A DNA stretch of 64,000 nucleotides from Natrarchaeobius halalkaliphilus. Its GTDB lineage: Archaea > Halobacteriota > Halobacteria > Halobacteriales > Natrialbaceae. The position numbers and the translations under genes are program-made. Below, piece after piece: positions 1 to 64,000 of the stretch. Positions within the stretch are counted from its first letter, which is position 1; every line of letters begins with the position of its first letter. The notes beneath the pieces were generated by a model that saw nothing but the letters and a program-made list of their open reading frames with translations, was not told the origin of the DNA and ran no database searches. The stretch lies in NCBI RefSeq assembly GCF_003841485.1, contig NZ_REFY01000002.1, positions 558,001 through 622,000 on the forward strand, in the 5' to 3' direction.

Positions 1-1068
1 GTCGACGGCCGACTCGTCCGGGACGTCCTCGGACGGGTTCCGCTGTTCGTCGAGCGAACCGGCGGCTCGGGGACTCGAGACTGGGAGTTCGAGCCGACCG
101 AGCTCGAAGAGCCCGTAGCCGTCCCCGCCGGAGCCGTCGCGGACGTCGACGCGCTGGCGAAAGAACCCGACGTGAGCGCCGCCTTCGAGCGGCGCTGGTC
201 CCTTCCCGACCCCGATCCAGATTCCAGCCACGACGACGCACTCGAGCGCCTCGAGAGCGCGATCCGAAGCGCGGCCGAGTCGGTTCGGTCCACGGATCGA
301 GACGTCGCGGTCGCCTTTTCGGGCGGCGTCGACTCGGCGCTGGTCGCAGCGTTGCTCGATGCGCCGCTGTACGTCGTCGGCTTCCCCGACAGCCACGACG
401 TCGAGGCCGCACGAACGGCGGCAGCCGCGATGGACCGCGAGCTTACCGTCGTCACCCTTGAGCCGGCCGATCTCGAGCGAGCCGTTCCACGGATCGTTCG
501 AGCAACCGGGCGGACGAACGCGATGGACGTCCAGATCGCGCTCCCGCTGTACCTGGTCGGTGAGCGCGTCGCCGCCGACGGGTTCGACGCGCTCGCGGTC
601 GGACAGGGAGCCGACGAACTGTTCGGCGGCTACGAGAAGGTCGTCCACCTCGATCACCGCGTCGAGGCCGAGACGACGCGCGACGCCGTCCGAGAACAGA
701 TCCGAAGCCTTCCCGATCAGCTACCGCGCGATACGCTCGCGGTTCGAGCGGCTGGCCTCGAGCCCGTTTCTCCCCTGATTCACGACGCCGTCGTCGATGC
801 GGCGCTTCGGCTGCCGGACGGCCTGCTGGCCGACGAGGAGACCCGAAAGCGAGGGTTCCGTCGGGTCGCTGCGAGCCACCTGCCCGAGACGGTCGCGATG
901 CGAGACAAGAAGGCGGTCCAGTACGGCAGCCTCGTCGCTCGCGAACTCGACCGGTTAGCACGGCAGGCGGGCTACAAGCGGCGGATGGACGATCACGTCA
1001 CGAAGTACGTCGAATCGCTCTGTTCCGAGCGATCGGACGATCCGGAAGCGCTTCGATCAGGACGGTAA
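1..1068 (+). CDS. asparagine synthase-like protein, 5' end outside window
   Basis: The reading frame is open from base 1, so the gene starts upstream and only its C-terminal part is present. The PP-loop motif SGGVDS (bases 319-336) binds ATP in asparagine synthases and related amidotransferases. GQGADELFGGYEK (about 604-642) is the second conserved active-site block, which in AsnB helps form the beta-aspartyl-AMP intermediate. The stretch before base 172 looks like the end of an N-terminal glutamine-amidotransferase-like domain, so the ATG-like start at 172 is unlikely to be the true start. Its 3' end overlaps the convergent cupin gene by 12 bases. It could be a short haloarchaeal AsnB-like enzyme rather than a classical asparagine synthetase; the substrate is not evident. 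Confidence 0.85.
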   Translation, partial: VDGRLVRDVLGRVPLFVERTGGSGTRDWEFEPTELEEPVAVPAGAVADVDALAKEPDVSAAFERRWSLPDPDPDSSHDDALERLESAIRSAAESVRSTDRDVAVAFSGGVDSALVAALLDAPLYVVGFPDSHDVEAARTAAAAMDRELTVVTLEPADLERAVPRIVRATGRTNAMDVQIALPLYLVGERVAADGFDALAVGQGADELFGGYEKVVHLDHRVEAETTRDAVREQIRSLPDQLPRDTLAVRAAGLEPVSPLIHDAVVDAALRLPDGLLADEETRKRGFRRVAASHLPETVAMRDKKAVQYGSLVARELDRLARQAGYKRRMDDHVTKYVESLCSERSDDPEALRSGR

Positions 1069-1386
1069 CGGACAGAGACTCGCGGTGAAGACCACCGTCC
1101 CGTCGGTCTCGTTTTTCGCGCCGTGTTCGACGCCGCGGTCGTGACGGACGACGCCGGGTGCGTCGATCCGTTCGCGTTCGCCGTCTCTGATGACGGTCAC
1201 GGTTCCCTCGAGGACGTGAAAGACGTTCGTGCTGTCGCCGTGTTCGTGGGGCTCGAGCGTGGCGTCCGGTCCGAGTGCGAAGGCCTTGACGAGGACGTCG
1301 TCGGTGACGACCAGCTCCGTGCTTTCGATCTCGCCGTCGGCCGGATCGAGATCGGCGATCGCGTCGGCGTAGCAATCGAGCGACAT
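1057..1386 (-). CDS. small cupin-domain protein
   Basis: A single cupin barrel of about 109 residues. The motif EPHEHGDSTNVFHVLEG gives the usual metal-binding His pair and Glu of cupin motif 1, and RHDRGVEHGAKN supplies the second-motif His. I prefer the ATG at 1386 (MSLDCYAD) over an in-frame start at 1410, because the extra eight residues look unlike the family. Such small cupins may be sensors, isomerases or storage proteins, so the function cannot be told from sequence. It is convergent with, and overlaps, the asparagine-synthase-like gene. Confidence 0.8.
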   Translation of the reverse strand: MSLDCYADAIADLDPADGEIESTELVVTDDVLVKAFALGPDATLEPHEHGDSTNVFHVLEGTVTVIRDGERERIDAPGVVRHDRGVEHGAKNETDGTVVFTASLCPLPS

Positions 1387-1495
1387 ACCGCGTCGTTCGT
1401 GGTCCATCACCTAATACTTCGAGGATCGAATGAGGCGAGAGTCGTAGTTGGAGCGGAAGATCCGAGTCGAACTCGGACAGAATCGCGAACGTCAG

Positions 1496-2587
1496 CTAGT
1501 CCTCGAGGTCGGTCGGAAGCGCATCGTCGGGCGTATCCGAGGTGTGCTCGTCGACCGTCCGGCGGTTGATCTCGCCGATGCGGTTCGAGATCTCGGCAAC
1601 GAGCGCTTCGACCGGTTCCTGGGCGGAGCTCTCGTCGTTCTTGACGATCGCGCCCGTGCTACCGTCGGCACCGAAGTCGGGGTTGATCGGAATGCGTCCG
1701 AGCAGCGGGACGTCGTAGGCGTCGACGATGCTGTCTGCGCCTTCGGTTCCGAACAGCCCGTGCTGGTCGCCACAGCTCGGGCAGATGAACGAACTCATGT
1801 TCTCGACGACGCCGAGGACGGGCGTGTTGTGCTTGTTGAACATCTGGATACCCTTTCGAGTGTCGTCGAGCGCCATCTCCTGTGGCGTCGTGACGACGAC
1901 GGAGCCGGTGACCGGCATCGATTGTAACAGGTTCAACGTCGCATCGCCGGTTCCGGGCGGAAGGTCGACGATGAGGTAATCGAGACGGCCCCACTCGACG
2001 CCCTCTAAAAACTTCATCATGAACTTGTTGACCATCGGGCCGCGGAGGATGGCCGGGTCATCTTCTTCTTCCATCATGAAGCCCATGCTGATGACTCGAA
2101 CGCCGTCGGATCGTGGCGGAACGATGTCCTCGTTCGGCGTGACGCCGGGTTCGCTCTCGATCGGAAGGATCCGCGGGACGTTCGGCCCGTGAATGTCTGC
2201 GTCGAGAATGCCGACCATCGCGCCGCGTTTCTCGAGGCCTGCAGCGAGGTTAGCTGCGACGGTCGTCTTGCCGACGCCGCCTTTCCCGGAGGCGACAGCG
2301 ATGACGTTTCGCACCCGTGGGAGGACCTCGTCGTCGAACCCGTGTTCCTGGCCGACGTGGGCTCGAAGGTCGGCCTCGAGGCCGACCTCGTCGCAGAGTT
2401 CCCGAATCCGGTTGCCCAGTTCCATCTCGGACGGTGCGTAGGGTGCGTTGAACGCGAGCGAGATCCGTGCCGTCTCGTCGTCGATGGTAACGTCGTTGAT
2501 CAGCCCGAGTGAAACGATGTCATCTCCGATATCCGGGTCCTCGATCCCCTCGAGTTTGATCTTGAGTTCGTGTTCGGTGATGCTCAT
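1496..2587 (-). CDS. mrp: Mrp/ApbC/NBP35-family P-loop ATPase, FeS cluster carrier
   Basis: 363 residues with a DUF59 (MIP18-like) N-terminal domain (about 1-85) followed by a deviant Walker A motif, GKGGVGKTT (about 100-108), and switch/Walker B elements DADIHGPN and DLPPGTGD. The CPSC motif near residue 270 matches the C-terminal CxxC that holds a bridging FeS cluster in Mrp/Nbp35 dimers. The family loads 4Fe-4S clusters onto apo-proteins. It is the last gene after the FeS/NrfD operon, 119 bases downstream of a small membrane protein gene. That fits a role in maturing the four-cluster protein at 4845-6458, although haloarchaeal Mrp proteins also serve general FeS assembly. Confidence 0.93.
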   Translation of the reverse strand: MSITEHELKIKLEGIEDPDIGDDIVSLGLINDVTIDDETARISLAFNAPYAPSEMELGNRIRELCDEVGLEADLRAHVGQEHGFDDEVLPRVRNVIAVASGKGGVGKTTVAANLAAGLEKRGAMVGILDADIHGPNVPRILPIESEPGVTPNEDIVPPRSDGVRVISMGFMMEEEDDPAILRGPMVNKFMMKFLEGVEWGRLDYLIVDLPPGTGDATLNLLQSMPVTGSVVVTTPQEMALDDTRKGIQMFNKHNTPVLGVVENMSSFICPSCGDQHGLFGTEGADSIVDAYDVPLLGRIPINPDFGADGSTGAIVKNDESSAQEPVEALVAEISNRIGEINRRTVDEHTSDTPDDALPTDLED

Positions 2588-2706
2588 AGTGCGTCGATGT
2601 GTTCTGTCCGAATGGACGGGACCGAACGGGATACGTGTGATGGTTCGGGTGGGCTATCGTCGGACGGTTTGGCCGGCGTCGGAACGCGAGCCAGCGAACG
2701 GACCCG

Positions 2707-3009
2707 CTACGGTCCCGGCGAACTGAACGGCTCGGGTGAACCGCCGAAAAAGCTGATTCCGATCAAGATTGTCAGTATCAGCATCGAAACCCACATCGTG
2801 ACCGTGATTCCGACGAGGTAGCCGACACCGCGAACTCCGGCGGTGGATTCTCGAGGCGTTCCGACGAACCACGCGATCACCATCACGTAAACGGGGAGCA
2901 AGACGACGCCGAAGATGAGCCACGTGCCGACGTTCGGAAAGCCGGTGAGCCCTTCGGTTCCCTCGAACCCGTGGTAGAGAACGACGAAAAGTGCGGTTGA
3001 TAATATCAT
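2707..3009 (-). CDS. small membrane protein, paralogue A
   Basis: About 100 residues with two to three hydrophobic segments. It is clearly homologous to the next gene upstream (3125-3442): both share VLYHG-EGTEGLTGFPN-GT-LIFGV near the N-terminus, a second segment with PVYVMV-AWFVG, and a C-terminal GG-PEPF motif. I chose the ATG at 3009 because it aligns with the paralogue's start; an upstream in-frame start at 3060 adds unrelated residues. It lies 115 bases after the paralogue and 119 before mrp on the same strand. No known family was recognised; context suggests an accessory membrane subunit of the FeS/NrfD complex. Confidence 0.82.
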   Translation of the reverse strand: MILSTALFVVLYHGFEGTEGLTGFPNVGTWLIFGVVLLPVYVMVIAWFVGTPRESTAGVRGVGYLVGITVTMWVSMLILTILIGISFFGGSPEPFSSPGP

Positions 3010-3124
3010 TCCACACTCGAGAGTTCCACGTCGGCGGGAGTCGTAATACCGCCTGCACACTCATGGTCGTCGAATGCCACGGAGAAGTCCTACCCGAAAG
3101 AATCGACAAAACGGGCCGATCCGA

Positions 3125-3442
3125 TTACGGCGGGCCGACGACACCGAACGGTTCGGGGAGTCCGCCGTAGAAGACGAGACCGATGATCATCGTCAGGAAG
3201 AACATCCCGATCCACATCTGTGCGGTGATTCCGACGAGGTAGACGACGCCCATCAGACCGGTCTTGGAGTTCCGTGGTTCACCGACGAACCACGCGACCA
3301 CCATCACGTAGACGGGAACCAGGATAACCCCGAAGATGAGGTAGGTCCCGATGTTGGGGAATCCGGTCAGTCCCTCAGTCCCTTCGTAACCGTGATAGAG
3401 CACGAACGAGAGGGCGGACACGATCGACGCCGGCGCGATCAT
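3125..3442 (-). CDS. small membrane protein, paralogue B
   Basis: 105 residues, two to three transmembrane segments, and a tandem paralogue of 2707-3009. Its start codon overlaps the stop of the NrfD gene by four bases (3439-3442), indicating translational coupling. The charged loop with EPRN/TPRE between segments 2 and 3 is conserved in position between the paralogues. I see no heme-binding His pairs or Cys clusters, so it is more likely a structural or assembly subunit than a redox carrier. The function is unassigned. Confidence 0.85.
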   Translation of the reverse strand: MIAPASIVSALSFVLYHGYEGTEGLTGFPNIGTYLIFGVILVPVYVMVVAWFVGEPRNSKTGLMGVVYLVGITAQMWIGMFFLTMIIGLVFYGGLPEPFGVVGPP

Positions 3443-4848
3443 GCTTCCACCTCCGGTTCGGTCGCGGCGTCATCCGCGGGCTCGTGGTCGCCGCCGTGGC
3501 CGTGATCGCCACGAAGGTGTTCGACGGCGTGGAGTTCGACGACCGGAACCAGCTTCGAGACGACCAGGAAGATCAGCGTGACCATCCCGATCGTGCCGGC
3601 CAGCGACATCAACTCGATGGCGCTCGGGAAGTAGTCACCGGGGGTTCCCTCGTAGATGCCGAACGCCGGATACCAGAAGCCGGAGATGACGAAGTAGGTC
3701 TTTTCGACGAGCGTCGCGAACAGCACGAACACGCCGGCGACGATCGCGCGCTTCTTGCTGAACAGCGACGGTCGAATCGTCGTCGCGAAGATGTACGCGA
3801 GGACGCCGAGTACCATCACCATCGGGACGATGTACATCGGGTGCGAGAGCTTGGAGGCGGTCGCATCCGCGTGGTCGACAGTCGGCGCGAAGCTACCTGC
3901 GGTGAGCTGTTGGAGTTGCAACCAGAGGAACAACAGCGAGAAGAATCCGAGCCACAACAGGAGTCCACGGAAGACGTCGTCGGTGATGATGTGATCCCAG
4001 TCGTACGCGCGACGGAACGCGTATGAAATCAGGATAACGCCGCTGATAGCCGACGTCAGCGCGATCGTCAGGAACTGTGGTCCCTGGATCGCACCGAACC
4101 AGCCCGGATAGCTCGGCAGGACGGCGAACAGCCACGGAATCACGCCACCGTGGAGCAACAGCGGAGCCATGATGATGATGGCCAGCGCGAGCCACCAGAC
4201 CATCCGCTGGATGATCTCGTCTTCTTTCTCGCTGTAGCCGACCGTCATCCCGTCGTAGATCAGTCCGTACACGTCCGGAAGCTGGCGGCCGCCGACTTCC
4301 GGCGCGAACGAGGGAAGCTGATCGCGAAGTCGCGAGATGTCGTATCGAAGCGTGAGACCGAGATAGGTCGCCGTCAGCACGAAGTACGCCGTGATGACGG
4401 TCACGTCCCACACCAACGGCGAGTTGTTCACCGTGATGTGATAGTGGCCCAGCACGCTCGTGACCATCCGGTCCGGACGGCCCATGTGAACGAGGATGTA
4501 AAACCCGGCCGCCGACAGGCCGGCGATCGTCAACAGTTCCGCGAGTCGGGCGACCGGCATGTACCGGTCCATCCCCAGCAGGCGAACCGCGGCCGACAGG
4601 ATGATCCCGCCGTGGGCGATCCCAACCCACCAGATGAACGCGCCGATGTACAGTCCCCAGGTAACGCCGCCTCCGGTACCCCAGTCGGAAAGACCAGTGA
4701 CGACCAGCCCCTGTTGAAGCTGGTACATCCAGCCGACCAGGAACACACCGAACACGAGGGCGCAGGCGCCAAACAGCGCGACGTACTTCTTCGTGAACGT
4801 GTGGGTCGGACGAAGGATGTCCTCCTCGGTCGGCGTCTTCGTGCTCAT
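3439..4848 (-). CDS. nrfD: NrfD/PsrC-family integral membrane subunit
   Basis: 469 residues with about ten hydrophobic segments, closer to ActC/HybB-type members than to eight-helix NrfD. Recognisable family features are the LVHMGRPDR loop after helix 3 and the HPMY segment before helix 8. The family binds menaquinone/menaquinol and exchanges electrons with an FeS partner. The ATG overlaps the stop of the four-cluster FeS gene by four bases (4845-4848), and its own stop overlaps the next gene by four. The C-terminal tail is His/Asp/Glu-rich. No molybdopterin catalytic subunit lies nearby, so the electron acceptor is not given by the operon itself. Confidence 0.9.
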   Translation of the reverse strand: MSTKTPTEEDILRPTHTFTKKYVALFGACALVFGVFLVGWMYQLQQGLVVTGLSDWGTGGGVTWGLYIGAFIWWVGIAHGGIILSAAVRLLGMDRYMPVARLAELLTIAGLSAAGFYILVHMGRPDRMVTSVLGHYHITVNNSPLVWDVTVITAYFVLTATYLGLTLRYDISRLRDQLPSFAPEVGGRQLPDVYGLIYDGMTVGYSEKEDEIIQRMVWWLALAIIIMAPLLLHGGVIPWLFAVLPSYPGWFGAIQGPQFLTIALTSAISGVILISYAFRRAYDWDHIITDDVFRGLLLWLGFFSLLFLWLQLQQLTAGSFAPTVDHADATASKLSHPMYIVPMVMVLGVLAYIFATTIRPSLFSKKRAIVAGVFVLFATLVEKTYFVISGFWYPAFGIYEGTPGDYFPSAIELMSLAGTIGMVTLIFLVVSKLVPVVELHAVEHLRGDHGHGGDHEPADDAATEPEVEA

Positions 4849-6458
4849 AGGGACACCCCGGCGTCACCGACGGTTCCCTCGTCGACGACCTCCTTGCGGT
4901 TGTCCGTCAGGCCGACGTCGTCGTAGGCGACCGGACCGTCGACTTGCTCCGCGTTCGGGCCGGGTTCGTTACCCAGGTAGACGACGTTCGGGTTGGTCCC
5001 GATGTCCTCGAGCAGCCGGAAGTTCGACTCGGGTGCACCAGCGAAGTTCTCGAGTGCGGTCTGAGCGTCGCTTTCGCTCGCGCCGTCGAACTCCTCGTCC
5101 TCGTCGGGTTCGTCAGCGAGACGCAGTTCAACGAGAACCTCTTCGCTCTCGAGGTCGAGGCCGTGCGCCTCGAGGACGTCGATGACCTCGAGGAGATTTT
5201 GTTCGTACGCGACGTACTCGGCATCGCCCTGTCCCATCTCCTCGGAGACGGTGTCGATCGCGAGAATGACCCTGAGCATCTCCTCGTCGAGATCCTCCGC
5301 GGCCTCGAGAACCGATTCGAGATCGTCGTCGGCACCCTCGAGTTCTTCTGTGAGCGCGTCAGCCGACGGTCCTTGCGAATCGACCTGAACGAGCGCACGG
5401 CCGCGGCTCGGATTATCGACGTACGTTTGTGGGTCGCTGTCGGGATCGTTCATGTCTCCGAACTGGATCGCATCCGGTGGACAGGCCTCCTCACAGGCCG
5501 TGGTTCCGACGTACTCGTCGCCTTTGAATCCGTCCTGACGGGTCGGACACATCGTACACTTGCTCATCACACCGCGTGGCGCGCGACTGTCGACCCAGCG
5601 ATCGCGCTCGTCGTACATGTGCTCGTTCTCCGCGCCCATCTGCTCTGCGTGTTCGCGAACCTCCTCGACGCTCGCATCGGGTTCGTCCCACTGGAAGTAG
5701 TTGACGCCGTAGGGACAGGCGACCTGACAGTACCGACAGCCGATGCAGACGTCGTAGTCCGTCAGAACGAGCCCGTCGTTCTCGCGGGTGTGGCGGGCCG
5801 TCGTGGGACAGACTTTCTCACACGGTGCGTCGGTACAGTGCTGACAGGGACGCACGAGTCGGTTGCGACTCGTATCCGCGCCACCCCGTGGCTCTTCGTA
5901 ATCGAGGATGTACATCCAGTTGACACCCTGATCCAGGTCGTTCTCCTGGGAACAGGCGGTAACACAGGAGAGACAGCCGTCACAGCGCTCGAGATCGATC
6001 GCCATTCCCCACTGAATATCACCTTCACGGGAGGATTCGGTCACCGAGTCCGCGTCAGCGACGTTCGGTTCGGGGTCGCCGCCGTCGGCGGTACCCCAGG
6101 CCCCGAGTCCAACAGCGGCCGCGCCGGCACCCATCTTCTTCATCGCATCCCGGCGACTGTCCTCGCCGTCACCCTCGAACTTCGAGAGCATCCGGGACAT
6201 GGTCCCCTCCTCGGCCGCCTTCATCTCTTCGAAGGCTTCCTCGGTCGGACGGTCGTCAACGCCGAACTCATCCATCACGTCGTCGTGATACATCTCGTGG
6301 AATTCGGCTTCGGATAGTTCGCCTTTGGTGACGCGCATCGCGTCTTTGGCCATCTCCAGTCCGAGATCGCTGTCGTACTCGGTGTCGTCCAGCATGGCCT
6401 CGAGTTCCGTCTCCCACTCCTTGCCGAGCGGATGGAACGATTCGTCGTCAGTGCTCAT
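4845..6458 (-). CDS. four-cluster (4Fe-4S) ferredoxin subunit with internal Tat-like motif
   Basis: 537 residues from the ATG at 6458, chosen because MSTDDESFHPLG aligns with the FHPLG start region of the paralogue at 25965; an in-frame extension to 6596 is unsupported. An acidic N-terminal region (1-100) is followed by SRRDAMKKMG plus an Ala/Gly-rich stretch, resembling a Tat signal but about 100 residues in. Four cluster motifs follow: CDGCLSCVTAC (from about 159), CQHCTDAPCEKVC (205), CIGCRYCQVAC (238) and CTMC with a later CEEAC. This is DmsB/NrfC/ActB-type wiring. A long acidic C-terminal extension is shared in its last part with the paralogue. It heads an operon with the NrfD subunit. 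Confidence 0.92.
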   Translation of the reverse strand: MSTDDESFHPLGKEWETELEAMLDDTEYDSDLGLEMAKDAMRVTKGELSEAEFHEMYHDDVMDEFGVDDRPTEEAFEEMKAAEEGTMSRMLSKFEGDGEDSRRDAMKKMGAGAAAVGLGAWGTADGGDPEPNVADADSVTESSREGDIQWGMAIDLERCDGCLSCVTACSQENDLDQGVNWMYILDYEEPRGGADTSRNRLVRPCQHCTDAPCEKVCPTTARHTRENDGLVLTDYDVCIGCRYCQVACPYGVNYFQWDEPDASVEEVREHAEQMGAENEHMYDERDRWVDSRAPRGVMSKCTMCPTRQDGFKGDEYVGTTACEEACPPDAIQFGDMNDPDSDPQTYVDNPSRGRALVQVDSQGPSADALTEELEGADDDLESVLEAAEDLDEEMLRVILAIDTVSEEMGQGDAEYVAYEQNLLEVIDVLEAHGLDLESEEVLVELRLADEPDEDEEFDGASESDAQTALENFAGAPESNFRLLEDIGTNPNVVYLGNEPGPNAEQVDGPVAYDDVGLTDNRKEVVDEGTVGDAGVSL

Positions 6459-6612
6459 CGACTCAGAACACCCCCTGGGAATTTCATATCTCTCACAGAA
6501 GGGATACTCAGCGACAGATACTTGAATACGTTCATTTGTGATCCACTGGTCCGGACTCACAACTAGATCGGGTTGAAGTGTGGACTCGATTTCCACGACG
6601 TGAGAATTGCCA

Positions 6613-6624
6613 CGAACATGTTCG
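6613..6624. promoter_or_regulatory. palindromic operator candidate upstream of the FeS/nrfD operon
   Basis: The perfect 12-bp palindrome CGAACATGTTCG lies 155 bases upstream of the FeS gene start and is followed by an AT-rich stretch (ATAATATAAATTGAA). The identical 12-mer occurs upstream of nirK at 7661. With the HTH_10 regulator gene between them, both are likely binding sites for one anaerobic or denitrification regulator. The pairing is direct observation; the function is inferred. Confidence 0.65.
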
Positions 6625-6688
6625 ATAATATAAATTGAACACTCGCTCCCAAAGCCGGTAAATGTCCGATCAAAGCGTCGAGCCGACG

Positions 6689-7363
6689 TCAGCTCGGTGC
6701 GAGCTGTTCTTCGAGCGAATCGTCATCCTCGAGTCCGGGAACGTCCTCGAGGAAGCGCTTGACGATCGCTTCCTCGGCCCGGTGGAGAGTCTCACTGCAG
6801 GTCGATTTTGCGATGTCGAGATGGTTGGCGAGTTCCGTAAGCGACGAGCGGCGGGGAGTATCGTAGTAGCCGACCTCGACGGCGGCGGCGACGACCTCGA
6901 GCTGTCGGTCCGAGAGGAGTTGGCCGTCGTGAAGTCGTTCGCTCACGCTCTCGATGCGGTACTGGAGCCCGAACTGCTCGAGCTGTCCGGCGAGTTCCGC
7001 GAGACGGTCTCGCGAGCCGGCCACCTCGAGCGTCGCTCGCCCGTCGCGAATCTCGACCGGAAGTTCGATCGGCATTCCCGACGCCCGCGAGGAGAATAAA
7101 AGCAGGGGAGCCGTCGTCTCGAAGTGGATCGTCGCTTCCTCGTCACTCCACTGAACGATCGACAGTTCCAGAATCTGTGAGTGATTCTCGATGTCGGTGA
7201 CGATCTCTCGAACGGCGGGTCCAGCGATCCGGACGAGCGCGAAGCCGGTCTTGGCGTCCGGGACGGCAGCCAGCACTCGAAACGTCGCGTCCGGATATCG
7301 CGTAGAGATCTGTTGAACCCACACCTGCTCTGGCAGCGTGACCGTGAGTGTCGCCTGGGCCAT
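6689..7363 (-). CDS. bacterio-opsin-activator-type (HTH_10) transcriptional regulator
   Basis: 224 residues. The C-terminal region (about 155-205: LSDRQLEVVAAAVEVGYYDTPR...SLTELANHL) is the HTH_10 domain of Bat, DmsR and NarO-like regulators. The N-terminal 150 residues form a sensor-like region without the Cys-rich motif found in DmsR/NarO-type redox sensors, so any signal is probably not sensed by an FeS cluster. The gene sits between the FeS/NrfD operon (same strand, downstream) and the divergent nirK, each with the palindrome CGAACATGTTCG. It is a good candidate to control both, although an unlinked regulator could use that site. Confidence 0.88.
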   Translation of the reverse strand: MAQATLTVTLPEQVWVQQISTRYPDATFRVLAAVPDAKTGFALVRIAGPAVREIVTDIENHSQILELSIVQWSDEEATIHFETTAPLLLFSSRASGMPIELPVEIRDGRATLEVAGSRDRLAELAGQLEQFGLQYRIESVSERLHDGQLLSDRQLEVVAAAVEVGYYDTPRRSSLTELANHLDIAKSTCSETLHRAEEAIVKRFLEDVPGLEDDDSLEEQLAPS

Positions 7364-7749
7364 GTGAATACCTTCTGTGCGAAATGACGACTCGTGTCCA
7401 CGAATAGATTCCCGGGATTCCTACGAAGTGGGAATGCGACCGGGACGGCTCCGGCCGCTCCATCAGCCGTCGAAGCGCTCGAGCAGGACAGCAACCATCG
7501 GTGAATCGCCTCGAGATCAAGCCCCGGGGCAGTCTCCCTGTACTCCGTAAAACGGTACAGCGCTCTCGGGCAGCAAGAGCGACGTCCGACACGGGAGATC
7601 GTCTCGAGCGGGCGGCGATCGGCATTCGAACGGGGCAACGACGGTGTATCAACGGCCGAACGAACATGTTCGCAAGTGTTCTTTGAGGGAGGGAATCGTC
7701 GGAGAAGTTGATTAGATAGGTACCATTGTCCCAAACGAGGTGGAATACA
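7364..7749. promoter_or_regulatory. divergent promoter region between the HTH_10 regulator and nirK
   Basis: 386 bases with no convincing gene. It must hold the promoters for the regulator (leftward) and nirK (rightward). The only clear element is the 12-bp palindrome at 7661-7672. An AT-richer stretch (GATTAGATAG, about 7712-7721) lies 30-40 bases before the nirK ATG, where an archaeal TATA box would be expected. Confidence 0.6.
7661..7672. promoter_or_regulatory. palindromic operator candidate upstream of nirK
   Basis: CGAACATGTTCG, identical to the site at 6613-6624, 78 bases upstream of the nirK ATG. A partial second half-site (AGTGTTCT) follows within 10 bases. Its placement just upstream of the expected TATA region suits an activator site. 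Confidence 0.65.
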
Positions 7750-8841
7750 ATGACGATATCCACAGCAACTCGACGAACGTTCATGCAGGCGGCAGGCGCA
7801 ACCGGTGCCGTCGCAGTCGCGGGCTGTCTCACCGGTGAACGCGTCGAAAACGATCCGGAGCCGGAAGCGAGCGACGCCGACGAGGGACTTCGACCGGCGG
7901 AGGCGGTCGACGTCGACCGCATCGGTGCGGATCCGGCGGACGTACCGCCCCCTGTCGACTGGAACGAACCGCGAACCCACGAGTTCACCCTCGAGACGGT
8001 CGAGGTGACGGCCGAGATCGAACCGGGCGTGACCGTGGAGTACATGACTTACGAGGGACAGATTCCGGGTCCGATGATTCGGGTTCGGGAAGGAGACACG
8101 ATCGACCTCACGTTCGAGGTTCCGGACGATCTCAACAGGACCGTCCACAACGTGGACTTCCACGCGGTCTACGGCCCCGGCGGCGGTGCAGAGGCGACGA
8201 CGATCAGACCCGGTGACGAACCGGCCAGACTCCAGTTCGAAACGAGGTATCCCGGAGTCCACATCTACCACTGTGCCGTCCCGGCGATGGATCAGCACAT
8301 CAGCCTGGGAATGTTCGGGGCGATCCTCGTCGAGCCGAAAGATGGTCTCCCCGAAGTCGACCGCGAGTTCTACTTCGGCCAGCACGAACTGTACACCGAC
8401 GGTGAGATGGGCGAGGAGGGACACCACCACTTCGACTTCGACGCCTCGGCCGACGAGGAGCCGACGTACGTCCTCCTGAACGGCGAGGCGTACGGCTTCA
8501 CCGAGGACGGCCAGCACGGCCCCGTCGAGGCCGAAGTCGGGGAAACCGTCCGGGTCTACTTCGCCAACGGCGGCCCCAACTTCACCAGCGCGTGGCACCC
8601 GATCGGCAACGTCTGGTCGCGGCTCTACCGCGACGGCGACCTGCTGACGGAGCCGGCCAGATACGTCGAGACGTCCCCCATCGCACCCGGGACCGTCGTG
8701 GCGGGCGAGATGGAACTCCCCGTCCCGGGTCCGATCAAAATCGTCGACCACGCACTCTCGAGAGTGGTCCACAGGGGCGCACTCGCGACGATCGACGTCG
8801 AGGGCGAGCCGAACCCCGACGTCTACGACGAAGATCCGTGA
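7750..8841 (+). CDS. nirK: copper-containing nitrite reductase, Tat lipoprotein
   Basis: 363 residues; reduces nitrite to NO on the outer face of the membrane. The ATG at 7750 places TRRTFMQAAG at residues 7-16, a Tat signal followed by the lipobox VAGC, so export as a lipid-anchored protein is likely. Type 1 copper ligands: His of HNVDFH, Cys of YHCAV, His of DQHIS and Met of LGMFG. Type 2 ligands: second His of HNVDFH, His of YHC, and a C-terminal His (VDHALSR). Catalytic Asp lies in HNVDFH and catalytic His in AWHPIG. Cys and His of the type 1 site are separated by seven residues, as in AniA-like class II enzymes. It is transcribed away from the HTH_10 regulator. Confidence 0.95.
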   Translation: MTISTATRRTFMQAAGATGAVAVAGCLTGERVENDPEPEASDADEGLRPAEAVDVDRIGADPADVPPPVDWNEPRTHEFTLETVEVTAEIEPGVTVEYMTYEGQIPGPMIRVREGDTIDLTFEVPDDLNRTVHNVDFHAVYGPGGGAEATTIRPGDEPARLQFETRYPGVHIYHCAVPAMDQHISLGMFGAILVEPKDGLPEVDREFYFGQHELYTDGEMGEEGHHHFDFDASADEEPTYVLLNGEAYGFTEDGQHGPVEAEVGETVRVYFANGGPNFTSAWHPIGNVWSRLYRDGDLLTEPARYVETSPIAPGTVVAGEMELPVPGPIKIVDHALSRVVHRGALATIDVEGEPNPDVYDEDP

Positions 8842-9036
8842 TCCGTCGGTACCCGCCACCGCGACGCGTCCCGTTTGAACGTCGGTTCTGGAATTTCTCC
8901 GCACCGACCCGTCGCGAACGGTTGCCGAACCGCGCCGGCCGACGACGACGGCTCGTCTGCCGTCGACGGTCACTCACTTCGCTCCTACGAGCCGACGTGA
9001 GAGCGACGGCGCTCTGGCTCGCGAGCGACCGCCTCA

Positions 9037-9116
9037 TACGGTTTACTGTAAATCATTGCCGGCGCACCCGCGACCCGGGCGGCGGGTGCGCCGGTAAATC
9101 GTTGCAGTAATCCGTA
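9037..9116. repeat. 80-bp hairpin element, copy 1
   Basis: An element bounded by TACGG and CCGTA with layout 20-nt arm, 15-bp stem, 10-nt loop, 15-bp stem, 20-nt arm. The inner stem includes CCGGCGCACCCGC pairing with its exact complement. TCA triplets (TGA on the minus strand) flank both ends; the right one, 9117-9119, is the stop codon of the small gene at 9117-9308. The interior is nearly identical to copy 2 at 43034. It lies between nirK and that convergent gene. Confidence 0.85.
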
Positions 9117-9308
9117 TCACGTCCAGACGCGCAGGCAATCGTTCGAGCAGAAGTGGAGATCGACCTGCTCGTCCGACCCATCGTCGACGTACGTCCGGAG
9201 CGTGTAGGCGATCTCGTCGTCTGACTCGCAGTTGTCGCACGTGGCGGCGACGCACTCGCCGCGATCCGCGCGGACGGTCGTATCGGCGTACATATCGATC
9301 GAGGGCAC
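9117..9308 (-). CDS. small Cys-rich probable zinc-binding protein
   Basis: 63 residues with CDNC near residue 24 and CSNDC near residue 54, four cysteines well placed for one zinc site. Small proteins of this layout are common and uncharacterised in haloarchaea. Its TGA stop is shared with the border of hairpin element copy 1, so the element begins immediately after the coding sequence. No operon partner: nirK ends about 275 bases away on the opposite strand. Confidence 0.8.
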   Translation of the reverse strand: MPSIDMYADTTVRADRGECVAATCDNCESDDEIAYTLRTYVDDGSDEQVDLHFCSNDCLRVWT

Positions 9309-9450
9309 CGACTACCCTCTTCAGTATGCTCCGGTTAGAACGATTCAGCGCAAAGAAAGGCGAGATTAATGCGGATCGATACTCCCGACGGATCGCCACA
9401 GTCGAGAGCGTCTTTCGAGTGTCGCGAAACCGGCGGACAGCGGTCCGTAA

Positions 9451-10428
9451 TCAGGCCGGCGCGCCGCCTTCCGCCTCGAGAAGTTCGTGATACCGGTTTC
9501 GAATAGTGACTTCGGAGATGCTCGCGACGTCGCTGACCTCGTTCTGGGTGACCTTCTCGTTGGTCAACAGCGCGGCGGCGTAGACGGCGGCCGCGGCGAG
9601 GCCGACCGGTGATTTACCGCTGTGTATCCCTTCCTCTTTGGCCGTCTTGAGCAGCGTTCTGGCACGCCGTTCGGTCTCGTCGGAGAGCTCGAGATCGCTC
9701 GCGAATCGGGGCACGTAGCTTTCCGGATCGGCGGGTTTGACCTCGAGGCCGAGTTCGCGGATCACGTACCGGTAGGTGCGAGCGATTTCGTCCTTCTCGA
9801 CGCGGGAGACGGCCGAGATCTCGTCGAGACTTCGCGGAGTGCCGGCCTGGCGGGCGGCGGCGTACAGCGACGACGTCGCCACCCCCTCGATCGACCGGCC
9901 GGGAAGCAGGTCCTCCTCGAGGGCGCGGCGGTAGATGACGCTGGCAGTTTCGCGGACGTTCTCGGGGAGGCCGAGCGCGCTGGCCATGCGGTCGATCTCG
10001 CCGAGCGCCTGTTTGAGGTTGCGCTCTTTGCTATCGCGAGTTCGGAAGCGCTCGTTCCAGGTGCGCAGGCGCTGCATCTTCTGGCGCTGGCGGCTCGAGA
10101 GGGACTTGCCGTAGGCGTCTTTGTCCTGCCAGCCGATGTTGGTCGAGAGCCCCTGATCGTGCATCATGTTGGTGGTGGGAGCACCGACGCGGCTCTTGCT
10201 GTCCTTTTCGGCGGAGTCGAAGGCGCGCCACTCGGGGCCGCGATCGATCTCGTCTTCGTCGACGACGAGGCCACACTCGACACAGACGGTTTCGCCGTGT
10301 TCGTCGTCGCTGATTACGCGACCGCCACACTCGGGGCAGCGCTCGCGTTCGTCGGCCTCCTCGAGCGATTCCTCTCGCTCGGTCTCGCGGCGCTCGTCGC
10401 TGTGCGTTCGGATCGTAGAGTCGGTCAT
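9451..10428 (-). CDS. tfb: transcription initiation factor IIB (TFB), copy 1
   Basis: About 325 residues. N-terminal zinc ribbon CPECGG...CVECGL, B-finger/linker with GPEWRAF and SRVGAPTT, then two cyclin-like repeats (about 130-320) ending with an HTH that includes [15 protein letters not shown] binds TBP-TATA and BRE and recruits RNA polymerase. The ATG at 10428 was preferred over an in-frame extension to 10509, because the extra residues precede the usual acidic N-terminus. Haloarchaea carry several TFBs with distinct promoter preferences; another lies at 18496-19458. Confidence 0.95.
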   Translation of the reverse strand: MTDSTIRTHSDERRETEREESLEEADERERCPECGGRVISDDEHGETVCVECGLVVDEDEIDRGPEWRAFDSAEKDSKSRVGAPTTNMMHDQGLSTNIGWQDKDAYGKSLSSRQRQKMQRLRTWNERFRTRDSKERNLKQALGEIDRMASALGLPENVRETASVIYRRALEEDLLPGRSIEGVATSSLYAAARQAGTPRSLDEISAVSRVEKDEIARTYRYVIRELGLEVKPADPESYVPRFASDLELSDETERRARTLLKTAKEEGIHSGKSPVGLAAAAVYAAALLTNEKVTQNEVSDVASISEVTIRNRYHELLEAEGGAPA

Positions 10429-10631
10429 TGTGTTGGAACTGATCGAAGGACGGTGGAAAACGTTCTCGCGTGTATACTGTATAATGGGTCGGCAATCACT
10501 TAAAAACACGGGTCGAATAACGGGCGAAAACGGAGTTCGCCCGGAGGAACGAATCGATACGACAGGAACGCAGGCGTTCTCCCGACCGGTATATCGAAAC
10601 CCTTACTCTCCGGAGGCCGGTCCGAACAGGT

Positions 10632-10910
10632 ATGAGCGACGACGCCGTCAGTCCCGAGGAGGTCCGCCACGTCGCGGAGCTGGCTCGTGTCGACCTCGCG
10701 GACGACGAGGTCGACCAGTTCACCCGGCAGTTCGCGGACATCCTCGAGTACTTCGATACGCTGGACGAGGTACCGGAAATCGACCGTGACGCCGACCTCG
10801 TGAACGTCATGCGACCCGACGAGGAACGCGATTCGTTCGAAAGCGACGCGGCGCTTCGGAACGCGCCCGAAACCGAAGACGGCTACTTCAAAGGACCGAA
10901 CGTCTCCTGA
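10632..10910 (+). CDS. gatC: Asp-tRNA(Asn)/Glu-tRNA(Gln) amidotransferase subunit C
   Basis: 92 residues. It has the GatC signature: an N-terminal VRHVAELARVDLADDEV helix, FADILEYFDTLDEV, and a C-terminal belt ending in DGYFKGPNVS. GatC stabilises GatA and helps couple it to GatB in making Asn-tRNA or Gln-tRNA by transamidation. It is directly upstream of gatA with a two-base gap. No gatB is present in the window. Confidence 0.95.
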   Translation: MSDDAVSPEEVRHVAELARVDLADDEVDQFTRQFADILEYFDTLDEVPEIDRDADLVNVMRPDEERDSFESDAALRNAPETEDGYFKGPNVS

Positions 10911-10912
10911 TC

Positions 10913-12190
10913 ATGTCGAATATTTTCATCACCGAGGAGACGATCGAAGGGGCCGCCGACGGTCCCCTCGCGGGCCGAACAGTCGCCGTCAAGGACAACA
11001 TCTCGACCGCCGACGTCCGGACGACCTGTGGCTCGACGATGCTCGAGGAGTACGTCCCGCCCTACGATGCAACCGTCGTCTCGCGGATCAAAGACGCCGG
11101 CGCGACGATCGTGGGCAAGGCCAATATGGACGAGTTCGGGATGGGGACGACGACCGAAACGTCCGCGTTCGGAGCGACGGACAACCCGACCGCGCCCGGC
11201 CACGTTCCGGGTGGCTCTTCGGGCGGCTCTGCGGCGGCGGTCGCCGCCGACGAGGCGGATCTCGCACTCGGCTCAGACACCGGCGGATCGGTTCGCTGCC
11301 CGGCCGCATTCTGTGGCGTCGTCGGCATCAAACCGACCTACGGGCTCGTTTCGCGATACGGACTCGTCGCCTACGCCAACAGCCTGGAGCAGATCGGTCC
11401 CTTCGGAGAGACCGTCGAGGACGCCGCCGCGTTGCTCGACGTGATCGCGGGACCGGACGACCGCGATGGGACGACCCGCGAGCCACCGGGGAGTTCAGAG
11501 CGCCCGACGAGCTACGCCGACGCCGCAACGGGCGACGTCGACGGGCTCTCGATCGGCGTCCCCACCGAGCTACTCGAAGGTGCCGACGACGGCGTTCTCG
11601 AGACGTTCTGGGACGCGATCGGTGAACTCGAGACCCGCGGCGCGAAGTACCACGAGGTGTCGCTGCCGTCGGTCGAACACGCCGTCGAGGCCTACTACGT
11701 GATCGCGATGTCGGAAGCCTCCTCGAACCTCGCGCGGTTTGACGGCGTCCGCTACGGTCACTCGGGCGGCTACGACGGCAACTGGAACGAGGCGTTCGCC
11801 GCGGCTCGGCGGGAGGGATTTGGCGACGAGGTCAAACGACGCATCCTGCTCGGCACGTACGCCCTGTCGGCGGGCTACCACGACAAGTACTACAAGAAAG
11901 CACAGGACGCTCGCGCCTGGGTCAAACAGGACTTCGACGAGGCGCTGTCCGAGGCCGACGTGCTCGCGTCACCGACGATGCCCGTGCCGCCGTTCGAACT
12001 CGGAGAGAGCCTCGACGATCCGCTCCAGATGTATCTGGCGGACGCGAACACCGTCCCGGTCAACCTCGCGGACCTGCCCGCGATTTCGGTCCCCGCGGGC
12101 GAGACCGACGGTCTTCCCGTCGGACTTCAGCTGGTCGGTCCGTCGTTCGGCGAAGAGCGCCTCGTGCGTGTCGCAAGCGCACTGTCCTGA
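10913..12190 (+). CDS. gatA: Asp-tRNA(Asn)/Glu-tRNA(Gln) amidotransferase subunit A
   Basis: 425 residues, amidase-signature family. The Ser-cisSer-Lys triad is visible: Lys in VAVKDN (about residue 28), and the Ser pair in GGSSGGSAAAV followed by GSDTGGSVRCPAAFCG (about 100-140). It hydrolyses glutamine and delivers ammonia to GatB for amidation of mischarged tRNA. It forms a two-gene operon with gatC. The length is slightly shorter than bacterial GatA, as usual for haloarchaea. Confidence 0.96.
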   Translation: MSNIFITEETIEGAADGPLAGRTVAVKDNISTADVRTTCGSTMLEEYVPPYDATVVSRIKDAGATIVGKANMDEFGMGTTTETSAFGATDNPTAPGHVPGGSSGGSAAAVAADEADLALGSDTGGSVRCPAAFCGVVGIKPTYGLVSRYGLVAYANSLEQIGPFGETVEDAAALLDVIAGPDDRDGTTREPPGSSERPTSYADAATGDVDGLSIGVPTELLEGADDGVLETFWDAIGELETRGAKYHEVSLPSVEHAVEAYYVIAMSEASSNLARFDGVRYGHSGGYDGNWNEAFAAARREGFGDEVKRRILLGTYALSAGYHDKYYKKAQDARAWVKQDFDEALSEADVLASPTMPVPPFELGESLDDPLQMYLADANTVPVNLADLPAISVPAGETDGLPVGLQLVGPSFGEERLVRVASALS

Positions 12191-12337
12191 CTCGACGAGC
12201 GCGGACCGTCGGTCGAACCGAACTGCAACGGAGCCGGTTAAAAACTCGTTCGGGAGCTCACGCGATGCCGTAACGATTTTCCGGCGGGACCGCAGGCGTA
12301 TCGCGGTTGTGCCGGTACTGACGCACAGCAGACCGCA

Positions 12338-12697
12338 TCACTCCTCGTAGGCGAGATTCATGATCCACTGCGAGAAGGCGTCGCTGTTCGGATCGACCTC
12401 CTCTTCCCCGATGAACGGCGAGAGCATATCCCCTGCCATCAAGAGCGTGAACTCGAGGTCTCGGGCCGTCGGCGTAATGTAGTAGGTGTTGTGTCCGTCG
12501 TAGACCGTGTCCTCGCGGTCGACCAGATCCTTTTCGACCAGCGATTCGACGATCCGACTGCCTTTGCGCGAGGAGACGTCGAGTTCCTTCCAGAAGTCGC
12601 TCTGGTGGATACCGCCGGTTTCGCGGACGAGTTCGAGTCCGTTCCACTCGTCGTCGGAGAGTTCCGCTTCGGCTGCGGTAACGCTCACGGAGACCAC
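12338..12697 (-). CDS. winged-helix regulator, MarR-like
   Basis: 119 residues: a winged helix (about 18-80: GIHQSDFWKELDVSSRKGSRIVESLVEKDLVDRED) with a following wing (TYYITPTARDLEF). The short C-terminal tail may dimerise. Such small HTH proteins are frequent in haloarchaea; the target is unknown. The start is a GTG at 12697; a second GTG lies a few codons in. It is not in an operon. Confidence 0.8.
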   Translation of the reverse strand: MVSVSVTAAEAELSDDEWNGLELVRETGGIHQSDFWKELDVSSRKGSRIVESLVEKDLVDREDTVYDGHNTYYITPTARDLEFTLLMAGDMLSPFIGEEEVDPNSDAFSQWIMNLAYEE

Positions 12698-12760
12698 CTC
12701 GCCATGCTCGCCGCTAGGGGCAGGAGTGCGTCCATGTGCGTATGAGAGAGTGCGAGCCGC

Positions 12761-13552
12761 TTAAATGTGCCCTTCGACGTCACCGTCGGCATCAGAACCG
12801 GCGGAATCGGTCGGTGATCGAACGCCTTCGTAGCTGGTTCGACAGGGCGGACCCGGTGCGAACCGGTACGTCGACGTCCCGCCGAGTGCGATCAGCGACG
12901 AAGACCGCGTTCCGAACCCGTCCTCGTGGAGACAGACGCCGTACTCGTGATCAGCGAGGACGGAGCCGGCCCGCTCGAGCCAGGCCTCGACCGGCTCGCC
13001 GGGATCCGTGGTATCGACCGAGAGAGCGCGTCGCACCCGGCGAGCGTTTCGAGCCTGCTCGCGGGCCGCATCGGGCCGGCTCGGTGGGACGACGACCTCG
13101 TCATCGACGGCGGCGTTGACCACGACGTGAACGCCGGGATCGAACGCCGTTCGGTCCAGGTGGCCGTCCCACCGGTAGCAGACCGCGTCCTCGGCGTCAG
13201 CGATGACGAGATTGAACGCGTCGTACTCGTCGGCGGCGACCGCGTCGGAGAGCACCGCGTTCGCAGCCAGGACCGATTCGGCCTCGAGAACGTCCGCGAC
13301 GAGCAGGCCGCGCGAGCGCTCGCCGGCGAGATCCGCGTCGGTCCAGCCGTTGGTGATCCCCGCGAAGACGCCGAACTCGTTGTAGCCGATCCAGGTGCCG
13401 CCGGCGGCCGCGTCCGTCGGCGCGACGACGAGCGGGTCCGTCCGGTAGACGGCGGGTGGAAGCGAGTCGCGCTCGAGCGCCTCGTCCCGGTTCGCTGCGA
13501 CTGCCACCGGTGCGTCCTCGAAGACCTGCCAGGCGAGAGTGAGGGTGCACAC
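12761..13552 (-). CDS. NRDE-family protein (TANGO2-like)
   Basis: 263 residues from the GTG at 13552, chosen because it puts Cys at position 2 (VCTLTLAW). Members of this NRDE/TANGO2-like family start with Met-Cys, and the Cys is thought to be an N-terminal nucleophile. The namesake NRDE motif is present in VAANRDEALER (about residue 20-30), and GGTWIGYNEFGVFAGITN is the second conserved block. The biochemical role is unknown; animal TANGO2 is linked to heme or lipid handling. It is separate from its neighbours. Confidence 0.88.
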   Translation of the reverse strand: MCTLTLAWQVFEDAPVAVAANRDEALERDSLPPAVYRTDPLVVAPTDAAAGGTWIGYNEFGVFAGITNGWTDADLAGERSRGLLVADVLEAESVLAANAVLSDAVAADEYDAFNLVIADAEDAVCYRWDGHLDRTAFDPGVHVVVNAAVDDEVVVPPSRPDAAREQARNARRVRRALSVDTTDPGEPVEAWLERAGSVLADHEYGVCLHEDGFGTRSSSLIALGGTSTYRFAPGPPCRTSYEGVRSPTDSAGSDADGDVEGHI

Positions 13553-13603
13553 GATCGAAGAAAGCGGTTCCAGCACCTTAACACCGATTCTCACAGGACC
13601 GTC

Positions 13604-14020
13604 TCACCCCTTGACGGTGATCGTCACCGTCAGGTCCGCCCCGTCGGCGAGCGCCTCCACGAGGTCGCGATCGAACCCCTCGGCTGCGAACGCCGCCTCG
13701 AGCAGGATCGTCCGCTCGTCGACGTGCTCGCTCGTCCGGCCGACGGCGCTGCGGTCGCTCTCGAACGCGAGATCGGGATCGCCCCGTCCCTCGACCGAGT
13801 CTCGGTGGCCGTCCGCCTCGAGCGTGACGGCGATCGTCGCGTCGGCGTTCCGACACGCCCGGACGAACGCGGGGTCGAAATCGGCGGGTGCGCGGTCGGC
13901 GTCGATCGCGAGGATGCAGTCGCCGGCCGGGGTGAGATAGTCGTCGGTGGTCACTTCGAAGGTGCTCGCGTGCGCCGCGCTGACGTGTTCGTGTCCTCGA
14001 GCGTGGATGACTTCCTCCAT
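13604..14020 (-). CDS. DUF371 family protein
   Basis: 138 residues. It matches the archaeal DUF371 pattern: MEEVIHARGHEHVSAAHASTFEVTTDDYLTPAGDCILAI at the start, with conserved GH, H-TT-E and GDCI elements, and a C-terminal TVTITVKG. The family is archaeal and uncharacterised. It ends 51 bases upstream of the NRDE gene on the same strand, so co-transcription is possible. Confidence 0.85.
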   Translation of the reverse strand: MEEVIHARGHEHVSAAHASTFEVTTDDYLTPAGDCILAIDADRAPADFDPAFVRACRNADATIAVTLEADGHRDSVEGRGDPDLAFESDRSAVGRTSEHVDERTILLEAAFAAEGFDRDLVEALADGADLTVTITVKG

Positions 14021-14227
14021 GCGACGTCGGTACGTTCCCGGGGGGAAAACGGACTCGGATCGGAGACGATCCGCGCTGACGGTCGGTCGACGTCGCTCGA
14101 GGACGACAGCCGTGACGCTGCACTCGAAGACGGATTCGATTCGAACGACGCGGCGGAAAGACGTCCCGCTAGGTACGCCGGAGGGCGAACCGTCCGCGAC
14201 GTTCTGAGTGGAGCCGCCGAACCGACG

Positions 14228-15571
14228 TCACACCAGACTTGCGCCGTCGAACTCGCCACGGCTGTACTCGACGTCCATCAGGTCGAGGATCGTGGGCGCG
14301 ATGTCGAAGAGATCCGCGTCGTCGATGGAGGCATCCGGATGGTCGATGTACAGCGCGGTGTCGTCGAAGCTGTGCATTCCGTTTCGCGGTCCGGTGTCGA
14401 ACACCGTGGAGTCGGCCTTGAATCCGGATTTGAGGTCGAAGCCGTGGGTCGGGATGGCGACCAGATCCGGCGCGATATCGTCGTGATCGCCCCGGAACGC
14501 CGCCTCCTTCTCGACGACGCGTTCGACGACGTTTCGTCCGTCCGGTCCCTCGAGCGCCTCGAGATCGGCTTTGAGTTCGTCGCGGACGTCGTCGTACTCG
14601 TCTTCCGGGACCGAACCCCGCGGTTCGCGTCCCTCGAGGTTGATGTAGAATCGACCGGGGATGAACGAGTATGCCTTCGTCTCGGTCGCGATGTCTCCGA
14701 GTTCCTCGGGTTCGTCGGTCTCGAACGAGAGCCAGCCCTCCTCGCGGAGCCACTCGTTGAAGTGGACCTCGTAGTCGAGGCTGGTAAAGCCGTGATCGGA
14801 GGCGACAATCAGCGTGACGTCCTCGGGGAGCGCCTCGCGAATGCGGCCGATGTAGTCGTCGACGGTTCGGTAGAACTCGATGAACTCCGCTCTGTACTCG
14901 CCGTCGCGCTCGTAGTCCTTAAACAGGAAGTGATTGACCCGGTCGGTCGTCATGAAGACGCCGAAAAAGAGGTCCCAGTCGTCCTCCTCGATGTAGTGTT
15001 CGAACGCCTCGTAGCGGGCGTCGATGGTGGCGTGGGCGTCCTCGATGAACGCCGATTTGTCGTCCTGGTGGCCGAGTTTCGGGTTGACGTCGATGCGATA
15101 GTCGATCGACTCGAGATAGTCGCGAACGTCGTCCGGATAGGCGGCCTTGTCGAGGCCGGGAGAGAGAAAGCCGGAGACCATCCGCTGGACGCTCCGTTGT
15201 GGCGGGAAGGTAACGGGAACGTTCATCACCGTCGCCCGACGGCCGTCTTCGTGGACCCGGTCCCAGACTCGATCGGCCTGGACCTCTTGGCCCATCGGGA
15301 CGTACGTATCGTAGGTGCCGGCTTCCCGATCCTGAAAGCCGTAGACGCCCGTTTCGCCTGGGTTTGTCCCGGTGGTTAGCGACGGCCAGCAGGCGCTCGA
15401 TTCGGGAGGGACGATACTCGAGATCTCGCTTGCGGTTCCGTCTGCGGCGATCGCAGCGAAGTTCGGAAACAGTTCTTCGTGTTCCGATAAGAGACTGAAC
15501 GGCACGCCGTCAACCCCGATAAAGGCAACCCGTGGGTTTCCGTCGCCCCGCAGTCGATCGAACAGACCCAT
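14228..15571 (-). CDS. alkaline-phosphatase-superfamily phosphodiesterase
   Basis: 447 residues from the ATG at 15571 (MGLFDRLRG); a long upstream in-frame extension is not protein-like. Metal and nucleophile sites of the type I phosphodiesterase/nucleotide pyrophosphatase group are visible: FIGVDGVPF (first Asp), SSACWPSLTTGTNPGETG with the probable Thr/Ser nucleophile, ASDHGFT (Asp-His pair) and a late NGMHSFDDT His. No signal peptide, so it is probably cytosolic. The substrate is unknown; haloarchaeal members often lie near lipid or sulfo-sugar genes, but no such neighbour is present here. Confidence 0.88.
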   Translation of the reverse strand: MGLFDRLRGDGNPRVAFIGVDGVPFSLLSEHEELFPNFAAIAADGTASEISSIVPPESSACWPSLTTGTNPGETGVYGFQDREAGTYDTYVPMGQEVQADRVWDRVHEDGRRATVMNVPVTFPPQRSVQRMVSGFLSPGLDKAAYPDDVRDYLESIDYRIDVNPKLGHQDDKSAFIEDAHATIDARYEAFEHYIEEDDWDLFFGVFMTTDRVNHFLFKDYERDGEYRAEFIEFYRTVDDYIGRIREALPEDVTLIVASDHGFTSLDYEVHFNEWLREEGWLSFETDEPEELGDIATETKAYSFIPGRFYINLEGREPRGSVPEDEYDDVRDELKADLEALEGPDGRNVVERVVEKEAAFRGDHDDIAPDLVAIPTHGFDLKSGFKADSTVFDTGPRNGMHSFDDTALYIDHPDASIDDADLFDIAPTILDLMDVEYSRGEFDGASLV

Positions 15572-15665
15572 GGGCGGTCGTAGTTCGACCGCATACAAGA
15601 AGGTTCGTTTCGAGACACTGTTTTGAGAGACGCCGATTCGACCGGCGAACGGGCGCGAGAATGGA

Positions 15666-15797
15666 TCAATCCGTCCGCTCGCGACGCTCCGGATCGTAGT
15701 TGGTCGGAACGATCGTCGGGTGAGCCATCCCGACGCCGAATTCGACGCGGTCATCGATCTCGGTCGGCTCGTTGGCGGACGGTTGGGATGTCGCCAT
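15666..15797 (-). CDS. small hypothetical protein
   Basis: A 43-residue frame too short for ordinary calling: MATSQPSANEPTEIDD, then VEFGVGMAHPTIVPTNYDPE and a charged tail ending ERTD. The amino-acid make-up (acidic N-terminus, FGVGMAHPT core) and codon use resemble real haloarchaeal genes. It lies in the same orientation as, and just upstream of, the phosphodiesterase gene (95-base gap). No family recognised. Confidence 0.55.
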   Translation of the reverse strand: MATSQPSANEPTEIDDRVEFGVGMAHPTIVPTNYDPERRERTD

Positions 15798-15935
15798 GAC
15801 GTCTCGAGGTACGCCACGAACGCGGATAAAATTACTCATGCTCATAATGCATGAGTCCGAGCGGCCGAATTACTCCGGTGAATTCGTCCGCGGACGGGAG
15901 GGATGGTGGATCGTCATCCAGACAGGTTGGACGAG

Positions 15936-16469
15936 TTACTCGAAGTGTTCCTCGTAGAGGTCCTGTGCGTGTTCGATCGCGTCGTAGGCGGCCTGTTTGT
16001 CCTCCCAGCCGAGCGTTTCGACTTCCTTTCCGGCCTCGAGGTTTTTGTACGTCGAGAAGAACTCGTCGATCTCGTCGCGCCGTTGCTGTGGAATGTCCTC
16101 TAAGTCCTCGATGTGATCGTACCGCGGGTCCTCGATCGGGACGGCGATGACTTTGTCGTCCTGTTCGCCGTCGTCGTCCATCTTCATCAGTGCGACGGGG
16201 CGGGCCTCGATGACGCAGCCGGGGAACGTCTGGTCCTCGACGAGGACGAGCACGTCGAAAGGATCCTCGTCGTCGTAGTACGACCGCGGGAGAAAGCCGT
16301 AGTCGCTGGGATAGTGAACGTTGCTGTGGAGGACGCGATCGAGGACGACACCGGGAACGTCCTTATCGTACTCGTACTTGTTTCGCTCGCCTTTGAGACA
16401 CTCGACGACGGCGTAGATCTCTTCGGGCGGGTTCGGTCCAGTTTCGAGGTCTTCCCAGAGGTTGACCAT
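15936..16469 (-). CDS. ppa: inorganic pyrophosphatase, family I
   Basis: 177 residues from the ATG at 16469 (MVNLWEDLETGPNPPEEIYAVVE). Family I signature: the KYEYDK-like substrate loop (NKYEYDKD), YPSDYGFLPRSYYDDEDPFDVLVLV with the DxDPxD metal-binding Asp residues, and DPRYDHIEDLEDIP. It hydrolyses PPi to two phosphates and pulls biosynthetic reactions forward; soluble hexamer in the family. The in-frame start at 16496 adds nine residues and is less likely. Confidence 0.95.
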   Translation of the reverse strand: MVNLWEDLETGPNPPEEIYAVVECLKGERNKYEYDKDVPGVVLDRVLHSNVHYPSDYGFLPRSYYDDEDPFDVLVLVEDQTFPGCVIEARPVALMKMDDDGEQDDKVIAVPIEDPRYDHIEDLEDIPQQRRDEIDEFFSTYKNLEAGKEVETLGWEDKQAAYDAIEHAQDLYEEHFE

Positions 16470-16650
16470 TGTACCTGAATCTCGACGGTCGATCAAAAAG
16501 TACTTTCGTAATCACGTTTGAAGGTAAATTGACGGCTACCAGACAGCCGACAGACGCGAGCGTTAATCGTGATCGAAGTCGGTGCAACCGGCTCATCACT
16601 GCCGATTAGACGCCGTCTACACGACCGAAAGACCAAATAGTTGGCAAGTC

Positions 16651-16657
16651 TTAAATA
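16651..16657 (+). promoter_or_regulatory. TATA box of the PadR gene
   Basis: TTAAATA lies 23-29 bases before the ATG at 16680. That spacing implies a transcript starting at or next to the start codon (leaderless), the common haloarchaeal arrangement. Confidence 0.6.
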
Positions 16658-16679
16658 GTCTGGTGACATTTGAAGACGT

Positions 16680-17039
16680 ATGTCAGAGGCACAATCAATC
16701 ACCGGCGAACAGAGCATTGCGCGCGAACTCACCGCGTTCCAGAACAACATCCTCGTTATCCTCGCCAAAGAGCCGATGTACGGGCTGGCGATCAAACGCG
16801 AACTCGAGGAGTATTACGGAACCGAAGTGAATCACGGCCGACTCTACCCGAACCTGGACGAGCTCGTCGAGCTCGGCCTGGTCGAAAAGAGCGAACTCGA
16901 CAAACGAACCAATCAGTACTCGCTGACCGACGACGGCTACGATGCCGTTCTCGACGGCGTCAGCTGGGCGCTTTCGAACGTCGTGACCGGCGACGACCGC
17001 GCGGATGAAGTCCGCGATATCGTCGACGAGAGCTACTGA
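16680..17039 (+). CDS. PadR-family transcriptional regulator
   Basis: 119 residues. The PadR winged helix runs from about 18 to 90, with KEPMYGLAIKRELEEYYGTEVNHGRLYPNLDELVELGLVEKSE and the wing NQYSLTDDGYDAV. PadR proteins are dimeric ligand- or stress-responsive repressors; no ligand is indicated. It is divergent from pyrophosphatase with a 210-base intergenic region and probably produces a leaderless mRNA. Confidence 0.92.
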   Translation: MSEAQSITGEQSIARELTAFQNNILVILAKEPMYGLAIKRELEEYYGTEVNHGRLYPNLDELVELGLVEKSELDKRTNQYSLTDDGYDAVLDGVSWALSNVVTGDDRADEVRDIVDESY

Positions 17040-17058
17040 AGCGGGCAGGTGCGGGCGA

Positions 17059-17712
17059 TCACGGATTCCGGAATTCGGGCACCGGTTCACCGGCCGTCTC
17101 GTACACTAACTCGATCGATTTTTCGACGACGTCGCGCTGTCGAGCCGACGGCCAGGCGTTCCGAACGAAGTACTCCGAGCGGAACTCCGACAGCTCCGGT
17201 CCGGTCAGCGACTCGATTCGTTTCGCGTAGTGATTGCCGACGAAATCCGCGAGCGCGCTGGCGGTGTCACCGTGGACGTCGCCGTGGCGGTCTCTGACGC
17301 GAGCGACGAGCGTTCGGTTGTGGGCGTCGACAGCCGTCCAGTCGTCCGGATCCTCCGCCCCCTCGAGTGATATCTCGATCGCACGCGAGAGATCGTCGAT
17401 TCGGTCGGTTCGAATGACGCCGTCCTCGTGCCAGGCCGCCGGATGGAGAACGAGAGCCGCGTCGCCGTCGTCGTCGCGAACGCGAGCGGTAAATTCGTGG
17501 GGTGCGAGGAGATCATCGCGCCGCTCGAGACGGACCTCGCGTTCGCGTTCGTCCGTCGCGGATCGTGCGAGCCGGGTGAGCCGTTCGGCCTCGTCGACGA
17601 CCGATGTCGGGAGTTCGTCGTCCCCAGCGGTGCCCTCGTCGTCGGTTCCCGAGTCGCCACCGTCGGAGCCGGTGTCGACGGTCGGACCGTCAGTGTCCTC
17701 GAGATCGCTCAT
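17059..17712 (-). CDS. RnhA-operon protein, conserved haloarchaeal
   Basis: 217 residues with an acidic, low-complexity N-terminus (about 1-35) followed by a conserved alpha/beta-looking region (about 36-215; DFVGNHYAKRIESLTGPELSEF, SEYFVRNAWPSARQRDVVEKSI). It lies 27 bases downstream of rnhA on the same strand. A protein of this description is habitually next to rnhA in haloarchaea. No catalytic motif recognised; a role with RNase HI in RNA/DNA hybrid processing is only suggested by position. Confidence 0.8.
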   Translation of the reverse strand: MSDLEDTDGPTVDTGSDGGDSGTDDEGTAGDDELPTSVVDEAERLTRLARSATDEREREVRLERRDDLLAPHEFTARVRDDDGDAALVLHPAAWHEDGVIRTDRIDDLSRAIEISLEGAEDPDDWTAVDAHNRTLVARVRDRHGDVHGDTASALADFVGNHYAKRIESLTGPELSEFRSEYFVRNAWPSARQRDVVEKSIELVYETAGEPVPEFRNP

Positions 17713-17739
17713 ACCGGATCGTTCGTCCTCGAAGGCTTT

Positions 17740-18333
17740 TCAGTTCTGGTCGAGCGCCTCGTTGGCCAGTCCGTCCGCGCGGCCGTTGACCTCGCGCGGG
17801 ACGTACTCGAGCGTCCACTCGTCGAACGCGGAGAGGAGTTCGTGGACGCTCACGCGCCTTTCGCGCAGCTCCGGGTTGTTCGTATCGTACTCGCCGCGAA
17901 CCTGCTTGACGACGAGCTCCGAGTCGCCTCTGACGTGTATCTCGTCGTAGCCGTAGTCGCGGGCGGCCTCGAGCGCCGCGATGAGCGCCTCGTACTCGGC
18001 CTGGTTGTTGGTCGCGCGGCCGATCCGATCGTTGCCTTCCCCGACGATGCCGTCGCCGGTGACGATCACCCAGCCGATGGCCGCCGGACCCGGATTTCCG
18101 CGGGCCGCGCCGTCGAAGTAGACGTGTGCGCGCCCGCCGCCGTCCCGGAGCACCGCCTCGAGGTCCCGTGGATTGCCTCCCTGGATCACGATTTTGTCGT
18201 CGTAGGCGACGGCCGTCGCGTCCCCTCGAGTGGCGCGCCAGCGCTCGTGGTCCGTGTTCCCGGCGTCGATCTCGACGCCCGCGTTCTCGAGACGGTCGCG
18301 GGCCGCGTCGACGTCGCACTCGATGACTGGCAT
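17740..18333 (-). CDS. rnhA: ribonuclease HI
   Basis: 197 residues from the ATG at 18333 (MPVIECDVDAARD). It carries a 65-residue N-terminal extension typical of the haloarchaeal type, then the RNase H fold: YFDGAARGNPGPAAIG (first Asp), NNQAEYEAL (Glu), VRGDSELVVKQ (Asp) and NGRADGLANEAL (last Asp). It cleaves the RNA strand of RNA/DNA hybrids. It is the first gene of a two-gene operon with the RnhA-operon protein and is divergent from the second TFB gene. Confidence 0.94.
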   Translation of the reverse strand: MPVIECDVDAARDRLENAGVEIDAGNTDHERWRATRGDATAVAYDDKIVIQGGNPRDLEAVLRDGGGRAHVYFDGAARGNPGPAAIGWVIVTGDGIVGEGNDRIGRATNNQAEYEALIAALEAARDYGYDEIHVRGDSELVVKQVRGEYDTNNPELRERRVSVHELLSAFDEWTLEYVPREVNGRADGLANEALDQN

Positions 18334-18495
18334 TCGGTCCGTTCTTCGCCCAGTTCCGGATAAAGTCTTTCCGGTTTCAAATCGTAAACCACCACCGTGA
18401 AACGCTATACACGCCAAAATCGGCGGATACGGACCATTACGTTTGAATCGCGGCGAAGGACTTATATACTGTGGTGATACTACTATAAAAGTGCG

Positions 18496-19458
18496 ATGAC
18501 ACGGTCCACCCGTCAGCGGGAGCGAACGCGCGAGAAGGACGAGACCGAAGACCAGGAGGGGGTACGTGCCTGTCCCGAGTGCGAATCGGACAATCTCGTC
18601 AAGGACTCCGACCGGGGTGAGCTCATCTGTGAAGACTGTGGGCTCGTCGTGGAAGAAGAAAAAATCGATCCCGGTCCGGAGTGGCGGGCGTTCAACCACC
18701 AGGAACGGCAAGAGAAGTCCCGCGTCGGCGCGCCGACGACCCAGACGATGCACGACAAGGGACTGACGACGACGATCGACTGGAAAGATAAAGACGCCTA
18801 CGGACGCTCTATTTCCTCGAAAAAGCGCAGCCAGATGCATCGGCTGCGCAAGTGGCAAGAACGGATTCGAACGAAAGACGCCGGCGAGCGAAACCTGCAG
18901 TTCGCACTCAGCGAGATCGACCGAATGGCGAGCGCGCTCGGCGTCCCGCGGTCGGTTCGGGAGGTCGCGTCGGTGATCTACCGGCGCGCGCTCAAAGAGG
19001 ACCTCATCCGCGGCCGATCCATCGAGGGCGTCGCCACGTCGGCGCTGTACGCCGCCTGTCGAAAGGAGGGCATTCCGCGCAGCCTAGAGGAGATCTCGGA
19101 AGTCTCGCGCGTCGAACGAAAAGAGATCGGTCGAACGTATCGCTATATCTCGCAGGAACTCGGCCTCGAGATGCGACCCGTCGACCCGAAAAAATACGTC
19201 CCCCGCTTTTGTTCTGAACTCGAACTGTCCGAGGAGGTCCAGACCAAGGCCAACGAGATCATCGAGAAAACGGCCGAAGAGGGGCTTCTCTCGGGCAAAT
19301 CACCGACCGGATACGCCGCGGCAGCGATCTACGCCGCGTCGTTGCTCTGCAACGAGAAAAAGACCCAGCGCGAGGTCGCAGACGTCGCACAGGTCACCGA
19401 AGTCACGATCCGGAACCGGTATCAAGAGCAGATCGAAGCGATGGGGATTCACGGCTAG
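18496..19458 (+). CDS. tfb: transcription initiation factor IIB (TFB), copy 2
   Basis: 320 residues with zinc ribbon CPECES...CEDCGL, GPEWRAF and SRVGAPTT B-finger/linker and two cyclin repeats ending in [16 protein letters not shown]. It differs from copy 1 at many positions, including the ribbon ([13 protein letters not shown] versus CPECGGRVISDD), so the two probably have different promoter preferences. Upstream, CTTATATAC about 30 bases before the ATG is a good TATA box. It is divergent from rnhA and followed by ppc. Confidence 0.95.
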
Positions 19459-19564
19459 CCGGCGTTGGGTTACGTCCGGAACGTTTCGGAATTATCACGG
19501 TAAACGATGTACGTCGCCGTTTCGCTTCGCTGGGGTTTTTAGAGTCCGACTCAATTGGCGTGAT

Positions 19565-22255
19565 ATGCAACTTCACAACAGGGGTGTGCGTCAGGACGTC
19601 CGCGAGCTCGGGGCGTTGCTCGGGGAGGTTCTCGAAGAACAGACGTCACGAAAGGCGTTCGAGCGGGTCGAATCCTGTCGACGAGCCGCAATCGACTACC
19701 GTGCGGGCGACATCGAGTCGCGCGATCCGCTGATCACGGAACTCGAGGGGCTCTCGCCACACCAACAGCGAATCGTCGCCCGTGCGTTCACGACGTACTT
19801 CGAGCTGATCAACCTGGCCGAAGAACGCGAGCGCGTCCGTTCGATCCGGACCGAGTCGGACGAGGAAACGCTCCAGGACAGCCTCGAGACGGCGGCCGAA
19901 GAGCTGGGAGAGGCGGACGTCGACACGGTCGAACAGGTGCTCTCGGACGTGCTGATCGAGCCAACGTTTACGGCTCACCCGACCGAGGCCCGCCGGAAGA
20001 CGGTAAAATCGAAGCTGCGGACGATTTCGACCTACCTCGAGCGCCTCGATGAGTGTCTGTTGACCGAGAAAGAACAGAGCCAGATCTGGCGGGACATCGA
20101 CGCCGAGATTACGAGCCTCTGGCAGACGCCCCAGGTTCGCAATCGCCAGCCCGAACCCGAAGACGAGGCGCGAAACGTCCAGTGGTACCTCGAGAACACG
20201 CTGTTCGACGTCGTCGGGGAGGTCTACGACGAACTCGCTGATGCGATCGACGGGGAAGTCGAGAACAATATCGAGGTTCCCAAGCTGTTCGAGTTCCGTT
20301 CGTGGGCTGGCAGTGACCGGGACGGGAACCCTTACGTCACCCCGGACGTCACCGCGAACACGCTCGAGCGTCAACGCTCGGTCGTCATCGACCGATACCG
20401 CGATCAGTTAAAACGCCTCTCGGGCGTGTTGAGCCAGGACGGCAGCCGGATCGACGCCGGCTCGGCGTTTCAGGCCTCACTCGAGCGCGACCAGGAGCGA
20501 CTGCCCGGCAGCGCCCGAACGGCCGAGGAGCGCTACCCCGGCGAGCCCTACCGCCAGAAGCTCAAGTTCATGCGCGAGCGTCTGGAGCGCGTCGGTGACG
20601 TTCGGCCCGGCGGCTACGACGACGTCGAGCAGCTTCTCGATGATCTCGAAGTCATCGCGATGAGCCTGCGCGAAAACGGCGGCGAAAGCGTCGTCGAGTC
20701 ACACGTCGATCCGATCCGACGACAGGTCGCGACCTTCGGCTTCTCGCTTGCCAGCCTGGACCTGCGCGAACACCAGCAAAAACACACCGACGCCATCGCT
20801 GAAGCGCTCGAGCGTCAGGGAGTCGACTACCACGCGCTGACGGAAGACGAACGCGTCGAACTCCTCACCGACGCCGCCTTGCAGGACGAGCAGGTGATCG
20901 ACCTCTCGGACACCGACGGTCTCTCGGAGGACTCGACGCGCGTCCTCCAGCTGTTCGACACCCTCGCGGACTGGCAATCCGAGTACGGCGTCGAGGCCAT
21001 CGACACCTACTGTATCTCGATGACCGACGAGCCGAGTCACGTCCTCGAGGTGCTGTTCCTGGCCGACCAGTCCGGCGTCGTCTCCCTGCCCGAACACTGC
21101 GGGATCGACGTCGTCCCGCTGCTCGAGACGGAGTACGCCCTCTCCGGTGCGCGACGAATCATGGGGACGCTCTTCGAGAACGAAGCCTACCGTCAGGCGC
21201 TCGAGGCGCGCGGGCGAACCCAGGAGATCATGCTCGGGTACTCCGATTCGAACAAGGAAAACGGCTTTCTCGCCGCGAACTGGTCGCTGTACAAAAACCA
21301 GCGCAATCTCGGGGATATCTGTGACGACTACGACGTGACGATGCGGCTGTTCCACGGTCGCGGCGGCTCGATCTCCCGGGGCGGCGGACCGATGAACGAG
21401 GCGTTGCTTGCGCTCCCGAACTCCACCGTCACGGGTCAGGTCAAGTTCACCGAACAGGGAGAAGCGATCGCAGAGAAGTACGGCAACCCCCGGATCGCAG
21501 AGCGCAACATCGAGCAGATGCTCAACGCACAGCTTCGGTCCCGGTTCCAGGCGATGAACCAGCCCGAAGAGGAGATCCGCGAGGAGTGGATCGACGCCAT
21601 GGACACGATGGCCAACGCCGCGAGACAGGAGTATCGCAACCTGCTCGAGAGCGACGGCTTCGTCCAGTACTTCGAACAGGCGACGCCGATCACCGTCATC
21701 GAAGACCTCGATCTCGGCTCGCGTCCGGCGTCGCGCTCGGGCGAACGGACCGTCGAGGACCTCCGGGCGATCCCGTGGGTGTTCTCCTGGACGCAGTCGC
21801 GGTGTATCCTGCCGGGCTGGTACGCCCTCGCAACCGGCATCGACGCCTACCTCGACGAGGGCGGCTCGGTCGAGACGCTCCAGGAGATGTACGACGAGTG
21901 GGCGTTCTTCCGGACGACGCTCGACAACGCCGCGCTGTCGCTGTCGCGAACCGAACTCGAGATCGCAAACCAGTACGCCGACCTGGCCGATCCGGACCTT
22001 CGCGAGCGGTTCTTCCCGCGCGTCACCGACGAGTACGAGCGCGCGGTCGATCTGGTCACGACGATCGGCCAGCGCGACGAACTGCACACCCGCGACTGGC
22101 TCGGCGAGAACCTGGAGCGACGAAACCCCTATGTCGATCCGCTGAACGTCCTCCAGACGTACCTGCTCGACCGCACCCACCGCACCGACGTCGAGGAGCG
22201 AACGCTCCGGCTGACGGTCAAGGGAATCGCCGCCGGGATGAAAAACACAGGCTGA
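19565..22255 (+). CDS. ppc: phosphoenolpyruvate carboxylase
   Basis: 896 residues, full length for the bacterial-type enzyme. The catalytic His lies in FTAHPTEARRKTV (about residue 137), the active-site Lys block in MLGYSDSNKENG, and the Arg/Gly-rich loop in FHGRGGSISRGGGP (about 598-611). It carboxylates PEP to oxaloacetate and so replenishes the TCA cycle. The C-terminus ends TVKGIAAGMKNTG, as usual for the family. It stands alone, about 106 bases after the second TFB gene. Confidence 0.97.
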   Translation: MQLHNRGVRQDVRELGALLGEVLEEQTSRKAFERVESCRRAAIDYRAGDIESRDPLITELEGLSPHQQRIVARAFTTYFELINLAEERERVRSIRTESDEETLQDSLETAAEELGEADVDTVEQVLSDVLIEPTFTAHPTEARRKTVKSKLRTISTYLERLDECLLTEKEQSQIWRDIDAEITSLWQTPQVRNRQPEPEDEARNVQWYLENTLFDVVGEVYDELADAIDGEVENNIEVPKLFEFRSWAGSDRDGNPYVTPDVTANTLERQRSVVIDRYRDQLKRLSGVLSQDGSRIDAGSAFQASLERDQERLPGSARTAEERYPGEPYRQKLKFMRERLERVGDVRPGGYDDVEQLLDDLEVIAMSLRENGGESVVESHVDPIRRQVATFGFSLASLDLREHQQKHTDAIAEALERQGVDYHALTEDERVELLTDAALQDEQVIDLSDTDGLSEDSTRVLQLFDTLADWQSEYGVEAIDTYCISMTDEPSHVLEVLFLADQSGVVSLPEHCGIDVVPLLETEYALSGARRIMGTLFENEAYRQALEARGRTQEIMLGYSDSNKENGFLAANWSLYKNQRNLGDICDDYDVTMRLFHGRGGSISRGGGPMNEALLALPNSTVTGQVKFTEQGEAIAEKYGNPRIAERNIEQMLNAQLRSRFQAMNQPEEEIREEWIDAMDTMANAARQEYRNLLESDGFVQYFEQATPITVIEDLDLGSRPASRSGERTVEDLRAIPWVFSWTQSRCILPGWYALATGIDAYLDEGGSVETLQEMYDEWAFFRTTLDNAALSLSRTELEIANQYADLADPDLRERFFPRVTDEYERAVDLVTTIGQRDELHTRDWLGENLERRNPYVDPLNVLQTYLLDRTHRTDVEERTLRLTVKGIAAGMKNTG

Positions 22256-22382
22256 TCCGCGGCGGATACGCGTCGTCCCGGGTGGTCGGTTCGGTTCCGT
22301 ACCGGCCGTAAGTGGGCGTCATCGCTCGGGACGGGGCGCTTCCGACCCAATCCTTATTCGGGCCGATCTCCTATTTCGAGCG

Positions 22383-22547
22383 ATGGGTCTGTTCAGCAAA
22401 GCGGGGAAAACGTTCGAGGAAGCGAAGCAGTCGTACATGTCCAGCAAGGGGGCGACGTACGTCTGTCGGTCCTGTGAGGAGAGACTAACCGAAGAGTACG
22501 ACTACTGTCCACACTGCGGCGAGGACTCCGTCGAAAAAGTCGAGTAA
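22383..22547 (+). CDS. small zinc-ribbon protein
   Basis: 54 residues: MGLFSKAGKTFEEAKQSY, then CRSC (about 31-34) and CPHC (about 45-48), a classic two-knuckle zinc ribbon, ending EDSVEKVE. Tiny zinc-finger proteins of this kind are abundant in haloarchaea and several affect adhesion or regulation; no specific role can be assigned. It is transcribed in the same direction as ppc, 127 bases after it. Confidence 0.8.
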   Translation: MGLFSKAGKTFEEAKQSYMSSKGATYVCRSCEERLTEEYDYCPHCGEDSVEKVE

Positions 22548-22684
22548 CCCGGTCGGTGGCCGTGTGGTGGTCGAAGTCGACATCTCCAGCGTCTCTCGGT
22601 AGTCGGATCGGGACGGCGGATTCGATTAACGACGGATCTATCTTCGGACGGCGACCGGCGAAGATCGAACGCGGTCGGACCGGC

Positions 22685-23065
22685 CTACGCCTCCGCCGGC
22701 TCCTCGAACTCCTCGTGGATTTCCGCCCACTCGAGTAGCGGGTGCAGTCGCTGGCGGAGCTGTTCGCCGGTCATCGTCAGCTCGTACTCGACGCGCGGCG
22801 GGATCTCGTCGTACTGCTCGCGCTCGAGGTAGCCCGCTTCGACGAGCTCCGAGAGCCGCGACGAGAGCGTGGAGCTGCTGATCTCCCCGAGGGCGTCTTC
22901 GATTTCGCCGTAGCGAACCGGTCCGACCGCGCCGACGAGACAGATCACCTGGATCGCGTGTCGGCGGCTCAACAGCTCGAGCACGCCGCCGAGTCGACAG
23001 TAACAGGACGGATCGATTCGAGACGGCTGGTCCGGATCGACACTCTCGTTGCGGATGTCTTCCAT
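22685..23065 (-). CDS. HxlR-type winged-helix regulator, probable regulator of the MerB-like gene
   Basis: 126 residues with an HxlR-like fold: CYCRLGGVLELLSRRHAIQVICLV, then YGEIEDALGEISSSTLSSRLSELVEAGYLERE and a wing with RVEYELTMTGEQL. CYC near residue 21 could sense thiol-reactive compounds or metals. It is divergent from the MerB-like gene across 75 bases that contain a repeated TCAAAGT motif, so control of that gene and of itself is likely. Confidence 0.85.
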   Translation of the reverse strand: MEDIRNESVDPDQPSRIDPSCYCRLGGVLELLSRRHAIQVICLVGAVGPVRYGEIEDALGEISSSTLSSRLSELVEAGYLEREQYDEIPPRVEYELTMTGEQLRQRLHPLLEWAEIHEEFEEPAEA

Positions 23066-23103
23066 TTCTGTGACTCACCGAAGCTACTCCTATACTTCGG
23101 AGT

Positions 23104-23134
23104 TCAAAGTATAAGCACTTTGGAAATCAAAGTG
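23104..23134. promoter_or_regulatory. repeat/inverted-repeat operator candidate between the HxlR and MerB-like genes
   Basis: TCAAAGT occurs at 23104-23110 and again at 23128-23134. Between them, CAAAGT (23105-23110) and ACTTTG (23117-23122) form an inverted repeat with six bases between arms. It sits directly before the ATG at 23141, where a repressor would block transcription. Confidence 0.55.
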
Positions 23135-23140
23135 AAGAAT

Positions 23141-23854
23141 ATGACGCCCCGATTCGACGGCTGTGGCGGAAATAGTGGCTGCGGCTGTGAGAGCGCCGGT
23201 CGCAAGAACGGTTCGGCCGACGACGCGGAGCGGCCGACCCCGATCGAGTCGGAACCGACCGGATCGGGTTCGAACGCGACCGAAGACCGATGGGTCGAAG
23301 ATCCGACAGACTCGGCGGCAACGCTTCCCGAGGACGTGCAAACGGCGATGGAACGATTTCTCGGGACCGAACCGCTCGAGACGATGGTCGACTGCCTGCC
23401 GGCCGTTCGCCGGCGAGTTTTCGGAGATACAGTCGACGTAGTGGACCTCTGTCACGCGGACGGGGAGACCGATCACCGTGCCGTTCTCGAGGGAGAGACG
23501 TATCACTTCAGGTGCTTTTACGACGTCATCCTCCTCGCCGCGCTGACGTCGTCACCCGTCGAGATGCGAACGGTCGCGCCGGACGGGGCAGCGGTCACCG
23601 CGCGGGTGACCGGGACAGGGAAGCCGACCGTCTCACCCACCAGTGCGGTCGCGTCGTTCGGGATCGAGACGGACGTCGAACCGCTGTCGGCGTCCGATCG
23701 GCCGCTCGAGGTCAGCTACGCGGCGATCTGTCCGCACACCAACGCCTTCCCGAGCCGTCCGGAATACGAGGCGTGGGCGGCGACGGCTTCGGCGGCGACG
23801 ATCGGAATGCCGCTTGCGAACGCGACGGAGCTGGCTGAGCTGCTCCTCGAGTGA
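23141..23854 (+). CDS. merB: alkylmercury lyase (MerB)-like protein
   Basis: 237 residues from the ATG at 23141. MerB cleaves carbon-mercury bonds using two Cys and an Asp. The first Cys/Asp pair fits HFRCFYDVILLAALT (Cys-x-x-Asp), and the second Cys fits YAAICPHTNAFPS, followed by the typical EYEAWAA. All three catalytic positions are therefore present. The N-terminus (CGGNSGCGCESAG) is unusually Cys/Gly-rich and may bind metal. An HTH gene is divergent; no merA, merP or merT is near. A related non-mercury role is possible, as MerB-like proteins are widespread in haloarchaea. Confidence 0.8.
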   Translation: MTPRFDGCGGNSGCGCESAGRKNGSADDAERPTPIESEPTGSGSNATEDRWVEDPTDSAATLPEDVQTAMERFLGTEPLETMVDCLPAVRRRVFGDTVDVVDLCHADGETDHRAVLEGETYHFRCFYDVILLAALTSSPVEMRTVAPDGAAVTARVTGTGKPTVSPTSAVASFGIETDVEPLSASDRPLEVSYAAICPHTNAFPSRPEYEAWAATASAATIGMPLANATELAELLLE

Positions 23855-24417
23855 CGCTCGCCGGATCGTTCGGGCCGGTCGTCGAATCGGCGGCGTCACC
23901 GGTGGAACTCTGGGAGTCGCCTCCGTGGCTCCCGACCGGAGCGTGGCCGATCGGCTCGAGACGCGGCGTGGCTGTGGGAAGTCGGAACTGTGAGGTGGTC
24001 GCCAGAGCTGTGTCGTCGTGCGAGACCGTTTTGTCTCGGTGGCGATATTGAAAGCATGGTACCAAACGCGTCGTGTTTGGTAGCCACTTGCTTCGGGAGT
24101 CTCAGCATCCGGGGCGTTTCCGTACGCTCAGCGTCCGTTTTGGAGCGAGCAGCCCCTGTCCTGACAATATATATGTTGGTGTGATTCTAGTGGTGTTCGA
24201 AGGAAGTGGAAGAAATCGAGCGCTCGAGGCGATTTAGCTGAATCGAGGCGCTAAGCCCCCTTCATCAGCCGACTCGTTTTCCCCAGCCGTAGCCTCACCC
24301 TCCCCAACCGACTCGTTCGCTCACAGGCTCGCTCACTCGCCCCTCGCACGGCGTCGTCGATACGTCCTCGCGTCGCTCGGACGCATCGCCAGCGTGCGCC
24401 GCGTACCGGAAATCGGA
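23855..24417. other. 563-base intergenic stretch without a convincing gene
   Basis: The MerB-like and MoxR genes converge on this stretch. Two hairpins are visible: CGAGAC at 24021-24026 with GTCTCG at 24033-24038, and TACCAAAC at 24060-24067 with GTTTGGTA at 24075-24082. An AT-rich ATATATATG follows near 24169. They may terminate the MerB-like transcript, or the last could be a promoter for a short RNA. I see no protein-coding frame with haloarchaeal character. Confidence 0.5.
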
Positions 24418-25392
24418 TCAGTCTGAACCGGCGTCCGCGGTCGCCTCGAGCGTCGGCACGGGCACCGACTCGAGGACGTCGTCGACGATCCGTCGCCTGT
24501 CGACGGCGTTGACCGTCGCGTCGGGCGTCAGGACGAGCCGGTGGGTGAGAACGGGGTGGGCGACGCGTTTGATGTCGTCGGGCGTGACGAACTCCCGGCC
24601 GACGACGGTCGCGTACGCTCGCGCGGCCTCGAACAGTCGCTGGGTGCCCCGCGGGGAGACGCCCACCTCGACGCGGCCGTCGGTTCGCGTCTTCCGAGCC
24701 AGGGCGGCGACGTACTCGAGGAGGTCCTCGTCGACGCGGATCGACTCGGGAACCGACCGGAGCCGGTCGACCTGCTCGGGCTCGAGAACCGTCTCGACGC
24801 TCGGGCTGGTCGTCTCCCGGCTCGCACGTCGCCGCAGGAGTTCGATTTCGCCCTCCTCGTCTGGATATCCCATCGAACACTTGACAAGAAAGCGATCGAC
24901 CTGCGCTTCGGGCAGCGGAAACGTGCCCTCCTGTTCGACCGGGTTCTGGGTCGCGATGACGAAGAAGGGGTCCGGGAGCGCGCGCGTCTCGCCGTCGGTC
25001 GTCACCTGTCCTTCTTCCATCGCCTCGAGGAGGGCGGCCTGGGTCTTCGGCGGCGCGCGGTTGATCTCGTCGGCCAGCACGACGTTGGCGAAGATCGGTC
25101 CCTCGTTGAACTCGAAGGCGCGCTCGCGTTCGTCGAAGACGTGGGTGCCGGTGACGTCGGAGGGCAGTAAGTCGGGCGTAAACTGGATGCGCGAAAAGGA
25201 AAGTCCGAGCGCGGCGGCGACGCTCCGGGCGGTCAGCGTCTTGCCCGTTCCGGGCACGTCCTCGACGAGAACGTGGCCGCGTCCGACGACCGCGACGAGG
25301 ATTTCCTCGATGAACTCCCGGTCGCAGATGACCGACCGGCCGATCGTCTCGAGGATGGCCGTACACTCGTCGCTGGCCTGCGTGACGTTCAT
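24418..25392 (-). CDS. moxR: MoxR-family AAA+ ATPase
   Basis: 324 residues from the ATG at 25392 (MNVTQASDECTAILETIGRSVI). Walker A is EDVPGTGKT (about residues 46-54) and Walker B VLADEINRAPPKTQAALLEAMEE; sensor 1 is IATQNPVEQEGTFPLPEAQ. The C-terminal lid includes SPRGTQRLFEAARAYA. MoxR ATPases usually mature or activate partner complexes together with a DUF58/VWA protein encoded just downstream. Here downstream is a 563-base gap and then an unrelated convergent gene, so the usual partner is missing locally. Confidence 0.93.
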   Translation of the reverse strand: MNVTQASDECTAILETIGRSVICDREFIEEILVAVVGRGHVLVEDVPGTGKTLTARSVAAALGLSFSRIQFTPDLLPSDVTGTHVFDERERAFEFNEGPIFANVVLADEINRAPPKTQAALLEAMEEGQVTTDGETRALPDPFFVIATQNPVEQEGTFPLPEAQVDRFLVKCSMGYPDEEGEIELLRRRASRETTSPSVETVLEPEQVDRLRSVPESIRVDEDLLEYVAALARKTRTDGRVEVGVSPRGTQRLFEAARAYATVVGREFVTPDDIKRVAHPVLTHRLVLTPDATVNAVDRRRIVDDVLESVPVPTLEATADAGSD

Positions 25393-25507
25393 GGGAGGTG
25401 AGTCGGCCGCTCGTGCCAAGTCAATTTCGCTCTTCGAGTCGGAACCGATCGCAGGCAACGAGACGAATCGAAACCGGTAAAAACGTCTCCCGGGTAGGTG
25501 GAGGTGA

Positions 25508-25592
25508 GCCGAGATAGCCTAGCCCGGCCAAGGCGGCAGATTCGAAATCTGCTGTCCTCACGGACTCGGGAGTTCAAATCTCCCTCTCGGCG
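25508..25592 (+). tRNA. tRNA-Ser (anticodon CGA)
   Basis: 85 nt. Acceptor stem GCCGAGA (25508-25514) pairs with TCTCGGC (25585-25591), discriminator G. The anticodon arm is GCAGATT-CGA-AATCTGC, the long variable arm has the class II size of tRNA-Ser, and the T arm is GGGAG-TTCAAAT-CTCCC. No intron and no encoded CCA. It reads UCG codons. Directly downstream is a perfect hairpin and then a repeat of its 3' end. Confidence 0.95.
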
Positions 25593-25735
25593 TTTTCAGC
25601 AGCACAAATCGGCGAGCGTAGCGAGTCGACCGTGCTGCTGAAAACGAAACAGGGGAGTTTGAACGAGAGAAGACGCAGCACTCGAGCGAACGCGAGAGTG
25701 ATCGTCTTCGCGTTGTTCAAATCTCCCTCTCGGCG
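25572..25735 (+). repeat. att-like direct repeat of the tRNA-Ser 3' end
   Basis: The last 21 bases of the tRNA (25572-25592, beginning GTTCAAATCTCCC) recur exactly at 25715-25735, 123 bases after the tRNA end. This is the signature left by a tyrosine-recombinase element integrating into a tRNA 3' end, but only 122 bases lie between the copies and no integrase is near. A further T-arm-like AGGGGAGTTTGAAC occurs at about 25651-25664. Confidence 0.7.
25593..25644. repeat. perfect 13-bp inverted repeat behind the tRNA-Ser gene
   Basis: TTTTCAGCAGCAC (25593-25605) and GTGCTGCTGAAAA (25632-25644) are exact complements with 26 bases between them. It begins at the first base after the tRNA discriminator. 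It may terminate or process the tRNA transcript, or be part of the integration scar. Confidence 0.7.
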
Positions 25736-25964
25736 CTTTTCCGCGAACAACATCTCCGAGCACCGCACAGCGTGTTCTCGGTATCCGTGAGCGGAGAACG
25801 CGGAACAGAGATTACCACCTCGAGCGGCGATCCGCTCGAAAGCGCCCCTACCCCGTCATTCGCAGGGCTGTCTCTTATTTCCGTCTCGATGGACAAACTG
25901 ACGTGGTAGTGACACACATGAGGGTGGATGCCAGCCGTTCGGTTTCTCGAGGTGACGGTATTCG
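25645..25964. other. non-coding stretch between the tRNA scar and the second FeS gene
   Basis: Besides the repeated tRNA tail at 25715-25735, GAAGAC (25669-25674) and GTCTTC (25704-25709) form a weak inverted repeat. A further TTCCGCG...CGCGGAA pair begins just after the repeated tRNA tail. No convincing gene. The CGAACATGTTCG palindrome seen upstream of the first FeS gene was not found here. Confidence 0.5.
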
Positions 25965-27389
25965 ATGAGTTCGAACGACGACGACAGGACCGGTGACGAC
26001 CGAAAGAACGGTGACGACGGCCGGGGCGAAGAGCCGTTTCACCCGCTCGGAACCGAGGCGGAAGATCGGTACGAGGCCATGCTCGAGGAGGGAGAGTACG
26101 ACGCGGAACTCGGCATGGAAATGGCCAAAGACGCCATGGCGCTTACGAAAGGGGAGCTCTCCGAATCGGAGTTCTACGACCGCCACCACGAGGCCATCCT
26201 GGAGGAGTTCGGGGAGGACGACCGACCGATGGCCGAGCGAGTCGAGTCGGCTCGAGAGGAGGGACGACTCGAGGGAGCGCTCTCCCGACTGGGTGCGGAC
26301 GACGAATCGCGACGCGCGGTGATGAAGAAAATGGGCGCGGGAGCCGGCGCCCTCGGGTTGGGTGCGTTCACCGCGACCGACGACGGTACCGAGGCCGATC
26401 CGAGCGTCGCGGCCCAGGATGACGACGCAGACGACACCGCAGACGGCGACGACGTCCAGTGGGGGATGGCGCTCGACCTCGAGAGCTGTGACGGCTGTCT
26501 CTCCTGTGTCGTCGCCTGCAACGCAGAACACAACTGGAACGAGGGGGCGAACTGGATGTACATTCTGGCCTACGACGACGGAACCGTCGAGTCGCCCGAG
26601 CCGGAGCAGGCGGACACCGCCCGCGATTTCAACTACCTGATCCGGCCCTGCCAGCACTGCACCGACGCACCGTGTGAGAAAGTCTGCCCGACGACGGCCC
26701 GTCACACCCGCGAAGACGGCGGACTCGTTTTGACGGACTACGACGTCTGCATCGGCTGTCGGTACTGTCAGGTCGCCTGTCCCTACGGCGTCAACTACTT
26801 CCAGTGGGACGACCCGGAGGTTCCCGACGAGGAGCTCAACGAGGACATGATCTACGACGACCGGGACCGGTGGGTCAGCAGCCGCGGTCCACGCGGCGTC
26901 ATGGAGAAATGCATCTTCGACCCCGCCCGACAGGACGGCCAGATGGGCGAAGACATGGTCGGGACGACCGCCTGCGAGGACGCCTGCCCACCCGGTGCGA
27001 TCCAGTTCGGCGATATGAACGATCCCGACAGCGATCCGCGACAGTACCTCGAGAACGTCCCGCTCGCCCGCGCCAGAGAGCAAGCCCCCGACGATGACGA
27101 CGAGCTACAGGAGGCGATCGCGATCCTCGACGGAGACGAAGAGCCGGACGAGATGGACGAAGAGGACGCGATGGAACTTCTCGAAGCCGAGTTCGGCGAC
27201 GACGGCTCGCGATTCAAGCTCCTAGAGGAGTTCAACACCAATCCGAACGTCACGTACATCGGCAACGAGCCGGGCGCGAACGCCGAGCAGGTCGAGGGGC
27301 CGGTCGCCTACGCGGACGTCGGGCAGGTCGACAATCGAAAGACGGTTCTCGACGAGAAAACAGTCGGGTTCAACGAACTATCACTGTAG
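25965..27389 (+). CDS. four-cluster FeS protein, stand-alone paralogue of 4845-6458
   Basis: 474 residues. Same layout as 4845-6458: acidic N-terminus with FHPLG, a Tat-like SRRAVMKKMGAGAGALG at about residues 115-131, then cluster motifs CDGCLSCVVAC, CQHCTDAPCEKVC and CIGCRYCQVAC, and the conserved C-terminal GNEPGANAEQVEGPVAY block. The fourth motif differs: CIFDPARQ replaces CTMCPTRQ, so the second Cys is Asp (checked in the DNA, GAC near base 26920). No NrfD gene follows. It probably needs a membrane partner encoded elsewhere, possibly the NrfD at 3439, or works with one altered cluster. Confidence 0.9.
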   Translation: MSSNDDDRTGDDRKNGDDGRGEEPFHPLGTEAEDRYEAMLEEGEYDAELGMEMAKDAMALTKGELSESEFYDRHHEAILEEFGEDDRPMAERVESAREEGRLEGALSRLGADDESRRAVMKKMGAGAGALGLGAFTATDDGTEADPSVAAQDDDADDTADGDDVQWGMALDLESCDGCLSCVVACNAEHNWNEGANWMYILAYDDGTVESPEPEQADTARDFNYLIRPCQHCTDAPCEKVCPTTARHTREDGGLVLTDYDVCIGCRYCQVACPYGVNYFQWDDPEVPDEELNEDMIYDDRDRWVSSRGPRGVMEKCIFDPARQDGQMGEDMVGTTACEDACPPGAIQFGDMNDPDSDPRQYLENVPLARAREQAPDDDDELQEAIAILDGDEEPDEMDEEDAMELLEAEFGDDGSRFKLLEEFNTNPNVTYIGNEPGANAEQVEGPVAYADVGQVDNRKTVLDEKTVGFNELSL

Positions 27390-27520
27390 CGCCGGAGTTC
27401 CGTCGAATCCAGAGCTGTCACGCCGAGTCGACCGTCACGCCGAGTACGCCCGATCGACACGCCGGCCGGCGGTCCGACTCGAGAGGATGGATTCTTCGTT
27501 CCGCGGTCGAACGGTGCCGT

Positions 27521-27715
27521 ATGGAGCGTCGCCAGCGGATACTCGTCGGTTCGATCTGGATCGCGGTCGCGGCACTGATAGCAACGACCCTGGAGCCGGG
27601 AGTTACGTCCACCAGCGGCGTGATCGCGCGGCTGTTCGTCGTTGCGCTCGCGCTGTTTCTCGCGGCGGTGTACCTGCTCGATCCATGGGATCTGATCAGT
27701 CGAAAGCCCTTCTAG
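27521..27715 (+). CDS. small membrane protein
   Basis: 64 residues with two hydrophobic helices (ILVGSIWIAVAALIATTL and LFVVALALFLAAVYLLDPW) and a short basic C-terminus (ISRKPF). The positive N-terminus and ending fit a haloarchaeal mini-membrane protein. It lies 131 bases after the FeS paralogue on the same strand. No known family. Confidence 0.65.
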   Translation: MERRQRILVGSIWIAVAALIATTLEPGVTSTSGVIARLFVVALALFLAAVYLLDPWDLISRKPF

Positions 27716-27747
27716 CGGCGAGAAAGCGCTTGGGACAGGGGACCGTA

Positions 27748-29319
27748 TCAGTCGTCGGCCGGCGCGAGCGGCTCGGCTTCGACCGCGAGTAGCCGGTCGA
27801 GGGCGTCGACCATCGCCTCGACGCTCGCGCGGGTGATGTCGGCTTCGCTTCGTGCGACGGTCACGGAGCGGTCGTCCTTGGCCATCGTGACCTCGACGGT
27901 GACGACGGCGTCCGTTCCGCCCGTCACCGCGTCGACGCGGTAGGACTCGAGTTCGGCGTCGGCCGCCGAGCCGAGCGCTTCTCGCACCGCGGAGACGGCC
28001 GCGTCGACGGGTCCCGAGCCGGTGCCGCTGGCGACGCGTTCCTCGCCGGCGACCTCGAGTCGGATGCTGGCGGTCGGGACGGCCCCGCCGCTGGTGGCGG
28101 TGAGATCGAGCAGTTCGACGACGCGCTCGCGGTCGTCGCCGGTAACGTCTTCAGCGACGGCGAGCAGGTCGGCGTCGGTGACGCGACGGCCGCGATCACC
28201 GAGTTCGGTCACGCGCGTTGCGATCTCGGCGATCTCGTCGTCGCCGGCCTCCACGTCGTGTTCCTCGAGCGTGGCCTTGACCCCGGCGCGGCCGGTGTGC
28301 TTGCCGAGTGCGATTCGGCGTTCGCGCCCGACCGTCTCGGGAGCGTAGGGCTCGTACATCTTGTCGTCTTTGAGCGTGCCGTCGGTGTGGATGCCGCTCT
28401 CGTGGGTGAACGCGTTCTCCCCGATGACGGCCTTGTTCGGCGGCAACTGCACGCCCGTCGAGCGCGAGACGATCTGTGCGAGGTCGTACAGTTCCTCGAG
28501 TTCGACGGTGTCGACGCCGTAGACGTGCGAGAGCGCGATCGCCACCTCCTCGAGAGCGACGTTTCCGGCGCGTTCACCGAGTCCGTTGACTGTGCAGTGA
28601 ACGAGGTCGGCACCGGCCGAAATCGCCGCGAGCGCGTTGGTCACGCCGAGTCCCAGATCGTCGTGAGTGTGCGCGCTGACCGGGCCCAGCTGGGCGAGCC
28701 TCTCGACCGCCTGTGCGGTTCGTTCCGGACCCGTGTGGCCGACGGTGTCGGCAAAGCAGGTCCGGTCTGCGCCCGTCTCGAGGGCGGTCGTGCCGAGTTC
28801 CTCGAGATAGTCGAGATCGGCACGGGAGCCGTCCTCTCCGATGACCTCGACCCAGAGATCGTGAGACGTGGCGTACTCGACGAGTTCGGCGGTTCTCTCG
28901 AGGTTGTCCTCGCGGGACGTTCCGACCTTGTCCTCGACATGACGGTCGCTCGCGGGGACCACGATGTGAACCCCGTCGACGTCGCAATCGAGCGCGAGAT
29001 CGATGTCCGATCGCATCCCGCGACAGAAGCTGGTTACGGTCGCTTCGAGATCGAGATCGGTGACGCGTGCGATGGCCTGGCGTTCGCCCGCGCCGGTACA
29101 GGCGCTGCCAGCCTCGATGACGTCGACACCCGTACGCTCTAACGCGCGGGCAATTTCGACTTTCTCGTCGGGCGACAGCGAGACGCCCGGTGCTTGTTCG
29201 CCGTCGCGAAGCGTCGTATCGAGAAGACGGACTGTGCGATCCGATGGAATCGTCTGTTCGGTGGAGTGTTGTACAGGCAAGAGTGATGAACTGCGATCAG
29301 TGTCGCCGCGGAATTTCAC
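27748..29319 (-). CDS. (R)-citramalate synthase / 2-isopropylmalate synthase family enzyme
   Basis: 523 residues from a GTG at 29319. An HMGL-like TIM barrel (about 30-290) shows LLDTTLRDGEQAPGVSLS, the metal-binding HTHDDLGLGVTNALAAI and GLGERAGNVALEEV. A linker with GENAFTHESGIHTDG leads to the C-terminal LeuA allosteric dimerisation domain (about 390-515). The enzyme condenses acetyl-CoA with pyruvate (citramalate, for isoleucine) or with 2-oxoisovalerate (leucine). Sequence alone does not settle which; the absence of ilv/leu neighbours favours citramalate synthase, since leuA is often clustered. Confidence 0.9.
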   Translation of the reverse strand: MKFRGDTDRSSSLLPVQHSTEQTIPSDRTVRLLDTTLRDGEQAPGVSLSPDEKVEIARALERTGVDVIEAGSACTGAGERQAIARVTDLDLEATVTSFCRGMRSDIDLALDCDVDGVHIVVPASDRHVEDKVGTSREDNLERTAELVEYATSHDLWVEVIGEDGSRADLDYLEELGTTALETGADRTCFADTVGHTGPERTAQAVERLAQLGPVSAHTHDDLGLGVTNALAAISAGADLVHCTVNGLGERAGNVALEEVAIALSHVYGVDTVELEELYDLAQIVSRSTGVQLPPNKAVIGENAFTHESGIHTDGTLKDDKMYEPYAPETVGRERRIALGKHTGRAGVKATLEEHDVEAGDDEIAEIATRVTELGDRGRRVTDADLLAVAEDVTGDDRERVVELLDLTATSGGAVPTASIRLEVAGEERVASGTGSGPVDAAVSAVREALGSAADAELESYRVDAVTGGTDAVVTVEVTMAKDDRSVTVARSEADITRASVEAMVDALDRLLAVEAEPLAPADD

Positions 29320-29550
29320 GCCCAGCCGGGTTGCCCCGACTTCCTCTATCCTCGTCGTCCGGCGTAGAGAACGAATCTCGAGCCATGTAACTCGAGTTAT
29401 CGAACGGCCGCGACTTAAACCCGCCGATTACGCTCGTTTGCTCGCGAGTCGACGCCGACCGGAGCGAGGACGATCACAGGACTCTGCCACGGGTGCACCG
29501 ACGATGGAACGACCAATACACCCATGCACGTTGGTACCATTGGGCTCCGT

Positions 29551-30111
29551 ATGGATCCGAGCCTGGAGCCGCTCACGCGGTCGCTTCGGGAGGCACCTAT
29601 CGTCGATCGCAACGGCTACGAGTACTTCGTCCACGGCGTCACCGACGGCATCCTCTCCGTCGAACCCGACGTCTTGCGTGCGGTGGCCGATGCGATCATC
29701 GATCGGGTCGATCTCGAGTCCGTCGACAGGCTGGTCGTCCCCGAGGCGATGGGCATCCACCACGGAACGGCTCTCTCGCTCGCGACCGACATTCCGTTCG
29801 TCGTCGTCCGCAAACGCTCGTACGGCTTTCCAGCGGAGGTCGCGATCCATCAGGAAACCAGCTACGGCGAGGACGAGCTCTTCGTAAACGGCGTCGACGC
29901 CGACGACCGGGTGGTGATCGTCGACGACGTCCTATCGTCGGGCGGAACGGTCGACGCCGTCTGTGCGGGACTCGAAACGATCGGCGCGGAGATCGTCGAC
30001 GTCGTGACCGTCCTCCGACGAGTCGACGTCGATCGAGCGGCCGACTCTCGAGACGTGACGAGCGTACTCGACGTTCGAATCGACGACGGCGAAGTCGTCA
30101 TCGTCGACTGA
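29551..30111 (+). CDS. hpt: purine phosphoribosyltransferase, archaeal HGPRT/APRT-like
   Basis: 186 residues from the ATG at 29551 (MDPSLEPLTRSLREAPIV). The PRPP-binding motif VVIVDDVLSSGGTVDAV is at about 122-138. Upstream, VVPEAMGIHHGTALSLATDIPFVVVRKR is the archaeal HGPRTase-like pattern. The enzyme joins a purine base to PRPP for salvage; hypoxanthine/guanine or adenine specificity is not clear. The start 27 bases upstream is less likely because a TATA-like region would then lie inside the gene. Confidence 0.88.
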   Translation: MDPSLEPLTRSLREAPIVDRNGYEYFVHGVTDGILSVEPDVLRAVADAIIDRVDLESVDRLVVPEAMGIHHGTALSLATDIPFVVVRKRSYGFPAEVAIHQETSYGEDELFVNGVDADDRVVIVDDVLSSGGTVDAVCAGLETIGAEIVDVVTVLRRVDVDRAADSRDVTSVLDVRIDDGEVVIVD

Positions 30112-30120
30112 CCGGGCCGG

Positions 30121-30474
30121 CTATCGATCCTCGAGTACGAGCCGATCGCCCGGATCGACTTCCTCTGCAGCTCCGGCCGGAAGCTCGACGATCAGATCAG
30201 CCCTCTCCCGAGCGAACCCGCGCCAGGGCCTGAGACGTTCGACGCGCCGGACGGTACCGTCGTCGACCCAGACGACGTCAAGCGGGACGAAGACGAACAG
30301 CATGTGGACGTCCCGCGTCGACGGCGCATCGAACCGGAACGCGAGCGCGTACTCGTCGGGGAGCGACCGACGAAACATCAGCCCACGAGTCTGGCTCAGC
30401 ACGGAATCCGCGAGGTCGACTCTCGAGGCGAGCACCGCCTCCTCGCCATCATCGGGCTCGTGGACCAGTTTCAC
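30121..30474 (-). CDS. DUF192 family protein
   Basis: 117 residues from the GTG at 30474, chosen because a GGAG ribosome-binding sequence lies just before it and the following frame (VKLVHEPDDGEEAVLASRVDLADS) matches DUF192. Conserved features: SQTRGLMFRRSLPDEYALAFRF, HMLFVFVPLDVVWVD and the RPWRGFA block. The family is uncharacterised; structures show a small beta-rich fold. It ends nine bases from the stop of the convergent phosphoribosyltransferase gene. Confidence 0.85.
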   Translation of the reverse strand: MKLVHEPDDGEEAVLASRVDLADSVLSQTRGLMFRRSLPDEYALAFRFDAPSTRDVHMLFVFVPLDVVWVDDGTVRRVERLRPWRGFARERADLIVELPAGAAEEVDPGDRLVLEDR

Positions 30475-30817
30475 TCCTTCCGGTCGACGGCGTGTCAGCA
30501 AAAAACCTGTGACTCTTCGCCTCGAACCGCGAGCACCCGTCCGGTTGCGCCGTCGTTCCGGTGTTGCCGAGCATCGTGTACTCCAAAGGGCGTCTACGGA
30601 CTCTCGAGGGTAAACGGTACGTGGCTCGGCAATCGACGATCGCGACACGGTCTCGGTGCCGCCACGGATCGCGAGACAGCCGCCCGATAAATACAAGTTG
30701 CTACGGAAAGGAATAAATACCGCAGGTTAAAGTCGGTGGTCGATGAAACAGAAGTCGTGAATGAAGGTTACCGATGGACTGTCCGCTGATACCGTGCCCG
30801 TGATTTCGTCCTGATCT
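30475..30817. other. 343-base divergent intergenic region
   Basis: It holds the promoters of the DUF192 gene (leftward) and the DUF7344-like regulator (rightward). AT-rich AATAAATACC near 30713-30722 is about 100 bases before the rightward ATG. No protein-coding frame with haloarchaeal character. Confidence 0.5.
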
Positions 30818-31321
30818 ATGTCTGTCCAGACGAGTCGTTCCGACTCACTTGCAGAAAGCGAGGTGTTTCATATCCTCGGAAACGACAGGCGGCGAGCGAT
30901 CGTTCAGCTGCTCGCCCGCGAAACCGGGCAAGTCGACGTCTCGGATATCGCGACCGAGATCGCGTCGAGAGAATCCGATTCGTCGTCCGTACCGAGCAAC
31001 CTCTATAAGAGCGTCTACGTTTCCTTACAACAGACCCATCTGCCACAGCTCGAAGAAGATGCCGTCATCGAATACGATTCCGACGCGAAAACGATCACGG
31101 CAGGTCCCAACTTCGAGAGTGTCCTCAGATACATCAACGGACACGACGATCAGTATTCGACGATCCTCTGGATTCATCTCACGGTCTGTGTCATCGGGCT
31201 GCTCGTCATCGCTCTGGCCGGACCGAACCTTCCGGTGGTCTCGCGTATCGACCCCGTGCTCTCGAGCGTTCTGGTGTTGCTCGCGGTTGCGATGAGCAGT
31301 CTCTATCGGTTGCTCACCTGA
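30818..31321 (+). CDS. membrane-anchored winged-helix protein, DUF7344-like
   Basis: 167 residues. The N-terminal HTH (about 12-95: VFHILGNDRRRAIVQLLARETGQVDVSDIATEIA, then LYKSVYVSLQQTHLPQLEEDAVIEYD) is the haloarchaeal DUF7344 pattern. Two C-terminal membrane helices (ILWIHLTVCVIGLLVIALAG and VLSSVLVLLAVAMSSLYRLL) follow, so it is a membrane-tethered regulator. A soluble relative is at 43536-43937. The target is unknown. Confidence 0.82.
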   Translation: MSVQTSRSDSLAESEVFHILGNDRRRAIVQLLARETGQVDVSDIATEIASRESDSSSVPSNLYKSVYVSLQQTHLPQLEEDAVIEYDSDAKTITAGPNFESVLRYINGHDDQYSTILWIHLTVCVIGLLVIALAGPNLPVVSRIDPVLSSVLVLLAVAMSSLYRLLT

Positions 31322-31394
31322 GGAGTACTCGTCGTGGGTAACTGATGTGCCGTATAAATCAGAACGCAAAACGCTCCGTCCGCTAGATGGGATG

Positions 31395-33806
31395 TTATCG
31401 GGCCGAACTGACCATCGGTTCAGCCGTGTCGTTGCCGTTGTTCTCGTCGACGTCACCGTCATCAGCGACATCCTCTCCGTCATCAGCGACGTCGTCACCG
31501 TTGGCCTGCTCGAGCGTGACGATCGCGTCGTCGGTCACTGGTTCGCCAGCGACTTCGTACGGAACGTCCTCTTGACCGTCACTCTCGACGAAGTCGAGTT
31601 CCTGGTTATCGTTCGTATCGCGGTGTGCCATCGCGATCAGCGTCTCGTCTTCCTCGAGCGGTTGCTCGAGCGTTACCTCGACGTTCTCGTGAGTCCCCGG
31701 CTCGAGGTAGTCGGATGCCCCGAGAATGCTACCGAAGACGTCACCGACGAGGAGACTGCTATCGTGAACCACCACGAACCCGCCACTGGCCATCGTCACT
31801 TCGTCCACGACGACGGTCTGACCGTCAGTGGCCTGATCTTCGAACGTTACGTTCGCGGGCACCGGCTCGTCGGTGTCTTCAGGATCTTCCTCGGGTTCTT
31901 CCTCGACTGGTTCCTCTTCAACCGGCTCTTCCTCGACTGGTTCCTCTTCAACCGGCTCTTCCTCAACCGGTTCCTCTTCGACCGGCTCTTCCTCAACCGG
32001 TTCCTCTTCAACCGGCTCTTCCTCAACCGGTTCTTCCTCGGTCAATTCGAGAACGGCGACCTCACCGAACTCGTCCGTTAGAACCATGTGGAAGTACTCA
32101 CCGGCTTCGAGACCCTCCGTCTCGATATCGAATACCACATCGTCGGTCTCGTCCGCCTCGAGTGTTACGTCCTGTGACTCGACGAGGTCGCCGTCGAGTC
32201 GGAACTGCACGTCCTGCGTGTCTTCGGAGTCGCCCGGATTGGAGACCGTTGCCGTGACAGTGATCGGTTCACCGACCGTTGCGTTCTCGGGTGCATCGAG
32301 CGCGTCAACGGTGAAGGATTCCGATGGTTCCTCCTCAACAGGGTCCTCCTCGGGCTCTTCATCGACCGGCTCCTCTTCGACTGGGTCTTCTTCAGGTTCT
32401 TCGTCAACCGGCTCCTCTTCGACTGGGTCTTCTTCAACCGGTTCTTCCTCGATCTCGTCGTCAGCTTCTTCGAGATAGACGAAGATCGTTGCCTGCTCGA
32501 TAGTGACTGTGATTTGGTCACCGTCGGCCGCATCGCCGTCCTCGAGTCCGTTATCGTCCGCGTCGTCGTCCTCGAGTCCGTTGTCGTCCGCATCGCCGTC
32601 CTCGAGTCCGTTATCGTCCGCGTCGTCGTCCTCGAGTCCGTTGTCGTCCGCGTCATCGTCCTCGAGGTCGGTATCATCAACTGGTGAGACTGCCGGGAGC
32701 TGATCGAGATCAACCATGACGATGATCGTCGCCTGTTCGATGCTGATCTCGTGGCCCTCGACAACCGATTCGTTGTCATCGACGTCGTCTACCGCATTGG
32801 CATCGTCGTCGACACCATCCTCGTCGAGTTCGTCATCAGCTTCCTCGTCAGTCAGTTCTTCGTCAGCGTCATCATCGAATTCGTCAATAACGACGAAGAC
32901 CGTTGCCTGATCGATGTCGACGCTTTCGAGGTCGTTCTCGTCTGCATCGTCGTTCGGTAGGTCACCGTCTTCGATAACGACGAAGACCGTCGCGTGCTCG
33001 ACGGTCACGTCTAACTCGTCGCGATCTACAGCGTCGTCGTCCTCGAGTCCGTTATCGTCTGCATCGTCGTCCTCGAGTCCGTTATCGTCTGCATCGTCGT
33101 CCTCGAGTCCGTTATCGTCCGCATCGTCGTCCTCGAGTCCGTTATCGTCCGCATCGTCGTCCTCGAGTCCGTTATCGTCCGCATCGTCGTCCTCGAGTCC
33201 GTTATCGTCCGCATCGTCGTCCTCGAGTCCGTTATCGTCCGCATCGTCGTCCTCGAGTCCGTTGTCGTCCACGTCGTCGTTACCATTCTCGTCCGCGTGG
33301 GCACCGATCTGCGTGATCGATGCCTGCTCGATCGTTACCTCGAGCTCTGCGTCCGAGATTTCGACGTACTCGTCCTCGTGGTCATCGGTATCGTACTCGT
33401 CGTCCTCGAGTCCGTTGTCATCCGCGTCGTCGTCCTCAAGGCCGTTGTCATCCGCGTCGTCGTCCTCGAGTCCGTTATCGTCCGCGTCGTCCTCGAGTCC
33501 GTTATCGTCCGCGTCGTCGTCCTCGAGTCCGTTATCGTCCGCGTCATCGTCCTCGAGTCCATTGTCGTTCACATCGTCGTCCTCGAGTTCATCGTCGGGG
33601 ACATCGTCCATGTCGTGAACGACGAAGATATCCGCGTGTTCGATCGTTACTGTCAGCGATACATCGTCGAGTAGCTCGTGCTCACTCGCGTCGGTGTCGT
33701 GCTCGTCGACGGTCGTAGCTGGTGCCGCCCCAGCAACCATCGCCCCGCTCGAGCACACCATCATCAGCGCAGTGAGTACTACGAGTAACTGATTGCGTGC
33801 GTTCAT
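31395..33806 (-). CDS. secreted, highly acidic repeat protein with TSP3-like and Glu/Pro repeats
   Basis: 803 residues from the ATG at 33806, giving a Sec signal (NQLLVVLTALMMVCSSGAMVAGAAPA). Three blocks of a ten-residue repeat, LEDDDADDNG, are separated by short beta-like motifs (TIEHADIFVV, TIEQASITQI, TVEHATVFVV, DIDQATVFVV, SIEQATIIVM, TIEQATIFVY). Next come Glu/Pro/Val repeats, a CARDB-like domain (FTVDALDAPENATVGEPITV...), further EEPVEEEP repeats and a C-terminal DUF7282-like domain (VTFEDQATDGQTVVVDEV). The repeat resembles calcium-binding thrombospondin type 3 motifs. Probably a cell-surface or matrix protein; no LPxTG or PGF tail is seen. Confidence 0.88.
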   Translation of the reverse strand: MNARNQLLVVLTALMMVCSSGAMVAGAAPATTVDEHDTDASEHELLDDVSLTVTIEHADIFVVHDMDDVPDDELEDDDVNDNGLEDDDADDNGLEDDDADDNGLEDDADDNGLEDDDADDNGLEDDDADDNGLEDDEYDTDDHEDEYVEISDAELEVTIEQASITQIGAHADENGNDDVDDNGLEDDDADDNGLEDDDADDNGLEDDDADDNGLEDDDADDNGLEDDDADDNGLEDDDADDNGLEDDDADDNGLEDDDAVDRDELDVTVEHATVFVVIEDGDLPNDDADENDLESVDIDQATVFVVIDEFDDDADEELTDEEADDELDEDGVDDDANAVDDVDDNESVVEGHEISIEQATIIVMVDLDQLPAVSPVDDTDLEDDDADDNGLEDDDADDNGLEDGDADDNGLEDDDADDNGLEDGDAADGDQITVTIEQATIFVYLEEADDEIEEEPVEEDPVEEEPVDEEPEEDPVEEEPVDEEPEEDPVEEEPSESFTVDALDAPENATVGEPITVTATVSNPGDSEDTQDVQFRLDGDLVESQDVTLEADETDDVVFDIETEGLEAGEYFHMVLTDEFGEVAVLELTEEEPVEEEPVEEEPVEEEPVEEEPVEEEPVEEEPVEEEPVEEEPVEEEPEEDPEDTDEPVPANVTFEDQATDGQTVVVDEVTMASGGFVVVHDSSLLVGDVFGSILGASDYLEPGTHENVEVTLEQPLEEDETLIAMAHRDTNDNQELDFVESDGQEDVPYEVAGEPVTDDAIVTLEQANGDDVADDGEDVADDGDVDENNGNDTAEPMVSSAR
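33031..33270 (-). repeat. 30-bp tandem repeats, eight units
   Basis: Eight consecutive 30-bp units beginning GCATCGTCGTCCTCGAG; the first and last have one or two changes. They encode the second DDADDNG repeat block of the secreted protein. Shorter arrays of the same unit lie at about 32540-32670 and 33407-33570. The near identity of the DNA suggests recent expansion by slippage or unequal recombination, so copy number probably varies between strains. Confidence 0.9.
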
Positions 33807-34070
33807 TATTGTGCCATGAAGGCACCGGATCAACGATGTTTCGGCGCATAAACCGGCGCAACCATTTCGCGGAGAAACAGGAGCATACGTCTCGAGGCCT
33901 GTGTTAGGCAGGCCGTTCAACTCGAGAAAAGCACAATTATACGACCGATCACACGGCCTAACGAGTTCGATTGAGAAACTGTCATGCAATCAAATACGAT
34001 TCGGTGAATCGAGCCGATGGGATACGAGCCAGTGAGAGACGCTCCGACGATGAGCCACGCTGCAGCACTC

Positions 34071-34565
34071 TCACTCGTTGCTCGAGTGCTCCGGTGACCG
34101 TGTCGCTGACGGTTCGTTTCCTGGCAGACAGACCAGATTCTCACGCCCGAGTCGAAGCTTCGTGACCTGGTCGTCCTCTTCGAGTTCGGCTAGCAGCCGA
34201 CTCACTTTCGCTTTGGACCAGTCGACGGAGTCGACGATGTTCGACTGCTTCATCCGTCCACCGTTTTCACTGAGGAGCGTTCGAATCCGCTCGCGGTCGG
34301 TCACGATTTCTTCTCTGGGGAGCTCGCCGGCGGTCGAAAGCGACGACCGGTTCTCGAGGCGGTTTCGAATAACGAGAACGCCACCGAGCAAGGCGAGTGC
34401 GACGATACCGACCAGTGCGGCCAGGTGCGGGTCTCCACTGACGGCAAGCGGAGATCGTGGCTTTAGTCCGAGCGGGTGCCAGTCCTCGATCGAATAGACG
34501 GCCGTACCGGTAGTCGTAGCGACAACGTCGACGGCGCGAATCGAGTGCTGAAACTGAATTCTCAT
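34071..34565 (-). CDS. membrane-anchored winged-helix regulator
   Basis: 164 residues. A short N-terminal extracellular-looking part, one transmembrane helix (HLAALVGIVALALLGGVLVI, about 47-66) and a C-terminal winged helix (about 88-150: DRERIRTLLSENGGRMKQSNIVDSVDWSKAKVSRLLAELEEDDQVTKLRLGREN) make a one-component membrane-tethered transcription factor. A TATA-like TTTTTTATAG lies about 60 bases upstream (34627-34636). It is near the secreted repeat protein but 265 bases from it; co-regulation is speculative. Confidence 0.85.
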   Translation of the reverse strand: MRIQFQHSIRAVDVVATTTGTAVYSIEDWHPLGLKPRSPLAVSGDPHLAALVGIVALALLGGVLVIRNRLENRSSLSTAGELPREEIVTDRERIRTLLSENGGRMKQSNIVDSVDWSKAKVSRLLAELEEDDQVTKLRLGRENLVCLPGNEPSATRSPEHSSNE

Positions 34566-34924
34566 TGGGTCTGGAACCGAACGTCTCTGGCTTACTCGTC
34601 GGACAGTCGCTGTCGTTCACCAAAGTATTTTTTATAGAACATATACTGGTGTTTTGCCGTTGTATGTCGGGTCTGGCTGACGGTCAGCAAATCCGAAGGG
34701 GCGGCCGGAGCCCGTTGGAACATGGAACGTCTACTGCTCTGACATGCTGTTCTCGCAGGTTCCAGATAAACTCGCTCGGACGTTCACAACGATTTGTTCG
34801 AATTTATCCCGCGCGTAACGAGTAAGAGGCGATTTGTGACAAACGCTTACGGAGCCACTGGAGTAAGATGTCGGTGCAGCTGTTACTAGACTCACTATCC
34901 GTCGACAGAAGCAGAGCACGTCGA
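34566..34924. other. 359-base intergenic stretch
   Basis: It holds the promoter of the membrane-anchored regulator at its left end (AT-rich TTTTTTATAGAACATATAC, 34627-34645). The rest shows no coding frame of haloarchaeal character and no strong repeat. Confidence 0.45.
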
Positions 34925-35278
34925 TCAGACGCCCGGAACCCCGACGGCGTCGAAGCCGGTGACGCCGAGGAACGCGAGCACGTAGAGCACGACAAGTACC
35001 GAAAGCCACGCGACGATCGTGATCGCGGCCGCATCCACCCATCCACCGGGATACCTGGCGTTGACTACCGCGAGGTACGCGACGAAGACGAGAAGCGGAC
35101 CGAGGAGCGGAACCCATCCGAAGAAGAATCCGACCAGCCCCCAGACGATCGCGCCGATAAGTGCAGTGATTATCGCGTACGTGTAGTCTTCGGCGTCGAC
35201 GATGACTTTCGCGCCGACGTAGATCCCGAGCGCACCGATCAGGAGGCTGACGCCGAACACGATGAGGCTATCGATCAT
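34925..35278 (-). CDS. integral membrane protein
   Basis: 117 residues with about four hydrophobic helices: IDSLIVFGVSLLIGALGIYVG, YAIITALIGAIVWGLVGFFFG, LLGPLLVFVAYLAVVNA and AAAITIVAWLSVLVVLYVLAFLG. No catalytic motif. Small four-helix proteins of this kind are conserved across haloarchaea but uncharacterised. It stands alone. Confidence 0.85.
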   Translation of the reverse strand: MIDSLIVFGVSLLIGALGIYVGAKVIVDAEDYTYAIITALIGAIVWGLVGFFFGWVPLLGPLLVFVAYLAVVNARYPGGWVDAAAITIVAWLSVLVVLYVLAFLGVTGFDAVGVPGV

Positions 35279-35470
35279 ACCATTTCGTGAGGCGGGCGAT
35301 ACCGATAGTTATCTCTCACGTACACGGATCAGTTTCGCCGCTCGATAGATCGCATTCACGCCTTTTCGACGAATCCGTCGGAACGACTCGAGCGAAATGA
35401 CTCAGTACCCCCCACAAAGTTATTTTGGTGGAGAGCGCGCCCCACACTCGTCCGAATCGGTCGGGACGGA

Positions 35471-36412
35471 TCAGACAATCCGTGGCGTGAGTTCGGTCCC
35501 GTCGACGAGCGCACGAACGCCGGATTCGAGACCGACGCGAGCGTCGAATCCGAGTTCGTGTTTCGCTCTGGAAACGTCTGCGCCGCTGTGCCTGATATCG
35601 CCGGGACGCGAGTCACGGTGAACGATCGGTGATGAGGAGTCAGTCGCCTCCCGAATCGTCTCTGCCAGCTCGCGGATCGACGTTCGCTCACCGGTCCCGA
35701 CGTTGTACGCCGCCCCGATGGCGGCCGTGGTCCCGGCCTGAATATTCGCCTGGACGACGTCGCTGACGTGGACGAAGTCCCGGGTTTGTTTTCCGTCCCC
35801 CTCGATCGTGATCGGTTCGTCCGAACGCGCCTGCTCGAGAAACGTCGAGATGACGCCGCTGTACGGGCCCTGTTGGCGAGGGCCGTAGACGTTGAAATAC
35901 CGCAACGCCACCGTTTCCAGTCCGTACAGGTCCGCATAGAGACGGGTGTACTGATCGAGTGCGAGCTTCTGGACGCCGTACGGCGAGGTCGGATCGCGAG
36001 AGGTCGTTTCGCTCACCGGGAGCTCGTCGGGATGGCCGTAGACCGCTGCGCTCGAGGCGACGACAACGCGGGCGTCCTCCCGTCTGGCTTGCTCGAGAAC
36101 GAGCAGGCTCGCATCGAGATTGGTTCGATTGCTCCGTCGGGGGGCGTCGACGCTCTGGGCGACGCTGACGAGCGCCGCGTGGTGAAAGATGATGTCGACG
36201 CCGTCCGCCGCTCGCTGGAGGGCGATCGGGTCACCGATGTCGCCCTCGATCACGGTTGCGCTGTCGGGAACGTGTGCGCGATCGCCGCTCGAGAAGTTAT
36301 CGAGCACCCGGACGTCGTTGTGCGGGTCGAGTGCTTCGACGAGATGGCTCCCGATGAATCCCGCGCCGCCGGTCACGAGCACCGTGCTGTCGCGAATCGC
36401 TGGCGAACCCAT
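35471..36412 (-). CDS. NAD-dependent sugar epimerase (GalE-like)
   Basis: 313 residues from the ATG at 36412. Extended SDR: Rossmann motif VTGGAGFIGSHLVEAL, active-site Ser in VVASSAAVYG, YGVQK (Tyr-x-x-x-Lys), and ALRYFNVYGPRQQGPYSGVI with the substrate-binding block. It is likely UDP-glucose 4-epimerase or a closely related UDP-sugar epimerase or dehydratase for surface glycans. It is divergent from the dihydroorotase-type gene across 176 bases. Confidence 0.9.
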   Translation of the reverse strand: MGSPAIRDSTVLVTGGAGFIGSHLVEALDPHNDVRVLDNFSSGDRAHVPDSATVIEGDIGDPIALQRAADGVDIIFHHAALVSVAQSVDAPRRSNRTNLDASLLVLEQARREDARVVVASSAAVYGHPDELPVSETTSRDPTSPYGVQKLALDQYTRLYADLYGLETVALRYFNVYGPRQQGPYSGVISTFLEQARSDEPITIEGDGKQTRDFVHVSDVVQANIQAGTTAAIGAAYNVGTGERTSIRELAETIREATDSSSPIVHRDSRPGDIRHSGADVSRAKHELGFDARVGLESGVRALVDGTELTPRIV

Positions 36413-36588
36413 TGGTTTCGGAAAGTTTCCAGTGGCGTTTAGTATGACACGTCTACCGGACGGTAGTGGCCCCCTACAGGAAGTGAGACGGTGACAATCC
36501 ACAGGCCGCGGATCAGGACGGTGACAGCCCGCGGATCGTGGGGAACCAACAGAAGCATATATGCACGAGCCTCGGCAACGCCACAGCA

Positions 36589-37956
36589 ATGAGCGTCGAC
36601 CTCGTCGTGCGCAACTGTACCGTCGTCACACCCGCGGGCCGATCGTCGAACGCGGGCGTCGCGGTCGAGGACGGAACGATCGTCGCCGTTGGCAAAAGCG
36701 ATCGACTCCCGGACGGGGATCGGACCCTCGACGTGGACGGCGCAACGGTGGTTCCCGGTATCGTCGACTGCCACATCCACAACCGCGAGCCCGGCCTCGA
36801 GTACAAGGCGGACTGGGAGTCTGCGACCCGCGCGGCCGCAGCCGGCGGCGTGACGACCGTGGTCGGAATGCCGAACACGGATCCCGTCATTGACAGGCCG
36901 GAACACCTCGAGTTGAAGTACGAACGCGGCGAGACCTCGGCCCACGTCGACTTCCAGAGTTACGCGGTCGTCACCTCTGAAAACCTCGATCTGATTCCGG
37001 AACTGGACGAGGCCGGCGTCCTCGGATACAAGATCTTTCTCGGCTCGACGGTCGGTGACGTTCCACCGCCGAGTGACGGCGAGATCATCGAGGCGATGGA
37101 ACGGATCCGTCGAACTGGCAAGCGACTGGGCTTTCACGAAGAAAACGGCGAGATCATCGAGTACTACACCGAACTGTTCAAAGCCGAGGGGAGGAACGAA
37201 CCGATCGATCACTCTCACTCACGGCCGGTGATCGCAGAGCGGGAGGCCGTCGAGCGGATGATAACGTTCGCTGAGGGGACGGAAACGAAGATTCACATGT
37301 TCCACGTCTCCTCCGGCTCCGCGGCCGAGGCCGTCGCCCGCGGCAAGGACCGCGGCGTCGACGTGACCGCGGAAACGACGCCGCACTACCTCTGGTTTAC
37401 CGAAGAAGTGATGCACGAGAAGGGAAATCCGGCGCGGATTCAGCCGCCGATCCGCGACGCAGACGAGCGCGACCGTCTCTGGAAGATCGGTATCGACGAT
37501 GGGGTCATCGACTGTATCGCGACCGACCACGCACCCCACACTGACGAAGAAAAGCTAGTCGACGATCCCTTCGGAAACACCTGGGACGCCATCTCCGGGT
37601 TCGTCGGTCTCGAGACCGAGGTGCCGGCGATGCTCACGTTCGTCGATCAGGGACGCCTCACGCTCGAGGAGTGGGTCCGTCGTCACTCGACCCGTCCCGC
37701 ACAGGTCTGGGGAATGTACCCACAGAAAGGATCGCTCCAGATCGGAACCGACGCCGACTTTACGGTCGTCGATCCCGCCGCGACGTGGACGCTCGAGGAT
37801 CGACACGAACTGCACTCGAAAAACTGCGTGACGCCGTTCGAGGGCGAATCGTTCACCGGTAAGCCGGTCGCGACCGCCGTCCGCGGTGAGATCGTCTTCG
37901 AAGACGGTGAGGTCATCGGTGAGCCGGGGTACGGAACTCGAGTCGTCGTCGAGTGA
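36589..37956 (+). CDS. pyrC: dihydroorotase-type amidohydrolase
   Basis: 455 residues from the ATG at 36589 (MSVDLVVRNCTVVTP); an in-frame start at 36538 is less likely. Amidohydrolase metal sites: DCHIHNREPG, carboxylated Lys in GYKIFLGS, His in FHEENGE and FHVSSGS, Asp in ATDHAPHT. The PGLEYKADWESATRAAAAGGVTTVVGMPNT block is typical of class I dihydroorotase/allantoinase. Dihydroorotase (pyrimidine synthesis) is the common haloarchaeal assignment; allantoinase or hydantoinase activity cannot be excluded because no pyr genes are adjacent. Confidence 0.88.
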   Translation: MSVDLVVRNCTVVTPAGRSSNAGVAVEDGTIVAVGKSDRLPDGDRTLDVDGATVVPGIVDCHIHNREPGLEYKADWESATRAAAAGGVTTVVGMPNTDPVIDRPEHLELKYERGETSAHVDFQSYAVVTSENLDLIPELDEAGVLGYKIFLGSTVGDVPPPSDGEIIEAMERIRRTGKRLGFHEENGEIIEYYTELFKAEGRNEPIDHSHSRPVIAEREAVERMITFAEGTETKIHMFHVSSGSAAEAVARGKDRGVDVTAETTPHYLWFTEEVMHEKGNPARIQPPIRDADERDRLWKIGIDDGVIDCIATDHAPHTDEEKLVDDPFGNTWDAISGFVGLETEVPAMLTFVDQGRLTLEEWVRRHSTRPAQVWGMYPQKGSLQIGTDADFTVVDPAATWTLEDRHELHSKNCVTPFEGESFTGKPVATAVRGEIVFEDGEVIGEPGYGTRVVVE

Positions 37957-38134
37957 GACTCGAGCGGAACTGACGACAGCGCCATCACCACCCGAGTCAG
38001 AAACGCGTTCAACCGCGACTAGCCGGCACGTCGAAGCCGGTTCTCGAGGAGGCGGGTTTTTCCAGTCCACCGATCGACGTCACTCGACCGTCGGTTCGAC
38101 CAAACCCCCATATCCGTGGCACCCGTACGAGAAG

Positions 38135-38572
38135 ATGATGACGCGGATCCAGCGAACACGGACGCAGGACGGACGTCGACTCGAGGTCTCGCACGTGTTC
38201 GAAGCGCCGCCAGCGGAGGTCTGGGACCTTCTCGTGGATACGACTCGGTGGACCGAGTGGTTACCCATCGTCGGCGTCGAATCGACCGATCGCCGGATTC
38301 AGGCGGGAACGTCCGGTCGAATTCGCGTCCCCGGCGTCTGGCTGCCGTTCGTCGTCACGGATCGAGCGGATCGTCGCTGGACGTGGCGGATCGCCGGTGC
38401 GATGGGAGCCACTCACCGGGTCGACGACCTCGGCGCGAAGCGCTGTCGTGTCGCCTTCGAACTACCGCCTCATGCGGTGGGATCAGCTCCCCTCTGTCTC
38501 GATGCAGTGGAACGAATCGAACGTCTGTGGGACGCCGAACGAAGCGAGACAGCCGAAGCTGGAACCGACTGA
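38135..38572 (+). CDS. SRPBCC/START-like protein
   Basis: 145 residues; the ATG at 38135 is followed by a second ATG. VSHVFEAPPAEVWDLLVDTTRWTEWLPIVGVESTDRRIQAGTSGRIRVPG is the N-terminal half of the SRPBCC lipid/ligand-binding fold, seen in polyketide cyclases and Aha1-like proteins. No catalytic residues can be named. The gene ends 121 bases before the HxlR gene, so the two may be expressed together. Confidence 0.8.
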   Translation: MMTRIQRTRTQDGRRLEVSHVFEAPPAEVWDLLVDTTRWTEWLPIVGVESTDRRIQAGTSGRIRVPGVWLPFVVTDRADRRWTWRIAGAMGATHRVDDLGAKRCRVAFELPPHAVGSAPLCLDAVERIERLWDAERSETAEAGTD

Positions 38573-38621
38573 CAGCAGCCTGTACGACCCCCGACCTCAC
38601 GACGGCGGTCGTCGACCAAAA

Positions 38622-38638
38622 GGTAACATGATGTTACC
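38622..38638. promoter_or_regulatory. 17-bp palindrome, operator candidate for the HxlR gene
   Basis: GGTAACAT-G-ATGTTACC is a perfect palindrome with a single central base, 56 bases upstream of the HxlR ATG and just before AT-rich CTATAGTGG. GTAAC/GTTAC dyads are typical of winged-helix dimers, so autoregulation is likely. Confidence 0.65.
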
Positions 38639-38693
38639 TCGTTCGATACCGAACTGCTATAGTGGTCCGCGCCGAACGAACGGACAGAGACAG

Positions 38694-39098
38694 ATGGCAT
38701 CCCCACAGACGACAGCGAGCGAACGACCTCCCGACGCCTGTCCAGTCATCGAATCGTTAGAACAGATCGGCTCGCAGTGGCGACTGGCCGTTCTCCACGA
38801 ACTCCTCTCCGGCGAACAGCGGTTCAACGAACTCAAGCGCTCGACCGGCGCGAACGCTCGAACGCTCTCGCGCGTCCTCGACGACCTCGGCGAGATGGGA
38901 TTCGTCGAGCGACGAATCGAAGAGGACGCCCCCATCGCAACGTATTACAGCCTTTCTCCGAAGGGGCGATCGCTCGAGCCCGTCTTCGGTGAAATAGAGT
39001 GCTGGGCGGGAACCTGGCTCGAGAACGAACCCGAGGAAGACCGTCTCGAGAGCGACGCGAACGCGGGCCGCCTGGAGGACGAGCTCAAAACCGAGTGA
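38694..39098 (+). CDS. HxlR-family transcriptional regulator
   Basis: 134 residues from the ATG at 38694. HxlR signature: CPVIESLEQIGSQWRLAVLHELLSGEQRFNELKRSTGANARTLSRVLDDLGEMGFVERRI. A wing with IATYYSLSPKGRSL and an acidic C-terminal tail (EEDRLESDANAGRLEDELKTE) follow. CPV near residue 14 is the Cys that senses electrophiles in some HxlR proteins. Its TGA stop (39096-39098) is the left border of hairpin element copy 3. Confidence 0.92.
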   Translation: MASPQTTASERPPDACPVIESLEQIGSQWRLAVLHELLSGEQRFNELKRSTGANARTLSRVLDDLGEMGFVERRIEEDAPIATYYSLSPKGRSLEPVFGEIECWAGTWLENEPEEDRLESDANAGRLEDELKTE

Positions 39099-39178
39099 TA
39101 CGGTTTGCTGTGACTTTTTACCGGAGCGACCGCGAGCCGTCCTGCGGTCGCTCCGGTAACGACTTACAATAGACCGTA
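39099..39178. repeat. 80-bp hairpin element, copy 3
   Basis: Begins TACGGTTTGCTG and ends AGACCGTA, with inner 15-bp stem TACCGGAGCGACCGC (39119-39133), ten-base loop and the exact complement (39144-39158). TGA at 39096-39098 is the HxlR stop; TGA at 39179-39181 closes the other side. The five bases GAGTG also appear on both flanks if the border is drawn one base in. It is nearly identical to copy 4 read on the minus strand, and lies between two convergent genes. Confidence 0.85.
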
Positions 39179-39245
39179 TGAGTGGGTCGGCCTCCCGGCA
39201 GAGTACTGGGGCGATTACTGCAGAGCAGGCACAAAGCCTGTCCGT

Positions 39246-39692
39246 TCACTCGCCGGGCTCGAGTTCGACGAGTTCCAGCGAGCGATCGAGATGACAGACG
39301 TCGTGTGGCGGATCGCCGACGATTTCATCGATCCGATACTCCGCGTCGAAGGCGAGACCGTCAGGCTCGCAGTACTCGTGGCTCGGGCACTCGACGTAGG
39401 GACACGGACCGGGAAGGCTCGCTTTGCTCCCGGCGAAGGCTCCCTTCGACGGAATGGTCGCCCGGATCGAAACCGGCTCGACCTCGACTGCGCGAACGCC
39501 GCCGTCGTGCATGGCACACTCGAGGGTCTGGGCGTTTTCTCGAACGGACGTGACGCGATATCGGGTGTCGGCCGACAGGTTGAGACACTGACTTCGGTAC
39601 GGACAGCCGGCGCAACCGTCGGCTTCCCCCTGATAGACGAACTCGGTTCCCGGCTCGGCTAATCGGGAACCGACGAGAGTAACTGTCGACAT
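39246..39692 (-). CDS. UPF0179 family protein
   Basis: 148 residues from the ATG at 39692 (MSTVTLVGSRLAEPGTEFVYQGEA). Cys-rich: CAGCPYRSQC, then CAMHDGGV, CPYVECPSHEYC and DVCHLD. This is the archaeal UPF0179 pattern with probable metal or cluster binding. The function is unknown. It is convergent with the HxlR gene across the hairpin element. Confidence 0.9.
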   Translation of the reverse strand: MSTVTLVGSRLAEPGTEFVYQGEADGCAGCPYRSQCLNLSADTRYRVTSVRENAQTLECAMHDGGVRAVEVEPVSIRATIPSKGAFAGSKASLPGPCPYVECPSHEYCEPDGLAFDAEYRIDEIVGDPPHDVCHLDRSLELVELEPGE

Positions 39693-39820
39693 GCGTCCGT
39701 CTACTCGGTACCGCGGGTTAAGCCTCACGCGTGGCGGTGACTCACGGCCGTCGTGGTCGGTGTCGGTTCCAGTGATACTTCAGCGGTGTACTTATCCGCA
39801 CTTCGGCCGATACTACCGGT

Positions 39821-42508
39821 ATGGCAGACCGACCCGAAGTTTCGGACGGGTCGTTTTTGGATCGGACGGACGAACGCACGGCCCTCACGGCGTATCGATC
39901 GCTGGCGGACGCGGTCGACACCGGCATCTACCAGCTCGACGCCGACGGGCGGTTCGTCGCAGTTACCGATCGCTTCCTCGAGGAGACCGGCTACGGCCGG
40001 GACGAACTCCTCGACGAACACGTCTCGACCGTCCTCGAGGAGGACGACGTCGACCGGCTCGAGCGTGCCATCGACTCTCGACTCGAGGCGGACGTCGACG
40101 ACGAAACCGACGATGACGGCGACAGCGCGCTCGACCTCGAGATCGTGACTGCGGACGGCGAGTACGTCGCCTGTGAGTTGCGGTTTAGTCCCCTCTCCTC
40201 CGACGGCGAGTTCGACGGAACCGTCGGCGTCGTTCGAGCGCTCGAGGATCACCCTCGGAAACGCCGTGTCGATTCGTCGACCCGAGGGACCGACGAATCG
40301 CTCGCCTCGGTCATCGACGAAGCGGACGTCGGCGTGTTCGTCCTCGACGAGAAGTTCGACGTCGCGTGGGTGAACGAAACCACGGAAACGTACTTCGGCG
40401 TGGATCGGGCCGACGTCATCGGCCGAGACAAGCGAGCGGTGATCGAAGAGACGATTCGGGATCGGTTTGTGGAGCCCCAGACGTTCGAAGAAACGGTGCT
40501 CGCGACGTACGACGACAACACGTACGTCGAGCAGTTCGAGTGTCGGATCACAGCCGGCGACGGTCGTGAGGGGCGCTGGCTCGAACACCGGAGTAAACCG
40601 ATCGAGTCCGGACAGTTCGCCGGAGGACGCATCGAACTCTACTACGACGTAACGGATCGAAAAGCGTCCGAGCGGGCCAGACGAGAAAGTGAGTACCGGT
40701 TCCGAATGCTGGTCGACGCGGTCGACGAGTACGCGATCTTCATGCTCGATCGCGACGGACGTGTCGTCAGCTGGAACGAGGGTGCCGAACGGATCAAAGG
40801 ATACGAGCCGGCGGAGATTCTCGGAGATCACTTTTCGCTGTTCTACACCGATACTGACCGAGAAAACGGTGTCCCGGAACGCAATCTCTCACGGGCGAGA
40901 CAGACAGGGTCGGTCGAGGACGAAGGGTGGCGCGTCCGCGCAGACGGATCCACGTTCTGGGCGAACGTGACGATCACAGCTATCCGAAACGACGGCGAGT
41001 TGCAGGGATACGCGAAGATCACCCGCGATATGAGCGATCGCTGGGAACGGGAACAGCAGTTACAGCGCGAGAGAGATCTGACCGAGCAAATCCTGGAGAC
41101 GAGCCCCGTCGGTATCGCCGTCGTGAATTCGGACGGATCGACGAGCAGAGTCAACGAACGGATGGCGACGTTGCTCGACGTCTCGTCGGACGACGTTTCG
41201 ACAGCGACCAGCGACCAACGGAACCTGTTCGAGGAGTCCCTCGGAGTCGAGACGCATCCCGCAACCCGCGTGTTCGAGACCGGTGCCCCACTGTACGATC
41301 AGGAGATCCTCCTGGATCGGCCGGACGGACACCGCGCTTGGCTCTCGATAAACGCCACGCCGATCACCGACGAGGCGGGCGACCCCGAACAGGTCGTCGT
41401 AACGGCGACGGATATCACCGATCTGAAAGCGCTGGCACGGCGTCGCAAGCGAGACCTCGAAGAACGCAAAAAGGAACTCACCGCCGTCCAGCTCGCCACG
41501 AACCTCTTCGAAGTCGACGACCAGCCGATCGACGAGCTCCTCTCCGAGTTCGCAACGAAACTTCTTCAGTCGTTTCGCTATCCGGACCTGACCGCTGCGC
41601 GCGTTTCGGTCGGCAAGCACGAAGTGGCCACCGACGGGTACGGACCGCTCGAGCGGTCGATCGCCACCCATACGAAGACAGCCAGTGGAACGCCGATTAC
41701 GATCGAAGTCGTCCTCACGGAGACGCCGACAGAGCGAATCGAGGAACCGTTCGTCGACGAAGAGCGAGCGCTGATCGAGACGCTCGCGACGCTCGTGAAA
41801 TTCTACTTCGACCGTCGGGAATCCGTCGAAGAACTCCGGGCCGAAACCAGACGTCTCGAGCAGTTCGCCTACGCCGCGAGCCACGACCTGCAAGAGCCCC
41901 TTCGCATGGTCTCGAGCTACCTGCAGCTTATCGAACGGCGATACGAGGACGCACTCGACGAAGACGGAACGGAGTTCCTCGCGTTCGCGATCGACGGTGC
42001 AGAGCGAATGCGCGAGATGATCGACGGCTTGCTCGCGTACTCCCGGGTCGAAACGCAGGGGAACGCGTTCGAACCGGTCGATCTCGACGCCGTCCTCGAG
42101 GACGTACTCGTCGACCTCGAAGTGAAGATCCAAGAAACCGACGCCGAGGTCACGACAGCGGGACTCCCGACGGTCGAGGGGGACGAGAGTCAGCTCCGAC
42201 AGGTGTTCCAGAACCTCCTCGACAACGCGATCGAATACGGCGGCGACGCTCCACGAGTTCACGTCGCGGCCGAACGAAGCGGATCCGCCTGGACCGTTTC
42301 GATCCGAGATAACGGGATCGGAATCGATCCCGAACAGGACGAACAGATCTTCGAAGTGTTCGAGCGGCTTCACGGCCGGGACGAACACGGCGGTGTCGGG
42401 ATCGGACTCGCGATCTGTGAGCGCGTCGTCGAACGCCACGGCGGCGAAATCTGGGTCGAATCCGAACCCGGTGACGGAACGACGTTCTCGTTTACGCTTC
42501 CGGCGTGA
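39821..42508 (+). CDS. multi-PAS sensor histidine kinase
   Basis: 895 residues, no membrane helix, so a cytosolic sensor. Four PAS-type domains (about 20-135, 155-280, 290-410, 425-545) are followed by a GAF-like region (about 560-665). The dimerisation/phosphoacceptor segment is AYAASHDLQEPLRMVSSYLQL (His at about 690). The HATPase domain has NLLDNAIEYGGD, DNGIGIDPEQDEQIFEVFERLHG and GVGIGLAICERVVERHGG. This layout is common among phytochrome-like haloarchaeal kinases. No response regulator is adjacent; two receiver proteins lie 4 kb downstream (46471, 46932). Stimulus unknown. Confidence 0.93.
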   Translation: MADRPEVSDGSFLDRTDERTALTAYRSLADAVDTGIYQLDADGRFVAVTDRFLEETGYGRDELLDEHVSTVLEEDDVDRLERAIDSRLEADVDDETDDDGDSALDLEIVTADGEYVACELRFSPLSSDGEFDGTVGVVRALEDHPRKRRVDSSTRGTDESLASVIDEADVGVFVLDEKFDVAWVNETTETYFGVDRADVIGRDKRAVIEETIRDRFVEPQTFEETVLATYDDNTYVEQFECRITAGDGREGRWLEHRSKPIESGQFAGGRIELYYDVTDRKASERARRESEYRFRMLVDAVDEYAIFMLDRDGRVVSWNEGAERIKGYEPAEILGDHFSLFYTDTDRENGVPERNLSRARQTGSVEDEGWRVRADGSTFWANVTITAIRNDGELQGYAKITRDMSDRWEREQQLQRERDLTEQILETSPVGIAVVNSDGSTSRVNERMATLLDVSSDDVSTATSDQRNLFEESLGVETHPATRVFETGAPLYDQEILLDRPDGHRAWLSINATPITDEAGDPEQVVVTATDITDLKALARRRKRDLEERKKELTAVQLATNLFEVDDQPIDELLSEFATKLLQSFRYPDLTAARVSVGKHEVATDGYGPLERSIATHTKTASGTPITIEVVLTETPTERIEEPFVDEERALIETLATLVKFYFDRRESVEELRAETRRLEQFAYAASHDLQEPLRMVSSYLQLIERRYEDALDEDGTEFLAFAIDGAERMREMIDGLLAYSRVETQGNAFEPVDLDAVLEDVLVDLEVKIQETDAEVTTAGLPTVEGDESQLRQVFQNLLDNAIEYGGDAPRVHVAAERSGSAWTVSIRDNGIGIDPEQDEQIFEVFERLHGRDEHGGVGIGLAICERVVERHGGEIWVESEPGDGTTFSFTLPA

Positions 42509-42547
42509 AACGGAGCCATCAAGGATCTCCCCGGCGGATAGCCCGTT

Positions 42548-43033
42548 ATGAGCGATGATCGACATGCGTTGGCGGGCGATCTCGACGAGTTGGCGGAGAT
42601 CATCCAGACCAGTATCGACGATAACCAGGAGTTCCTCTCGTGGCTCGGGACGACCGTCGACGGCGTCGACGAGGGAACGATGACGTTGTCGATTCCGTAC
42701 GATGAGAAACTGACTAACACCAGATCGAACGCACCGAACGACAGACGAGCGGATATCCACGGCGGCGTCGCAGCGACGCTCATCGACACCGTTGGCGGCC
42801 TCGCGCTTCGAACGGAACTCGAGGATCCGCTTGCGGCGAGCATCGCGACGATCAACCTGAACGTCAACTACCTCCGACCTGCAACTGGCGATCTCGTCGG
42901 AACGGCGACCGTTATTCGAGCGGGCTCGAGCATCGGCGTGAGTGAGGTCGTCGTCGAGAGTACGACCCCCGACGGGCGAACGCGGGAAGTGGTAACCGGG
43001 CAGGGATCGTATCGGCTCTTTCGAAACGACTGA
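42548..43033 (+). CDS. PaaI-family hotdog thioesterase
   Basis: 161 residues. A hotdog fold with IHGGVAATLIDTVGGLALRTEL is the PaaI active-site block (HGG with Asp following). NLNVNYLRPATGDLVGTATVIRAG completes the core. It hydrolyses acyl-CoA or aryl-CoA thioesters. It lies 39 bases after the histidine kinase gene. Its TGA (43031-43033) is the left border of hairpin element copy 2. Confidence 0.9.
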   Translation: MSDDRHALAGDLDELAEIIQTSIDDNQEFLSWLGTTVDGVDEGTMTLSIPYDEKLTNTRSNAPNDRRADIHGGVAATLIDTVGGLALRTELEDPLAASIATINLNVNYLRPATGDLVGTATVIRAGSSIGVSEVVVESTTPDGRTREVVTGQGSYRLFRND

Positions 43034-43113
43034 TACGGTTTACTGTAAATCATTGCCGGCGCACCCGCGACCCGGGCGGCGGGTGCGCCGGTAAATCGTT
43101 ACAGTAATCCGTA
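43034..43113. repeat. 80-bp hairpin element, copy 2
   Basis: TACGGTTTACTG at the left end and AATCCGTA at the right, with stem CCGGCGCACCCGC and its complement around a ten-base loop. Borders: TGA 43031-43033 (stop of the thioesterase gene) and TGA 43114-43116, which is at once followed by another TACGG (43117-43121), perhaps a remnant of a second insertion. It differs from copy 1 at one base. It lies between convergent genes. Confidence 0.85.
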
Positions 43114-43269
43114 TGATACGGACCGCAGTCAGTCAGTTCCGTCACACTCCGAAGTGGGATTGGGATGTGGCGATACCTCGACGCGGCAAGCCGTACGAGA
43201 TCGATCGGGAGGGACGTTATAGTTTGCCGACTATTCGGTGTGTCGACGAATTCGGCGTCGGGGTCCGTC

Positions 43270-43407
43270 TCAGTGTGAAACGCCGTCTGCGTCGTCCTGG
43301 ATCCGTCGAGCGAACCAGATTCGAAGCGAGAGCGCGGTCCCGATCGCAGCAACGACGATGAAATAAAAGTAGACTGCTAGCTCGACGAGCGGTGGAACCG
43401 GTTCCAT
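43270..43407 (-). CDS. mini membrane protein
   Basis: A 45-residue frame with one strong membrane helix (LVELAVYFYFIVVAAIGTAL), a basic cytoplasmic flank (RIWFARRIQ) and an acidic tail (DDADGVSH). The clear positive-inside signal makes chance unlikely. No family recognised. It is convergent with the thioesterase gene across hairpin element copy 2. Confidence 0.6.
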   Translation of the reverse strand: MEPVPPLVELAVYFYFIVVAAIGTALSLRIWFARRIQDDADGVSH

Positions 43408-43535
43408 ACCATCACCTCATCGGGATGGCCGATACCTCACTCGCTGAACGAATCCACGTTATAAGACACGGATAGTACGGACGAACACGATCGGTCGAGA
43501 ACTGGAAACACTCGCTGAAAACGAAGCCATGATTT

Positions 43536-43937
43536 ATGATGGATGAAGTGGTACTGATCCGAACAATGTTAGACAATCACTACCAATCAAGCGAGTACGA
43601 GATTCGGTTCGAGGATCACGAAGAACGCCGCCCTGAACTCTCGCCCGGGGACGTATTCCGCCTTCTTGCAGACGATCACCGACGATACGCCGTCCAATAT
43701 TTTGCGACGCGGACATCGACCGTCGCGACGGTCGACGACCTCGCGACGTTCGTCGACGATCACGCTGACGACGCCGACCGGCGGACGATCGAAATCGAGC
43801 TCGTTCACACACACCTCCCGAAGCTCGCCGCTTCAGACGTCATCCTGTACGATTCGTCCACGAAAAGAGTTCGATACGTTGGCGAGACGTTCCTGGAGAC
43901 GTGCCTCGACTGGGCCTCCGATCGTGATTTCGATTAG
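43536..43937 (+). CDS. DUF7344-like winged-helix protein
   Basis: 133 residues (start at 43536, or the ATG at 43566). VFRLLADDHRRYAVQYFATRTSTVATVDDLATFVDDHADD and IEIELVHTHLPKLAASDVILYDSSTKRVRY match the HTH region of 30818-31321 without its membrane helices. Probably a soluble haloarchaeal regulator; target unknown. Confidence 0.82.
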   Translation: MMDEVVLIRTMLDNHYQSSEYEIRFEDHEERRPELSPGDVFRLLADDHRRYAVQYFATRTSTVATVDDLATFVDDHADDADRRTIEIELVHTHLPKLAASDVILYDSSTKRVRYVGETFLETCLDWASDRDFD

Positions 43938-43964
43938 CGCCGCTTCGGTTCGTCGTTTCCGAAG

Positions 43965-44234
43965 CTACCTCGTCTCCGTAGATTCGGGTGTAGCGTTGGC
44001 CAGTTCGATTTCGATGTCGTCCGGGCCGGCGACGCGGATCGTATAGTCCTCGTAGCGAAACTCGAGCGAAATCGACCGGTTGTCGGTAGCGTTGTCACTC
44101 GGCCGAAATAGCGCATTGAGCGCATCCGTATCGATCGCGTCGTAGAGCGGCGGATCGAGTTCCGTAGGACGGACTCCATCGTAGGCTGCGACCGCCCGAG
44201 TGATCGTGACACTTATTGACTCCCCGTGCCCCAT
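43965..44234 (-). CDS. HalOD1 output-domain protein
   Basis: 89 residues from the ATG at 44234 (MGHGESISVTITRAVAAYDGVRPTELDPPLYDAIDTDALNALF). This is the HalOD1 signature, a domain found alone or behind receiver domains in haloarchaea. The C-terminal half (ISLEFRYEDYTIRVAGPDDIEIE) completes the small alpha/beta fold. Its partner is not known. A second HalOD1 protein is at 49490-49786. Confidence 0.88.
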   Translation of the reverse strand: MGHGESISVTITRAVAAYDGVRPTELDPPLYDAIDTDALNALFRPSDNATDNRSISLEFRYEDYTIRVAGPDDIEIELANATPESTETR

Positions 44235-44339
44235 ACCGGGCTTCCAACGGATCAACGGAAAAACCCCGAGGATCCTTTTCTGACGTGCGTCTGTCGCTCG
44301 TCAGACGACGGGCCTCCCGAGGCGTAGCTCCGAGCCGCG

Positions 44340-44726
44340 TCACGGATCTCGCATCCGAATGCCGTCCTGAACCAGTCGGACGTTCCGTTCGCGCTCGAGG
44401 TGCTCGGCGAGTTCGTCGTGTTCGTAAAGCTGGGCGATCACGTCCGCGTACAACGTTCGCCAGGCGATCGCGTAAATCGGGGACTGCCCCCACGCACGCA
44501 GTTCAGGGACGAGCTCGTCGTAGGTCCGATAGCGCTCTTCGAAGCGGTCGATCGCCTCGAGCGCCCGCTGTGCGGCTTCCTGGTCGTCATCGGCCTCCCC
44601 AATCGCATCGTTCAGGTGGCGCTCCCAGCCCGCGACCGCCTCCTGCATATCCGGTGCGGCGACGTCGTCGTCGGCCGGCAGTCGCTCGAGAACCGGTTTC
44701 GGAACACCCAGTGACAGTTCGTCCAT
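44340..44726 (-). CDS. conserved helical protein, function unknown
   Basis: 128 residues from the ATG at 44726 (MDELSLGVPKPVLERLPADD). Mostly helical and acidic, with AVAGWERHLNDAIGEADDDQEAAQRALEAIDRFEERY and an aromatic-rich core (PIYAIAWRTLYADVIAQLYEH). The codon use and acidity are those of a real gene. No family recognised and no operon partner. Confidence 0.75.
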   Translation of the reverse strand: MDELSLGVPKPVLERLPADDDVAAPDMQEAVAGWERHLNDAIGEADDDQEAAQRALEAIDRFEERYRTYDELVPELRAWGQSPIYAIAWRTLYADVIAQLYEHDELAEHLERERNVRLVQDGIRMRDP

Positions 44727-44868
44727 GCGTGAACAGTTGTGAGCCACCGGCAAGAAACCACGGACACGGATCAGTATCGAGACGGTCGCTCGACGGTGGC
44801 ACGAATCTCGACGGCGTCTTCTGGATCGCTTACCGCGTGAGACGAGAGACCCGTTTTTGTAGATCATC

Positions 44869-44891
44869 ATACGGTTTATTTGTTGCCGTAT
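44869..44891. repeat. 23-bp mini inverted repeat with hairpin-element ends
   Basis: ATACGGTTTA...TTGCCGTAT: both ends match the terminal bases of the 80-bp element family (TACGGTTTA and CCGTA), but only 11 bases lie between the outer arms. It may be an internally deleted relic or chance. Confidence 0.4.
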
Positions 44892-45449
44892 TCCGCGCTG
44901 ACCGGCGGGTCGTTCGAACAACGAGAACGGAGACGCGGTCAACGTACCACTGAACACGACAAAAGCCCGGGTCGGAGATCCGATGAATCCCGGTCGTCCA
45001 ACGGTCGCTGATTCGCTGATGGTGAACACGCATTCGAGCGCCTCGTCGAGTGAGTTTACCATCAGTTACTCGCGCGTGTGCGAGACAACGAGGGCGCTCA
45101 GTTCGGTTGGCGGTTTTTCTGCGCAGGACCGATCCCCGTCAGTGTCGACGCGGATATCCCGTAGAAACGGCAGTTCCGAAGCGATCCGCACTCGAGGAGT
45201 TCGAGTAGCGGACGGTCCGGCGTGAAACGAGAGGAACGACGTGACGGCTCCGACCGCATCGGAGGACAGAACCGGAACATCCCCCGAACCGGCTCGTAGA
45301 ACAGACTCTCGAGAGTATTCCATCGAGAACGTAATCGGTTCAACGCTACTCCTGGGACCGGATCGATGGCCACGTTGCCAGCTCCCCGACCACGGCCGTA
45401 CCCGAAATCGATGACGAGTGAGACGCGACCGCGCGACGACGATAGCTGA

Positions 45450-45549
45450 TAGGGATTATCGTAGCCAACCGCAGGGTTTGACGTCCGTCCGTCGACGCTG
45501 TGTCTCGGTACGTTGAGGGAGAAACTATGAACTCCTACGATAATCCCTA
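45450..45549. repeat. 100-bp inverted-repeat (MITE-like) element
   Basis: TAGGGATTATCGTAG (45450-45464) and CTACGATAATCCCTA (45535-45549) are perfect 15-bp terminal inverted repeats. TGA flanks both ends (45447-45449 and 45550-45552), as for a 3-bp target duplication. The 70-base interior has no gene. It is unrelated in sequence to the 80-bp family but shares the TGA borders. Confidence 0.7.
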
Positions 45550-46470
45550 TGAGTGATCGACGTCACGGCAACTAGCACGCGTCCGGTAGGAACGGACGAA
45601 CGACGAACACGTGGGTAGACGAGAGGTGGTGTCGACCGTTTTCGTCGTCGAGACGAGAGGGCCATTCGGATTTCGACGGACATACCGATTCTCATCGTTC
45701 GAGAGCCGCTCAAGCTCCAGAATATAGCTCAAAGCCGACTGATAAATCATATAAGGCAATATCAAATATTTCAGAAGGTGCCCGACACTACCCAAATCCG
45801 TCGACGTTACAGTCGTAGGCGCGCGGGCCGCTGGGATCGGTACCGGTGTCGCCCTGTCGCTATCGGTTTGGAGATGGTAATCCTCGAGCGCGACGGGACC
45901 GAACCCGCAAACGGATAGCAGGGCACTATCGGGTGCGCTAACCAAATGCTTCGGAAAGCGAAGTAATGGTGAATTCACCGTTCGCGGGATCGAGATGCGC
46001 CAGCGAACGCAGACGGTAGCGGCACTCGAGTGATCGTCACGAGAGGGAGGTCGCCGGCAACGATGCTGACGTTCGGATCGAGACACCGATACTCAAATCG
46101 ACACGCGGTACCGACGCGACGCGCAGTACCGCCGTTCCGAACGTGATAAATTCGAGCACCACGTTTATCGTCTACAGACGTCTTGAAGACGGCAGTCTAT
46201 CATGAGCCAAAGCAAGGGGGCGGAAAACCACGTACGCATCGGCACTGGGAGAGGGCATAGAGACGTTCCATCGATCGAAACTGTCCCGAGATGTGAGGAG
46301 AGCGCACGTATATCCGTATTCACCGAGAACAACGAACGAATGCGGCCGACACGGATCCACGATCGGGACCGCGACAGAGACCCCGACAACACGGGCTATT
46401 CCCACGAGAGACGGAACACCGCACTCGATACCGACGAGTGGAACGGAACTGAAGCCGGGACGAAACAACC

Positions 46471-46929
46471 ATGAGTACTGCTGGATCCACACAGCCCGAA
46501 CGAGCACAGATCCTGTTAGTCGAGGACAATCCGGGTGACGTCAGACTAACCGAAGAAGCGTTCAAGCGGGGACGAATCGACAACGACCTCCACGTCGCCT
46601 CCGACGGGAACGAAGCGCTCGATTTTCTCTCCCAGCGCGGTTCCTACGCCGACGTCCCACGACCCGATCTCATCCTGCTGGATCTCAACCTGCCGCGAAC
46701 GGACGGCGAAGAAGTCCTCAAAGAACTCAAAGACGATCCCACGCTTCGATCGATTCCGGTGATCGTACTAACGAGTTCGCGGGCCGAAGAGGACATCGCG
46801 AGATCGTACGAGCTACACGCCAACGCCTACCTGACCAAGCCAGTCGATCCCGACGAGTTCATCAAGACCGTCAGGGCGTTCGAAAAGTTCTGGTTTTCGG
46901 TCGTTCGCCTCCCATCGGAGGTCGAATAA
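46471..46929 (+). CDS. stand-alone receiver-domain response regulator
   Basis: 152 residues, CheY-like: acidic pocket VEDNPGD, phosphoacceptor Asp in [13 protein letters not shown] (about residue 68), TSSR and the Lys in YLTKPVD. No output domain. This Rcp1-like type usually pairs with phytochrome-like kinases. The next gene starts two bases after its stop. Confidence 0.92.
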
Positions 46930-46931
46930 CC

Positions 46932-48629
46932 GTGAGCTTCGACGACTGGAGCGGCGTGAACGGGCGTCCTTCCCGGTCCGACGACGACACAAAGACGCTT
47001 CGGATCCTCCTGGTCGAAGACAATCCGGGCGACGCCCGACTCATCGAGGAAATGCTCGACGAAACCGACGAACTCGTACAGCGGGTCGGCTCGGGCGGTG
47101 CGACGCAGGCCACGGAGATGAATCGCGAGGTGCGACTCGAGGACGGACTCGAGACGCTCGGGGACGAGCCGATAGACATCGTCTTGCTCGATCTGAATCT
47201 GCCGGATAGCGAGGGGATACAGACGCTCGAACGGATTCACGAGGAGAACGAAGCGGTACCGATCGTGGTCCTGACCGGACTCAGAGATCAACAGGTCGGC
47301 GTCAGGACCATCCAGCGCGGTGCACAGGATTTCCTGGTCAAAGACGAAGTCACGAGCGAGTTGCTCGTCCGAACGATCCATCACGCGATCGAACGGGCGC
47401 GCCAGGAGCACGAGCGACGCCATCAGCGCGAACAGCTCGAGGCCCTCAACCGGCTCAACCGGATCGGTCACGACATCACGCACGCGGTGATCACGACCGA
47501 AACGCGTGCGGATCTCGAGCAACGCGTCTGTGAGCGACTCGCGAAGTCCGATGCCTACCGCTTCGCCTGGATGGGAAGCGTCAACCCGGGGAGCAATCGC
47601 GTGGTTCCGAAGGCCGCAGCCGGCGTCGAAGATGGTTACCTGGACGATATCGAGATTACGGTCGACGAGGACGATCCCGAAGGTCAGGGACCCTCCGGAT
47701 CCGCGATTCGTACCGGCTCGGTCCAGGTCATGAGCGACATTCACTCCGAACCCGACTACGAACCGTGGAGAGAGCAGGCCACAGAACGAGGCTACCAGGC
47801 GTCCGTCGCGATCCCGATCATCCACGAGGACCTCGTGTACGGCGTTCTCAACGTCTACTCGTCGTCACCGCACGCGTTTACCGGCCCCGAAACGACGATT
47901 CTCGCACGGATCGGGGACGTTATCGCACACGCGATCACGGCGATCGAACGACGCGATGCGCTGGTTAGCGACGCCGTCATCGAACTCGAGTTTCGGGTCG
48001 AATCGTTCGCAGAGCCGCTCGTTTCGCTCTCGAGTGTCGAATCGTGCGTGATCGAGATCGAACAGCTGATCCGCGGCGACGAGACGTTACTGGCGTACGG
48101 GTCGGCACACGACGTCCCCCAGGAGGCGTTTCAGGAGGCAGTCGACGACACGGAGGGCGTAGACGAGGTTCGGTTCCTCTCGGTCAGACGAAACGGGTTC
48201 GAGTTCGAGATCGTCGCTCCGGTTGCCGCGTCGCTCCTCGAGGCCATCGCGACCCACGGCGGCCGAGTCGATTCCGCGACGATCGCAGAGGGGGAGTTCC
48301 GGTTCGTCGTGGAGCTGCCCCAGGGACGGGACACTCGACAGATGATCGAAATCATCAACGAACAGCGCGACGACGTCACCTACCTCGCACAGCGGACCAC
48401 CGACCGGAGCGACCGAACCAACGCGGATTCACAGTCGGTTCTCGAACGTGAGCTGACGGAAAAACAACGGGCCGCACTCGAGACGGCGTACTTCGCCGGC
48501 TACTTCGACTGGCCGCGAGAGAGTACCGGAGAAGAGATCGCGGACCGACTCGGCATCGCCCCGGCGACGTTCAATCAGCACTTGCGAACTGCGGAGCGGA
48601 AGTTCTTCGATTCGATCTTCGGTGAATAG
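46932..48629 (+). CDS. receiver-GAF-HTH_10 (Bat-like) regulator
   Basis: 565 residues starting with GTG. An N-terminal receiver (about 24-145: VEDNPGDARL, Asp in VLLDLNLPDSEG, Lys in FLVKDEV) has an insertion (TQATEMNREVRLEDGLETL). A GAF domain follows (about 180-335: AYRFAWMGSVNPGSNRV...VYGVLNVYSSSPHAF), then a Bat-type middle domain (about 345-500) and a C-terminal HTH_10 (LTEKQRAALETAYFAGYFDWPRESTGEEIADRLGIAPATFNQHL). A one-protein sensor-regulator coupled to the preceding receiver; stimulus and targets unknown. Confidence 0.92.
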   Translation: MSFDDWSGVNGRPSRSDDDTKTLRILLVEDNPGDARLIEEMLDETDELVQRVGSGGATQATEMNREVRLEDGLETLGDEPIDIVLLDLNLPDSEGIQTLERIHEENEAVPIVVLTGLRDQQVGVRTIQRGAQDFLVKDEVTSELLVRTIHHAIERARQEHERRHQREQLEALNRLNRIGHDITHAVITTETRADLEQRVCERLAKSDAYRFAWMGSVNPGSNRVVPKAAAGVEDGYLDDIEITVDEDDPEGQGPSGSAIRTGSVQVMSDIHSEPDYEPWREQATERGYQASVAIPIIHEDLVYGVLNVYSSSPHAFTGPETTILARIGDVIAHAITAIERRDALVSDAVIELEFRVESFAEPLVSLSSVESCVIEIEQLIRGDETLLAYGSAHDVPQEAFQEAVDDTEGVDEVRFLSVRRNGFEFEIVAPVAASLLEAIATHGGRVDSATIAEGEFRFVVELPQGRDTRQMIEIINEQRDDVTYLAQRTTDRSDRTNADSQSVLERELTEKQRAALETAYFAGYFDWPRESTGEEIADRLGIAPATFNQHLRTAERKFFDSIFGE

Positions 48630-48733
48630 CTCGATCGGGAAAATACCGGAGGATATGCGGACGAACGGCCGTCGTCGAAAGCGACGAGCCGCGAGTTACA
48701 ATCGCTATCGGGAACGGGCGTCCGGCGGTGTGC

Positions 48734-49330
48734 CTACGCGCCGCGTGGTTCGGTCGCCCCCGACATCGTTTCGTCGGCGTTTCTGCCGTTGATCGCGACG
48801 ATACCCATCGAGAGTCCGGTGGCGAGGAGACCGATACCGACGAGCAGTCCGATCGCCCAGGCCGCATCGGCCGGGAATCCAGCCCAGAGCAGACCGGCGA
48901 GGACGAGCGAGAGGACGCCGCTCGCGGCAACGGACAGGCGTCCGGGCCGGTCCGCCATTCGCATCGACAGCCAGAGTTCAGCCACGGCGTCGACGAGGAG
49001 GTACGCGATCGCCAGGATCGTGAGGGTCGCGAGCCCGATGACGGGGTTTGTAAGCAGGACGATCCCGGCGACGATCGAGACGACCGCGAGCGTAAGCTGC
49101 CAGAGAGAGCCGCTCCAGCCGCGTGCGGTGTACGCGTGTGCGCCGTGGACGATTCCACCCACGACGAGAAGCGCGCCGAGACCGATCGTTACCGAAAGAC
49201 CGGTCGCGAGCGGGAACGCGATCGCGATCAATCCGATCAATCCAACGGCAACGCCCGCGATCGCGAGCGTTCGCCATCCTCGCTCGAGGGAGTATCCGCT
49301 CGGTTCATCGTCTACTGTTGCTGTGTTCAT
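48734..49330 (-). CDS. HdeD-family membrane protein
   Basis: 198 residues from the ATG at 49330 (MNTATVDDEPSGYSLERGWRTLAIAGV). About six membrane helices with the HdeD pattern (LGALLVVGGIVHGAHAY, SGSLWQLTLAVVSIVAGIVLL, AIAYLLVDAVAELWLS). Bacterial HdeD is linked to acid resistance; haloarchaeal copies are uncharacterised. It is convergent with the Bat-like regulator. Confidence 0.88.
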   Translation of the reverse strand: MNTATVDDEPSGYSLERGWRTLAIAGVAVGLIGLIAIAFPLATGLSVTIGLGALLVVGGIVHGAHAYTARGWSGSLWQLTLAVVSIVAGIVLLTNPVIGLATLTILAIAYLLVDAVAELWLSMRMADRPGRLSVAASGVLSLVLAGLLWAGFPADAAWAIGLLVGIGLLATGLSMGIVAINGRNADETMSGATEPRGA

Positions 49331-49489
49331 CAGAATCACCGTATGAACGTACGGCGCGTGAGTAGTTAAAGACGATACGCGATTGTGCGGTAAGTCAGAA
49401 ACATAGATCCGTCCAAATAGTGGACAAACGGGCACGTATCTTTGAGAAACGTGATCGAACCGGTGTCGAGTCGATCCCGACCAGCGTGA

Positions 49490-49786
49490 TTATGATGTCG
49501 CGCCGTGCTCGCGCAGTTCCACGTACTGGCCGTCGACGATTCGAACCTCGAATCGCTCGAGCGAGAACTCGACGATACCTCGACGGGTCGTCGAGTTCGT
49601 ATCGACGAAGAGGCGGTCGAGCGATTCGGGTGAAACGAACTCGAAGAGCGGACGCATCTCGGCCGGTTCGTCGCTGGTCGCTTGTTCGATCGCGCGGATG
49701 ACGGCTACTGACGGCTGTTCGTGTTCGTCTACCTCGACTCGAACCAGACACTCGTTGACGGAACGGTTGCGTCGGTACTCGGTCAT
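49490..49786 (-). CDS. HalOD1 output-domain protein
   Basis: 98 residues. SVAVIRAIEQATSDEPAEMRPLFEFVSPESLDRLFVDT followed by VEFSLERFEVRIVDGQYVELRE fits the HalOD1 fold, as in 43965-44234, although the two are diverged. Hairpin element copy 4 lies about 130 bases upstream of its start. Confidence 0.82.
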   Translation of the reverse strand: MTEYRRNRSVNECLVRVEVDEHEQPSVAVIRAIEQATSDEPAEMRPLFEFVSPESLDRLFVDTNSTTRRGIVEFSLERFEVRIVDGQYVELREHGATS

Positions 49787-49914
49787 CGGTATCCTCCAGT
49801 TCTAGACACGGAGTACGTACTCGAGGGCGCTCCCTCAACCGAACCGTTAGTCGATTCGGACGTTTAAATCGGGATTGGTATTCGACCCGACCGAACCGAT
49901 AATCGGTGGTCTCA

Positions 49915-49994
49915 TACGGTCTACTGTAAGTCGTTACCGGAGCGACCGCAGGACGGCTCGCGGTCGCTCCGGTAAAAAGTCACAGCAAACCGTA
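49915..49994. repeat. 80-bp hairpin element, copy 4
   Basis: Begins TACGGTCTACTG and ends CAAACCGTA, with stem TACCGGAGCGACCGC, ten-base loop and its exact complement. TCA at 49912-49914 and 49995-49997 (TGA on the minus strand); the right one is the stop of the HTH_10 gene. On the minus strand it matches copy 3 at all but two or three bases. Unlike the other copies it lies between two genes of the same strand. Confidence 0.85.
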
Positions 49995-50660
49995 TCACTC
50001 GATGTCGGTTCCTTCTCTTCGCATCACCGTCTGCGACAGGAGGTTCGCCATTCCTCGACGAAGCCGCCCAGTCGCGGCTGCATCCGAGATGTCGAGTTCG
50101 GCACCGAGTTCTGCAAGCGAGACTTCTTTCGGGTTTTCGAAAAAGCCGTATTCGAAGGCGGTGACGAGCGTTTCGTACTGTTTGTCGGTGAGATCGTACT
50201 CCATTCCGGGATCGACCTCGAGTTCGGTCGAAAGACGCTCGAGTTGTAACTCGAGGTCGTACTCGAGTACGAGTTCCTGAAACTGCTCGATCCGCTCCTG
50301 GTCGCGAAACCGAATTTCGAACGTCCAGCGATCGTCGACGCCGACGGCTTCGATCAGCGTGGCACCCGACTCCCGGATCGCCGATGCGAGGCCTTCGACC
50401 GAATCGTTCCAGGCGACCCTGTAGAGTCGGCCATCCTCGAATCGCTCGACCTCGTCGACTCGATCGATCGTGGGGTCCGAGCGGATCTCGGCCTCGATTT
50501 CGTCGTGTTCGTCGCCGTCCCAGATGAATACGAACGGCATCAGTCCGCGATGAGTCGGCACGACGCTCTCGAATTCGATCAGAAGATCGTCGTGGTCTGC
50601 GAGGACGGCCCCGAAGGAAAAGTTCGATGCCGAAATCGAAAACTCGGCAAGGAGTGTCAT
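49995..50660 (-). CDS. bacterio-opsin-activator-type (HTH_10) regulator
   Basis: 221 residues. The N-terminal 155 residues form the haloarchaeal Bat-associated sensor region; the C-terminal HTH_10 is YDLTDKQYETLVTAFEYGFFENPKEVSLAELGAELDISDAAATGRLRRGMANLLSQTV. No receiver or GAF domain. The stop codon overlaps the border of hairpin element copy 4. The target is unknown; the nearest gene on the same strand upstream is the acyl-CoA synthetase. Confidence 0.9.
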   Translation of the reverse strand: MTLLAEFSISASNFSFGAVLADHDDLLIEFESVVPTHRGLMPFVFIWDGDEHDEIEAEIRSDPTIDRVDEVERFEDGRLYRVAWNDSVEGLASAIRESGATLIEAVGVDDRWTFEIRFRDQERIEQFQELVLEYDLELQLERLSTELEVDPGMEYDLTDKQYETLVTAFEYGFFENPKEVSLAELGAELDISDAAATGRLRRGMANLLSQTVMRREGTDIE

Positions 50661-50840
50661 TGGCCACCAGTACTCGATCGCGACCGATATACTGATCGCC
50701 GGCTATCAGCGTTCGAATCGGGCAACTCGGGCGGGCGGTGGCTGTCCGATCGGTTCGTGGCCACTGTCGTGCGGATCGTCGTACCCGAGTCCCGACCCGT
50801 AGCCGGGGGGGCTGTGTCGGATTCGTCCGAAAGCAATCCG

Positions 50841-52796
50841 TCACTGAGTCGCCTCCCTTTCCTCGTAGATCCGCTCGATCCGGTCGTCGAATCGATCCAT
50901 AATAACGCGACGCTTTTTTTTCATCGTTGGAGTGAGCATCTCGTTTTCTTCGGTGAACTCCCGTGGGACGAGTTCGAACCGTTTGATCGTCTCGTGAGCT
51001 TCGAACGACTCGTTGACGTCGTCGACCTCCGCTCGAACGTACTCGCGGACGCGTTCGTCCTCGACGATCGCCTCGGGATCGTCGGGGAGATCGATTCCTT
51101 CCCGGTCGGCCCACTCTCGGATGTGTGGCGTGTTCGGAACCAACAACGCGCCGACGAACTTCCTTCCGTCCCCGACGACCATACACTGTTCGACGCGTTC
51201 GCTTGCTGCAAACGCGTCCTCGATCGGAGCGGGAGCAACGTTCTTGCCGGTCGAAAGGACGAGTATCTGCTTTGCACGGTCGCGAAACTCGAGGTAGTCG
51301 TCCGGGCGGCGGTGTACGATGTCGCCGGTACGGAACCAGCCGCCGTCGGTGAACGAACGGTCGGTGGCACCGGGTTTGTTCCAGTAGCCGTCGGAAACGT
51401 TCGGCCCCCGAACGAGGAGTTCGCCTACGTCGCCGGGATCATCGAATGCCTCCTGATCGACGGTGGTCTCGTCGATCTCGAGTTCGACGCCGGGGAGCGC
51501 CGGACCGATCGTTCCGATTTTCGGCGCTTCCGGCGGGTTGACCGTGACAACGGGTGCGGTCTCAGTCAGGCCGTAGCCCTCGTAGATCGGCAACCCCATC
51601 GCATAATAGAGCTGACAGAGGTCGGCAGAGAGACTGCCGCCGCCGCTGATGAGGAGGTCGATATTTCCGCCGAGTGCCTCCCGAACCGTCGAGAAGACGA
51701 GCCTGTCCGCGAGCGTCTGTTTCACGGTGAGTATCGGTCCGGGCGAGTCCGCCTGCTGATACTCGACCCCGACGTCGGTCGCCCACTCGAAGATCCGTTG
51801 TTTGACGGATGACTCACTCGCCTGCTCGCGGATCGCATCGTAAATCTTCTCGTAGACGCGCGGCACGCTGGTCGCGGTATTCGGCTGGACCGCACTGAAA
51901 TCCTCCTGGAGCGTTTCCGGGTCCTCCGCGTAGGCGACACAGGCTCCGCTTGCAAACAGCGTAAAGTGTCCCGCGGTCCGTTCGAAGACGTGTGCGAGCG
52001 GGAGGTACGACACCGATCGAACGTTCTCGTCGATTACGGGAAGGTCCTCGTCTTTGTCGGGTCGCGGGCCGTAGCGCTTTCGAATCTGATTGACGTTCGA
52101 TCGAAAGTTTCGGTGCGTCAACTGCACGCCCTTCGGTCTGCCGGTCGTACCGCTCGTGTAGATCAGACTCGCGAGGTCGTCCAGGCCGGGTTCGTCGACC
52201 CACTCTCGGTACCTCTCGAGGTCGAACGTCTCCGCACCACGCTCGCGGAGTTCACCGAGTGTCAACACGTCCGGACGATCGTCGTATCCCTCGAGTTCGT
52301 CGATCGAGACGACGAATTCGAGTTCGAGTTCGTCCTCGACCGCGAGCACGTCCTCGAGACACTCCTGATTCTCGACGACGACGCCGGAGGCGTTCGGATC
52401 CGAGAGGAGGTACCGAATCTGATCGGTCGAGGAGCCCGTATAGACGGTCGTCACGACCGCACCGGCACCGAGGAGAGCGAAATCGCACTGGGCCCACTCC
52501 ATCCGCGTATTCGCGAAGATAGCAACTCGATCACCGAGGCCGACGCCCAGATCGCGGAATCCAGCCGCGAGGTGACGGACGATATCACGCATTTCGGCGT
52601 ACGAGAGCGTCCGAAACGTTCCGGGTTTCGCCGCTGGAACGAGGTCGTCCGTCAGCGATCTATCGTAAACACCACCCTTGTATCGCTGGGCGGGACGGTT
52701 CGGGTTGCGCTCGGCTGCATCCTCGAACATGCGACCGATCGTCGTCTCTTCGATCACCGCGTCGACGTATTCGCGTTCGGCGTCCCGCCAGTTCAT
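50841..52796 (-). CDS. long-chain fatty-acid-CoA ligase
   Basis: 651 residues, ANL superfamily. AMP-binding motif [18 protein letters not shown] (about 207-224), [28 protein letters not shown] and [40 protein letters not shown]. It activates a fatty acid to acyl-AMP and then acyl-CoA. The closest type is the long FadD/AMP-forming AcsL group that includes plant and mycobacterial FadD15-like enzymes. It is followed by the HTH_10 regulator on the same strand. Confidence 0.94.
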   Translation of the reverse strand: [651 protein letters not shown]

Positions 52797-52860
52797 ATCC
52801 GTATGTCAACGGGTCCCGTACGATAAAACGTGATGAAACGTGTCCGATCGGAGACACTGT

Positions 52861-53781
52861 TTATTCTCGGTCATCGAGATAGCCAAGCGCGCCTCGAACG
52901 TTCATCACAGCCTCGGCGCTCGCCTTTCGTTCGCCCCAGACGTCGGCCAGCTCGTCGGAATCCGCGAAGTACTCAATCACCAGTTCGTCGTCTCCGAGGT
53001 CCGCTCGCGCGGCGTCGACCGCAGCGACCCACTCCTCGAGAACCGTCGAGTACTGCTCTAGCGCGTGGGACGCATCGTCACCGACCGCCCGCGGGCCGAA
53101 GTGAGTGTAGCACAGTACGTCGGGATCGATGGACTGGAGCATCTCGACGTCAGCGAGACACTCCTCGAGGTCGAAATCGGACGGCGGCGAAGTTTCGACG
53201 ATTTCCTCGCGGGCAGGCACCCAGATCCCCGCGGCGTCACCGGTAAAGACCGTTCCGCGTTCGGGCGCTTCGAATACGACCTGATGGAACGCGTGGCCGG
53301 GTGCCTCATGGACGCGGAGTTCGTGATCGCCGAGATCGATCGCGTCCCCGTCTTCGACGCCGACGATCCGATCCTCGGGGACCGGCTTCGGTTCGACGTA
53401 CCACTCCCATTGCTCCCCGACGGCGGCTTTCGTTCCGGCGACCAGTTTCGCGGGATCGACGAGGTGACTCGCACCGACGTCGGGAACGTAGACGTCTGCG
53501 TTCGGGCAGGCTTCCGCGAGAAATCCCGCACCGCCCGCGTGATCGAGGTGGATGTGCGTTACCGCGATCGCGGCGAGTTGCTCACGGTCGATACCGACCT
53601 CCGCGAGCGCCTCGAGAATCCGCTCGTGGTTGGTTCCGATTCCACTTTCGATGACGGCGGGCCGTTCGCCATCGAGTATGTAGACGGCACCGTACTCGCT
53701 CGTCCCGAACATGCCGGTATCGACGTAGGAGAGGTCAGCCCAGTCGCCGGCCGTCACGTCGTAACAGTCTCCGATTCCCAT
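52861..53781 (-). CDS. metallo-beta-lactamase fold hydrolase
   Basis: 306 residues. The HxHxDH metal motif is THIHLDHAGGAG (about 75-86), with later His in APGHAFH and the Asp in FTGDAAGIW; a late His is in YTHFGPRA. The C-terminal domain (about 215-300) is helical and acidic. Likely a glyoxalase II-like or lactonase-type hydrolase; substrate unknown. It lies 64 bases downstream of the acyl-CoA synthetase start, on the same strand. Confidence 0.9.
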   Translation of the reverse strand: MGIGDCYDVTAGDWADLSYVDTGMFGTSEYGAVYILDGERPAVIESGIGTNHERILEALAEVGIDREQLAAIAVTHIHLDHAGGAGFLAEACPNADVYVPDVGASHLVDPAKLVAGTKAAVGEQWEWYVEPKPVPEDRIVGVEDGDAIDLGDHELRVHEAPGHAFHQVVFEAPERGTVFTGDAAGIWVPAREEIVETSPPSDFDLEECLADVEMLQSIDPDVLCYTHFGPRAVGDDASHALEQYSTVLEEWVAAVDAARADLGDDELVIEYFADSDELADVWGERKASAEAVMNVRGALGYLDDRE

Positions 53782-53960
53782 ACCGATACCCGGAGGGCGG
53801 ACGGATTAAAACTCACGCCCAGGTTCGCGTGAGGAGCGTCGGGAATGGTCTCCGCCGCCGCGTCACTCTGCCGTCGGAGCGCGTAGTCCACCAAGCGCGG
53901 CCGTTCGAACCGGCTGTAACCCCATCACGTCACCGGATTGGTCGATCGGTGAGGATAGCG

Positions 53961-54869
53961 CTATATCCCGTTGGCCCGATCTTTCCACTCACCGATCCCC
54001 GACGGGTCGAGGTGGACGTGTGCATCACCAACCTCGTCGACCTCACGAAGCCGGGAGACGAGGTCGGACTCCACGTCGTGTGCGTGACGGAACGGGATAT
54101 CGCCGTCGACTTCGACGTGAACTTCGACCTCGAGGACGGTTCCATCGTAAAAGACCGTCAGGTCGTGGACGCCTTCGACGTCGGGATGGCTTCGCAGCGT
54201 TCGCGTGATCTCGTCGTACTGGTCGGGATCGGCCGCGGCACCGATGAGGTAATCGACGTTCTCCCGGCCGATCTCGACGCCTTGATAGATGACGAGTACG
54301 CTGACGAGTCCGCCCGCGAGGGGATCGAGAATCGGATGGCCGAGCAGGACGCCGATCACGCCGACGACGGCGGCCATCGAGGTGTAAATGTCGTTCAGAC
54401 AGTCCGTCGAGAGCGCCGAGAGCGCTGTCGACTCGAGCGCTGCGTTGACGTACTCCGTGTACCGGTAGACGAGGTACATATCGACGATTGCGAAAGCGAG
54501 CGCGCCGAGCAACAGGGGATTCGCATCGGGCGGATCGCTGACTGCGAGACCCTGAACCGATTCGTAGAGGAGACTCAATCCCAGCAAAGCGAGCACAGCC
54601 CCGACGAACAGCGCCGTCAGGGGTTCGATCCGGTCGTGGCCGTGCGGGTGAGTATCGTCCGGTTCGTCGAACGAACTCCGCCCCCAGATGAGGACGACCA
54701 CGCTCGCGACGAGGTCCGCCACGGAGTGTGCCGCGTCCGCGAGCAACGCAATGCTGCCGAACGCGAGCCCAGCAGCCCCTTCGACGGCGATCTTCGCCGC
54801 GTTTCCGACGACGTTCACCGCCGCTGCTCGCGTGAATTGTGTCTGCTCGTCGACTCCGGCGGCGGTCAT
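53961..54869 (-). CDS. cation diffusion facilitator efflux transporter
   Basis: 302 residues from the ATG at 54869 (MTAAGVDEQTQFTRAAAVNVVGNAAK). Six membrane helices; metal-site residues are in LLADAAHSVADLVAS (HxxxD) and LSTDCLNDIYTSMAAV (DxxxD-type). A His-containing HPHGHDRIEP cytosolic loop and a C-terminal cytoplasmic domain (about 208-300) follow. It exports divalent metals (Zn, Co, Mn or Fe) by proton exchange. An inverted repeat lies 12-32 bases upstream of the ATG, suggesting control by a metalloregulator. Confidence 0.93.
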   Translation of the reverse strand: MTAAGVDEQTQFTRAAAVNVVGNAAKIAVEGAAGLAFGSIALLADAAHSVADLVASVVVLIWGRSSFDEPDDTHPHGHDRIEPLTALFVGAVLALLGLSLLYESVQGLAVSDPPDANPLLLGALAFAIVDMYLVYRYTEYVNAALESTALSALSTDCLNDIYTSMAAVVGVIGVLLGHPILDPLAGGLVSVLVIYQGVEIGRENVDYLIGAAADPDQYDEITRTLRSHPDVEGVHDLTVFYDGTVLEVEVHVEVDGDIPFRHAHDVESDLVSRLREVDEVGDAHVHLDPSGIGEWKDRANGI

Positions 54870-54880
54870 GCAGTTTATTA

Positions 54881-54901
54881 GACCCAATCTAAACTTGGGT
54901 C
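54881..54901. promoter_or_regulatory. inverted repeat upstream of the cation efflux gene
   Basis: GACCCAA (54881-54887) and TTGGGTC (54895-54901) flank seven bases. It sits directly upstream of the efflux gene ATG and downstream of the MFS stop, overlapping the expected promoter. Likely a repressor site for a metal sensor, unless it terminates the MFS transcript. Confidence 0.6.
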
Positions 54902-54914
54902 TTTTCCTTTTCGG

Positions 54915-56138
54915 TCACGCTCTCGACGCGGTCTCTCGTCCCCCTGGCATCCGAACCGTGAGAAGAATTACGACCGCCATGATAACGGCCAGAACGATGT
55001 ACCCCTCGTCGAAGTAGCCGTAATCTGCGATCACTCCGAACAGAAGCGGACCGCCAGCGCCGAGCGTTGCGGTCGTCGTTCGAACGACGCCGAGTCCCGT
55101 CCCCTTCATCTCTTCGGAAAACGAGTCCGCGAGATACGATTGCGTGACCGCGCCCGATCCGAGCATCGTGCTGATACAGGCCGTCAGCCCGACGAGAAGC
55201 CAGACGTTGTCGACGAACGGAAGGAGCGAAAATCCGAGGACTGGCGGGAGGAGGATACTGATGAGCGATCCGCGCATTCCGATCCGATCGTAGGCCCCAC
55301 CTGCGACCGGTTTGACCACGACGCCGACCGCGAAGAAGAACCCGAACAGCACGCTCGCTATGGCGGGCGATAGCTCTTTGACGTTCGTCAGATAGGTCGG
55401 ATAAAACGCCGTAAACGACTGCCAGATGAAGATGTAGAGAAACAAAATCACCGTCATAAACCCCATCTCCGGGTTTCGAAGTTCTCCAAAGATCGCCAAC
55501 GTCTCACGCATCGACTGCGGGTCCCTCTCAGATTCAGTCGAGGTCCGAACGGGAACGGTGAAGTACATTGTTATTCCGACGAGCAAGAGCAGCGGGGCGA
55601 CGAAGCCAAGGCCGACCTGCCACGCGATAGCGACGGCGAGAACGGCTGCAATCGGCGGAAGGACCGTCTGTCCGATATCCCCCGTCGCCATCGTCACGCC
55701 GAGTGCACTCCCCAGACGCTCGGAATAGAGGTTCGACAGGAACGTAATCCGGGCGATCGGATACAGCGAGTGGCCAAGCCCCCAGAGTGCCGTCGCGAGA
55801 AACAGAACGACCGGCGTCGAGGCGGTGACCACGAACCCGAGAGCGACCGCAACGACGATCGTACTCGCGGCCATCAGCGTGCGCTCGTTGTATCTGTCGG
55901 CGAGCATCCCACCCGGCAGCTGGCCGATCGAGCCGAAAAGCCACAGAACGGTCACCAACAGTCCCGCAACCGACAGACTCAGCCCGTACGTTCCCTGTAG
56001 GTACGGAAGCACGATCGGGTAGATCATACGCGCACCGACCAGGAGCCCCCACGCGGTCGCGACCGTAACGAGGGACGACCCCTTGCCATCCGCCCACAAC
56101 GCCGTCAGTTCCCGTCCGAAGGCTGTCCGAACATCCAT
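54915..56138 (-). CDS. MFS transporter
   Basis: 407 residues with about 12 helices in two halves. The signature loop between helices 2 and 3 reads GQLPGGMLADRYNERTLM. The second half includes PVAGGAYDRIGMRGSLI and GLGVVRTTTATLGAGGPLLFGVIAD. Substrate unknown. It is upstream of the efflux gene on the same strand with a 45-base gap, so some co-transcription is possible. Confidence 0.92.
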   Translation of the reverse strand: MDVRTAFGRELTALWADGKGSSLVTVATAWGLLVGARMIYPIVLPYLQGTYGLSLSVAGLLVTVLWLFGSIGQLPGGMLADRYNERTLMAASTIVVAVALGFVVTASTPVVLFLATALWGLGHSLYPIARITFLSNLYSERLGSALGVTMATGDIGQTVLPPIAAVLAVAIAWQVGLGFVAPLLLLVGITMYFTVPVRTSTESERDPQSMRETLAIFGELRNPEMGFMTVILFLYIFIWQSFTAFYPTYLTNVKELSPAIASVLFGFFFAVGVVVKPVAGGAYDRIGMRGSLISILLPPVLGFSLLPFVDNVWLLVGLTACISTMLGSGAVTQSYLADSFSEEMKGTGLGVVRTTTATLGAGGPLLFGVIADYGYFDEGYIVLAVIMAVVILLTVRMPGGRETASRA

Positions 56139-56505
56139 TGAAGCAGTTGTCGACGAAGGATCGGTGTCTCGTCCCCATAGTAACTGGTCTTTCCCTCGGC
56201 GTTTTCCTGTTCCGTCTCACCCATCCGTCCTCGAGCCCCACCTCTACACTCTCACTTCTACTCTACTCTGCTCGTCCGCACGCGCGCCCTCCGTCCCTCA
56301 CGACCGTCGATTGCGGTCCTCCCATCGCTTTCCTCTCGATCGATCAGCGTTTTCGAAACGCTCATGGCGATTCCTCGAGAACTTCGCCGTATCCGAACGT
56401 CAGGGCGAGAAATCCGGATACCGCCCCGTCAACGATAGCTTCCATCGGATCGGTGTCTGTCTCTCCGATCAGGTGGCCAGTAACCGATCTCGAGACGACA
56501 CACGC
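56139..56505. other. 367-base divergent intergenic region upstream of the fluoride channels
   Basis: A perfect hairpin AGCGTTT-TCG-AAACGCT lies at 56346-56362. No coding frame of haloarchaeal character. I looked for a fluoride riboswitch and found only a partial match (see rejected items). Confidence 0.5.
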
Positions 56506-56928
56506 ATGCCAGACGATCATCCTCTCGTTCGACTCGAGACGCTCGCGTTGATCGTGATCGGTGGCTTCGCCGGGGCGAACCTCCGTTTTTTTGCCCTCGG
56601 TCTCGTCTCTGATATCGTGGCGGTGTTGGCCGTCAACGTGCTCGGAAGCTTCTTGCTGGGTTTTCTCGTCTACGAGGCCGAGTACATGGACGTTCTCGAG
56701 CGCAACTCGCGATTGCTCTTTACCACCGGGTTTCTCTCGTCGCTGACGACTTACAGCACGTTTGCGATCCAGACCGCGGTGAATGCGGGACCGGCGGAGC
56801 CGCTGTTGCTCGCCGCGGTCGTCGTCGGTAACTACGGGCTCGGATTCGTCGGCGTTCTCGCCAGCCGGTCGCTCGCACGCCGGGTCGCCGCTGAGACAGC
56901 GCATTCAGCCGGGGGTGAGACGGCGTGA
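56506..56928 (+). CDS. crcB: fluoride channel subunit CrcB, first copy
   Basis: 140 residues from the ATG at 56506 (MPDDHPLVRLETLALIVIGGFAGANLRFFALG). Four helices with the CrcB features AVNVLGSFLLGFLVY (the Asn-x-x-Gly-x-F-x-x-G block) and FTTGFLSSLTTYSTFAIQT. The Asn and Phe/Ser/Thr residues line the fluoride pathway. It overlaps the second crcB by four bases, so the two are translated together and probably form a heterodimer. Confidence 0.93.
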   Translation: MPDDHPLVRLETLALIVIGGFAGANLRFFALGLVSDIVAVLAVNVLGSFLLGFLVYEAEYMDVLERNSRLLFTTGFLSSLTTYSTFAIQTAVNAGPAEPLLLAAVVVGNYGLGFVGVLASRSLARRVAAETAHSAGGETA

Positions 56929-57353
56929 CCGGTGGCGGAGCGCTACTCGAGATCTCGCTCGCCGTCTGGCCCTCCTTGACGGACGTCCTCGCCGCGTTCG
57001 ATCCCGAGCCGGCACATCTGGTCGGAACCGGCGGGGCGATCGGTGCCGTTCTTCGCTACGGCGTCTACCGGCAGCTCTCGAGCGAGCGGTTCCCGTGGCC
57101 GACGCTCGCCGTGAACGTGATCGGAAGCTTCGTCTTCGGGCTGGCGATTTTCGCGGGGGCCAGCGAATCGACTATTCAACTGCTCGGAATCGGCATCTGT
57201 GGCGCGTTTACCACCTTTTCGTCGTTCTCGGTCGAGACGATTCAGTTGTACGAACGCGGCGACCGATCACTCGCCGTTGCGAACGCGGTCGGAAACCTCG
57301 TTCTCTCGGTCGCCGGTATCGGTCTCGCCTGGGTCGTCGTCACCCTGGTCTAA
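56925..57353 (+). CDS. crcB: fluoride channel subunit CrcB, second copy
   Basis: 142 residues starting with GTG at 56925. GTGGAIGAVLRYGVYRQL, AVNVIGSFVFGLAIF and GICGAFTTFSSFSVETIQL are the CrcB blocks. Some haloarchaeal and bacterial genomes carry crcB as a pair whose products form one dual-topology channel. It is followed after 55 bases by a YbjQ-like gene on the same strand. Confidence 0.93.
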   Translation: MTGGGALLEISLAVWPSLTDVLAAFDPEPAHLVGTGGAIGAVLRYGVYRQLSSERFPWPTLAVNVIGSFVFGLAIFAGASESTIQLLGIGICGAFTTFSSFSVETIQLYERGDRSLAVANAVGNLVLSVAGIGLAWVVVTLV

Positions 57354-57408
57354 CCGGGTCCGAATCCGACAGAAAACCTATACGAGGAGCCGTCGAAGGA
57401 GGGTTCGA

Positions 57409-57723
57409 ATGCGCATTACGAACACCGAAACCGTCCCCGACAGAGAGATCGTCGAAACGCTCGGAATCGCCCGCGGAAACACCGTCGAGGCCAGAAACGT
57501 CGGTCGAGATATCACACAGGGAATTCGAAACGTCTTCGGCGGCGAACTCAAAGCCTACTCCGACCTCCTTACCAAGGCCCGCGACGAGGCCATCTCGAGA
57601 ATGGAAGCGGACGCCGAAGAGATGGGTGCCGATGCGGTCGTCAACGTTCGCCTCGAGACCTCCCAGATCACCGACGGCGGCTCCGAAGTGATGGCCTACG
57701 GGACCGCCGTTCGACTCCGGTAG
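57409..57723 (+). CDS. YbjQ/DUF74 family protein
   Basis: 104 residues from the ATG at 57409 (MRITNTETVPDREIVETLGIARGNTVEARNVGRDITQGIRNVFGGELKAYSDLLTKAR). This is the YbjQ (DUF74) pattern, with EMGADAVVNVRLETSQITDGGSEVMAYGTAV at the C-terminus. Homopentameric ring in known structures; function unknown. Confidence 0.92.
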   Translation: MRITNTETVPDREIVETLGIARGNTVEARNVGRDITQGIRNVFGGELKAYSDLLTKARDEAISRMEADAEEMGADAVVNVRLETSQITDGGSEVMAYGTAVRLR

Positions 57724-57818
57724 GCCCGCGAACGTCGACGAGTCGTCCTCGAGCATCTTTCTCGGATGTTTCGAGAAAGCGACCTCGAGCGTCCTCCTCG
57801 CGCCGAACTCGACCGCGA

Positions 57819-59501
57819 TTAGACTGCGCCCCCGGCCTGGTACTCTCCGAACTCGTCGCGAAGAACGTTACATATCTCGCCCACCGTCGCGTAGGCTTTG
57901 ACCGCCTCGACGATGGCCGGCATGAGGTTCTCGTCGCTGCGGGCCGTCTCGCGCAGGGCCTCAAGCGTCGCGTCGACGGCCTCGTCGTCGCGGTCGTCCC
58001 GTACGGACTCGAGACGATCGATCTGTCGTTGCTGGTCGTCCTCGGTGACCTCCTGGACGTCCATCTCCGGCTCCTCGTCGATTTCAAACTCGTTGACGCC
58101 GACGATGATTCGCTCGTTATCTTCGATTTCTTTCTGACGGTCGAACGCCGTATCCTGGATCTGGCGCTGGACCCACTGTTGGTCGACGGCCTCGAGCATG
58201 CCGCCGCGTTCGTCGACGTCCTCGAGAATATCGTAGGCGTCGGCCTCGACCTCGTCGGTCAGCGACTCGACGTAGTAACTCCCTGCGAGCGGGTCGACCG
58301 TATCCGCCGCGCCGGACTCGTGGGCCAGAATCTGCTGGGTTCGAAGGGCCGTCCGAACGGATTGTTCGGTCGGAAGCGCGAGCGCTTCGTCCTTGCCGTT
58401 GGTGTGTAGCGACTGCGTTCCGCCGAGCACCGCGGCGAGGGCCTGATAAGCCACTCGAACCACGTTGTTCTCGATCTGCTGGGCGGTGAGCATCGAGCCG
58501 GCGGTCTGGGTGTGGAACTTCAGCTGTTTGGATTTCGGGTTTTCGGCCTCGAAGCGGTCATCCATGATATCGTGCCACATCCGTCTCGCGGCGCGGAACT
58601 TCGCGACCTCCTCGAAGATATTGTTGTGGCCGTTGAAAAAAAAGGAGAGCTGTGGCGCGAACTCGTCGACGTCGAGTCCGGTACCGAGAGCCGCCTCGAC
58701 GTACTCGATGCCGTTGCCGAGCGTAAAGGCGAGTTCCTGTGCGGCGGTCGATCCTGCCTCGCGGATGTGGTAGCCGGAGATCGAGATCGTGTTGAACTTC
58801 GGCGTCTCCGCGGCACAGAACTCGAAGATATCCGTGATGATCCGCATCGACGGCTCCGGGGGATAGATGTAGGTGTTGCGTGCGATGTACTCTTTAAGTA
58901 GGTCGTTCTGTATCGTTCCTCGAAGTTCGGCTCTGTCGACGCCCTGCTGGTCACCCACGGCGATGTACATCGCCAGCAACACCGATGCCGGTGCGTTGAT
59001 CGTCATCGATGTCGATACCTCGTCAAGCGGAATCCCGTCAAAGACGGTCTCCATGTCCGCGAGCGAGTCGATCGCGACGCCGGCTTTCCCGATCTCGCCG
59101 GCGGCCATTTCGTCGTCCGAATCGTACCCCATCTGCGTCGGCAGATCGAACGCCATCGAGAGACCGGTCTGGCCCTGATCGAGCAGATAGTGATAGCGCT
59201 CGTTCGTATCGCCGGGCGTCGAGAAGCCGGCGTACTGTCGCATCGTCCACAGCCGACCACGGTACCCCGTCGAGTAGACGCCACGGGTGTACGGCGGTTG
59301 GCCCGGATAGCCCAGATCGTCGCGATAGTCGAGATCCGAGACGTCAGCCGGCGTGTACAGACGGTCGACCTCTTGGCCGCCCGTATCCGTCGTGAACGTC
59401 TCCTTTCTCTCACCGAACCGGTCGATCACTGGCTCGGCCGCCCGCTCGTGCCACTCCTCGTGGCCTGCCTGGATCTCCGCGAGGTCGTCGTCATCGAACA
59501 T
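57819..59501 (-). CDS. mcmA: methylmalonyl-CoA mutase large subunit
   Basis: 560 residues. TIM-barrel CoA-binding domain: [69 protein letters not shown] and [32 protein letters not shown]. The C-terminal B12-binding domain with DxHxxG is absent, so this is the archaeal two-subunit form and the cobalamin-binding subunit is encoded elsewhere. It interconverts succinyl-CoA and methylmalonyl-CoA, as in propionate metabolism. Confidence 0.95.
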
Positions 59502-59558
59502 TGGTGAGATGATGGGGTGGTGGGGGTTTGAAGATTGATGACCGACCGATCGGGGCCG

Positions 59559-60182
59559 TCATCGACCCGTATCGTACTTGTACGTCGCCGTATCGGGGTC
59601 GATTCCGAAGTCCTCGGGAGGTTCGTCGCTCGAGACGTCGTCGCGGCCCGTTGGGGCCTGCTTGAACGCCTCCCGAAGTCGCTCGGGCATCCGAAACGCG
59701 TCGACGTCGATCGCGAGCGGAACCGCGTCCGGATCGACGCCGTCGCGTTTCGCCTCGAGTCGCCCCCGAAGCGGTGCCGGGAGCTGCGACTCGTCGATAC
59801 GTTCGAAGCCGAACTGTGCGAGATAGCTCCCCGATCCGGTGAGCGTGTAGACGGTTTCGAACCCCTGATCGCTGGCGTAGTCGACGAGCCGTTCGATGAC
59901 GTGTGCGCCGATACCCTGGTCGCGCCACCCCTCGAGAACGCCGATACTGGTCAGCTCACAGACGTCGTCCCCGTTCGCGCTGGCGCGGTCCGCGTCGCCG
60001 TCGGTCGACGAACCGTCGACTTTGTGGGTCCGAATCCGACCGAACCCGCCCTTTTCGCCGGATTCTTCGTCGATCGCGACGACGTAATCGCGCGAGCGGA
60101 ACGCCGTGTCGTCGAGCCCCATCGCCTCGATGTGGTCGAGTAGCCAGACCTCCTCTCTGTTTTTCGCGTCCCGCACGTACAT
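59559..60182 (-). CDS. GNAT-family acetyltransferase
   Basis: 207 residues from the ATG at 60182 (MYVRDAKNREEVWLLDHIEAMGLDD). The acetyl-CoA pyrophosphate loop is LEGWRDQGIGAHVIERLVDYASDQG (motif A, Q-x-x-G-x-G/A). The conserved SYLAQFGFERIDES ends the fold. Substrate unknown. It lies 57 bases downstream of the methylmalonyl-CoA mutase start, on the same strand. Confidence 0.85.
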   Translation of the reverse strand: MYVRDAKNREEVWLLDHIEAMGLDDTAFRSRDYVVAIDEESGEKGGFGRIRTHKVDGSSTDGDADRASANGDDVCELTSIGVLEGWRDQGIGAHVIERLVDYASDQGFETVYTLTGSGSYLAQFGFERIDESQLPAPLRGRLEAKRDGVDPDAVPLAIDVDAFRMPERLREAFKQAPTGRDDVSSDEPPEDFGIDPDTATYKYDTGR

Positions 60183-60305
60183 GATTCGATATAGGGAACG
60201 TGCGGCCAAAAGCGTTTGTGGGTCGACGAACCGTCGCTGCGCTCTCTTCGTCGGTTCGGCGCTCTCGAGTGTGATCGTCGCCGATACTGGTTCGACGTCG
60301 ACCCG

Positions 60306-60905
60306 CTACTCGAGCGACGGGACGTCGTCGGGCGTATCGAAGTCGTGGAAATGGTCTCCCCGTTCCGTGCTCAGAATGTCCAGTGCGGCCGCCGCCCCGT
60401 CGCCAGCGGCGATCACGGCCTGCCACTTCTCCGCTCGAACCATCGCGCCGGTCGCATACAGGTTCTCGACGCTCGTTTCCATGTTCAGATCGACGTCGAC
60501 GGTGCCGTCGTCGTCGAAGGCACACTCGAGATTCTCTGCGATCGACCGATCCGCTCCGGTCGCGAGGACGAGGTACTCGCCGGTGGAGACGTCGTCATCC
60601 GTTTCGACCCGGAACCGATCGGCGTCCGTCGCCTCGGTATCGGGGTCGTCGGCCGTATCCACCTCGATTTCGGTGACCGGTTCCCCGACTCGCACGTCAG
60701 CGCCGCGATCACCGACCTGGCCGCGCGTCAGTTTCAGAAACTCGTCGCCACTGATGCTTCGAATGCCCGGGTAATTGAACAGGTGTGCCTTGTGTATCCA
60801 CGTCTCGTCGCCATCGAACACGACGGTCTCGAGGCCGTTTTTCGCGGTGAACAGTGCTGCGCTCAATCCGGCGGGGCCGCCGCCGACGACGATAACGTCC
60901 GACAT
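60306..60905 (-). CDS. short FAD-dependent thioredoxin-reductase-like protein
   Basis: 199 residues from the ATG at 60905 (MSDVIVVGGGPAGLSAALFTAKNG). Only the FAD-binding half of a thioredoxin-reductase-type protein is present: GGGPAGLS, NYPGIRSISGDEF and LYATGAMVRAEKWQAVIAAGDGAAAALDI (FAD C-terminal part). There is no CxxC and no separate NADPH domain. Such short forms are common in haloarchaea; role unknown. Confidence 0.85.
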   Translation of the reverse strand: MSDVIVVGGGPAGLSAALFTAKNGLETVVFDGDETWIHKAHLFNYPGIRSISGDEFLKLTRGQVGDRGADVRVGEPVTEIEVDTADDPDTEATDADRFRVETDDDVSTGEYLVLATGADRSIAENLECAFDDDGTVDVDLNMETSVENLYATGAMVRAEKWQAVIAAGDGAAAALDILSTERGDHFHDFDTPDDVPSLE

Positions 60906-60955
60906 ACGCCGTCGACCACGACCGGGCGGATAAACGTTCCTCCCGCTCGATTCAC

Positions 60956-61777
60956 TCAAAACAGGGGGTCGTCAAGCGAAACCGAGTCGGGGACGATCCG
61001 CTCCGGTTCCGGAACCGGCTCGCTCGAGACGGCGTACTCGCCACGAGCCGGTGGTTCGATCGATCCGTCGAGCTCTCCGTCCTCGAACGCGCGCTCTTTC
61101 GTTTCGTCCTCGAGCGCGCTTACTCCCTCGCCGTCAGCGAGAACGACCACGCCGTCCGCGAGCAGCGGCGCGATCACGCCAGCGACGACGGTCTCGAGCA
61201 CCGGCCACGGTTCGCGGACGACAACGCGGTCGCCCGCCGCGAGGCCGTATTCGTCGATGACGTCCCGAGCGGCCTCGAGGGCCGTTTCGTGGCTCACCAG
61301 CCGGTCGCCGTCGCTCACCATCGCGACGCTCGGGTCGATCGATCGGGGCGGGAACGAGGGGTTCTCGCTCCAGAGGCCGGCGTCGAAGTGCTGGACCGCG
61401 GGCTCCGTCGGTTTCTCGCCGTAGCCGAGGCGCTGGGCGCCGGGCGGGAGATCGTACGTGCCCGACTCGAGGACGGTGACGGGGGCAACGAGCGCCCGAA
61501 ACCCGTCCTCACTCGAGAGGTCCGATGGCGGCTCGAACCGCGTGGTTCCCTCGAGAAGCGTCGTTCCGAGAAACGAGACGAGCGCGAGCGGGCCGTCACC
61601 GACGACGCCGACGGTCGTCCCCTCCCGAACGCCCGCGTGGCGCAGGAAATTACCGGCTTTCCAGGCGGTCGTACAGAGCCAGTGTGCGTCGTACTCCCGT
61701 CCCGTCCTGTCGACGAGCGCTGTCCGCTCGTCGCGTCGATCGCGGGCGAACAGCTCGTCGACTGTCGCGACATCCAT
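60956..61777 (-). CDS. acyl-CoA-synthetase-like protein lacking the AMP-binding motif
   Basis: 273 residues. It aligns with the N-terminal domain of AMP ligases (DELFARDRRDERTALVDRTGREYDAHWLCTTAWKAGNFLRHAGVREGTTVGVVGDGPLALVSFLGTTLLEGTTRFEPP), followed by a shortened region (GLAAGDRVVVREPWPVLETVVAGVIAPLLADGVVVLAD). The TSGTTGxPKG loop and the adenylate-forming C-domain are missing, so it is probably not an active ligase. It lies 50 bases upstream of the FAD protein gene on the same strand. Confidence 0.8.
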   Translation of the reverse strand: MDVATVDELFARDRRDERTALVDRTGREYDAHWLCTTAWKAGNFLRHAGVREGTTVGVVGDGPLALVSFLGTTLLEGTTRFEPPSDLSSEDGFRALVAPVTVLESGTYDLPPGAQRLGYGEKPTEPAVQHFDAGLWSENPSFPPRSIDPSVAMVSDGDRLVSHETALEAARDVIDEYGLAAGDRVVVREPWPVLETVVAGVIAPLLADGVVVLADGEGVSALEDETKERAFEDGELDGSIEPPARGEYAVSSEPVPEPERIVPDSVSLDDPLF

Positions 61778-61884
61778 ACGCGGATCTGGAGCGCCGATGA
61801 AAAAAGCGCGCCGACTCGAGATCGCGGGTAGTTACACCGTTCTCCGACGAGAACAGCGAGGCGGGTCGACCGATATTCGATCCG

Positions 61885-63048
61885 TCAGAACGCCCGTTTG
61901 ATCTTCTCGAAGAAGCCTTCGGCCACCTCGATCTCGTCGCCGCCGGCTTCGGCAAACGCCTCGAGTGCCTCGCGCTGTTCTTCGTTGAGCGTCTTCGGCG
62001 TGACGATCTGTACCTTGACGAAGAGGTCGCCCTGGCCGCGACCGCGCAGGCGGGGCATTCCTTTGCCCTCGAGACGGAAGATCTCCCCGCTCTGGGTTCC
62101 CGTGGGGACGTCGAACTCGACCGTGCCGTCGAGCGTGGGTACGGAGACGGTGTCACCGAACGTGGCCTGTGGGAACGAGATCGGGAGCCGGTAGCGAAGG
62201 TCGTCGCCGTCGCGTTCGAACTGCTCGTGGTCGCGGACGATGATATCGATCAGGAGGTCTCCGTTTGCCCCGCCCTCCGGACTCGGTGCACCCTCTCGTT
62301 CCATCCGAAGGGTCTGGCCGTCCTGAATGCCCGGCGGAACCTCGACGGTCAGGGTGGCTTCGTTTCGAACGTAGCCCTCGCCGCGACACTCGCTACACGT
62401 CTCGGAGTACAGCGTTCCGTCCCCCTCACACCGCGAGCAGGTCGTCGTCTGTTGGACGCGCCCCAGCGGCGTCTGCTGGACCTGCGTTACCTGGCCGCGA
62501 CCCTGACACTCCGGACAGGTTTCGGCGTCGGCACTCGGCGGATGGCCCTCGCCGTCACAGGCGTCACAGCGCTCCGGGCGTTCGACCGTGAACTGCTTTT
62601 CTGCACCCTCGAACGCCTCCTCGAGATCGATCTCGATGTTCGTCCGAAGGTCGCGCCCCGATCGCGGTCGACGGCGTCCGCGGCCGCCACCGCCGCCGAA
62701 GACCTGCTCGAAGATGTCACCCAGGCCGCCACCCATTCCGCCGCCGCCCATTCCGCCGCCGCCCATTCCACCGAACGGATCACCGCCCATGCCGCCCCCG
62801 CTCGCGTCGTATCCGTGTTTTTCGGCCTGTTCGTAGCGGTCGTGTCCCATCCGGTCGTAGGCGCTTCGCTTGTCCTCGTCGGTCAGGACTTTCTTTGCCT
62901 TCTGGATCTTTTTGAACTTCTCTTCGGCGTTCGGATCGTCGCTGACGTCGGGGTGATACTCCGTCGCCTTCTCACGATAGGCCTGTTTTATCTCCTCGGC
63001 CGAGGCGTCGGGGCCCACGCCGAGAACGTCGTAGAAATCCTCGCTCAT
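61885..63048 (-). CDS. dnaJ: chaperone protein DnaJ
   Basis: 387 residues. J domain (1-70) with YHPDVSD, then a Gly/Met-rich region (about 85-115), four zinc-finger motifs CDACDGEG, CPECQGRG, CSRCEGDG and CSECRGEG (about 155-225), and a C-terminal substrate-binding domain ending KTLNEEQREALEAFAEAGG...GFFEKIKRAF. It stimulates DnaK ATPase and delivers unfolded proteins. No dnaK or grpE is adjacent. Confidence 0.97.
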   Translation of the reverse strand: MSEDFYDVLGVGPDASAEEIKQAYREKATEYHPDVSDDPNAEEKFKKIQKAKKVLTDEDKRSAYDRMGHDRYEQAEKHGYDASGGGMGGDPFGGMGGGGMGGGGMGGGLGDIFEQVFGGGGGRGRRRPRSGRDLRTNIEIDLEEAFEGAEKQFTVERPERCDACDGEGHPPSADAETCPECQGRGQVTQVQQTPLGRVQQTTTCSRCEGDGTLYSETCSECRGEGYVRNEATLTVEVPPGIQDGQTLRMEREGAPSPEGGANGDLLIDIIVRDHEQFERDGDDLRYRLPISFPQATFGDTVSVPTLDGTVEFDVPTGTQSGEIFRLEGKGMPRLRGRGQGDLFVKVQIVTPKTLNEEQREALEAFAEAGGDEIEVAEGFFEKIKRAF

Positions 63049-63232
63049 TCGTTGTCACACCGTAAACCGTTGATCCACTTGAAACGCCCGCTCTCGGCCG
63101 GAAGGGGGCCACTGGAACGACCGCCACTGTCGGGCCGCCACACGGCGATCCCTCCGTCCGATCTCGTCGTTCAGCAAGTCGCTCGTCGATCGACCCGCAG
63201 ATTTGAGGTGGTCCGGCTCGAACGTCCACTCG

Positions 63233-63658
63233 ATGCCAGAGAACGGACGGTACAAGTTCTTCGGCGTGTACGTCTCACAGCCGGTCTACGACGCACTCAC
63301 GGCGTACCTCTACGAGGAGGCCGGAATCGTCGACTTCGCGGAGTACTTCGATCCAGCCGAACAGACGATCCCGGTGGGTGATCCCGGCGCTGACGCGACC
63401 GCCGAACTCGTCTCGAGCGTCGTATCCGACTTTCCAGCCCTCTACGACGAGGCGGAGTTCGACGCGACGAGAGACGTGGATCCGAACTCGTTCGTCCTCG
63501 TTCGTCTCGCCGCCGAGCCGGGAACGGTTGCGAACGCTCGGGAACGGTTCCAGGCCGCAGCGACGGTTCGGGACACGGACCTCAGAACGGTCCAGACGGC
63601 GGTCCTCGAAGCGTGGCTCTCGCGGACCGACGCGGACGATCGAACCGAGCCGCCGTGA
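63233..63658 (+). CDS. conserved acidic protein, function unknown
   Basis: 141 residues from the ATG at 63233 (MPENGRYKFFGVYVSQPVYDALTAYLYEEAG). Compact, acidic, with an aromatic N-terminus and a helical C-terminus (AAATVRDTDLRTVQTAVLEAWLSR). No known motif. The composition is that of a genuine haloarchaeal gene. It is divergent from dnaJ. Confidence 0.72.
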   Translation: MPENGRYKFFGVYVSQPVYDALTAYLYEEAGIVDFAEYFDPAEQTIPVGDPGADATAELVSSVVSDFPALYDEAEFDATRDVDPNSFVLVRLAAEPGTVANARERFQAAATVRDTDLRTVQTAVLEAWLSRTDADDRTEPP

Positions 63659-63811
63659 ACGCTACGATGGTCCACGAGCCACCGCGTTGGATCTCGACCC
63701 GGCGACGTCGAGAGACGCTCGAGTGCGCCGACGGACCGTCGCACTCGGAAATAATTAACTCAGTTTCGTATTAGGGTAGTTTTACATAGGTCCACGTCGA
63801 AGTTGCCTTCG

Positions 63812-63925
63812 ATGCCCGAAGTCACGATCTCGGATCGCCTGTACGAGAAGCTCGAGGAACAGTCCGACGACGCGGTCGAGGACGCGCTGTGGGAGCTGAT
63901 GTACCACTCCCACCGGGATTACTAG
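63812..63925 (+). CDS. small antitoxin-like protein
   Basis: 37 residues: MPEVTISDRLYEKLEEQSDD, followed by AVEDALWELMYHSHRDY. The VTISDRLYEKLEE start is like a ribbon-helix-helix/AbrB-type antitoxin N-terminus. AT-rich sequence (about 63750-63785) upstream fits a promoter. No toxin gene is visible before the window ends. Confidence 0.65.
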   Translation: MPEVTISDRLYEKLEEQSDDAVEDALWELMYHSHRDY

Positions 63926-64000
63926 TCGCCACAACGAGACGGAGGACCGCCACGACGGGACGATACTAGGACGATTGGCCGTGGATTTTTCGGTTCAGAT

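Follow-up and report, generated by a model that had tools for sequence, protein, structure and literature searches.

In the 64-kb window of Natrarchaeobius halalkaliphilus (the window being the whole stretch of DNA that was analysed), an operon for an FeS subunit and an NrfD-like membrane protein carries the same promoter element as nirK, which raises the question of where this operon sends electrons. A sequence-only reading had proposed a route dedicated to haloarchaeal denitrification. Our analysis makes it probable that the operon, including its small membrane proteins and Mrp ATPase, encodes a heme-free and molybdopterin-free enzyme resembling alternative complex III (ACIII), predicted to act as a menaquinol:halocyanin oxidoreductase in place of complex III, and that this enzyme is duplicated with the present copy under control of the shared element.

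The FeS subunit (4845–6458, minus strand) combines a Ferredoxin_N domain (PF16947) with 4Fe-4S domains and contains an internal Tat-like RRxxMKKMG motif. In the alignment of relatives the twin arginine is invariant, as are 16 cysteines for four [4Fe-4S] clusters. The adjacent gene (3439–4848, minus strand) encodes an NrfD/ActC-like membrane quinol-site subunit (PF03916), assigned by this domain and by homology to ActC; both gene identities agree with the sequence-only reading. Its product is 94% identical to the NrfD of N. chitinivorans AArcht7, the nearest named relative. We found that the operon extends past NrfD, on the same strand, to two small membrane proteins, the first at 3125–3442 and the second, 68% identical to it, at 2707–3060, and, by conserved synteny, to an Mrp/ApbC FeS-cluster carrier ATPase (1496–2587) that is the conserved last gene. 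The order HTH_10 gene, box and leader, FeS, NrfD, one or two small membrane proteins and Mrp/ApbC was present in all 20 of the neighbourhoods first inspected. Genomes with a single copy retain the whole operon, which we count in favour of the proposed function. The FeS start codon is most likely the ATG at 6458 and not the GTG at 6596, which places the box 154 nt upstream.

This box, the exact 12-bp palindrome CGAACATGTTCG, lies at 6613–6624 on the minus strand with a TATA-like sequence directly upstream (6625–6637, minus strand), and recurs at 7661–7672 on the plus strand before nirK; in agreement with the sequence-only reading, an exact search found no third copy in the window. The whole genome (3,511,219 bases) holds three exact copies, the third being located 69–70 nt upstream of a Tat-lipoprotein blue-copper (halocyanin-like) gene (C2:360410–360421). 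The relaxed form CGAAYATRTTCG recovered the same three sites and the reversed control pattern none. In 24 of 28 relatives the box closely follows a TATA-like sequence and precedes the FeS ATG by 142–155 nt, a conservation of position that is more than chance. Based on the genome counts and the position kept in relatives, we rejected a chance origin of the palindrome. Neither is it a novel signal, as it has been published as CGAAYATDKTYG in Haloferax mediterranei, where it occurs at the nar, nirK, nor and nos promoters and where its mutagenesis lowers nos and nor promoter activity (PMC10062603, PMC11218638).

The nirK gene (7750–8841, plus strand) encodes a Tat-lipoprotein copper nitrite reductase whose TIGR02376 match (360.6 bits) exceeds the curated cut-off, confirming the earlier gene call. 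Its start is most likely the ATG at 7750, 77–78 nt from the box, and this spacing of ~78 nt corresponds to the 79 nt between box and ATG at H. mediterranei nirK (PMC10062603), as expected for the haloarchaeal denitrification-box regulon. The two sites in the window are thus true copies of the known denitrification control signal. What is new about the box is that it forms half of a composite operator, comprising the box, a 4–5 nt gap and a TTC-N11-GAA repeat, and that it is placed at the FeS/NrfD operon. The second element, ATTCTCACGTCGTGGAAAT, is located at 6589–6607 (minus strand), 5 nt downstream of the operon box, and its counterpart at nirK, GTTCTTTGAGGGAGGGAAT, at 7678–7696 (plus strand). 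An operator common to both genes, as had been claimed, is therefore present as box and second element alike, but it is longer than the 12 bp first assigned to it. Most boxes have such an element, with the consensus RTTCYYA-N5-TRGGAAY, 4–5 nt away on their gene-facing side. Of 21 sites, 12 had TTC and GAA at the fixed spacing, against a shuffled expectation of 0.3% (p ~7e-25); this p-value is only descriptive, given that some of the sites are related to one another and that the test was made after the motif had been noticed. GAA was found in 16 of the 21. A stricter test, which asked whether this element is a symmetric palindrome and used 16 sites, did not reach significance, and the Haloferax larsenii nirK box has the GAA and not the TTC at the expected spacing.

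In close relatives we identified boxes at nirK, DUF2249, HTH_10 and halocyanin genes, and also at two neighbouring genes that by eye resemble those for a CuA-oxidase subunit and a membrane protein. The system resembles that of Haloferax in its palindrome, in the distance to nirK and in a regulon that includes HTH_10 and DUF2249 genes (PMC10062603, PMC11218638), whereas here the box also lies at the FeS/NrfD operon and halocyanin and is joined by the TTC-N11-GAA element. Natrialba swarupiae has an exact box, lacking the second element, 72 nt upstream of a dihydroxy-acid dehydratase (ilvD)-like gene (L215, G160:C12:25285).

The gene between the two boxes (6689–7363, minus strand) was confirmed as an HTH_10 regulator by its match to PF04967. 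Because the box lies 39–44 nt upstream of HTH_10 genes in relatives, this protein is a natural candidate for binding it. NarO reportedly combines an N-terminal four-cysteine motif with an HTH_10 domain. The HTH_10 protein adjoining the FeS/NrfD operon differs from NarO in having one cysteine, which rules out a NarO-type cysteine motif.

The shared operator prompted the proposal that FeS/NrfD serves denitrification as a dedicated route by which quinol supplies electrons to NirK. Besides the box and second element common to the operon and nirK, it is favoured by the box being known from denitrification genes (PMC10062603) and by the proximity of nirK, which is no more than 10 kb away in 15 of the 41 operon loci from named organisms. 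We nevertheless consider a dedicated route improbable. Within Natrialbaceae, 56 genomes have both FeS/NrfD and NirK, 34 NrfD only, 6 NirK only and 5 neither, so that the two are independent (Fisher p=0.75), and many NirK-free genomes, among them Natrialba swarupiae (G160), G032 and G057, retain both operon and box. Searches for NarG, Nor and NosZ in the N. halalkaliphilus genome found none, and the boxes at the CuA-oxidase-like gene and its neighbour in a relative also argue against a purpose confined to NirK. Having NirK without these three enzymes, N. halalkaliphilus is a one-step denitrifier.

The distribution of the operon follows the absence of cytochrome b instead. We surveyed 394 Halobacteria genomes for strong NrfD matches (E<1e-100) and cytochrome b (PF00033), and found NrfD only in 96, cytochrome b only in 262, both in 33 and neither in 3 (Fisher 1e-58, relatedness ignored). 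The pattern holds inside the family (80, 11, 10 and 0, respectively; p=2e-9) and outside it (16, 251, 23 and 3; p=3e-13), relatedness again being ignored in both tests. Strong NrfD is thus present in 96 of the 99 genomes without cytochrome b, which represent about five separate lineages (the main Natrialbaceae, genera g41, g60 and g65, and family f11), all NrfD-positive; cytochrome b is also absent from the N. halalkaliphilus genome. Among the three genomes that have neither protein, two (G007 and G094) lack a heme-copper oxidase as well, in keeping with the proposed function, whereas the third (G368), a 91% complete draft, has an oxidase and counts against it, as do the 33 genomes with both. 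Given this complementarity and the lack of association with NirK, the operon tracks the need for complex III and not nitrite reduction. FeS/NrfD would share with the haloarchaeal cytochrome b6f/bc1-like complex (PetABD) the reaction from quinol to halocyanin, although the proteins are unrelated and their distributions nearly complementary.

Structural comparisons connect the operon to ACIII. A sequence-profile search of the PDB with NrfD matched nothing but ActC, in all four ACIII structures (E 1e-25). The AlphaFold model of NrfD is of middling confidence (pLDDT 66.6, pTM 0.70), and its best four Foldseek matches are ActC (TM 0.74–0.80), with PsrC far behind. Of the quinol-site residues described in R. 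marinus ActC, His139, Asp169 and Asp253 (PMC5928083), the first two align with the invariant NrfD residues His121 and Asp148, whereas Asp253 aligns with a leucine, a point against the proposed function. For the FeS subunit, matches were obtained to ArrB and, in each of the four ACIII structures, to the FeS domain of ActB; its own model was poor (pLDDT 50.9) and left unused, and the quality of both models weighs on the negative side. In common with bacterial ACIII (ActABCDEF; PDB 6f0k, 6btm, 6lod, 8k9e) are an ActC-like NrfD in which the histidine and one aspartate of the quinol site are conserved, an ActB2-like FeS subunit that has four clusters and carries a Tat-like motif, and the replacement of bc1, here judged by distribution only (96 of 99). 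By contrast, the operon lacks ActF; in the FeS subunit only the C-terminal B2 part of ActB is matched, the fused MopB-like (molybdopterin-like) B1 domain being absent, and neither the pentaheme ActA nor the monoheme ActE cytochrome c was found in the annotated and ORF-scanned loci. The FeS subunit has Ferredoxin_N and 16 cysteines, and two small membrane proteins and Mrp are present instead. The lack of ActB1 and of the cytochromes, which we also count against the proposed function, kept us from classing FeS/NrfD as an ACIII member, but it most likely works like one.

The resemblance of the FeS subunit to ArrB and NrfC types, the NCBI annotation of this family as an NrfD/PsrC molybdoenzyme membrane anchor subunit and the grouping of haloarchaeal DmsC near ActC (PMC8076601) would also suit an electron-transfer module of a molybdoenzyme encoded elsewhere, similar to DmsBC or PsrBC. 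This is very doubtful, however, since no catalytic Mo-bisPGD subunit adjoins the operon in the loci inspected, and the only three Mo-bisPGD proteins of the N. halalkaliphilus genome are two formate dehydrogenase alpha subunits and the assimilatory NasA. The earlier description of a quinol-linked FeS/NrfD unit that has an electron-route function and no catalytic subunit holds in these loci. In NZ_CP101459.1 and NZ_CP119797.1 (L294, L295) the public annotation reads 'molybdoenzyme membrane anchor subunit' with no molybdoenzyme gene near.

Gene neighbourhoods point to halocyanin as the probable acceptor of the ACIII-like enzyme. Halovivax, Natronosalvus, Natrononativus, Halomontanus and genus g60 have a halocyanin gene directly before FeS in the same orientation, and further halocyanin matches were obtained in Natronobiforma and Salinarchaeum; the two upstream halocyanins tested exceeded the TIGR03102 cut-off. 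In a genome of another family (G258), one exact CGAACATGTTCG stands between a blue-copper gene and the FeS operon, which run in opposite directions away from it, and this blue-copper protein is 54% identical to that at the third box of N. halalkaliphilus. We found no paper in the openly accessible literature that links NrfD with halocyanin in haloarchaea. The CuA motif is typical of oxidases with a one-electron donor. Both N. halalkaliphilus oxidases have it complete in subunit II (CFELCGAGHSGM, CNEYCGPDHHNM), which fits such a donor. That the oxidases draw directly on menaquinol and bypass complex III, leaving FeS/NrfD another role, as proposed for natronoarchaea inferred to use quinol oxidases and to lack ACIII (PMC6176080), counts against our proposal but is the least likely alternative, given these CuA motifs and the NrfD/cytochrome b complementarity that it leaves unexplained. 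For ACIII of phototrophs, a blue-copper acceptor (auracyanin) is named in the title of a paper that PMC10100899 cites.

Based on the sequence, synteny, homology and distribution of the operon, in particular the complementarity with cytochrome b and its absence here, the ActC/ActB likeness, the halocyanin neighbours and the CuA oxidases, we infer the following reaction, direction and acceptor. NrfD would bind menaquinol near the outer membrane face, and the exported ActB2-like FeS subunit would pass electrons through its four [4Fe-4S] clusters to a lipid-anchored blue-copper halocyanin, which may in turn supply CuA-type oxidases and, in genomes encoding them, NirK and probably also NosZ. The enzyme would stand in for cytochrome bc/b6f wherever haloarchaea have lost that complex. 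One genome (G129, L275) has a divergent FeS/NrfD operon and a halocyanin-like gene and neither cytochrome b nor heme-copper oxidase; an operon without such an oxidase counts against this scheme.

Electron flow from quinol to halocyanin has been described as unresolved in haloarchaea without bc1, about one third of haloarchaea and most Natrialbales (PMC8305020 section 3.1e; PMC3403918). We think it reasonably likely that this two-subunit, heme-free and molybdopterin-free relative of ACIII is the long-sought complex III of that third, with menaquinol as its donor and copper halocyanin as its acceptor, and that it was duplicated into a low-oxygen/denitrification isoform under the composite box operator. 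The published gap thereby gains a concrete candidate in an operon whose current annotation is that of a molybdoenzyme membrane anchor. If true, this would suggest that the ActC/FeS core of ACIII can operate without hemes, using copper carriers.

The leader between box and FeS start (6459–6612, minus strand; ~150 nt) is strongly conserved. As a structured RNA it was rejected, since Rfam gave nothing above cut-off and RNAalifold no pair with a compensatory change, leaving the fold without covariation support. Its short upstream ORF (MNVFKYLSLS..., 6455–6535, minus strand) was likewise rejected as a conserved peptide: the ATG is invariant and the amino acids and frame vary. When compared with halocyanin genes, the leader aligns with their 5' regions and its ATG with their starts (shuffle p 0.002–0.02 for several, others not significant). 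The leader may thus be what remains of a halocyanin cistron that was lost, and the ORF possibly the relic start of its gene.

A second FeS subunit, FeS2, is encoded in the window (25965–27389, plus strand) with neither NrfD nor box beside it, which makes the FeS/NrfD operon described above the box-controlled isoform. Far from FeS2 in the same genome lies NrfD2 (G000:C6:17938–19254, L204), and in the NrfD tree (FastTree) it belongs to a clade of Natrialbaceae copies that have no FeS gene beside them. In three genomes of genus g3 the second FeS is ~330 bp from the second NrfD. NrfD2 is thus the likely partner of FeS2, and together they probably make up a second isoform that lacks the box. Duplication in the main Natrialbaceae lineage would have left one copy, with its halocyanin and nirK, under the denitrification/low-oxygen box and the FeS2/NrfD2 copy free of it. 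The box-controlled FeS subunit (4845–6458) carries a ~100-residue acidic insert at approximately residues 365–475 that is absent from the halocyanin-linked single-copy FeS proteins (L150, L190, L194 and L170).

Follow-up and report, generated by a model that had tools for sequence, protein, structure and literature searches.

A palindromic, probably MITE-like mini-element of haloarchaea that duplicates TSA triplets and often lies at stop codons

The 80-bp hairpins that follow the stop codons of four genes in the window (the whole 64-kb stretch of DNA that was analysed) are copies of a widespread haloarchaeal non-coding mobile element, here called the TACGG family. Comparison with uninterrupted sites shows, at the level of sequence, that the TGA/TCA triplet found on both sides of the element is a 3-bp target duplication produced on insertion. 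The element is very probably MITE-like and non-autonomous, relying on an enzyme supplied in trans and on a TSA target, and its excess at stop codons would then reflect the match of stop contexts to the target motif together with the harmlessness of such insertions.

The initial annotation had described four 80-bp copies with the ends TACGG...CCGTA and a TGA on either side, and both the coordinates and the flanks are borne out (Table 1). On the forward strand the flanks of copies 1 to 4 read TCA/TCA, TGA/TGA, TGA/TGA and TCA/TCA, respectively, which is TGA..TGA in the sense of the gene. The assignment of the upstream TGA as a gene stop likewise stands in all four cases, as called genes end there according to an independent codon-usage gene caller trained on the window. 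Pfam agrees with the identities proposed for the neighbours, a zinc protein, HxlR, a PaaI thioesterase and an HTH_10 regulator; the matches are zf-FCS/DUF7576 (both just below the Pfam cut-offs), HxlR, 4HBT thioesterase and HTH_10/BAT. The half-element pattern has 9 matches in the window against 0.09 expected. The four copies fold as RNA with -46 to -59 kcal/mol, corresponding to z of -5.8 to -10.2 relative to shuffles. The proposed layout holds as regards a hairpin with a central stem, but the perfect stem measures 13-16 bp instead of a uniform 15, and the entire element folds over its full length into a single long imperfect hairpin. Two partial copies were also seen: a second TGATACGG... 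half-end at 43117-43142, directly past the copy at 43034 and probably what is left of a second element in tandem, and a decayed half-element with 3 mismatches on the minus strand at 12312-12337.

Table 1. Element copies, flanking triplets and adjoining genes in the window.
Feature	Position	Strand	Basis or remark
Element copy 1 (80-bp, TACGG...CCGTA)	9037..9116	-	pattern, fold, covariance model
Upstream TGA of copy 1, stop codon of the zinc-finger-like (zf-FCS/DUF7576) gene	9117..9119	-	
Downstream TGA of the duplication, copy 1	9034..9036	-	
Small zinc-binding protein gene, 3' part, ending at copy 1	9120..9311	-	
Element copy 2	39099..39178	+	pattern, fold, covariance model
Upstream TGA of copy 2, stop codon of the HxlR gene	39096..39098	+	
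Downstream TGA of the duplication, copy 2	39179..39181	+	
HxlR-family regulator gene, start uncertain	38397..39098	+	Pfam
Element copy 3	43034..43113	+	pattern, fold, covariance model
Upstream TGA of copy 3, thioesterase stop codon	43031..43033	+	same codon position in congeners without the element
Downstream TGA of the duplication, copy 3	43114..43116	+	
PaaI-type 4HBT thioesterase gene	42548..43033	+	Pfam
Element copy 4	49915..49994	-	pattern, fold, covariance model
Upstream TGA of copy 4, stop codon of the HTH_10 regulator	49995..49997	-	
Downstream TGA of the duplication, copy 4	49912..49914	-	
BAT/HTH_10 regulator gene	49995..50660	-	gene call, Pfam
Sibling 100-bp family, ends TAGGGATTATCGTA...TACGATAATCCCTA	45450..45549	.	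TGA flanks 45447-45449, 45550-45552

The family is large. In its own genome (G000) the half-element pattern yields 201 matches, as compared with 0 for the reversed control. A covariance model built from 16 copies, which was used for the genome and order-wide counts, detects at least 79 copies in the same genome and at least 70 in each of three congeners; at least 81 copies were tabulated in this 3.5-Mb Natrarchaeobius-type genome. According to the model, 91 of the 295 genomes of the order carry the family, which extends over 34 of its 88 genera, with carriers including Natrarchaeobius, Natrialba, Natrinema, Natronorubrum, Haloterrigena, Halobiforma, Halorhabdus and Salinadaptatus. The length varies from 75 to 84 bp, being mostly 79-80, and the copy number reaches about 100 per genome. 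Tandem or closely spaced copies occur at L182, L184, L186 and L240, some adjacent with a common TGA/TCA and others less than 100 bp apart. Searches of phage records gave chance matches only and those of viral contigs gave no match; an Aliidiomarina match (L300) was dismissed as a chance half-match, being a half-element without a mate. The literature on haloarchaeal MITEs, stop codons and small mobile repeats contained no description of the TACGG family that we could find, and yielded only the Haloquadratum paper (PMC3119063) and reviews.

Perfect TGA..TGA flanks, after orientation, are carried by 69 of 81 copies in the own genome and by 169 of 205 elsewhere. The triplet can be read as a 3-bp target duplication because uninterrupted orthologous sites and nested sites carry it once. 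A copy in G002 (L065) can be compared with an uninterrupted Natronorubrum site (L207), which is 80% identical over 159 nt and has one TCA. Similarly, a copy at L158 lies within an element of a third family, and an uninterrupted copy of that host element (L208) has 90% identity and one TGA. Most of these empty sites come from other species, with identities of 75-90%. Nesting was also found at L154, where a copy lies inside another TACGG element, and at L155, where a member of the sibling 100-bp TAGGG family lies in a TACGG element with the TCA duplicated. The PaaI stop is native, since congeners without the element end the gene at this very codon position, with TAA in G003 and TGA in G002. Two other comparisons were rejected as empty sites: that of Natrialba taiwanensis with a close relative, in which the gene tail differs (another relative shares this stop-site copy by descent), and the HxlR locus in G002, which has a different copy on the convergent side. 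At five loci (L037, L050, L273, L269, L283) the triplet is TCA at one end and TGA at the opposite end, a pattern that inversions between two copies would produce. The suggestion in the initial annotation that this is a non-autonomous mobile element whose TGA duplication preserves the stop is thus upheld by the empty sites, the nested insertions and the random polarity.

The two ends of the element differ at positions 16-18, type a having GTC and type b CGA, CTG or CTT, and 189 of 192 typed copies are heterotypic. These ends show no preferred polarity relative to TGA (90:99, p=0.56). At non-stop sites the target is SSWC-TSA-GWSS, and its symmetry is evident from the correlation of left base frequencies with the right complement (r=0.85, 116 non-stop sites). 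The central stem varies in sequence between subfamilies with the pairing kept, and divergent clusters pair with quite different stems; at the pair 30-51, AT was counted 122 times and GC 59 times among 190 unique copies, these cells not being independent events. Maintenance of pairing while the sequence varies suggests that the palindrome is needed for the spread of the element.

Exact location at a stop, noted in the window, proved to be common in the wider scan, although about half of the copies lie elsewhere. Taken across species, 113 of the 229 copies outside genes (49%) coincide exactly with a called stop; in the own genome this holds for 34 of the 66 such copies that have perfect flanks (52%), against the 12.8% of noncoding TGA/TCA that are stops (p=4e-14), where the gene calls come from a simple codon-usage caller and the background sites from one 64-kb window. 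In annotated plasmids of other genera, 5 of 8 copies lie at or almost at the end of an annotated CDS, the junction of the Haloterrigena glyA plasmid copy being off by a base or two. The four out of four in the window is partly luck, having a chance of about 6% at a 50% rate. The 52% against 12.8% in the own genome, together with a residual excess of the observed stop share over context alone (p=0.003), would favour a transposition machine that senses stop codons or terminating genes specifically, and targeting of this kind was implied in the initial annotation. However, TSA sites that are not stops but carry the same motif account for half of the copies. When the motif is derived from strict non-stop insertions, the motif-weighted expectation of the stop share is 35% (bootstrap 15-57%). 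Copies inside genes are few (9 of 238 vs. 59% of neutral targets), and 22 of 32 non-stop copies have a gene end no more than 100 nt away, vs. 76 of 259 background sites. Within 100 nt of gene 3' ends, the expected share at stops is 60% and the observed count 34 of 56 (61%). Since the motif plus tolerance at 3' ends predicts the share so closely, no stop-recognition mechanism is needed, and we give hardly any credence to a stop-sensing machine; there may be a modest additional preference for stops.

A hairpin kept at gene ends by selection, as a terminator or mRNA stabiliser, was the other possibility raised at the outset. It would explain a strong hairpin 2 nt past the stop codon, the location of about half of the copies at stops in several genera, and the stem pairing kept across subfamilies. 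Yet neither the PaaI nor the HxlR locus has conserved the element among congeners, and half of the copies are away from stops. The convergent arrangement seen around three of the four window copies is not general, as convergent neighbours flank 50 of 112 element copies and 17 of 38 other TGA stops. There is no T-tract terminator-like site at the copy at 43034, the sole copy scanned, no T-run past the stem among the copies listed, and no family in Rfam when searched with the element. With the 3-bp duplication and random polarity being transposon traits, this alternative finds no support in T-tracts, convergence or congener conservation and is very unlikely, though the element may still influence transcripts in a secondary way. 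An IS200/IS605- or REP/RAYT-like single-strand element, for which the left TGA would be a strand-specific target and the right TGA a part of the element, is in keeping with a hairpin and a maintained palindrome, and empty sites with a single TGA would be expected from it as well. Single-strand insertion fixes polarity, whereas the heterotypic ends face TGA either way, and the preferred target is symmetric to left and right. This makes a single-strand element highly improbable; MITE-like transposition with a double-strand staggered cut is favoured because the target is symmetric, 3 bp are duplicated and either polarity is used.

Under MITE-like transposition, a non-autonomous element would be moved in haloarchaea by an enzyme supplied in trans. 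Insertion takes place into a TSA triplet (read as TGA or TCA depending on the strand) in the SSWC-TSA-GWSS context, with duplication of the 3 bp. The target and polarity point to a transposase of the DDE type that cuts both strands with a 3-bp stagger, and the palindrome may be required by the transposase or by replication. TGA stops, often preceded by C-ending codons such as GAC, would match the target, and the duplicated TGA would restore the stop and make the insertion all but harmless, while those into genes or promoters would be purged by selection. Half of the non-genic copies would then be at stops because stops match the target and insertion there is nearly without harm.

The mobilising transposase was sought among the PF01609 and PF13586 loci of six genomes, which turned out to be insertion sequences with other ends, none of them an autonomous element with the ends of the family. 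Unpaired TACGG ends in the genus, collected with a pattern without the internal CCGG, were decayed copies only, with no autonomous element. A 1473-bp TACGG-ended candidate in L364 was rejected because it consists of an unrelated insertion sequence (IS body 895-1833) with decayed and nested TACGG copies on its two sides.

The TACGG family resembles prokaryotic MITEs, including those of Haloquadratum walsbyi, in being short and non-coding, with inverted terminal repeats, target duplication, high copy number and nesting. It differs in that a parental transposon sharing its ends and duplication length was not found among the above six-genome loci or the unpaired ends of the genus, in forming one near-complete palindrome with a maintained central stem, and in its TSA-restricted target with half of the non-genic copies at stop codons. 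A 3-bp TNA-type duplication in a symmetric C-TNA-G-like context is typical of the IS1031/IS427 type of the IS5 family and of PIF/Harbinger (Tourist MITEs). The TACGG family shares the 3-bp duplication and symmetric context, with TSA only, but no cognate DDE transposase of this type with TACGG or TAGGG ends was found at the PF01609/PF13586 loci of the six genomes. For PATEs and IS200/IS605 elements, polarity relative to the target is fixed by the mechanism. Like them, the TACGG family consists of palindromic DNA in haloarchaea with transposase-free copies; unlike them, its polarity is random, and it has inverted repeats and a duplication, both of which PATEs are without (PMC3119063).

The closest haloarchaeal category described is the small mobile repeats (SMRs) of Haloquadratum. 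SMR-A and SMR-B of H. walsbyi are 80-110 bp long (the type HqIRS41 has 80 bp) with inverted terminal repeats and no known transposase, and their mobilisation was called enigmatic (PMC3119063). Both groups are haloarchaeal, with inverted terminal repeats and a similar size, as compared by description. SMRs are repeats unrelated to known transposons; for the TACGG family, the PF01609/PF13586 loci of six genomes gave no matching transposon. For SMRs, however, insertion without target duplication is reported, and PATEs/IS605 elements are the targets of SMR-A (PMC3119063), whereas the TACGG family makes a 3-bp TSA duplication and targets mostly gene 3' ends.

The sibling 100-bp family has other copies in the own genome at G000:C3:271663-271762 and G000:C7:85970-86069. 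Its relatives were noticed in L155, L230 and L244, and a 90-bp GAGGG relative in L063. A third repeat of ~83 bp with ends CTATAGTA...TACTATAG (L158, L208, L141, L223) often hosts or nests in TACGG elements. The window further contains, on the minus strand at 29308-29360, an Rfam leuA-Halobacteria RNA (RF03001, 69 bits) and, at 31395-33806, a gene of about 800 codons with a long tandem repeat region of 30-bp period.

A bolder and rather doubtful proposal is that an unrecognised, perhaps domesticated, haloarchaeal transposase moves palindromic mini-element families (TACGG, TAGGG) throughout the order by a common 3-bp TSA rule with the hairpin required, the elements being substrates of a host or orphan enzyme and not derivatives of insertion sequences. 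The 3-bp rule common to the two families offers a handle on finding the enzyme. With 34 genera and an exact testable target rule, the TACGG family shows how stop codons can be occupied harmlessly. It makes two things open to test: the identity of the enzyme behind the mobility of the enigmatic small haloarchaeal repeats, and whether a hairpin directly past the stop alters the 3' ends of dozens of transcripts.
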